Position numbers and translations under genes: made by a program
The notes under the pieces: model-generated
Databases searched by the model: none
Told to the model about the DNA's origin: nothing
What the model saw: the letters and a program-made list of their open reading frames with translations, nothing else
Shown: positions 1 through 28,040 of the stretch, one piece after another
Numbering within the stretch: position 1 is the first letter of the stretch
Layout: every line of letters begins with the position of its first letter
From: a virus
Length of the DNA stretch: 28,040 bases
Reading direction: 5' to 3' (one strand)
Virus record (IMG/VR): IMGVR_UViG_3300050821_004318
Coordinates: 1-28,040 of that record

Positions 1-768
1 CTCACCAAAGACCCGACTGCCGAAGAACTCGCGGCTTACAACAAGCGCACCCGCGAGCGCATCGAGCAGTTGCTTGGACAGCGCAACGCCTTCAAGGCTG
101 AAGCCGAAGTCACGCAGACACTGCGAAATTTCCTCGTCACCAACGACATCGCACGGGAAGATTTCCAGCTCACGCTCGACTTGGCGGCGGCGATGCGGCG
201 CGGCGACTTCAAGTCGTTTTTGGAGGGCGTCGGACCCTACGTTCAACTCGCCACGCAGGCATTAGGGATCACGCTCCCGCCGGATCTCCAAGGCGAGGTT
301 CAGCAGGGTCGCGTGACGTTCGACGCGGCGGCTCAAATGTCGCGCGACAGGTATGCCAGGGCTCTCGCCGAGCAGCGCGCGACGCGCGTCACGCAGGTAG
401 CGAGCACTCAAGCTACCACCGCGCAGCAGCAACACCTCTCGCGCTCCATCGAGCAAACGGTGAGCGCGTGGGAGAACGGCATCCGTCAAAGCGACCCGGA
501 CTACGGACGCAAGGAAGAAACCGTGAGGAACTTCCTCTGGGCCGTAGTCCAGGAACGAGGGGCTCCGCAGTCGCCGGAGCACGCCGTCGAGATCGCCAAG
601 GAGGCTTACTCCCGTGCGAACAGGACGCTTCAAACCTTCGCCCCCCAACGACAACCGACCAGGGCAGTTCCGAGCAGCATCAACCGCGCCGCGTCAGGCG
701 CACGCCCGGAACCGCGCTCTCTGATGGAGGCCGCCGAACTCGGGCTTGCGCGTGCTCGCGGAGCATAG
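1..768 (+). CDS. Probable capsid scaffold protein, C-terminal part (5' end outside window)
   Basis: The frame is open from base 1, so the gene starts upstream; a TTG at position 70 lies inside it and is not the real start. The visible 255 residues are rich in Ala, Gln, Glu and Arg, look largely helical, and contain no Cys or enzyme motif. The last 50 residues turn Pro/Arg-rich and disordered. A helical acidic protein directly upstream of the major capsid gene is the usual place and composition of a scaffold protein, which guides procapsid assembly in the cytoplasm and is then lost. The function is inferred from position and composition only. It could also be the tail of a portal-linked or protease-scaffold fusion. 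The gene ends 18 bases before the capsid gene start, consistent with one late operon. Confidence 0.6.
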   Translation, partial: LTKDPTAEELAAYNKRTRERIEQLLGQRNAFKAEAEVTQTLRNFLVTNDIAREDFQLTLDLAAAMRRGDFKSFLEGVGPYVQLATQALGITLPPDLQGEVQQGRVTFDAAAQMSRDRYARALAEQRATRVTQVASTQATTAQQQHLSRSIEQTVSAWENGIRQSDPDYGRKEETVRNFLWAVVQERGAPQSPEHAVEIAKEAYSRANRTLQTFAPQRQPTRAVPSSINRAASGARPEPRSLMEAAELGLARARGA

Positions 769-786
769 CTCCGAGGAGCCAAGCAC

Positions 787-1902
787 ATGGCCTTCACAGC
801 AGGCGAAATCGCCTCTATCGCGAACGCGTCACTCGATTACTACTTCAACAAAGGCGGTCAGTTCGACCAGTCGATCCAAAACAAGCCTCTTCTGAACCTC
901 CTTGAGGGGCGCAAGAAGACTTTCCCCGGCGGCAAGGGCAACATCTCGCTTGCGGTCGTCGGGACCTACGGTGACGGCTCCGGCAACGATGTCGTCAAGG
1001 GCTACACCCACAACGACGCCGTCGGGTTCTTCACTCCCGCCAACATCAAGCGGGCGAACTACCCCTGGCGTGAACATCACATCGGTTTGACGCTCACCCA
1101 CACCGAGCTGAAGATCGATGGCATCAGCGTCGTTGACACCAACGGCGAGAGGACCGCCGAGCACTCGAAGCGCGAGCTGACGGTGCTGGTCAACCTGCTC
1201 GAACAGAAGTTGTTTTCATTGGGCGAGCAATACGCGCGCACCATGAACGCGCTTCTGTGGGGTGACGGCACGTTGGACGCCAAGGCGCTCGCCGGTATGC
1301 GCAGCATCATTAAGGACAATCCTTGCGTCGGCGTCGTCGGCGGCCTCGACCAGACGGCGGCCACGGGGTTCACTTGGTGGCGCAACCGGGCGCACACCGC
1401 CGCGATGGCGACGCAGATCGGGACAACCCCGGGTGACGCGATCTCCGGCGGCGGTCCGATCACGTCGAACCCCGCCAACGGCGGCGCGTTGCTCCAGGCG
1501 ATGCAGCACGAATACTTCCAGCTCATCCGTTATGGCGGCAAGCCGTCGGTGGCTCTGGCGGGTTCGGCGTTCATCGACGCGTTGATGATCGAGCGCCGGG
1601 CTAACGGCTACTACAGCATGACCGGCTTCTCGAACTCGCAAGACATCTCTTCGGGCGATATCATCCTGCCCGGCGGGACTAAGGTGCAATACGATCCGAC
1701 CCTCGACGACTTGGGCTTCTCCAAGCGCATGTACTGGTTCGACCCGAAGTGCATCTTCCTGATGGCGATGGAAGACGAGTGGCGCAAGGACCACACCCCG
1801 GCGCGCCCCTACAACATCTTCGTCCTCTACAAGTCGATCACTTCGACCGGCCAGATGGTCGCATCGATGCTCAACTCGTCGATGGTGGTCGACATCGCTT
1901 AG
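787..1902 (+). CDS. Major capsid protein (probable HK97-fold)
   Basis: This 371-residue protein probably forms the icosahedral shell. Its length suits a podovirus coat protein. It opens with a helical N-terminal arm (first 40 residues), then a Gly/Asp-rich section (residues 50-80), a long Glu/Leu-rich helix region (about residues 120-155, a possible spine helix), and a C-terminal beta-rich part ending in MVVDIA. The start at 787 has a strong GAGGAG ribosome binding site 7 bases upstream. It follows the scaffold candidate and precedes small head genes, the canonical order. A 10-bp perfect hairpin follows the stop codon. The capsid call rests on order, length and general sequence character; the HK97 fold is inferred from family knowledge, and a structure prediction would settle it. 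Confidence 0.75.
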   Translation: MAFTAGEIASIANASLDYYFNKGGQFDQSIQNKPLLNLLEGRKKTFPGGKGNISLAVVGTYGDGSGNDVVKGYTHNDAVGFFTPANIKRANYPWREHHIGLTLTHTELKIDGISVVDTNGERTAEHSKRELTVLVNLLEQKLFSLGEQYARTMNALLWGDGTLDAKALAGMRSIIKDNPCVGVVGGLDQTAATGFTWWRNRAHTAAMATQIGTTPGDAISGGGPITSNPANGGALLQAMQHEYFQLIRYGGKPSVALAGSAFIDALMIERRANGYYSMTGFSNSQDISSGDIILPGGTKVQYDPTLDDLGFSKRMYWFDPKCIFLMAMEDEWRKDHTPARPYNIFVLYKSITSTGQMVASMLNSSMVVDIA

Positions 1903-1927
1903 TGTCCTGTTTTACGGTATACACGCG

Positions 1928-1951
1928 CGACGGGAGCGACAGCTCCCGTCG
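1928..1951 (+). terminator. Strong hairpin after the capsid gene (attenuator or mRNA stabiliser)
   Basis: A 10-bp perfect stem (CGACGGGAGC / GCTCCCGTCG) closes a GACA tetraloop 26 bases after the capsid stop. No T-run follows, so full rho-independent termination is unlikely. Partial termination or protection of the capsid mRNA 3' end are the more plausible roles, which would let capsid be made in excess of downstream genes. Confidence 0.6.
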
Positions 1952-1969
1952 TTCGGATGGAGGCAAGTC

Positions 1970-2158
1970 ATGCCTAAAATTTTAGATAAAGCGGTCAAGG
2001 AGATCAAAAAGAACTCTCCGGGGGTGAACCCCTACGCTGCGGCAACGGCGACGCTCCAGAAAGCGGGCGAACTTAAGCCCGGCACGAATAAGGCGACGCC
2101 AAAAGGCGTGGCTCGGGGCGAAATGACCAAGGCGCAACGCCACAAGACCAGCCCCTAA
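1970..2158 (+). CDS. Small basic hypothetical protein in the head gene region
   Basis: This gene encodes 62 residues and is Lys-rich. It contains KNSPGVNPYAAATATLQKAG, a pattern (N-P-Y-A-x-A-T-A-x-x-x-K) that recurs in small phage proteins encoded near capsid genes; I know of no established function. The start ATG has GGAGG 7-11 bases upstream. It lies after the capsid-gene hairpin and 35 bases before the next gene. A role as a minor head or DNA-binding protein is a guess from charge and location only. Confidence 0.7.
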   Translation: MPKILDKAVKEIKKNSPGVNPYAAATATLQKAGELKPGTNKATPKGVARGEMTKAQRHKTSP

Positions 2159-2193
2159 CGCGTTGAGCCAGACACGACCAAGGAGAACCCACT

Positions 2194-2520
2194 ATGGCAG
2201 ACCCACACAAGCCGCCGACGCCTCCGGTGAAGGAGAACCCTCCCCAGAAGCATCAGCCTTCGCCCGACATCAAGGACACTACCAGTCCCCACGCCATGCC
2301 GCCCAAGGCTTCGACGCCAGACCTGCCGTCGAAGCCGCCGGATAACTACCCGGAGCCGAAAGACTTCCATCTCGCCGAGCCGGGCAGCAAGGACTACGTC
2401 GCAGGTCAGCCGGTCGACGACGCCGAGCTGTCCAAGACCGAAGCCGACGCCAAGGCGAAGGCCGAGCCGGGCAAGGAGACGCACTCTCCGCATTACGACA
2501 AGGGCGACAGCAAGAAATGA
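2194..2520 (+). CDS. Disordered Pro/Lys/Asp-rich hypothetical protein
   Basis: This 108-residue product is almost wholly low-complexity: Pro, Lys, Asp, Glu and Ser dominate, with no hydrophobic core and no Cys. It is predicted to be disordered from its composition. The start ATG at 2194 is preceded by AAGGAG at good spacing, and the stop overlaps the next start (ATGA at 2517-2520), so translation of the two is probably coupled. Position between capsid and adaptor genes suggests a virion-associated or decoration role, but nothing in the sequence demonstrates it. I do not recognise the family. Confidence 0.65.
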   Translation: MADPHKPPTPPVKENPPQKHQPSPDIKDTTSPHAMPPKASTPDLPSKPPDNYPEPKDFHLAEPGSKDYVAGQPVDDAELSKTEADAKAKAEPGKETHSPHYDKGDSKK

Positions 2521-2924
2521 CCGAGCGCGAAGAAGGCTACATGCAGCAGCACTTGTGCGAGTGCATGATCGATGTCGCCAACGAGAAAACTAACGTGCTC
2601 TATCGGGGCGCGGAGAACCCAGTGCCGTGGCCTGAGATCCTGGTGCTTCAGGCGGTCCACGGCGACCAGGCGATCTACGATATTCGCCCGGTGGCGCTGG
2701 GGGCGCGCGAAACGCCGTCGCGCGAGAAGGAGCGCATGTCGCTTCTCTACGGGCGCGACGTGGTCGAGAGCGTCTACGCTGGCAAGAGCTTTCACGTCGA
2801 ATGGTTCATGCCGGGCTGGCCAATCAACCCGAAGAACGTCAAGCGCGGCAAGAAGCCAAGCGACCGGCCCACGCGGGTGCAACAGCACACGCCTGACGAA
2901 GACGCGCTCGACGCGCGTATCTGA
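2517..2924 (+). CDS. Hypothetical protein in the head-tail junction region
   Basis: The product has 135 residues with a folded-looking N-terminal two thirds (hydrophobic positions alternate through residues 10-75, including the segment PWPEILVLQAVHGDQAIYDI) and a basic, disordered tail from about residue 105. Its start overlaps the stop of the previous gene in ATGA. No catalytic motif is visible. It sits directly upstream of the adaptor candidate. In podoviruses this slot often holds small head-completion or structural proteins, but no specific family is recognisable, so the call stays hypothetical. Confidence 0.65.
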   Translation: MTEREEGYMQQHLCECMIDVANEKTNVLYRGAENPVPWPEILVLQAVHGDQAIYDIRPVALGARETPSREKERMSLLYGRDVVESVYAGKSFHVEWFMPGWPINPKNVKRGKKPSDRPTRVQQHTPDEDALDARI

Positions 2925-2949
2925 AGGCGCGCCATAGGAGGGTTCGAAT

Positions 2950-3726
2950 ATGGCCCTGCGCTCGATGCGGGTCGGGGTGCCTTTGAGCGAGCTTCGCTAC
3001 GAATTGCTGGCGGAGACGTTCCAGTCGTTGACGCCCAGTCAGACGACTTCCTCGACCCCCTTCTACAATTATCAGCTCCAGCGGGTGCAGCGCGAGCAGT
3101 GGAACGACATCGAGTGGCCGCACCTGACGATTTACCACGACATGCCGATGGTCCCTGGCCAGCGCTACTACGATTACCCGCCCGAACTGCCTTTCGACAG
3201 CATCTTTCGCATTTGGTGGCCTCAGGGCGTCACCTGGGTGCCTCTTGACTACGGCATCAATCCGCAGACCTATGCCGCGATGGGCGGCGAGCTGATCCAG
3301 GCGTGGCCGCCCCGGCGCTGGCGCAACTGCGCTCAATACGACGCGACCAGCGGCTCGACCAACGCCGCCGCGCAATTCGAAGTGTGGCCGATCCCGCCTG
3401 CGAACTACCCCTATTCGCTGCGGATCGAGGGCAACGCGCCGCTGAACCCCCTGATCGAGGACACCGACACCTGTGTGATCGACGCGACGCTGGTGGTGCT
3501 GTTCGCCGCCGCTGAGATCCTCTCGATGCAGAAGAGCGAGAGCGCTTCGCTCAAGCTTCAGAAAGCGAACCAATATCGCCGCATGCTCGTCGCCCGACTT
3601 GGCGCGCAGCAGCGCAACATGAAGAGCTTGTCGAAAGACGGCGGCCACATGGGCCCGCTGAATGACGGCAGGCATTTGACGCCCTATCTGGATTTCATTC
3701 CGGCGTACCAGCAGATCGGCGGGTAA
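2950..3726 (+). CDS. Putative head-to-tail adaptor (connector) protein
   Basis: This 258-residue protein is rich in Trp, Tyr and Pro. It begins with a helical N-terminus (LSELRYELLAETFQSLTPSQ), continues as a beta-rich section (residues 45-160) and ends with a helical stretch (about residues 175-225, with MQKSESASLKLQKANQYRRM). A helical start and end around a beta domain, placed just before the tail hub gene, is what is expected of the ring protein joining portal to tail (T7 gp11-like or P22 gp4-like role). This assignment is by position and architecture, not recognisable homology. The start has a strong AGGAGG site. The stop is 3 bases from the next start. Confidence 0.5.
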   Translation: MALRSMRVGVPLSELRYELLAETFQSLTPSQTTSSTPFYNYQLQRVQREQWNDIEWPHLTIYHDMPMVPGQRYYDYPPELPFDSIFRIWWPQGVTWVPLDYGINPQTYAAMGGELIQAWPPRRWRNCAQYDATSGSTNAAAQFEVWPIPPANYPYSLRIEGNAPLNPLIEDTDTCVIDATLVVLFAAAEILSMQKSESASLKLQKANQYRRMLVARLGAQQRNMKSLSKDGGHMGPLNDGRHLTPYLDFIPAYQQIGG

Positions 3727-3729
3727 GCG

Positions 3730-5217
3730 ATGCCGGGACAGCGAGGGGGCGGCGCGGGCGGCGGGACTTCGCTTTACTACGAGATCGCCAACTTCCAGGC
3801 TGGCATGGATCTCAGGAAATCCGCGCTCACCGCGCCCGCAGGCACCTTGCGCATGCTGCAAAACGCCGACATCACACAAGGCGGCGAGATCCAGAAGCGG
3901 GCCGCGTTCGTCTACTGGTGCAGTGCCCCGGCGGGATCGATGGGGCTCTGTTCGGTCAACAACCTGGTGTTCACCCACTTGGCCGACGGTAACACGGGTG
4001 TGATCGACCAGCCGACAGACACTGACATCGGCGTCATTCACATCGCGCATCCGCCCGGCGACACGCTCCTGGCAATGTACTCGTTCGATGTCTTCAACGG
4101 CCAGATCTACGCCGTGTTCGTCGGCAATCTCCACTGGTGGCACTATTACAATGGCGTCTTGGTCCCGCAAGCCGAGGATAAGGGCACTTTCGTCCGCACC
4201 TACAAAGAGAAGATGTATAGCGTCCAAGGGCGCAATCTTTACTTCAGCGCCGTCGGCGACCCGACGATTTGGCAAGACCCGCCGCCCGACGGGCAAGGCA
4301 ACATCGCGCACAACGGCTCGGGGTTCATCAACATCGGCGCGAACGACGCTGACAGCGAGAACCTCGTGTCGATGGAAGTCTATTACGACAAGATGGCGAT
4401 CTTCTCTAACCTGTCGTGCCAATTGTGGTTCTTGGACCCTGACCCGTCGCTCAACCAGTACTATCAGACATTGCGCGACGCAGGCACGGGCGCGCCGACC
4501 AGTGTGCGCCAGTATGTCGCCAACGACGTGTACTTCCTCGGCACGCACGGCATTCGTTCGCTCAGGGCGCGCGATCTGACGACGACCGCCGCCGTGGCCG
4601 ACGTAGGCTCGCCCATCGACCCGATTATTCAGGATTTGATGGCGGATCGGGGCCAACTCTACGGCGCTTACTGGAGCAAGGCGATTCTGTCGCCGCGCAC
4701 GGGTCGGATCTGGATGACCTTTCAGGACCGGATCTATATTCTTTCCAACTGGGCGTCGCCGAATATCTCGGCGTGGAGCGTCTACATCCCCGAATTCACC
4801 ATCAACAATGCCGATGTTGTGTTCTCGGACCCTTATGTCGTCCTACGCGCCACCGACGACAGCATCTATCGTTTCGGCTCGCAGGGGCCCTCAATCTACG
4901 ACGATTGCCCCGTCAGCTTCACCACCCCTTTTCTGAGCTTCGACAAGCCCGCGACGTTCAAGTTCTATCAGGGCTTCGACGCGATCTGTTCCAACGACCC
5001 GGGCTCAACGTGGAACGTGATGGCAAGTTTCGACCCGACGGCGAACCCCACGCCCTACGATCAGATCTGCACGATTGACGGCCCCACCATCATGGACGGG
5101 CGCATACCTATAAGTGGGCGCGGCACCCACATTCAGCTTCAAATCACCCACCAAGCGCCGGGGCCAGCGACATTCTCCAAGCTGTTCATTCACTACGCCC
5201 CGGCAGATACCTCTTGA
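3730..5217 (+). CDS. Tail hub/nozzle protein, P22 gp10-like (packaged DNA stabilisation, beta-propeller type)
   Basis: The 495-residue product is beta-rich and has repeated aromatic/Asp strands. A central block reads LVSMEVYYDKMAIFSNLSCQ and continues with a QLWFLD segment, then YFLGTHGIRSL and later IWMTFQDRIYIL. This succession (user-interface strands, a statement that the site is valid or on, then another propeller blade) is typical of gp10-like tail proteins that close the portal channel after DNA packaging. The first 15 residues are Gly-rich. It follows the adaptor candidate by 3 bases. Its stop overlaps the next start in TTGA. T7 gp12-like nozzle is the alternative name for the same role; the family call is moderately firm, the exact homologue is not. 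Confidence 0.65.
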   Translation: MPGQRGGGAGGGTSLYYEIANFQAGMDLRKSALTAPAGTLRMLQNADITQGGEIQKRAAFVYWCSAPAGSMGLCSVNNLVFTHLADGNTGVIDQPTDTDIGVIHIAHPPGDTLLAMYSFDVFNGQIYAVFVGNLHWWHYYNGVLVPQAEDKGTFVRTYKEKMYSVQGRNLYFSAVGDPTIWQDPPPDGQGNIAHNGSGFINIGANDADSENLVSMEVYYDKMAIFSNLSCQLWFLDPDPSLNQYYQTLRDAGTGAPTSVRQYVANDVYFLGTHGIRSLRARDLTTTAAVADVGSPIDPIIQDLMADRGQLYGAYWSKAILSPRTGRIWMTFQDRIYILSNWASPNISAWSVYIPEFTINNADVVFSDPYVVLRATDDSIYRFGSQGPSIYDDCPVSFTTPFLSFDKPATFKFYQGFDAICSNDPGSTWNVMASFDPTANPTPYDQICTIDGPTIMDGRIPISGRGTHIQLQITHQAPGPATFSKLFIHYAPADTS

Positions 5218-5720
5218 GTAAGATCACTTCCGTCGCCCCAGACCCGTTGCAGTATATCCTCGCCAACCTGCGCCCAGAGGACAAGGAAGAGATCGAAGCC
5301 GTGCGAGGGGTGGGGTTCGACAGCATGAAGTTGGCGCTCCAGTTCTGTCAGCTCGCGCTCACGCTCGACGGCTGGATTTTCTGGCGTGAGGACACTGGCG
5401 AACCCTCCGCCGTCCTCGGGGCCTACGCCATGACCCCCGCCGTCGCCGGGTGCTGGGCGTTCGGCACTTCGAGCTGGCCCCACGTCGTCAGGGGCGTGAC
5501 AAGGCAGGCGCGGCGCGTTATGGTGCCCGCACTACTCAAGGCGGGGTTTCACCGCGCCGAGTGCCGGGCGCTCGCCAAGCGCGAAGACACCCGGATCTGG
5601 CTCACTTCGCTGGGCTGGAAAGCAGAGGCCGCATTGTCGGAATTCGGCATCCGACACGAAGACTTCACCCTCTTCGCGTGGCTTGCCGATGAACAGACCG
5701 ATCACCCTCGACAATCTTGA
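5214..5720 (+). CDS. T7 gp13-like protein (DUF2833 type, GNAT-like fold)
   Basis: The product has 168 residues. It resembles the family typified by T7 gp13, an assembly-related protein encoded between nozzle and ejection genes, in length, position and acetyltransferase-like layout: an N-terminal helix (residues 18-50), the strand DGWIFWREDTGEPSAVLGAY, a central helix (residues 84-110) and a C-terminal strand pair with GWKAEAALSEFGIRHEDFTL. No clear acetyl-CoA P-loop is visible, so it is probably not an active enzyme. The start is TTG at 5214, inside the previous stop (TTGA), an unusual start that makes translational coupling likely. The next gene begins within its 3' end (32-base overlap). 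Confidence 0.55.
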   Translation: MSKITSVAPDPLQYILANLRPEDKEEIEAVRGVGFDSMKLALQFCQLALTLDGWIFWREDTGEPSAVLGAYAMTPAVAGCWAFGTSSWPHVVRGVTRQARRVMVPALLKAGFHRAECRALAKREDTRIWLTSLGWKAEAALSEFGIRHEDFTLFAWLADEQTDHPRQS

Positions 5721-6180
5721 CGAGCGCGTAGCGTTCCGCTTCGCCGACGTGAACGACGTGCCTGAAGTGATGCGTCTGTACGAACGCTTCTACGAGGAAG
5801 CCGTCTACAAGGACATGCTCGAATGGGACGCTGAGAGAGCCCGCGAAACCGTGCTCAACGGCGTCTTCACCGACGAACGCCCGCATATCCTCGCCCTTGT
5901 CGACGAAGAGATCGTCGGCTTTCTCGCCTACATCCTCGATCACACTTTTAGCGTTAGGCCGTGTCAGGTGTTGATGGAGTTCTACGTCGTCCCCGAGCAC
6001 CGAAGGAGCGCGATAGGCAGAGCGCTTCTGGCGATGGCGATCCAAGAGGGCCAACGCGCCAACGCGGGCGCGTTCCATGCTCCTGTCGCTTCCGGCATGG
6101 CCGCCGCGCGCTCGCTCTTCAACATGTTCAACAAAGCCGGGTTCGAGCAGTTCGGCTTCATGTGCAGAAGGAAGCTCTGA
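5689..6180 (+). CDS. GNAT-family N-acetyltransferase-like protein
   Basis: This gene encodes 163 residues from the ATG at 5689. GNAT features are visible: the N-terminal strand RFADVNDVPEVMRLYERFYE, the central strand ILALVDEEIVGFLAYILDHT, the beta4 strand VLMEFYVVPEHRRSAIGRAL with the acetyl-CoA binding pattern (V-x-P-E-H-R-R-x-x-I-G-x-A-L, a good match to Q/RxxGxG/A), and a C-terminal GFEQFGFMCRRKL. It would use acetyl-CoA to acylate an unknown target, host protein or small molecule. Similar proteins occur among podovirus structural genes. Pairing with the gp13-like gene suggests a duplicated acetyltransferase fold, one copy degenerate. It overlaps the previous gene by 32 bases and is followed directly by the next. 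Confidence 0.75.
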   Translation: MNRPITLDNLDERVAFRFADVNDVPEVMRLYERFYEEAVYKDMLEWDAERARETVLNGVFTDERPHILALVDEEIVGFLAYILDHTFSVRPCQVLMEFYVVPEHRRSAIGRALLAMAIQEGQRANAGAFHAPVASGMAAARSLFNMFNKAGFEQFGFMCRRKL

Positions 6181-6181
6181 C

Positions 6182-7198
6182 GTGGGCGGCAAGGGCGCGA
6201 AAGGCGCAGTCGACACCAACGGCCAGATCGTCGCCATGCAGCAGCAGCAGGCTGCGCAGGCGACCCAAGCCAACCAAGAGCGCAACGCCCGGCTCAATTA
6301 CGGCACTCAGAACATCAAGAACATCTTCGAAGGCACGCCGACTGGATCGACGCCGCTCGACTTCTCCTCGATCACGCAAGGCAACGCGAAATCTGAAGAC
6401 CCGACCGCGCTGGCGCAGCAGAACGCGGCGTTGCAATGGGGCTATGCGCACGGCTCCCCCGCAAGCGCCATCGCGGGAGTGCAGGCGCAGATGGTCGGCC
6501 CGAAACAGTCGCTTCCCAGCGGCTATTCGTGGGGCCAGTTGCCCGACGACGGCTCTGGCACGCCTCAGTACGGGCTCTATGACGCGTCGGGAAATCTGGT
6601 CAATTCCGGTTCGACTTCGGACCTCGCGGCGACACAAGTTTACGCCGGGGGCGCGCCCGGAACGTCAAACTCGCCGTTCGGGCCCGACTTCTACAACAAG
6701 TACACCCAATCGATCCTCGACTATTACATGCCGCAGGAAGGCCAGCAGTACAACACCGCGCGCTCCAGCCTGTCTTACTCGTTGGCTCGCGCCGGGCAGC
6801 TCAACTCGTCCGTCGCGGGCATGGACATTGGCAACCTCGCCAACCAGGACGCGATCAACCGGGCGCAGATCGCCTCGGGCGCAGACACCCAGACGGCGGG
6901 CTTGCGCTCGACGATCCAGAACGACGAGCAGACCGCGCTCAATCAGCTCTACTCGACCGAAGACCCGAGCGTCGCCGCCAACACCGCCCAGAACATGGTC
7001 GCCAACGCCAACCTCACCAAGCCGTTGTTGAACCCCGCAGGCGCTCTCTTTGCGCCGATCACTGTCGGCGTCGGCAACGCCCTCTCCGGCTTTACCAATC
7101 CGATGGCCTACATCAACCCGAGCGCCGGAGGGGTGGGTTCAACCGGGGCGGCCACGCCGAGCGGAGCCACAGGCACCGGCAACACGGTTCAGGGGTAA
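6182..7198 (+). CDS. Putative internal virion protein (Gln/Ala/Asn-rich)
   Basis: I take the GTG at 6182 as the start: it lies 1 base after the previous stop, has GAAGGA 9 bases upstream, and the in-frame reading before it falls within the acetyltransferase gene. The resulting 338-residue protein has a Gln-rich helical N-terminus (QQQQAAQATQANQERNARLN), a central Gly/Ser/Asn-rich part, an extended helical block around residues 180-260 (LARAGQLNSSVAGMDIGNLA and following), and a low-complexity Gly/Thr tail. It belongs by position and composition to the set of proteins ejected with the DNA to extend the short tail across the cell envelope. No sequence motif proves that function. Confidence 0.5.
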   Translation: MGGKGAKGAVDTNGQIVAMQQQQAAQATQANQERNARLNYGTQNIKNIFEGTPTGSTPLDFSSITQGNAKSEDPTALAQQNAALQWGYAHGSPASAIAGVQAQMVGPKQSLPSGYSWGQLPDDGSGTPQYGLYDASGNLVNSGSTSDLAATQVYAGGAPGTSNSPFGPDFYNKYTQSILDYYMPQEGQQYNTARSSLSYSLARAGQLNSSVAGMDIGNLANQDAINRAQIASGADTQTAGLRSTIQNDEQTALNQLYSTEDPSVAANTAQNMVANANLTKPLLNPAGALFAPITVGVGNALSGFTNPMAYINPSAGGVGSTGAATPSGATGTGNTVQG

Positions 7199-7201
7199 GC
7201 C

Positions 7202-8029
7202 ATGTGTGATCCTCTCACCGCAGTCGCCGCCATCGGAGCCGTCGGTTCGGCTGGCATGGGCCTCTACGAAGGCCAGCAGCAGGCCGCTGGCCTCGCCGAT
7301 GTCCAGAACAAGCAGAACCAGGCCAACGCCAACTGGGTCGCCTACCAAACCCAGATCCACCAGCAGCAAGTGGCGCAGGAAGACGCGGCGCGCGAGCGCG
7401 CCACGGGCGTGCAGCAATCGACGCTCCAGAAGGTCACAGCGCCCGCGCAGGAAGCCGAACAGGGCGCTGAAGCGCAGCGTCTCAACACGGCCTACACCAA
7501 ACCGGCAGGCACGGCGACCGACGCTTCCAACCCGAGCAACCTTCTCCTCTCGGGCGAGAATTCCGGCAACCAGACCTTCATGGACAGCCTGACCTCGCAG
7601 GTGAACCAAGCCACGGCGCAGGCGCGCTCGCGCATCGCCGCGCTGGCGACGGCAAACTCGTATGGGGGTTCGTTCGGGGGCTTGGGCACCACCGTGCCGA
7701 TCCAGTTCGCCCAAGGCGGCAACGCCATCAACGAGCTGAACGCCGTGCGCCAGGGCAACCTCAAGACCTACGGCGTGCAGCAGCAAGTCCAACCGCTCAA
7801 CTACACGATAGGGCCCGGCACCGAAGCGCAGGGCAGCATCGCCAAGGGCGCGATGAGCCTGGCGGGTTCGTTGGCGGGCTTCGCAGGTCCGCGCGTCGTG
7901 GGTAGCGGCGCTCTGAGCGGGTTGTTCAGCGGCGGCGGCGCAACCGGCAATTACGATCTTGGGTCGTTCGCTGGCACGCCGGATTTCAGCAATCTTCCCA
8001 ATAACACCTTCGATAACGCGTGGGCTTGA
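7202..8029 (+). CDS. Internal virion (DNA ejection) protein, T7 gp14-like in layout
   Basis: The 275-residue product begins MCDPLTAVAAIGAVGSAGMG, a Cys near the N-terminus followed by a small-residue hydrophobic segment. This resembles T7 gp14-type ejection proteins, which insert in the outer membrane. A long Gln-rich helix follows (residues 22-85) and the C-terminus is Gly/Ala-rich with another hydrophobic stretch (GAMSLAGSLAGFAGPRVVGS, about residues 217-236). It starts 3 bases after the previous stop. The Cys-3 is not in a lipobox after a signal peptide, so I do not call it a lipoprotein. It likely acts with its neighbours to form the conduit through which the genome enters. Confidence 0.6.
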   Translation: MCDPLTAVAAIGAVGSAGMGLYEGQQQAAGLADVQNKQNQANANWVAYQTQIHQQQVAQEDAARERATGVQQSTLQKVTAPAQEAEQGAEAQRLNTAYTKPAGTATDASNPSNLLLSGENSGNQTFMDSLTSQVNQATAQARSRIAALATANSYGGSFGGLGTTVPIQFAQGGNAINELNAVRQGNLKTYGVQQQVQPLNYTIGPGTEAQGSIAKGAMSLAGSLAGFAGPRVVGSGALSGLFSGGGATGNYDLGSFAGTPDFSNLPNNTFDNAWA

Positions 8030-8032
8030 CCA

Positions 8033-9796
8033 ATGCCGATCCTTCGCATGCCGACAGACACGACGCTGGGAGACACGCTCGGCAATCTTGGGCGTTCGCT
8101 GACTGAAGGCTTCAACCCGCTCAACCAGCTCCGTGCCTACGACATTCAACAACAAATGTGGATGCGGCAGCAGCAGCTCCTCCAGTTGCAGCGCGAGAAC
8201 CAGGCGCGTCAGGCCGCCATCGACCAATGGTCGCACATCGTGCCTGCGGACAAGCTGCCGCAGATCGCCCTGATGATCTACCAGGGCGCGCCTTACGACC
8301 AGATCGCTCGTTCAGCAGCGCAACTGAGCGGCAATCTGAAAGACGACCCGAACGCGATGCAGGAGAACATCCGCTACATCGAGCAGATCACCGGCAAGCC
8401 CTACGACTACGCGTCCCTCGGCCCCCCGGTGGCGGGCCCGAACACCGCCAAGGTCTACGACGACTGGAAGGTCAACCAGGCGGGCAAAAGCGCCGCGTCG
8501 ACCGCGCTCGGAACCAAGACCGGCGAGCAGACCGCGACCGCAAATCTGGCGAACGGTTTGATTGACGACACGACGCCGGAAGCGACCCAGAACAACATCA
8601 AGATCATGGAGACGATGACTGGGAAGCCGTGGGATAACCCCTATCCGCCCGCTGTCGGCCCGAAGACAACCCAAGCCTTCAACGACTGGAAGGTCAAGAA
8701 CGCGCAGGACACCGCCGCCGCGACCGCGACAGGCACAAACACCGCCGACAACGCGACCAAGCCGCGCGATCTCGCGAAACCGCAACTGTTTCCGCCGCCG
8801 GGAGGGTTCAACAACGGTCCAGCCGCGCCTGCGCAACCGGCGCAGCCGCCCGCGCCCTCTTCCAATGGTCCCACGCCGCCAGCGCAACCGACGCTGCCAG
8901 CACCGGCGACGAACCCTCCCAATGTGTCTGTGCCCAACACGGCGGCTCCGTTCGCTCCGCCAGCGCCGGTCGTGCGCCAGACACCCGTAGGCACAATCGT
9001 TGGGCAGACACCGACTGAAACTGCCGCCAGCACCTCGGTGAGCGACGCCAATCTGAAAGATCTCACGCAAGCGCTAACCGAAGCTCAGTCCGCCAAGCAG
9101 CTTCTGCCCAAGCTCGATCAGCTTCACGATCTGGTGCATCTCTACAACGCAGCGGGGCCGACTGGTCAGCTCGACGCTGGCGCTGTCAAGCTGATCGCCG
9201 ACAAATGGGGAATGTCTATCGGCGACAAGGGAGCCGCCTATCAAGCGATCCAACAGCTCCTCAACTCGGAGATCCCCGACATCCGCCAGAAGGCGGGCAT
9301 TCAGCGGTTGGCGGGCCCTGCGATCAAGGAAGAGCAACTGATCATCGGCAACCCCAACATGCCGCCGAAAGTGATGGACAACATCATCGCCAACGAGAAA
9401 GCGGCGGCAGACATCCAAGTCGAGCGCGGCAACATCGCCTTCAAAGCGCGATATGGGCAAGGCCAAGCCGCGCTGCCGATGCCGGATTACGCCCAGCAGA
9501 GCTTCGATCTGGACAACACCATCCAGCAGCGCACCGACGATTACCGCAAGCAATATGGCGCTGTCGGCACGGAGAGCCAGCAACCGGCGACAATCACGAC
9601 GCCGCCGCCTATGCTAAGCAGCAACCCGTTCAGCGACGCGATCAGCGCGGTCGCGAGATTGTTCGGAGGGGGAGGGGGTGCGCAAGCGCAGCCCCCGCAG
9701 CCACCGCCGACACAGACACCGCCAACTCCTGACGCAGCGCCTCCGCAGCAGTTTCAGTTCGACCCGAAAACGAACTCCATCGTGCCGGTGCAGTGA
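8033..9796 (+). CDS. Large virion protein with an internal tandem duplication
   Basis: This is a 587-residue protein. Residues 35-65 form a Gln-rich coiled-coil-like helix. Residues about 104-168 and 178-240 are two diverged copies of one unit, each with a (I/M)(E/Q)xxTGKP core, PP/AVxGPxT and (D/N)DWKV. Residues 245-325 are Pro/Ala linker. A second folded helical region spans about 345-500 and includes IQQLLNSEIPDIRQKAGIQR. The end is Pro/Gln-rich. No enzymatic motif is seen. It starts 3 bases after its upstream neighbour and overlaps the downstream start (TGATG). The place in the operon corresponds to the large ejection proteins (T7 gp15/gp16 slot), so an internal virion role is inferred. 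Confidence 0.5.
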   Translation: MPILRMPTDTTLGDTLGNLGRSLTEGFNPLNQLRAYDIQQQMWMRQQQLLQLQRENQARQAAIDQWSHIVPADKLPQIALMIYQGAPYDQIARSAAQLSGNLKDDPNAMQENIRYIEQITGKPYDYASLGPPVAGPNTAKVYDDWKVNQAGKSAASTALGTKTGEQTATANLANGLIDDTTPEATQNNIKIMETMTGKPWDNPYPPAVGPKTTQAFNDWKVKNAQDTAAATATGTNTADNATKPRDLAKPQLFPPPGGFNNGPAAPAQPAQPPAPSSNGPTPPAQPTLPAPATNPPNVSVPNTAAPFAPPAPVVRQTPVGTIVGQTPTETAASTSVSDANLKDLTQALTEAQSAKQLLPKLDQLHDLVHLYNAAGPTGQLDAGAVKLIADKWGMSIGDKGAAYQAIQQLLNSEIPDIRQKAGIQRLAGPAIKEEQLIIGNPNMPPKVMDNIIANEKAAADIQVERGNIAFKARYGQGQAALPMPDYAQQSFDLDNTIQQRTDDYRKQYGAVGTESQQPATITTPPPMLSSNPFSDAISAVARLFGGGGGAQAQPPQPPPTQTPPTPDAAPPQQFQFDPKTNSIVPVQ

Positions 9797-12018
9797 TGGC
9801 GACGACGCTCAAGTCACCCGGGCCCGGCTACCGCGCTCTGCAACTCAGCGACGGCTCCTCGATTTGGATGCCGCCGGAAGCGACGGCGGATCACTGGCGC
9901 ACGGCGACCCAGCAGGGCGAAGCCGCGCTCAATCAGAAGTACATGGCGCAGGCGGCGCAGCAGAACTCCCCTGTCGTCACCAAGGGCATGGTCTATAGCG
10001 CCACGGCGGCGCGGCCCAACACGCCCTACGGGCATTTGATGGGCTGGATCGACCACAATCTCGGCGGCAACGCGCTCAACGCCAACCCGACCGCGCAGGC
10101 GGTCAACGCCTACGCCGCCCCCATCGTGGGCGCGGGAGACCGCATCGCCACGGCTGCGCCAGACGCTAATCCGATCATCGGCGGGGCCGACATGATCGGC
10201 AGTGGGTTCAACGTCGGCAAGCACCTGTTAGCGAGAGCCGCGCCTGTCGTAAACGACATTCCCGATTACAAGACATTCCCGGAAATGTTGCAGAAAGTTA
10301 CCGGCGCTCCCCCACTCCCGGCTGACGCATCGCCTATTCAGAGGATTATTGAGAACACCGCCGCGTTGGCGACCAACCCCAAGACGGCGATAGCGGCCTT
10401 CCCCCGCGCTGCCGGAAGCTATGTCGGCGGCACAATCGGTAATTTAGTCGCGGGCGAACCGGGGCAGTATGTCGGCTCGATTGCGGGGGGTGGGTTCCCC
10501 GAAATCGCAGGCAATCTCGGGCTTCGAACCGCCAAGTATTTCGGCGGCGGCGAGCAGGGGCCGGATGTCGCCGCCGCAGGGCAACGACAGGGCATCCAGC
10601 CCACCGCTGGCATGGTGGGCAACAAAGCCCTGCGGTGGTTCGAAAAAGCTCTCGGCTCCGTGCCTGTCGTCGGTGGCCCGGTCAAGACGGCGCAGGAGCG
10701 CGTTGCGAACCAGTTGCAAAGCGGCCAGCAGGAAGTCGCCGACAGGGTGTACGGCGGGACCGGCGTGCCGACTGGGTCTACTCAGACTTCGATAGGCGAA
10801 GACCTGCTCTCCGGAGCGCGGCAAGGCCAAGCCAACATCACGCAAAAGGCGAGCGACGAGACAGCGCAGAACCGGGCCGACATCGGGAAAAACCAACCGA
10901 CCAACCTCCGGCAGGTCTATCAGGGCGCGGCCCAAAACCAGTTCAGCACCGATCCGGGGACTTACTCGGGCTTGAAACCCTACATCGACAACCTGATCGA
11001 CATCGCGGTGCAGGCGCAGACACCGAAGTTTCAGGCTGTGAACGGTCCCATGCCAGCAGGCTACGGACCCTTCGAGCGGGTGGCGTCGGCCCGCAGCGCC
11101 GTCGGAGAAGCGTTGCCCGCGTTCACCGGCCTGTCAAAAGGGATGGCGGACGATCTTTATTCCCGGCTCACGAGCACCATGCGCGACGCGGCGACGGCGA
11201 AAGACCCGGCGTTGGGTGTGGCGTTCGATATCGCCAACGAGAACTACCAAAAGATGATCGCCCAACGGGAAGCGTTGGAGAAGATCGGCGGCAAGCCAGT
11301 CGGCGGGTACGATCAGTTCACCGGTCCTACCGCAGCCAGTCCAGTTGGCAGCGCGCCTTTCGAGGGGGGCAAGCAGGGCGAGGGGCAAGCCTACGACTGG
11401 TTCACCGGAAACCTGAGATCGCCCAGCAAGCTTGAGCCCTTCGCCGATCCGCGCGTCGTTCCGAACGAATACTGGCGCGCAGTCGCCGGGCAATGGATCT
11501 CTCAACTCGGCCAGACCAAGGAAGGAACTTACCGCCCCGAATGGATGGCGCGCGACTGGAACGGCCCCGGCACAGGTGTCAGTGAGCCGGTGCAGACGCA
11601 GCTCTTTACTGGGCCGAACGGGCAACCGACTTCCGGCGTAGACACGATGAACGATCTGGCGACGCTGGGACGCGAAACTGTCGTGCCTATCGAGCGGGCC
11701 GGGTTGTCGAACACGGCTGGCTCGGTGTTGGCGATGAAGTGGCTCTTGGACCGGATGAAAGACGTGGGCGGCCCACTTCTGGCAGGCGTAGGCGGACGCA
11801 CAATCGCCTCGGGGATGGAGAGCCCGACCTTCGTCAACGCGATGAGCGGCAACATCACGCCGCTCACCGACGCGCTCTACCAGGGCGTGCCTGCCGCGAC
11901 CCAGAATGTCATGCAGTTCCAGCAGAACCCGCCCTACCAGCCGAGCCTGATGCCGCCGTCGCAGACACCGGCGCCTGTTCCACCGAATATGAACCCCCCG
12001 AACACCTACAATTTCTGA
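9796..12018 (+). CDS. Large internal virion protein candidate (Gly/Ala-rich, amphipathic)
   Basis: This 740-residue product is the largest structural protein in the window. The ATG at 9796 overlaps the preceding stop in TGATG; a GTG at 9793 is possible but lies across that stop. The first 60 residues look folded (ALQLSDGSSIWMPPEATADH). Several Gly/Ala-rich hydrophobic segments follow (residues 105-150, 205-245, and around 640-680: SVLAMKWLLDRMKDVGGPLL), which could insert in or line a membrane channel. The last 40 residues are Pro/Asn/Gln-rich. No lytic transglycosylase motif is found, so the muralytic function must be in the next gene. The internal virion role is inferred from order and composition. 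Confidence 0.5.
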   Translation: MATTLKSPGPGYRALQLSDGSSIWMPPEATADHWRTATQQGEAALNQKYMAQAAQQNSPVVTKGMVYSATAARPNTPYGHLMGWIDHNLGGNALNANPTAQAVNAYAAPIVGAGDRIATAAPDANPIIGGADMIGSGFNVGKHLLARAAPVVNDIPDYKTFPEMLQKVTGAPPLPADASPIQRIIENTAALATNPKTAIAAFPRAAGSYVGGTIGNLVAGEPGQYVGSIAGGGFPEIAGNLGLRTAKYFGGGEQGPDVAAAGQRQGIQPTAGMVGNKALRWFEKALGSVPVVGGPVKTAQERVANQLQSGQQEVADRVYGGTGVPTGSTQTSIGEDLLSGARQGQANITQKASDETAQNRADIGKNQPTNLRQVYQGAAQNQFSTDPGTYSGLKPYIDNLIDIAVQAQTPKFQAVNGPMPAGYGPFERVASARSAVGEALPAFTGLSKGMADDLYSRLTSTMRDAATAKDPALGVAFDIANENYQKMIAQREALEKIGGKPVGGYDQFTGPTAASPVGSAPFEGGKQGEGQAYDWFTGNLRSPSKLEPFADPRVVPNEYWRAVAGQWISQLGQTKEGTYRPEWMARDWNGPGTGVSEPVQTQLFTGPNGQPTSGVDTMNDLATLGRETVVPIERAGLSNTAGSVLAMKWLLDRMKDVGGPLLAGVGGRTIASGMESPTFVNAMSGNITPLTDALYQGVPAATQNVMQFQQNPPYQPSLMPPSQTPAPVPPNMNPPNTYNF

Positions 12019-12021
12019 CCC

Positions 12022-12981
12022 ATGGCAAGCTACAACCAAGACGCCATCAACCTCATCTACAACGAACTCTCCTCGCGAGGGGTCAAGCCCGAGGTCGCGG
12101 CGGGCGCTATCGCCGGGATCATGGGCGAGAGCGGCCCGAACCTCAACCCGCTATCATTCAACGCCAAAGACCCCGGCGGTGGTTCGGGCGGCATCTTGCA
12201 ATGGCGAGCCGACCGGCTGATCGGCGATCACGGCTTGTTGGCGTTTGCCCGCGCCCATGGCGTCGACGTAGACCCGAACACTCCCACCGACAGCGCGAAA
12301 GTGCCGCTCGCCATCCAAGTCAAGTTCATGGGGCATGAACTCGACACGTCGCACAATGGGGTTCTCAAGGGTCTGCAAAGCGTCAACAACGGCGAAGAAG
12401 GGCTCAACACCTGGGTCAACAATATGGAGGTTCCCGCCGACAAAGCGGGAGCTATCGCCCAGCGAAGGCAATATATCGCGCCGGTCTCGGGGTTGCTCGG
12501 CAAGCCCGCGCCTGCCGGGTCCGCAGACACACCCGTCGCCGCCGGGCAGACACCACCCGCCTATCAGCCGCCTTCGCCGCAAGCCGTGATGGGTTCGACC
12601 ATCGGGCAGGCGCTGGCGGGCATGGGCGCGAGCATGAGCACGCCCAGCGGCGGCGGCGGCGGCTACATGGACACTTCTGGCGACCAGCCAGGAATTCGGT
12701 CGATGGCGGCCCAGACCGATTTCATGCAACCGGCGAGCCCGTTGCCCGCGCAATATGCAGGCGGCGCGGGCGGCGTCGGATCGCAACTGGGCGCGCTCGC
12801 CGCGTCGCCTGCGATGAACCCGCTGGAGAACCCCGCCAATGCTCCCAGCATCACGCAGGGCGCGCCGGGCATGACGGCGATGCTCGGCGCACTCGGGACT
12901 AACGCGACGCCCAGCCTGTTCGACCAACGTAGCAGCTCGCTCTCGCCTAATCCTTATCGGCCCACGATGAGGCTGTCCTGA
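12022..12981 (+). CDS. Virion-associated lysozyme (phage tail lysozyme family)
   Basis: Of 319 residues, the first 150 match the phage tail lysozyme layout. They contain SRGVKPEVAAGAIAGIMGES (the Glu in MGES is the likely catalytic acid), then LNPLSFNAKDPGGGSGGILQ and WRADRLIGDHGLLAFARAHG, later FMGHELDTSH. This fold cleaves peptidoglycan locally during DNA entry. Residues 165-319 are Pro/Gly/Ala-rich and probably disordered, with an APGMTAMLGAL segment that resembles the C-terminal tag of the three following proteins. It begins 3 bases after the previous gene and its stop overlaps the next ATG (TGATG). This is an entry rather than a host-lysis enzyme because it lies inside the ejection gene cluster and lacks a signal peptide. 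Confidence 0.75.
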   Translation: MASYNQDAINLIYNELSSRGVKPEVAAGAIAGIMGESGPNLNPLSFNAKDPGGGSGGILQWRADRLIGDHGLLAFARAHGVDVDPNTPTDSAKVPLAIQVKFMGHELDTSHNGVLKGLQSVNNGEEGLNTWVNNMEVPADKAGAIAQRRQYIAPVSGLLGKPAPAGSADTPVAAGQTPPAYQPPSPQAVMGSTIGQALAGMGASMSTPSGGGGGYMDTSGDQPGIRSMAAQTDFMQPASPLPAQYAGGAGGVGSQLGALAASPAMNPLENPANAPSITQGAPGMTAMLGALGTNATPSLFDQRSSSLSPNPYRPTMRLS

Positions 12982-13439
12982 TGGCGTCTTCCTCCGTAGC
13001 ATCGCAGCTTGCCGGTATGGTCGGCATAAACACCAGCAGCGGGACGGTGGCGAACCCCACCAACAGCGGGCGTCAGAACGTCGCTGGCAGCGGTGTCAAG
13101 GTTGGGGCTCCTGCAGGCACGGGCCCGCCAGGGGCGCAGACACGCGGTCCCAAGCCGCCCCAGCCCAAGAAGCCTCCCATTCCGATGGGCGGCCAGCACA
13201 TGTCCCAGCAGCGCCCGCAACAGTTCAGCGCCAACAACCCGCCGATGGGGGTTCAACCGCCTCCTGCGCCGCATCCCGGGCTCCTCCCGCCCTACCCGGA
13301 CGCGCGCTCGCCGCAGCCGACCATGATGCCGAACGGCTTGATGGTGATGCCGCCGCCTGCGGGGTTCATCGGCGCTGGCATGCCGCCGCGGGTGCCCAAG
13401 ACTTTCATCCCCGGCATGTCCGGGCTGCTAGGGCGATAA
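12981..13439 (+). CDS. Pro-rich protein 1 with shared C-terminal GMSGLLGR tag
   Basis: This protein has 152 residues, with Pro, Gly, Ser and Met dominant and no predictable folded domain. The final 12 residues, TFIPGMSGLLGR, recur nearly unchanged at the end of the next protein and, as GMTGLLAR, near the end of the third. Its ATG overlaps the lysozyme stop in TGATG, so the two are probably translated together. I do not recognise a family. A small disordered protein with a conserved end, encoded with virion ejection genes, suggests a docking peptide for assembly into the particle; this is inference. Confidence 0.6.
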   Translation: MASSSVASQLAGMVGINTSSGTVANPTNSGRQNVAGSGVKVGAPAGTGPPGAQTRGPKPPQPKKPPIPMGGQHMSQQRPQQFSANNPPMGVQPPPAPHPGLLPPYPDARSPQPTMMPNGLMVMPPPAGFIGAGMPPRVPKTFIPGMSGLLGR

Positions 13440-13443
13440 GAAC

Positions 13444-14061
13444 ATGGACTGGATCACACAACTCGAAAATTATCTCAAGGAGAGCAATCCGTTCAATAAG
13501 CAATGGGGGCATCCGCCTGACCCCGACACGTTGCCCATCATGACGCGCGTGCCGTCAAGCTATCGGGCGATGCCGACTTCGCCGAACGTCATTGACCAGC
13601 GCAACGCGCCCTATGACTACAGAAGCGCGCTCAGAGCCGCGTCGCCAAGACTATTATCGTCTTACGCCGACAGTCCGCTGGGCGGCGTTACGCCTAACCC
13701 GCTCCGCTCTTCGGACAGCGATCCCATGCTGAACGCGGGCGACGTGGCGCGCTCCAACGTGCCTTCGCCGCTCAGTGGAACTCCTTACCCGCCTTCGTTC
13801 AACCCGAGATGGCGACCTCCGTACACAGAGCAAGCGCCTTATCGGCCTTCCCTAGGGCCTTGGCTGCCTAGCGGCCCCACCGGCACGAGCCTTGATCCAG
13901 AGATGCCCTACATCAGTCCGCATCTGCCGATCTCGCCCGGCGATCCCGGCTGGACCCCGCCGACTTCGGTCGGAGGCGCGTCGAAGCCGATCAGCCTGTT
14001 GATGGGCGCGGACCCGTCGATGACCTTTATCCCCGGCATGACCGGGCTGTTAGGGCGATAA
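13444..14061 (+). CDS. Pro-rich protein 2 with shared C-terminal GMTGLLGR tag
   Basis: The product has 205 residues. A short N-terminal helix (MDWITQLENYLKESNPFNKQ) is followed by about 160 residues rich in Pro, Ser, Tyr, Leu and Arg without a clear fold. The end, MTFIPGMTGLLGR, is almost identical to the end of the preceding protein, and the coding DNA there is also highly similar (13402-13440 against 14024-14062), suggesting duplication of the 3' end. The gene starts 4 bases after its neighbour. Its function is unknown and a structural or virion-packaged role is likely from context. Confidence 0.6.
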   Translation: MDWITQLENYLKESNPFNKQWGHPPDPDTLPIMTRVPSSYRAMPTSPNVIDQRNAPYDYRSALRAASPRLLSSYADSPLGGVTPNPLRSSDSDPMLNAGDVARSNVPSPLSGTPYPPSFNPRWRPPYTEQAPYRPSLGPWLPSGPTGTSLDPEMPYISPHLPISPGDPGWTPPTSVGGASKPISLLMGADPSMTFIPGMTGLLGR

Positions 14062-14073
14062 GGGAGTTCAACA

Positions 14074-14481
14074 ATGGCCATTCGAATTGACGACAACACG
14101 CAACCCACACCTACGTTTCTATCCCCATCGGACATGCCCTATTCGGGTGTTGGCGTTTCCGCACTGCCGACCGTCGGCGTTAGGTCCAGGCCGCAATTCG
14201 GGCCGTCGATACCACCCGGCGGCATCCAGACCCCGCAACTCAATTTCTCGGCGTTCGACAACATGGACCCGCGTCAAGATCCGGCGGGGCCGTCAGGGCC
14301 GTTGCCTACGCAGGGCCGCGCTGGCGGCGGAAACCCGTTTCTGGGCTTCCTCGCCAACCTGTTCAGCAGAGGCGTGGGCGGTGGCGGCGGTGCGCCACAG
14401 GGGATGACGGGCTTGCTCGCCCGAGGGCAGGGCGCGCCCGGCACGAGCACGCTCGGAAACCCGTTCAACCGATTTGGCTGA
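14074..14481 (+). CDS. Pro/Gly-rich protein 3 with internal GMTGLLAR tag
   Basis: This gene encodes 135 residues, mostly Pro, Gly, Thr and Phe. It carries a hydrophobic piece (NPFLGFLANLFSRG, residues about 88-101), then GGGGGAPQGMTGLLARGQGA; the tag GMTGLLAR lies about 20 residues from the C-terminus rather than at the very end. The codons used for the tag differ from those in the two upstream genes, so here the peptide rather than the DNA is what is shared. The start has AAGGGAG 9-15 bases upstream. It is the last gene of the rightward structural operon before a control region. Confidence 0.6.
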   Translation: MAIRIDDNTQPTPTFLSPSDMPYSGVGVSALPTVGVRSRPQFGPSIPPGGIQTPQLNFSAFDNMDPRQDPAGPSGPLPTQGRAGGGNPFLGFLANLFSRGVGGGGGAPQGMTGLLARGQGAPGTSTLGNPFNRFG

Positions 14482-14483
14482 TC

Positions 14484-14517
14484 GTGTCTGTCGTGTCTTT
14501 GATTTGTCAGGACACGG
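14484..14517. promoter_or_regulatory. Clustered GTGTC sites with inverted copy upstream of the PEP-CTERM gene
   Basis: GTGTCTG (14484) and GTGTCT (14493) are direct repeats 9 bases apart, and an inverted GACACG (14511) completes a 6-bp dyad, CGTGTC / GACACG, with a 13-base spacer. There is no T-run, so it is a poor terminator. It is 54-87 bases before the PEP-CTERM start and just after the structural operon, a sensible operator or promoter location. No convincing -35/-10 pair was identified. Confidence 0.45.
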
Positions 14518-14533
14518 ACATGTAGGCGTGGTA

Positions 14534-14563
14534 GAACCCCCTATCGGTTTCAACGAGGGGTTC
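14534..14563 (+). promoter_or_regulatory. Stem-loop that covers the ribosome binding site of the PEP-CTERM gene
   Basis: GAACCCC (14534-14540) pairs perfectly with GGGGTTC (14557-14563). The 3' arm is part of the GAGGGG ribosome binding site of the ATG at 14571. Folding would hide the site and lower translation. The loop is 16 bases. A trigger (protein, small RNA, temperature) is not evident. Confidence 0.4.
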
Positions 14564-14570
14564 ATTCACG

Positions 14571-15287
14571 ATGAAAAATGCTCTTCTGGCGGGGGTGTTC
14601 GCACTTGCTTTCGGCGCTGCGCCCGCGCACGCCACGCTGCAACTTTCCATCGGGGCGAACGGCTCCGTTTTTACCTGTTCGGACGGCCAACTGAGTTGTG
14701 ACCAGTCGGGCGGCGCGAACAACCTGCTCACGGTCGACACGACTGTCGGGGGCGCGTTCGTCCAGCTCACGCTGACCCAGTCGACCTTCGGCAAGGTCAA
14801 CGAGCTTCAGCTTTCCAGCTCGAACATCGAGAACCTGACCGGCGCGCCGATCACCGTCACCCTGCTCGCCAGCGACACCGGCTTCTTGAGCCCGGTGAGG
14901 TTCATCGAAAATTCCGCCTCGCTGACCTTCAACTCGAATGTGGGAGCGCCCGACAGCACGCTCCAGTTCTGGGCCGATCCGCTCAACACGCAGGGCGCTA
15001 ATCCGACCAACACGCCGGGCGCGCTGTTGGAGACCGTCAGCGGCCACGCGACCACCGATCCCGACAGCTTCTCCGGCTCGCTCTTGTCGCCGTTCGACGC
15101 CAACGCGCCGTTCTCGATGACTGAGGGCGCGGCGCTTATCCTGCGCGGCGACGGCTCGGTGACGGGGTTCAATCAGGCGATGCAGACGGGCGTTCCCGAA
15201 CCCCGGACCTGGGCGATGCTGGCGATTGGTTTCGGCTTGATGGCGCTCCTGGGCGTCAGGCGTAAGCGCGCCCGGTTCGCGGTCTGA
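14571..15287 (+). CDS. Exported PEP-CTERM (PEPxxWA type) protein, phage cargo gene
   Basis: The product has 238 residues. It opens with a classic signal peptide (MKNALLAGVFALAFGAAPAH, cut after AHA), followed by a Ser/Thr/Asn/Gly-rich beta domain of about 185 residues. The C-terminal sorting signal comprises VPEPRTWAMLAIGFGLMALL and then a basic RRKRAR cluster. In hosts with an exosortase the PEP motif is the recognition site, so the protein should be exported, processed and displayed at or released from the cell surface. It has a GAGGGG ribosome binding site and lies apart from the structural operon in its own control region. It is not part of the virion machinery; a lysogenic conversion (surface change) role is inferred. 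No exosortase is encoded in the window. Confidence 0.85.
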   Translation: MKNALLAGVFALAFGAAPAHATLQLSIGANGSVFTCSDGQLSCDQSGGANNLLTVDTTVGGAFVQLTLTQSTFGKVNELQLSSSNIENLTGAPITVTLLASDTGFLSPVRFIENSASLTFNSNVGAPDSTLQFWADPLNTQGANPTNTPGALLETVSGHATTDPDSFSGSLLSPFDANAPFSMTEGAALILRGDGSVTGFNQAMQTGVPEPRTWAMLAIGFGLMALLGVRRKRARFAV

Positions 15288-15303
15288 ATTCGCGGCCTCC
15301 GTT

Positions 15304-15359
15304 ACCCCCTAGGGACCGCGATAGGGGTCGGGCTCCTGGCTGCAACCTGAAGGAGCCCG
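15304..15359 (+). terminator. Two consecutive hairpins after the PEP-CTERM gene
   Basis: The first pairs ACCCC(C)TA (15304-15311) with TAGGGGT (15322-15328), with one bulged C. The second is a 9-bp perfect stem, CGGGCTCCT (15329-15337) with AGGAGCCCG (15351-15359), over a 13-base loop. No U-tract follows, so termination may need Rho or be bidirectional. The place, at the meeting point of convergent operons, supports a terminator role. Confidence 0.5.
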
Positions 15360-15376
15360 GCCCTGCCGTCATGCAT

Positions 15377-15396
15377 AGTCACGCGCTAGTCACGCG
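15377..15396 (+). repeat. Direct pair of AGTCACGCG arm-type sites
   Basis: Two copies of TAGTCACGCG begin at 15376 and 15387, one helical turn (11 bases) apart on the same face of the DNA, as arm sites bound cooperatively by integrase often are. Confidence 0.6.
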
Positions 15397-15427
15397 TTTG
15401 TCTGGCTTTAACAAAATCAATGAGTTA

Positions 15428-15447
15428 AGTCACGCGGCGCGTAGTCA
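15428..15447 (+). repeat. AGTCACGCG site with imperfect inverted partner
   Basis: The AGTCACGCG at 15428 is followed by G and an incomplete inverted half, CGCGTAGTC. The first 16 bases of this block, starting at 15427, recur exactly at 15650, on the other side of the tRNA-like core. Confidence 0.6.
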
Positions 15448-15540
15448 AAACGTATAGGTAATGTCGGCCAACACAGGGCTAGAACTCATCTAAGGCTCGG
15501 AAGTCCTTGTGTCTATTGTGTCTGTCAAACCAGACAAACA

Positions 15541-15588
15541 CCCTTGACATGGTAGTGGTCGGAGGTTCGACCCCTCCAGCGCCCACCA
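15541..15588 (+). other. att core: 3' half of a tRNA-Val(GAC) gene with CCA
   Basis: From the anticodon loop on, a tRNA is complete. The loop TTGACAT (15544-15550) has anticodon GAC, which reads Val GUC codons. The 3' anticodon-stem strand is GGTAG, the variable loop TGGTC, and the T arm GGAGG-TTCGACC-CCTCC (15561-15577). The 3' acceptor strand is AGCGCCC, then A and CCA ending at 15588. The upstream bases cannot form the 5' half: there is no GGGCGCT strand, and the bases before the loop do not pair with GGTAG. This is thus not a functional tRNA but the portion that restores the host gene after integration. Confidence 0.75.
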
Positions 15589-15650
15589 CCCCAACCATCT
15601 GAAATAGAAGCCGAATTTGAACCACCCTCGGGTGTCTGGCAAAGTTGTCA

Positions 15651-15669
15651 AGTCACGCGGCGCGTGACT
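15651..15669. repeat. Perfect 19-bp palindrome (arm site pair)
   Basis: AGTCACGCG and its exact inverse complement CGCGTGACT flank a single G. It overlaps the TAG stop codon (15668-15670) of the leftward Cys-rich gene and forms the right end of the attP candidate. It could bind a dimer of integrase or excisionase, or act as a hairpin at the end of the leftward transcript. Confidence 0.6.
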
Positions 15670-15928
15670 AACCGTTCTCTTTTTGGTTTTGGTTTGGCTC
15701 CATCTTGGTCCGCGCCCACTCCGGCGCGAGGCGATTGCAAGTCGTCGGGAACTCACAATCGTAGTCTGCGCAGTTGCAGTTCTCGCCGCACGGCTCGGCG
15801 ACTTCGACAGGCACCAGTATGCCCGCTTCAAGCAACAAATCTTGCAGCTCCCCACCGTCAAGCTCGCCCCCTTCCCAAGTTCGCTCGGCGAGCTTGTGGA
15901 CAAGCGTTTTCACTGCTTCGATGTTCAT
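15668..15928 (-). CDS. Cys-rich small protein, last gene of the leftward operon
   Basis: This 86-residue protein starts at the ATG at 15928, overlapping the previous stop in ATGA. The N-terminal half is helical (MNIEAVKTLVHKLAERTWEG and an acidic continuation), the second half holds a Cys cluster (CGENCNCADYDC, then a fifth Cys six residues on) suggesting a small metal site or disulfides. Similar Cys-patterned small proteins of unknown function are common in phages of alphaproteobacteria. Its stop codon lies inside the attP palindrome. The function is unknown. Confidence 0.65.
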   Translation of the reverse strand: MNIEAVKTLVHKLAERTWEGGELDGGELQDLLLEAGILVPVEVAEPCGENCNCADYDCEFPTTCNRLAPEWARTKMEPNQNQKENG

Positions 15929-16260
15929 GGCAACGCCAGCCATGTGATCATCAAGCTCGGATTGCCCGCGTCGTTGATGCAATAACGCTTCCCCGACCGC
16001 ATGACGCCGCCCTTGCGCTCCAACGGCTTGAGCCGGGGCGAGACCGTCCGAATGTCCATGTGCATGCCGCGCGCGATCTCAAGCGCGGTCAGGTCGCGCC
16101 CAGTCTTGAACAGATAGGTGTAGACGATCCATTCGAGGTGCGTCGCATCGACGCGTTGAGCAGCCAGCTTGGAAGTGTCGGGATCGTTGTGGCGAGCGCC
16201 TCCAGGATCAGGTGACGGAGGGTTCGACACCACCAGATGGAGATGAGGCTGGCTGGCCAT
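15925..16260 (-). CDS. Winged-helix DNA-binding protein candidate
   Basis: The product has 111 residues. After a disordered Pro/Ser start (about 25 residues) comes NDPDTSKLAAQRVDATHLEW and then a wing-type HTH: ALEIARGMHMDIRTVSPRLK as recognition helices and RKGGVMRSGKRYCINDAG as the beta wing. This layout is typical of small phage helix-turn-helix proteins whose partners and targets are unknown. It may regulate transcription. It overlaps both neighbours (TAATG upstream, ATGA downstream), so it is co-translated with them. Confidence 0.65.
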   Translation of the reverse strand: MASQPHLHLVVSNPPSPDPGGARHNDPDTSKLAAQRVDATHLEWIVYTYLFKTGRDLTALEIARGMHMDIRTVSPRLKPLERKGGVMRSGKRYCINDAGNPSLMITWLALP

Positions 16261-16697
16261 TAAGGTGCTTCGTTAGCAAGCCCAAGCATCGTCAGGGCTT
16301 TGTTGTATTGCTCCGTGCTCATTTCCTTGCGCTGTTTCATCCGGGTCAGTTTCGCCTCCGCGCACTGACAGTCATGCTCCAGACCGACATTGCAGATTTT
16401 GACTGCCTCGACGCGGCCATGCTCGCCGTACTCGTAGATGAGAAGATCGCGGCGCTGAAAGAGAACCCAGAACAGCCGGGGCAGCGCTCGGCGAGCGCAG
16501 GATCGGGACCGCTCTGTGTTCTGACCATAGGCAGTTCGCGCCAGTTCACCGACTTTCAACCATTTGCTGCGGCCATAATTGCCGACAAAATCAGCCATCA
16601 GACCGGGATTGAACAATCCGTGCGAAGCAATCTGCCGGTTATTGACCACGACGAGCACAGGCTGTGGCCGGGCTCTCTTAAGTTCGCTAGACACCAC
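16260..16697 (-). CDS. Hypothetical basic protein, 145 residues
   Basis: The start is GTG at 16697, with AGGAGG 7 bases upstream. The protein is basic, with a middle part that could be a helix-turn-helix (KWLKVGELARTAYGQNTERS) followed by beta strands (RDLLIYEYGEHGRVEAVKIC) and a terminal helix pair. The C-terminal part has three Cys (ICNVG, DCQCAE). A DNA-binding role is possible but not demonstrated. Its stop overlaps the start of the winged-helix gene (TAATG). No known family is recognised. Confidence 0.55.
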   Translation of the reverse strand: MVSSELKRARPQPVLVVVNNRQIASHGLFNPGLMADFVGNYGRSKWLKVGELARTAYGQNTERSRSCARRALPRLFWVLFQRRDLLIYEYGEHGRVEAVKICNVGLEHDCQCAEAKLTRMKQRKEMSTEQYNKALTMLGLANEAP

Positions 16698-16715
16698 TGT
16701 GTTTCCTCCTATTTC

Positions 16716-17303
16716 TCAGACACACTGCTTCAAGCGATCACGAACTCGGTTGAGCCGGGTCATAGCTTCGCGTGAACCTCCCCGGTCGGGGTGCAGCTCT
16801 TTGGCTAAGACTTTGAAGCCGATCTCGATCAGGCGCAGCGCGAGCTTCTGGTCGGCTTCGCGCTCTTGCTGACGGGTAAGATTTTCTTCGCGAGCGCGCA
16901 CAGCTTCGCGCTTGGCGTGGTCGATGCTTTCTTTAACGCTTTCATGCCATCCTGGTTTGCGGATAACCCTGCCATAACCCGGGTCGCCGCCTTCCTCGCG
17001 CATGAATTCACTAAAATTACCGAATCGTTGATTTTGGGTATCAGAGGTTGCACGAGCGAACGCCATGTATCGCTCTGCGTGTTGTAACGATAGGCCGAAA
17101 TTACGTTTGATCCACGAAGTGAACTCACCGCGCGCTACTTGCCCCTTGGCTTCCATCATCTTTTCGCCAGCAGCCTGGTAATACGGCATGCCAGCGCGCT
17201 TGGCGGCGTCGCGAGCGTACTCCAGATCCTCTTTGATCAACGGAACAAGCACACTCAGTGGGCGAACGACCTGGCCTTCGGACTTAACGGCAACGCTGGT
17301 CAT
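16716..17303 (-). CDS. DUF3102-like protein with C-terminal J-domain-like segment
   Basis: This protein has 195 residues. The first part (about 20-90) fits the DUF3102 pattern, with AGEKMMEAKGQVARGEFTSW, IKRNFGLSLQHAERYMAFAR. Residues 125-150 are a charged coiled coil (many Glu/Arg). The end, FKVLAKELHPDRGGSREAMT and a final helix, carries the HPD tripeptide and following helix of a J domain, the part that stimulates Hsp70 (DnaK) ATPase. It could recruit host DnaK to a phage or replication complex. Ribosome binding site AGGAG lies 7 bases before the ATG. The upstream neighbour is 150 bases away. Domain boundaries are by eye. Confidence 0.65.
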   Translation of the reverse strand: MTSVAVKSEGQVVRPLSVLVPLIKEDLEYARDAAKRAGMPYYQAAGEKMMEAKGQVARGEFTSWIKRNFGLSLQHAERYMAFARATSDTQNQRFGNFSEFMREEGGDPGYGRVIRKPGWHESVKESIDHAKREAVRAREENLTRQQEREADQKLALRLIEIGFKVLAKELHPDRGGSREAMTRLNRVRDRLKQCV

Positions 17304-17453
17304 ACGGTTTCTCCTGATGATAAATTACGCGGCTTTACCGAGTTTCACCGGGTGACAACTCACCAACGAAGGACCGGAACTCGATCTTGTAGCGCCTTCA
17401 AACGCTCGCCGGTGGCCGCGCGCCCGCTGCGGGGAGATCCCTTCCTTCGTCAG
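17304..17453. other. Short non-coding gap, nothing distinctive
   Basis: This 150-base gap separates two leftward genes. Apart from the ribosome binding site of the downstream gene I see no strong hairpin, promoter or gene. Confidence 0.4.
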
Positions 17454-17708
17454 TTAGATGAAATTGAAAACGAGGCGCGAGCGCCCGTCGCGGGTGTCGA
17501 CGCGAATGGCGGCTTCGATCACCCGGTTCGCCTCCTCGGGTGTGATGACGAGCCCTCCGGCCATCGGCACCGCCCGGATCTGTTTCTTGTCCACGAGGGC
17601 GTAGATACGCTGTCGGGGCACGCCGAGACGGGCGGCGAGGCCCCCAATCGAGAGGGGCTGAGTGATGCGCTCCAGGGGCGCGGCGGACTTGCGTTGTGCA
17701 GCGGGCAT
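17454..17708 (-). CDS. Small HTH protein, MerR/excisionase-like
   Basis: The product has 84 residues. The central part LSIGGLAARLGVPRQRIYAL is a helix-turn-helix of the MerR/AlpA/Xis superfamily, followed by a wing region (IRAVPMAGGLVITPEEANRV). Such proteins act as excisionases or small repressors/activators. The start has AGGAG 9 bases upstream. The 63 bases between this gene and the primase hold four helically phased GTGTC-type sites, which would be natural autoregulatory targets. No integrase is present nearby, so the excisionase role is a hypothesis; a transcription regulator is equally possible. Confidence 0.65.
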   Translation of the reverse strand: MPAAQRKSAAPLERITQPLSIGGLAARLGVPRQRIYALVDKKQIRAVPMAGGLVITPEEANRVIEAAIRVDTRDGRSRLVFNFI

Positions 17709-17722
17709 GGGAGGGTTCTCCT

Positions 17723-17769
17723 GTGTCTATTAACTAGTAGTTGTGTCTGGTCGTGTCAAGTTTGTCTGG
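17723..17769. promoter_or_regulatory. Four phased GTGTC-type sites upstream of the HTH gene
   Basis: GTGTCTA (17723), GTGTCTG (17743), GTGTCAA (17753) and TTGTCTG (17762) are on one strand at 20, 10 and 9 base spacings, close to whole helical turns. They fill the only gap in this part of the operon, immediately before the HTH gene start at 17708. A bound protein would contact one face of the DNA. GTTTGTCTGGCTT (17760-17772) is also found in the attP left arm at 15396-15408. Confidence 0.5.
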
Positions 17770-17771
17770 CT

Positions 17772-20345
17772 TCAAACTGGCTCTTCGTCGGCGGACGGAA
17801 ACGGGATTATCGTGGCGCTCGCGGGCCGCGGGAGGTTCTTCCACAGCGCGATGATTTCAGTGTTGGTCATGGCGCTCCATTCGCGCCCGTCCGGGGCCTT
17901 CTCGCCCAGAAGCCACAACCGGCCCGAATGCTTCCCGTCACTGACAACGCCGCACAGGTGAGGAGCTTTTGGATCAAGCTTGAGACGGCGAACGCCTTCA
18001 TTTCGCCGCTCCATATCCAAGAGCCACGTTCGAACATTTTGCGGCGAAGGCTGCTGCAAACCTCGAAGCTTGATCCAGCCGCCTAATTCCTCGGCGGTCG
18101 CCACGAGGTTCCTTGGCGTCCCGTCGACACCTTCCCGAGTATCGCGAAGGATATCTTCAAGCGCGGCGAGCTGCGGGGTGGTGTTCTGATATTCAAGCTC
18201 GATCTTGTCAGCAGTTTGCGGCGCGACGCCGCCAGCGAATTCTTTCACCTCCGCTTCGGTAAGCGGGTAGCTCAATAAATAAGCCGCCGCGAGTTCGGAC
18301 CCGCCGCTGCCGAGCCACGCCATCAGATTTTCATAGTAGAACGGCGGTTCAGGTTTGGCGGCGCGCCGATTGACGACGTGTACGCGGCGCTGGTCACGGT
18401 CGAGGAGAAGCGGGTTAAGCTCGTTGGAAAACAGGATCAGGGCGATCCGGTTGGGGATGACGTAAAGCGACTTGTATTTTTTGTTGACGGTGAAGCGCTC
18501 CGGCGGCTGCGCCAGAAGAGGTTTCAACCGAGTGCCGACATCATGCGCCGACATGTGCCCTGTTTTCGGTTGAGCGGTTTCACCAACGATCAAAAGCTTG
18601 TTCTCGATCAAATCGTTGAAGGGGCTGGCGACGCCATAAATCAACTCTTCGATCCAATTGCCGTCACCGACCGCGAGCTTCAGCGGCAAGACCATCGTAT
18701 CCTTGCCCAGCCCTTGGATGGACATGATGAGAAAATGCCAATTCGGTTTAAGCTTTGGGTGCTGGACGACAAAAGCGCACCATTTGATGAACCGATCCCG
18801 TTCAATCACAGAGCCAAGCACGAACAAAACATGCTCAAGCCAAGGTTTGACCTGATCAGCAGACACCGTTCGCGCTTGGATCGTTGAAGGCCGCCAATAA
18901 TTCAGAGTAGGCACGCCGGAAACTTCCGTGTCGATGAAACGCGGATCGCCAGGCGCATAAGTGATGTCGAACACTTCAAGCCGATCAAACTGCTCCAAAA
19001 ATAGATCAGCGACGGAGGGCAGTGGTTTACTTTTTTTGTGGCCCGGACGCAGTTCGGCGCAAAGCCTTCGTTTGAGATAGGCGTGCATGTCGGCGAATGG
19101 CTGTCGCTGAACGGCGCGGCGGACATTCAGCTCGACAAAGCCCTTCAACGCACAATATGCCCAGCGCTCCCGAAGCATGTCCCAAATCGGCGTCTTACTC
19201 TGGAGGATCGGGTCTTCGGGATCGAGATCGGGAAACGCCTGCCCGGTCGCAGGCACGAGCGAACGCACGAGCTTGACGAGCCCGAGAGGCCCAAATCGCA
19301 GCGGCTGGCCGAGCACGCTCTTCCAGACGCTTTCGGAGGTCTGGGCTTGCTGCGCGCGTCCATCTGACCATCTGACCCAGAGCGCGAGCGCCTCTGGCGT
19401 GGCGGCGAGAACCGCGCCCAGGAACGCCACCAGGGCATAGGCGACGCTAATCCAATTTTCGTAGACATCGAGCCAGCGGTCGATGTCGGTAGGCGTTTCG
19501 CCGGGAGGCACGTCGCGGTTCAGGATCTCGTCGAGGAGAGTTTCGGCTTCGAGGATCTTCTCCCGGATCTCGTCTGGAGAGAGGGGCGGATTGGAGGGGG
19601 GTTTAGCCGCCCTCCTCGCAGACACGGAGGCCGCAGACACGGTCGCAGACACCGACGCCGGAGGCGGCCCGTCGAGAACCCAACCAATTTTTTGCGCCTC
19701 CACAAGAAAACTTGTGATGAACTCGCTTATCTTGTCGACGCTCATAACCGGGATCTGGTCGAGCCCTTCAAGCGCCCGGCTCCAGACGTAGGGGCCGCGC
19801 GTACCGGGATGAAGCCCCGCGATCACGGCTTGCTTGCCCGACGCCAGCAACTGGACTTCGGTCGCCAGGACGCCGTTGCGAAATTTGAACGACCTGTTGG
19901 CGACCGGCGCGCCGTCGCCAACGAAATCGACCGCCCGCATGAAGAAAGCGTCGCGCTCATGCTTGGGCGCGAACACGTAGCGCCGGAGGGGTTCAACTCC
20001 GGTGTACGCGAGCAAAAGCGCCCGGAAAATTCGCGAGAAAATCTCGCCCTGGTCGTTGTCGACAATGAACCAACCGTCGCCTGCGACAAAGCCAACGTTC
20101 GCGCCCCACTCGTCGCGCCAGAGCTTCGCGGTGGCGTAGTCGTCGCAGCGAAATTTCGGATTGTTCACGTCGACGCCGACCCAGCCCGACGGGGTGAGCT
20201 TGCCCGGGGCCTTGCCTCGGTCTTTGGGATGGATTTTCGACGTAGGCGAGATGTCGCAATCGGGATGCGTCACAGGCACCAGGCGCGGGCCAAAACCCAG
20301 GTCGTAGAGCTGGATCGCGTCGTACTGGAGCCTCAAGTCGGGCAT
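17772..20345 (-). CDS. Primase-helicase (Prim-Pol N-terminus, DUF5906/P4-like helicase C-terminus)
   Basis: The product has 857 residues. The N-terminal primase-polymerase domain (about 1-215) has the DxD pair in WFIVDND (Asp96, Asp98), the ATEVQLLASGKQAVI strand with Glu163, and the GLHPGTRGPYVW motif (His179). A Pro-rich linker at 225-260 leads into a PriCT_2-like region (about 285-345, ALALWVRWSDGR). The helicase domain shows Walker A-like GLGKDT (545-550), a Walker B-like LLIVGE (584-589) and the SF3-type ALILFSNELNP followed by DRDQRR (649-654). It should unwind the origin and prime DNA synthesis for the family A polymerase encoded nearby. It overlaps the HicA-like gene by 13 bases. The linker contains three VSA tripeptides encoded by the GTGTCTGCG repeat. 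Confidence 0.8.
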   Translation of the reverse strand: MPDLRLQYDAIQLYDLGFGPRLVPVTHPDCDISPTSKIHPKDRGKAPGKLTPSGWVGVDVNNPKFRCDDYATAKLWRDEWGANVGFVAGDGWFIVDNDQGEIFSRIFRALLLAYTGVEPLRRYVFAPKHERDAFFMRAVDFVGDGAPVANRSFKFRNGVLATEVQLLASGKQAVIAGLHPGTRGPYVWSRALEGLDQIPVMSVDKISEFITSFLVEAQKIGWVLDGPPPASVSATVSAASVSARRAAKPPSNPPLSPDEIREKILEAETLLDEILNRDVPPGETPTDIDRWLDVYENWISVAYALVAFLGAVLAATPEALALWVRWSDGRAQQAQTSESVWKSVLGQPLRFGPLGLVKLVRSLVPATGQAFPDLDPEDPILQSKTPIWDMLRERWAYCALKGFVELNVRRAVQRQPFADMHAYLKRRLCAELRPGHKKSKPLPSVADLFLEQFDRLEVFDITYAPGDPRFIDTEVSGVPTLNYWRPSTIQARTVSADQVKPWLEHVLFVLGSVIERDRFIKWCAFVVQHPKLKPNWHFLIMSIQGLGKDTMVLPLKLAVGDGNWIEELIYGVASPFNDLIENKLLIVGETAQPKTGHMSAHDVGTRLKPLLAQPPERFTVNKKYKSLYVIPNRIALILFSNELNPLLLDRDQRRVHVVNRRAAKPEPPFYYENLMAWLGSGGSELAAAYLLSYPLTEAEVKEFAGGVAPQTADKIELEYQNTTPQLAALEDILRDTREGVDGTPRNLVATAEELGGWIKLRGLQQPSPQNVRTWLLDMERRNEGVRRLKLDPKAPHLCGVVSDGKHSGRLWLLGEKAPDGREWSAMTNTEIIALWKNLPRPASATIIPFPSADEEPV
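19619..19652. repeat. Triple CAGACAC cluster inside the primase-helicase gene
   Basis: Three copies of GCAGACAC (CAGACAC at 19619, 19634 and 19646) stand 15 and 12 bases apart in the linker of the primase-helicase. They are read as VSA on the coding strand. They are the densest intragenic cluster of a 7-mer that is over-represented throughout the window. Confidence 0.6.
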
Positions 20346-20560
20346 GGGGATAGCCCTCTCGCGTGTCGGCGGATTTCGCCGACGGCGTTGCGTAGACCGC
20401 TTGATGAGCGGCTCGTCTTAGGCGCGACCTGGATCAGTTTTCGCCCGCCGCACGACCAGTAGATCACGACGTGTTTGCGCTGGTCGTCGATCTCGTCGAC
20501 GGTTCCCCCGTTGCGCTCGATCTCCACGAGGATCGCTTCTAGATGCGGGTTGCGCCTCAT
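20333..20560 (-). CDS. Small HicA-like (dsRBD-fold) protein
   Basis: The gene encodes 75 residues. I place the start at the ATG at 20560, which overlaps the polymerase stop in ATGA; the frame upstream of it lies within the polymerase gene. The pattern of a helix (MRRNPHLEAILVEIERNGGT), strand, then KHVVIYWSCGGRKLIQVAPK and RSSSGLRNAVGEIRRHA resembles HicA/YcfA-type small RNA-binding folds and similar proteins seen in phage replication operons. The His in the usual catalytic area of HicA appears as KHVVIYW. No HicB partner is adjacent, so a toxin-antitoxin role is doubtful. Confidence 0.6.
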   Translation of the reverse strand: MRRNPHLEAILVEIERNGGTVDEIDDQRKHVVIYWSCGGRKLIQVAPKTSRSSSGLRNAVGEIRRHARGLSPCPT

Positions 20561-22566
20561 AGCTTGCCGTATCTTTCGACGATCCCGCCCGCGCAGGAGA
20601 GCGGCAGGCCCGCCGCCCATGCTGGAGGCGCGCTCATTACGCCTTTCAACGAAGCCAAGAGCGCGGGAGCCTGTTCGGTCTCAATCATGGCGACGATCTC
20701 GTCATGCACAGTAGTCAGAAGAGCACTCGGGGCGTTTCGCTCCACTACGATCATCGCGTGGGCGAGCAGATCGCGCGCGACCGCCTGGGTGGTGTTCTCG
20801 GCCAGCTTGCCGCCGTAGGTGTCCAGCTCGCACCATTGGCGGGTGTACTGGTTGACGCCCCAGTAGATGATCCGCCCGTCCTCGACCCGCGCATTGCGGT
20901 AGACGAGGCGTCGTCCCGACGGCAATTCCATCAAGAGCGCGCCTGCGAGACGCCCCTTTGGATCGCCCATGCGAAATGCGAGCTTCTTGAAGGTGAACAT
21001 GTCGCCAGGGGTAACAATTGCAGCCTTGGCGCAGGCTTCGAGCGCGTGCCACAGCACGACAATGGGTGCGTTCGCAGCGCGAAAATCACGCACTGCGTCG
21101 CGGGCTTCTCGAAGGGTCAGGATCAGCTTGTAAGTCGCAGCGGTTTCCCGAAATCTGTCGGGGCCCATGCCGTAGCCGCACGCCAGGCGCAGGACTTTGC
21201 CCAGTTGTCGATTGGTCGAGCCGATGCTCGCCGCCGTGAACGTGTAGACATCCTCGTGCCTGCGGAACACGTCGAGGAGAGGTTCGAATTCGGCCAGCCA
21301 GGCGAGCACAATCGCTTCAATCGCGTGATAGTCGCAGACCACGAATTTGAACCCCTCCAGCGCTTTGAACACGCCGCGCAGACACGACGACACCACGTCG
21401 AGAGGTCGACCGAACAGGAGGCGCAGACTGTCGGCGTCCATGCCCTTGAGGATTTGCTCGATGGCTTTGTCGACGTGCTTGACGACGGGCCTTGGAAAAT
21501 TCTGGATCTGTGGGCCGCGACCGGCCCAGCGCAAAGTGCGCACCGCGCCGCCGTACTGCACCAGATTGCGAGCTCGTCCGTCCGGTGAGTAAGCGTTGAT
21601 GGCGGCGAGTTTCGCCGTCGAGGTCTTGGCCGCCTCGGCGCGCAGCAGGAGCACGTCCTGGGTGTCCTGGTCGAGCGTAAAAAATCCAGGCCAGCCGATG
21701 AAACCGGCGAGCGTGTCTTTGGCGAGTGAAGCGTGCGGATAGCCGCGCTCGCGCACCCACTCCAGGAGCTTCACGTTTTGCGTTGCGCCGTTGACCTCGC
21801 CGTTGGTGATGCGGCGAATTTCGGCATTCAGACGCAGCAGCTCCTGAAGTGTGATCGCGTGCAGCGCGGTGAGCAGCTCGCGATCTACGGGAAGCCCGCG
21901 CTGGTTCATGTGCTGGTCGACAAGCCAGATCTCGCGCTCGCGGGGCGGCATGCGCGGGATGCGCAGGTGAACGTCGCGTTCGGCTTCAACGTCGGCGATG
22001 TTGTAGGCGATCAGTTGCTTGAGCTTGACCGGGTCTTCGCGATGCCACCAAACAGGTTTATGGTTGGCGTCAAAGCGCCGGGGCCGCGCCATGCGTTTCA
22101 TCACGGCGTAACCGGCCTTGTCTTTGACGTGGGGCGAGCCGACTGCTTGCGAGGCGTCGTCCAAACTCATGGGAAGCCCGGCGCAGGCCGCCGCCGCCAT
22201 CGTGCAAAAGAACCGCTCGATAGGCAGAGCGGGCCAGCCGTAGCGAGGCGCACAAATATTGTTCCACACTGCCCACTCGAAGGCGGCGTTCCAGGCGTGG
22301 ATCTCGGCCCCTTCATCGATAGCGCGAAGAAGCGTCGTCCGATGATGAAGAGCGTAGACGACTTCAGAGCAAGCCGGATCAGCAAGCAGCGGGTTCAGCG
22401 GGTCCAGCAAGTCGAAACCGATCACGTTGGGTGGCTTGTGATCGATGGCGAACCCGGCGAGGATCGGCACGGTGTCTGGATGCTTCGTCCAAACGTCCGC
22501 GCCGACTTCGGTCAGGTCGAGGACGCCCGCCAACTCGAAATCGAGGCTGACGACCGTCGCGCCCAT
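20557..22566 (-). CDS. Family A DNA polymerase with 3'-5' exonuclease domain
   Basis: The product has 669 residues from the ATG at 22566, which overlaps the upstream stop in TGATG; the frame is open further upstream but reads across the GcrA-like gene. Exonuclease motifs: DFE near residue 9, HAWNAAFEWAVWNNI and YNIADVEAERDVH. Polymerase motifs: A, FKFVVCDYHAIEAIVLAWLA; B, RQLGKVLRLACGYGMG with the expected Arg, Lys and Tyr-Gly; C, TTVHDEIVA near residue 621. It should replicate the phage genome. It is shorter than E. coli Pol I, which has an extra 5' nuclease domain. It is co-translated with the HicA-like gene downstream. Confidence 0.92.
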   Translation of the reverse strand: MGATVVSLDFELAGVLDLTEVGADVWTKHPDTVPILAGFAIDHKPPNVIGFDLLDPLNPLLADPACSEVVYALHHRTTLLRAIDEGAEIHAWNAAFEWAVWNNICAPRYGWPALPIERFFCTMAAAACAGLPMSLDDASQAVGSPHVKDKAGYAVMKRMARPRRFDANHKPVWWHREDPVKLKQLIAYNIADVEAERDVHLRIPRMPPREREIWLVDQHMNQRGLPVDRELLTALHAITLQELLRLNAEIRRITNGEVNGATQNVKLLEWVRERGYPHASLAKDTLAGFIGWPGFFTLDQDTQDVLLLRAEAAKTSTAKLAAINAYSPDGRARNLVQYGGAVRTLRWAGRGPQIQNFPRPVVKHVDKAIEQILKGMDADSLRLLFGRPLDVVSSCLRGVFKALEGFKFVVCDYHAIEAIVLAWLAEFEPLLDVFRRHEDVYTFTAASIGSTNRQLGKVLRLACGYGMGPDRFRETAATYKLILTLREARDAVRDFRAANAPIVVLWHALEACAKAAIVTPGDMFTFKKLAFRMGDPKGRLAGALLMELPSGRRLVYRNARVEDGRIIYWGVNQYTRQWCELDTYGGKLAENTTQAVARDLLAHAMIVVERNAPSALLTTVHDEIVAMIETEQAPALLASLKGVMSAPPAWAAGLPLSCAGGIVERYGKL

Positions 22567-23018
22567 CACGCCCTCTTCGCGTAATGCGTTGAAGCTGGAT
22601 TGCAGAGCACGTGGTGCACGGCGCAGTAAGGCGAATTTGCCTGACGCGGCTCGCCGCAGAACCGATGATCGCCACGCTCGGAGCCGGAAAACACCGCATA
22701 CCGGCAATGATGAGGTTGCAGCTCGACCACGCGGAACGGCCCGCGCGCAGGCGGCGCAGGCGCGATCACGAGCGCAGACACGGATAAAGGCGGCGCTTTG
22801 GATCGCCTGGCGCGTAGCCGTGGCGGCGTGGGCTCGCGCGGGGGCTGCACGCGTTCGGGAAAGCGCGGATCACCCCTTAGACGGGCGTCGCGCGCCAACC
22901 GACAGACCGAATTCTTGGAGATGCACAGGAGCCGACCGATTTCAGCGGTCGTGATGCCTCGCGTCCAAAATTTAGCGATCTCGGCGAGAACAGCCTCACC
23001 GTGTCGAGGCGTGGTCAC
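22566..23018 (-). CDS. GcrA-family cell cycle regulator homologue
   Basis: The product has 150 residues and a GTG start at 23018 overlapping the previous stop (GTGA). The N-terminal GcrA-type helix-turn-helix is visible (LAEIAKFWTRGITTAEIGRL followed by ISKNSVCRLARDARLRGDPR), then a Pro-rich linker, then the C-terminal Cys/His block CRYAVFSGSERGDHRFCGEP with a later YCAVHH, matching the GcrA end (CRW-FCG-YC-H). In Caulobacter GcrA works with sigma-70 and favours promoters with CcrM-methylated GANTC sites. Here it may redirect host transcription or regulate phage genes. It sits directly before the DNA polymerase gene in the replication operon. Confidence 0.82.
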   Translation of the reverse strand: MTTPRHGEAVLAEIAKFWTRGITTAEIGRLLCISKNSVCRLARDARLRGDPRFPERVQPPREPTPPRLRARRSKAPPLSVSALVIAPAPPARGPFRVVELQPHHCRYAVFSGSERGDHRFCGEPRQANSPYCAVHHVLCNPASTHYAKRA

Positions 23019-23461
23019 AGGCGCTCCTCGACCAGATGCGCGCCGCCAGCCACGTCCGACCAGTGATCCTTGTGGTTCGGGTCGCCGGAGAGAATGCGCG
23101 CGATCTTGGTGAACATTCCCTCCAGCGCTTCGCGCTGCACGTCGGTGAGCTTGGCTCCCCAGTTGGGCGTGTTGCGCGCCACGTCCTTGAAGCGCTGGGC
23201 GATCAGCGCGGTGGCTTCGAAATTGCCGTGCGTGTGCTCCCGCGCGGCGAGCAAGGGATGACGCGCCTCGGGGGCGAGCGGGCGACGCAGCTCCTGCTCG
23301 ATGGCGCGTACGCCCTCGATGGCGACCGCGCGCGGCATAGGCACAGGCGTGACACCAGGGATTTTTGGCGCGTAGCGCTCCGCGACGCGGCGGCTTTCAG
23401 TTTCAGGGAAGATATCGTGGCGCTCATCGTCGAACATGTCGTTCTTCACTTTGTCGTCCAT
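23015..23461 (-). CDS. DUF6378 family phage protein
   Basis: The product has 148 residues. The C-terminal two thirds carries the family signature: REHTHGNFEATALIAQRFKD, then VQREALEGMFTKIARILSGD and PNHKDHWSDVAGGAHL. The repeated His/Glu/Asp pattern in a helical fold could suit a MazG-like nucleotide-binding or phosphohydrolase role, but no activity is established to my knowledge. The N-terminus (about 45 residues) is acidic and variable. The ATG has GGAG 7 bases upstream; the gene follows a terminator in the transcript. It overlaps the GcrA-like gene by 4 bases. Confidence 0.75.
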   Translation of the reverse strand: MDDKVKNDMFDDERHDIFPETESRRVAERYAPKIPGVTPVPMPRAVAIEGVRAIEQELRRPLAPEARHPLLAAREHTHGNFEATALIAQRFKDVARNTPNWGAKLTDVQREALEGMFTKIARILSGDPNHKDHWSDVAGGAHLVEERL

Positions 23462-23485
23462 GTGTTTGCTCCGTCTGCCGTAAAA

Positions 23486-23513
23486 CGAGACACGGGCGGC
23501 AAAGCCGCCCGTG
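23486..23513 (-). terminator. Rho-independent terminator between DUF2815 and DUF6378 genes (leftward)
   Basis: A 10-bp perfect GC-rich stem, CACGGGCGGC / GCCGCCCGTG, with a 3-base loop (23491-23513) is followed on the leftward strand by TCTCGTTTT. It lies 15 bases after the DUF2815 stop. The stem is strong and the T-tract short, so it may attenuate rather than fully stop the operon, which would reduce expression of the polymerase and later genes relative to the resolvase-nuclease group. Confidence 0.75.
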
Positions 23514-23527
23514 GCCCGAGGGGTGGT

Positions 23528-24256
23528 TCAGACCAGCTCTTCGGTGTCCTCGTCGTCGGGGAAGCTCTCGGACGCGGCCTTGCGGCCATCGAGCCGCTTG
23601 CCGGGGCGCAGGAACTGCACGCTGTCGAGGAACAGACCGCAGCCCTTGTTGCCGCCCTGGTCGTAGGCGAAGGGCCGCACGTTGGCGCGCACCAGCCAAC
23701 CGGCCCAGAACTCGGTCCAGTCGATGATGTCCTCCTTGCGCGCATTCACTGCGCCGGGCTTGTCTTTCGACCACGGCGAAATGAACACGTCGCCCGCCTT
23801 GTAGCCATCGTAGACACCGGCTTTCTCAGCCCCGTCGTGGAAGGGCGAGCGCAGGCCGACGGGCAGCTTGCCAGGCCAACGCTCCTTGAGGGCTCCATCA
23901 ATACCCATCTGGAGCGTCTTGAATTCGGGGCGCGCCTGCTGCGCCTTATCGAAGATCAAGGTGAGCGAGAAACGCGGCTCGCCGCCAACGACGACAGGCC
24001 GGGCCTTCTGGAGGTTCAAAAACGACGCGGTGCCCGGAGGCGTCAGAATAGAAGTCGTAGCCATGACAAAGTCCTTTGTGTCTGCGAAGTCCTTTGGGTC
24101 TTCGGGTGGTCGCCAGATCGCGTCTGGTCGACACATGTTGCGGATAGCTTCGTCCCACCATTGAACCGCGACTGCCTGCCTGTTCTTGGATAAGCAGGTG
24201 AACAGGTAAGTACCGGGTCGCGGCGGAATGTCTCCCGGCCAAAAATGGGTCGACAT
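23528..24256 (-). CDS. DUF2815 family protein (ssDNA-binding-like) with 64-residue N-terminal extension
   Basis: The long form has 242 residues from the ATG at 24256, which overlaps the nuclease stop (TGATG). The DUF2815 domain begins at an internal ATG at 24064 (178 residues, the usual family length) with its own AAAGGA site. Family features are GEPRFSLTLIFDKAQQ, KAGDVFISPWSKDKPG, WAGWLVRANVRPFAYDQGGN and the acidic tail DDEDTEELV, which resembles single-stranded DNA binding protein tails. DUF2815 proteins are usually encoded with DUF2800 nucleases, as here, and are thought to bind DNA in recombination or replication. The extension (Trp-rich, RPGTYLFTCLSKNRQAVAVQ) may be a fused small protein; both forms may be made. 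Confidence 0.8.
   Translation of the reverse strand: MSTHFWPGDIPPRPGTYLFTCLSKNRQAVAVQWWDEAIRNMCRPDAIWRPPEDPKDFADTKDFVMATTSILTPPGTASFLNLQKARPVVVGGEPRFSLTLIFDKAQQARPEFKTLQMGIDGALKERWPGKLPVGLRSPFHDGAEKAGVYDGYKAGDVFISPWSKDKPGAVNARKEDIIDWTEFWAGWLVRANVRPFAYDQGGNKGCGLFLDSVQFLRPGKRLDGRKAASESFPDDEDTEELV
24062..24077 (-). promoter_or_regulatory. Internal start with ribosome binding site in the DUF2815 gene
   Basis: On the leftward strand AAAGGAC stands about 6 bases before an in-frame ATG (24064). Initiation here yields a DUF2815 protein of normal family length without the 64-residue N-terminal extension. Confidence 0.55.
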
Positions 24257-25071
24257 CAGACAATTCCTTCTTCATCGAGTTCAGGGTCGTAATCTGGAAA
24301 GCTGTCAATCGAGCGTTGCAGTTTTAGTCTTCGGTAAGCCGGGCACTCGATGCTAGCGGCGCAAAAATAGCAGTGATTTCCGGCCACGAGAGACAGACCG
24401 CGCCCGGCGGCGATCCGTTCGATAGCGGGCTTGAGGACGGCGTAAGCCCAGTACAGCAGCTCGCCAACCGAGAGCGTCCACGAACGCACCGGATCGCCTC
24501 CAGCGCGAGGCTGCACGATCAGCACGCAGACACTCTCGATGGACGCGGCGAGGTCCGGGCGCACCAACATCAGTCGTCCCAGGACGCCGACCGCGTAGCA
24601 AAGCATCTGGGTGTTGCCCTCGGGCCTGACGGCTTTACCGCGCCCGTATTTGAAGTCGACGATGTAGAGCGTGATCGCGTCGCACGCCGCGAAGTCGGCA
24701 GTGCCAAACAGCTCCTCGGGCGGCCCGTCGGTCCACAGCCAGCCGAGAGACACCTCCTCCTCGACCATGCGCCAATCCGAAAAATCCGAGATGCGTCCTG
24801 TTGTCGCCGCAAAAAGAGACACGGCGTTCAGCATCTCCTGCGTCACCTCGATCTCCTCCCCGTCGACCATGAATTTCATGCCTTCGGTCCACGGCACCGC
24901 GTTAAGCTTGAGCGCCGCCTCGCAGAGCGCATGCGCTAAAGTCCCCTCCTTAGCGGCGAAGCCCACCTGTTTCGGCGGGTGTTTCGCCCACTCGGCTGGA
25001 GCGCCGAGACACGTCAGCCAGATGTCGCTGGACGACGGGCCCAGGCGCGCGTGGCGCTTGGCGTCCGCCAT
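24256..25071 (-). CDS. DUF2800 family PD-(D/E)XK nuclease (Cas4-like)
   Basis: The product has 271 residues. Nuclease core: EGTLAHALCE (His47), GTADFAACD (Asp126), IVDFKYGRGK (Asp139, Lys141) and NTQMLCYA (Gln155, Tyr159), the order of a RecB/Cas4-like exonuclease. Cys21 near the N-terminus and CYFCAASIEC (Cys233, Cys236, Cys242) match the four-Cys iron-sulfur cluster arrangement of AddB/Cas4 enzymes. It probably processes DNA ends during phage recombination together with the DUF2815 protein encoded immediately downstream. Start and stop overlap the neighbours in TGATG, so all three genes are tightly coupled. Confidence 0.85.
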   Translation of the reverse strand: MADAKRHARLGPSSSDIWLTCLGAPAEWAKHPPKQVGFAAKEGTLAHALCEAALKLNAVPWTEGMKFMVDGEEIEVTQEMLNAVSLFAATTGRISDFSDWRMVEEEVSLGWLWTDGPPEELFGTADFAACDAITLYIVDFKYGRGKAVRPEGNTQMLCYAVGVLGRLMLVRPDLAASIESVCVLIVQPRAGGDPVRSWTLSVGELLYWAYAVLKPAIERIAAGRGLSLVAGNHCYFCAASIECPAYRRLKLQRSIDSFPDYDPELDEEGIV

Positions 25072-25625
25072 CAGACTACGGGCAAACCCGCCGCCTGCAC
25101 CAGGTCATAAAGCGCGGGCCGATGTTTTTCGTCGGCGTTCATCACGAATTGGAGCCCAGTCGCGTCTTTGAACCCCGGCAGGAGATCGAGGATCACTTTC
25201 GAACCCTCCCCTTTCTGCGCCAGGCGCACTGCGGCGGTGACGACCGACTTGAGCGTGTCGAGCGGAGGCAAATCCACCGGAGGCGGAGGGGGAGCGGGGG
25301 GCGCCGCCGCAGGAGCTGGCGCTGCTGGGGGCGGGACCGCAGACACGCGCGCCCGTTGGGCTCGCGCTCGCTTCGCGGGCTCCGGCGCTGGCGTCGGCTC
25401 GGGCTCGGGATCTGCGCCATTACCCTTGGCGTGGCTGGCTTCGTCCTCGGCGGCGTCTTCGGCGTCGATCTGTTCACGCGCCTCGGCTTCGGCTTGGACC
25501 GCTTCGGGGTCGAGGGGTTGGCCCAGCCAGGACGGCGGTTTTTTGTTTTGTAGCGCGTAGGTCAGTACGAGTTGCAGCAGTTTGTCTGGGGTTTCCGCTT
25601 CAAACACTACAGAAATTTTGCTCAT
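25071..25625 (-). CDS. Hypothetical protein with Pro/Ala-rich linker
   Basis: The product has 184 residues. An N-terminal segment (ISVVFEAETPDKLLQLVLTY) and a C-terminal segment (TLKSVVTAAVRLAQKGEGSK to the end) look folded; between them are about 90 residues of Glu/Ala/Pro-rich linker, with a run of prolines around residues 108-118. The C-terminal piece resembles small phage proteins that contain helical repeats with a conserved Gly-Gly/Lys-Val pattern, of unknown role. It opens the nuclease-DUF2815 group and overlaps the nuclease start. A partner or accessory protein of the nuclease is plausible. Confidence 0.6.
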   Translation of the reverse strand: MSKISVVFEAETPDKLLQLVLTYALQNKKPPSWLGQPLDPEAVQAEAEAREQIDAEDAAEDEASHAKGNGADPEPEPTPAPEPAKRARAQRARVSAVPPPAAPAPAAAPPAPPPPPVDLPPLDTLKSVVTAAVRLAQKGEGSKVILDLLPGFKDATGLQFVMNADEKHRPALYDLVQAAGLPVV

Positions 25626-25682
25626 TGTCCCATCGTCCCTCTTTCTTGGCGTTCTCCCCCGAAATCATCATTGCCGCACAAA

Positions 25683-27119
25683 TCACTCCGTGTTCGGAAA
25701 CACGTACTCGGCTTTCTCCTCCTTGCCTGGCGCTCCATCGATGACTTGGGCGATGTCCCGGGTCTTCCGGGCGACGATGCTCATCAAGCGGGCGTCCAAA
25801 GTACCAGGTAACAAGACGAACCGCGCCAGCACCGGATGTTTCTGGCCCTTGCGATGGGCCCGGGCGATAGCCTGGTGGTTCTTGGCAGGCACCGGGGAGG
25901 GCTCGGCCACGATCACGTTGTGCGACGCGTGCAGCGTGATCACCTCGCCCGCGGCCTCGATGGCGAGAATGATCAAACGTCGCCGCTCGTCGTTCTGGAA
26001 TTGTTCGATAGCGGCGTCGCGCGCGCTCATTGGCGTGCCGCCGTGGATGACGAGCGGCGTGTGCTTCTTGAAGTTCTTTAGGTAGTCGGCAAGCGACAAA
26101 ATGACTTCGCGGTGATGCGCGAAGATAATGACCTTGTCGTCCTCGGCGTCGTCGAGCGCGTCGGCGGCGAGATCCCCGACCCCTTCGACCTTGGCGAGCC
26201 CAATCAGGCGCCGGATAGTCGAGAATGCAACCGAACCGGCTTGCACCGCGCTTAAAAGAGCGTCGTCATCAAGCGCGTCGATGTCGCCGAACTCTCCCGT
26301 GGCGTCAGCCAGCATCCGGCGGAGGTTAGGATTGACGTAAATGCTTTCGGGCAGCGTGTGTTCGACGATGCGCAGCTCGGGCATGTCGAGGATCACGTCC
26401 TTGAGGCGCTTGCGATTGGCGAACGGCTTGATCCGCCCGGCCAGCTCGTGGGTGTTGCGCCCGCCCATGATGCGAACGCCGTAGGGTGTCTGCCGGGTGA
26501 CGCAGAAACGGTCGGTGAACACGCCATGGGTCATCACGCCGAAACCGGGGAGAATGATGGTGTCTGGGGCAAGCGCGTGCAGGTGGGTCCAGAACTCTGC
26601 CGGGTGGTTCAACAGCGGCGTGCCGGTGAGACACCAGATACGGGAAGCGTGCTGGAGAGCCGATCCCTCGCCGAGGTCGTGCTTGACGCCGTAGATCGCG
26701 CTTGAACGCCCCGCTTTGGGGTTTTTGAGGTAATGGGCTTCGTCGATGATCACGACATCCCAATCCTGTCTGGCGGCGGCTTTGCCGATGCCGCGCGCTT
26801 CATAAACCCACGAGTAAGGGACAATCCGAACCCCTTCTCCCTTGACGAAGGTGAAGGGCATACGCGCAAGCGCGCTGTCCCGGTTCATCACCTGTATGTC
26901 TTGGATGTCGCTCCAGTCCTCGAAGTGCTGCCGCCAGACGGCGGTGCCAATCGGAGGACAAAACACCAGGATGCGCGCCGCGCTGGCCAACAGACACGCG
27001 CGCACACTGGTTGGCGTCTTGCCGACACCAGGGTCCCACACGAGCATCGCCCGGCGCGACTGCGCCAGGAGCTTCGCGCCTTCCTCTTGGAAGGGCATGA
27101 GTTCGAGCCCGGGTTTCAT
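25683..27119 (-). CDS. SNF2/DEAD-type helicase (SF2)
   Basis: The product has 478 residues from the ATG at 27119, which overlaps the stop of the small upstream gene; the frame is open further upstream but covers that gene. Motifs: Q-motif-like MPFQEEGAKLL, Walker A DPGVGKT (29-35), DEAH box VVIIDEAHYLKNP (126-129), SAT-like WCLTGTPLLN, and in the second lobe KVIIFAHHREVILSLADYL and motif VI AIARAHRKGQ. This is the compact phage SNF2-like helicase that commonly sits with DUF2800, DUF2815 and polymerase genes and is thought to act in replication or recombination as a DNA translocase. It has no visible nuclease domain. Confidence 0.88.
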   Translation of the reverse strand: MKPGLELMPFQEEGAKLLAQSRRAMLVWDPGVGKTPTSVRACLLASAARILVFCPPIGTAVWRQHFEDWSDIQDIQVMNRDSALARMPFTFVKGEGVRIVPYSWVYEARGIGKAAARQDWDVVIIDEAHYLKNPKAGRSSAIYGVKHDLGEGSALQHASRIWCLTGTPLLNHPAEFWTHLHALAPDTIILPGFGVMTHGVFTDRFCVTRQTPYGVRIMGGRNTHELAGRIKPFANRKRLKDVILDMPELRIVEHTLPESIYVNPNLRRMLADATGEFGDIDALDDDALLSAVQAGSVAFSTIRRLIGLAKVEGVGDLAADALDDAEDDKVIIFAHHREVILSLADYLKNFKKHTPLVIHGGTPMSARDAAIEQFQNDERRRLIILAIEAAGEVITLHASHNVIVAEPSPVPAKNHQAIARAHRKGQKHPVLARFVLLPGTLDARLMSIVARKTRDIAQVIDGAPGKEEKAEYVFPNTE

Positions 27120-27289
27120 CGTTTGAACAAATTCCACGCGTGTTCGACCAGTTCTCTCGACAGTCTCTGGATCTGCTCCTCTTGCGCGGGAGTGCGTGTT
27201 CCCTTGACAGCTTTCTTGGCGGCTTGAAGCTGGGCAAACATGGCGCGAGACTTTAACTTCTCGATCTCGGGAAAATCTTCCGGTTTCAT
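27116..27289 (-). CDS. 57-residue small protein between resolvase and helicase genes
   Basis: The product begins MKPEDFPEIEKLKSRAMFAQ and ends WNLFKR. It is a charged, helix-rich peptide (KKAVKGTRTPAQEEQIQRLS). Its ATG (27289) overlaps the resolvase stop in ATGA, and its TGA overlaps the helicase start in the same way. This exact fit between two real genes argues strongly that it is translated. The composition suggests a coiled-coil or accessory subunit. No family recognised. Confidence 0.7.
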   Translation of the reverse strand: MKPEDFPEIEKLKSRAMFAQLQAAKKAVKGTRTPAQEEQIQRLSRELVEHAWNLFKR

Positions 27290-27771
27290 ACGAATTTCGC
27301 CCCTGTCTCGGCATCATGCGCGAACCGCGCCAGTAAAAGCGCGTCGGCGCGTCCGTGATGCTTTTTCAGGCCAAGCATCTTCGCCGCGTTGGGATAGAGC
27401 TGGATCGCCAACTCACGCGAGGCGTCCTTCGGCAGTCCCGTTAACCGGAAGTGTGTCTTCCAGCGCGTAGGCGTTACAAAAGAGACAGGAACGTCCAAAG
27501 CTCCCGCAATGCCGAGACAAACGCCGTAGGCGCACCCGAACGTAAACACGCTGGCGACACCCTGGCCGGGCCGGGAGGCAACTTTCTCGATCACCATGAG
27601 TTCAGGCTTGTGCATGCCGAAGATCGAGCCCAGTTCGACGGCGCTCAGAGCTTTGGCGAACCGGGGTAGCTCGCCCATGTCGACAAACGCGCCGTCACGC
27701 CCCAAAACAGCGAACGCGCCGTTCACGCCGGGGTCAATCGCGAGGACTTTCGAACGTGGCTCGGGCGACAT
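27286..27771 (-). CDS. RuvC-like Holliday junction resolvase
   Basis: The product has 161 residues from the ATG at 27771, which is not preceded by a strong ribosome binding site; a GTG at 27837 would add 22 residues without family character. RNase H-fold active site: Asp in VLAIDPGVNGAFAV (residue 11), Glu in MVIEKVASRPGQGVAS, and the C-terminal KKHHGRADALLLARFAHD with His and Asp. The GGxxxF-like FTFGCAYGVCLG follows. It should cut four-way junctions made during phage recombination or resolve packaging branches. It is the first recognisable gene of the leftward operon. Confidence 0.85.
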   Translation of the reverse strand: MSPEPRSKVLAIDPGVNGAFAVLGRDGAFVDMGELPRFAKALSAVELGSIFGMHKPELMVIEKVASRPGQGVASVFTFGCAYGVCLGIAGALDVPVSFVTPTRWKTHFRLTGLPKDASRELAIQLYPNAAKMLGLKKHHGRADALLLARFAHDAETGAKFV

Positions 27772-28040
27772 TCGCGCTGGCTTTGTTGCGAGAAAATTAG
27801 GGTTTGTCGGGCTCGGACGACACCCTGCCAGACGCACATCGGCGCGTCAATAGTTTTGTCCGTTCCTGTGTATAATTTCCTCGGTTGGTTGAAATCCTTG
27901 ATGTTTTGCAATTCGATGGTTGTGGAAAAATATAACCACAGCACAATTTTTGTAGGGAAAAATACCTAAAATGCCTTGATTTGTCTTGACATGTTTTGTA
28001 TGGACGTGTCTCGTTATGTGCGACACAAAGTGTCTGATGT
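27772..28040. promoter_or_regulatory. AT-rich control region upstream of the leftward replication operon
   Basis: No convincing gene is seen from 27772 to the window end. The stretch 27850-28000 is strikingly AT-rich compared with the rest. It contains a dyad TGTGG-(10)-CCACA (27921-27940), a perfect GACAC-AAA-GTGTC palindrome (28022-28034), a further GTGTCTC (28006) and a TTGACA (27986). No good -10 box at standard spacing was found, so exact promoters are not assigned. It is the natural place for the early promoter and operator, and possibly an origin of replication, of the leftward genes. Confidence 0.5.
28022..28034. promoter_or_regulatory. GACAC-AAA-GTGTC operator-like palindrome
   Basis: A perfect 5+3+5 inverted repeat made of the GTGTC half-site that recurs in every gene-free control region of the window, with another GTGTCTC 16 bases to the left. 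A dimeric regulator is the simplest explanation. Confidence 0.5.

Follow-up and report, generated by a model that had tools for sequence, protein, structure and literature searches.

The heptamer CAGACAC is strewn over the window, i.e. the whole 28,040-base IMG/VR record, which is nevertheless a fragment (its relatives measure 44-53 kb). We lean, with modest confidence, towards reading these dispersed copies as a genome-wide self-mark of the phage, which would be recognized by a phage-encoded machine resembling CobS/CobT. The case is built on the statistics of the word in the window, on the different words that replace it in related phages, and on the proteins that accompany these words.

Distribution of CAGACAC in the window

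Counted on both strands, CAGACAC occurs 33 times in 28 kb (23 copies on the plus strand and 10 on the minus strand, where it appears as GTGTCTG), against 3.1 expected under a trinucleotide Markov model. The coding sequence contains 29 copies, compared with 4.6 +- 2.0 after shuffling of synonymous codons within each gene (at most 11 in 500 shuffles) and with 3.2 expected under genome-wide codon shuffling. As the copies are spread over all three codon frames, they can be put down neither to codon use nor to a repeat in the proteins; the earlier note, which had dismissed codon usage as an explanation and asked for codon-preserving shuffles as a check, was correct in this respect. The enrichment is a feature of the DNA itself. 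In two relatives (G006 and G008) the 7-mers that differ from CAGACAC by a single base are at or near expectation, at most slightly enriched, which indicates that the word is sharply defined and that all seven positions matter.

On the plus strand the word is found (relatives that keep the site are given in brackets) at 115..121 (L001, L002, L009, L018, G006), 2169..2175, 4016..4022 (L003, L009), 6882..6888 (L002, L009, L018, G006, G008), 8055..8061 (L018), 8978..8984, 9005..9011, 9713..9719, 11017..11023, 11962..11968, 12524..12530, 12547..12553, 13137..13143, 16717..16723, 18860..18866 (L082), 19619..19625, 19634..19640 (G025, L082), 19646..19652 (G025, L082), 21379..21385 (L082-L085, G006, G008), 22775..22781 (G025), 24527..24533 (G025), 25340..25346 (G025) and 26991..26997 (G025). 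The minus-strand copies lie at 8924..8930, 14484..14490, 15518..15524, 15632..15638 (G025), 17743..17749 (G025), 22472..22478 (G025, L081, L083), 24078..24084 (G025, L081, L084, L085), 26486..26492 (L082, G006), 26560..26566 (G025) and 28030..28036, the last where the record is cut off on the right; beyond this point G025 has its CobT and CobS genes. All 22 plus-strand and 10 minus-strand coordinates of the earlier note were borne out, and only the plus-strand site at 2169 had been overlooked. Most copies are intragenic. The supposed cluster in every main gene-free region dissolves into four intergenic copies in total, one each at 2169, 14484, 17743 and 28030. The predominance of one orientation, claimed for 12 of 14 copies in the left half, stands for the rightward genes (13 of 14 on the plus strand) and falls for the leftward genes, which exhibit no such bias; with the bias confined to rightward genes, the orientation of the word is not uniform. 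Slightly even spacing was seen in G006 and the window only and is not general.

A match in a genome collection revealed a 48.5-kb prophage of the same family in Devosia sp. 66-22, with homologs of the capsid protein (57-60%), terminase (57%), polymerase (up to 46%) and integrase, as well as CobS and CobT. Its top 5-mer is GGACA, and a two-change-point fit to the GGACA positions along the contig placed the limits at 17,750 and 66,250, coinciding with the prophage genes; in this one case tried, the density of the word alone delimited the prophage without gene annotation. GGACA is 3.6 times denser inside than outside (5.34/kb vs 1.49/kb), whereas the reversed word, used as a control, gives 1.59/kb vs 1.15/kb. 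Since GC content is about equal inside and outside, the enrichment is a property of phage DNA, and the comparison with the host for which the earlier note had called finds it absent from the surrounding chromosome. CAGACAC itself is not enriched relative to its reversed control in two bacterial genomes. These data bear on the idea that the word reflects host or composition, be it through codon pairs, a DNA signature of the host or a methylation/restriction motif taken over from it. In favour of this idea, the genomes have a high GC content and marked codon biases, and controls likewise show an excess of some GC-rich or palindromic words. However, the excess over codon-preserving shuffles and the Devosia prophage densities led us to reject codon usage and host origin, and together with the result for the two bacterial genomes they make such an effect highly improbable. 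Nor was a cognate methyltransferase of the families PF01555 or PF00145 matched in 15 records, which argues against a methylation motif.

Lineage-specific words in related phages

With capsid and polymerase proteins as queries, IMG/VR yielded 86 loci. CAGACAC is enriched in every relative that shares the motif, at a group density of 9-17 per 10 kb; among the longer records G006 has 70 copies, G008 65 and G025 40, and full-length relatives with this word have 65-70. In other relatives, with capsid proteins 85-92% identical, CAGACAC is missing, yet a different word is enriched, with a density that is comparable or greater: AGGCAC, [AG]AGACAC or GGACAC in close relatives, and TGACAC, GGACAA, GGGACA or CGGGAC in more distant ones. 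For instance, G004 contains 79 copies of AGACAC (34 AAGACAC, 40 GAGACAC and just 3 CAGACAC), G007 108 of AGGCAC, G014 110 of TGACAC, G009 114 of GGACAA, G022 117 of GGGACA, and G019 and G020 206 and 184, respectively, of CGGGAC. The enrichments in the longer relatives hold against codon-preserving shuffles, and the motif phages have one site per 250-850 bp. No such word was found in G010-G013, G015, G016 and G021, and the signal is weak in G023.

On the capsid tree the words group by clade: CAGACAC forms one clade (90/83), nested in a well supported clade of 20 rows that also includes AGGCAC, [AG]AGACAC and GGACAC. Following clades and yet differing among close relatives, the words are heritable but quickly replaced. 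At the level of individual sites, relatives with the same word keep 41 of 84 aligned window sites, where about 16 would be kept if the sites behaved like random 7-mers of these alignments, and relatives with another word keep 0 of 25, with about 4 expected (totals summed from per-relative output over relatives that are not independent). Conservation above chance, which the earlier note had proposed to look for, is thus present among same-motif relatives. The word is conserved only among relatives of the same spelling, and the spelling is lineage-specific.

The earlier note suggested that the sites might be stoperators, i.e. that a repressor bound to dispersed sites may silence the prophage, as in cluster A mycobacteriophages. 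The dispersed set of recognition sites with a lineage spelling, conserved above chance, survives from that reading; the silencing repressor does not, given the distribution of integrases and repressors. There is a resemblance, in that stoperators of L5 and Bxb1 are also many short asymmetric sites across a phage genome, with similar but non-identical motifs in cluster A relatives (PMC6550527), and in that our sites, too, are asymmetric, dispersed far above chance, variable in spelling between relatives and biased to the sense strand in rightward genes. However, no cognate repressor or integration system turned up where the motif is strongest: in the full-length relatives G004, G006, G008 and G014 neither tyrosine integrase (PF00589) nor serine recombinase (PF00239) was detected, and the repressor class searched, HTH_3, was undetected in these four and in G000, while the motif-less G010, G011 and G016 possess the PF00589 integrase and the first two of them HTH_3 as well. 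The sites are mainly intragenic and lie in both orientations, and near-miss words are not enriched. Nor does the window offer a conserved HTH candidate: the 84-aa HTH protein (17454-17708), one suggested binder, was found only in CAGACAC phages and G004 and hence is not general, and the winged-helix protein (15925-16260), another, is in none of the relatives compared. Temperate motif phages do exist (G025, G019 and the Devosia prophage); as phages both with and without integrase carry the motif, it is indifferent to lifestyle. On the grounds of integrase/repressor distribution and site placement the stoperator reading was rejected, and we regard it as very unlikely. Further differences are the length of the word (5-7 bp, not 13), the copy number (up to about 200), the dispensability of repressor and integrase, and the co-occurrence with CobS/CobT. 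The dispersed repeats of lytic T1/TLS-type phages, likened by their authors to stoperators and of unknown role (PMC4319613, PMC11447400), are described as mainly intergenic and oriented with transcription, unlike the words described here.

Co-occurrence of the words with CobS and CobT

All predicted proteins were compared between 12 motif-bearing and 8 motif-less related genomes (20 in total; tblastn, E 1e-3). CobT is present in 12/12 of the former and 0/8 of the latter, and CobS in 11/12 and 0/8, the twelfth genome (G007) being a fragment that ends there. These are the sole proteins that separate the two sets, the next best family being found in 11 vs 4 genomes, although the motif-less relatives stand for about three loss events of CobS/CobT, so that the 20 genomes are not independent. 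Iterative HMM searches confirmed the absences. The window record stops short of the region in which relatives encode CobS and CobT, which puts both genes outside it; the nearest relative of the window with both is G025 (PolA 83% identical). The presence of the motif follows the CobS/CobT genes, with two exceptions: G024 has both proteins and a weak motif (z about 5-6), and G023 has neither but retains a moderate GGGACC signal (z 6.5). This co-occurrence suggests that proteins usually called vitamin B12 genes may recognize the phage's own DNA.

The same comparison constrains two other explanations. First, the words could be sites for other processing of phage DNA, either starts for primase or Chi-like recombination signals. 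T7-type primase reads 5'-GTC, and GTGTC is a known T7 primase site; most of our words contain GAC/GTC and several GTGTC, and the sharp asymmetric specificity over 7 bp resembles Chi. Nevertheless, homologs of primase, PolA, SSB, SNF2 helicase and exonuclease are also found in motif-less relatives, a primase of the G008 type is undetected in the motif-bearing G009 and G024, and none of the proteins of replication or recombination distinguishes motif-bearing from motif-less genomes; moreover, a Chi of the host would stay constant among phages with capsid proteins 85-92% identical. We therefore consider this explanation unlikely. Second, a separate small protein, merely linked to CobS/CobT, could bind the word as a centromere- or nucleoid-like site. 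A 14-bp tandem array in G008, with eight copies near an A-rich tract in the manner of iterons, would fit this idea, but the array was seen in G008 only, and no further protein accompanies the motif in the tblastn comparison (E 1e-3), which very small or divergent proteins could escape. This second possibility appears rather unlikely.

The association extends beyond the family: three other phages with a long CobS have enriched words of their own. These are GGACAG in the Microcystis phage Mae-Yong1326-1 (CobS of 508 aa; 130 vs 39), CAGACG in the Roseobacter phage CRP-810 (617 aa; 131 vs 50) and AGACAA in T5S1 (531 aa; 79 vs 37). No such motif was found in phages with CobS of 371-431 aa (ICP2, SSU5, nickie, BUCTxx99, X66, Cyrano, RHEph10 and Syn1), so a rule for every CobS/CobT phage was dropped and the claim narrowed to long CobS. 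A CobS profile search gave 73 loci, in which a top word containing GAC recurs at long-CobS loci and is rare at short-CobS loci. In a set of 82 sequences, [ATG]GAC occurs within the top 6-mer of 29/48 with long CobS vs 2/34 with short or no CobS (Fisher 2e-7; phylogeny uncontrolled, and both the pattern and the cut between long and short CobS chosen after part of the data had been seen). Among those at least 25 kb long, the best z has a median of 11.9 vs 4.0. AGGCAC, the strongest class, has no GAC core, and the haloarchaeal HHTV-2, with a CobS N-terminus of intermediate kind, has GAGGAA as its top word, which is not of the GAC kind.

A candidate reader and its relation to known systems

In the relatives (not in the window record), CobS is a MoxR-type AAA+ protein (AAA_5, CbbQ_C) and CobT a VWA protein, which has an HExxH metallopeptidase motif in all motif genomes checked. 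Long CobS has 467-617 aa, compared with 328 aa in the cobaltochelatase CobS of PDB. The latter (PDB 9ujv) aligns only to positions 179-466 of the CobS profile, so the first part of the phage protein is extra: the N-terminal region of about 140-250 residues is missing from cobaltochelatase CobS. The phage pair thus shares AAA+/VWA homology with cobaltochelatase but departs from its CobS of about 330 aa that lacks an N-terminal extension. The N-terminal region contains a small domain, predicted to form four helices (pLDDT 83), with no fold match in PDB and, in one member, a weak hit to SAP (E 0.048). This region suggests itself as a candidate reader, though covariation does not single it out; the AAA part and the N-terminus both correlate with motif similarity (partial r 0.33 and 0.27), so that neither can be named as the reading domain.

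CobS/CobT, perhaps through the CobS N-terminal region, would bind the word. Given that the VWA proteins of other MoxR/VWA pairs link the ring to a substrate, removal of proteins can be proposed: more speculatively, the sites may serve to bring the AAA+ ring onto phage DNA, frequently enough to strip or cleave host proteins, for example nucleoid or defence proteins. Alternatively, and also speculatively, they might spare phage DNA an attack that is directed against host DNA. Chi, KOPS and DNA uptake sequences are likewise sharp, short, asymmetric words enriched throughout their own genomes, but they are features of bacterial genomes, whereas the words described here are phage-specific and change among close relatives.

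Phage cobS and cobT are common, and a viral cobST cluster has been widely reported (PMC8651126); they are read as auxiliary cobalamin genes and usually explained as a boost to host vitamin B12, with the function called uncertain (PMC11288001, PMC8651126). The proteins discussed here have the CobS AAA+ and CobT VWA domains in common with these, but differ in the N-terminal extra region of CobS, in the HExxH motif of CobT, and in that the pair tracks a genome-wide word. The open-access literature, to which our search was confined, yielded no earlier report.

More tentatively, these phages could make up a class characterized by a lineage-specific genome-wide word of 5-7 bp and a reader composed of an AAA+ and a VWA-metallopeptidase protein (long CobS and CobT), which might distinguish self from host DNA and act on or spare the phage DNA; many specificity types would arise as word and reader evolve together. 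The tie between this class of CobS/CobT and a phage-specific word points to a DNA-directed role, testable in cultured phages. If true, this would be a new kind of phage self-recognition, in which dozens to about 200 sites must change together whenever specificity shifts.

A second dispersed word, an array and a PEP-CTERM protein

In addition to CAGACAC, the window carries a second enriched word, GAACCCC, which is spread over its whole length and is found also in the CAGACAC-bearing relatives G006, G008 and G025. There are 23 copies in the window versus 5-6 expected and 63 in G008 versus 11-14 expected; they lie on both strands, chiefly within genes, and do not coincide with start codons. G008 also contains a tandem array of eight CAGACAC copies (26437-26541, corresponding to L099 6437-6547) spaced by exactly 14 bp, with an A-rich tract nearby (L099 6146-6248), an arrangement that resembles iterons.

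Downstream of the structural genes of the window, on the plus strand (14571-15287), lies a gene whose product begins with a signal-like segment and carries a PEP-CTERM sorting motif (E-value 4.7e-5), which is unusual in a phage.

A probable CobT of Syn1 and words in other viruses

In cyanophage Syn1, the protein adjoining CobS and annotated as a peptidase (L170 26922-29057) has been reported to be CobT (PMC8651126); its HExxH and MIDAS-type DWSGS motifs are consistent with this assignment.

The haloarchaeal virus HHTV-2 (L248) possesses an extended CobS with an HTH-like N-terminus and is enriched in GAGGAA (z 9.7) and GGAGGAA (z 10.7), which could reflect a codon-pair effect or be the virus's own word. 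A search for CobS in phage L162 (MW202898) found none; its enriched words, CGGCCA (z 9.5) and TGGCCA (z 7.0), are not of the GAC-containing kind. In G023 (L145-L147), which lacks CobS/CobT, GGGACC is in moderate excess (97 versus 51) and could be a decaying remnant left after the loss of these genes.

A probable host-type word

GCTCGA is the most enriched 6-mer of the Devosia host DNA flanking the prophage (z 11.5) and also the top one in several motif-less phages, including G012, G015 and RHEph10. It appears to be a background word of the host type, hinting at alphaproteobacterial hosts.
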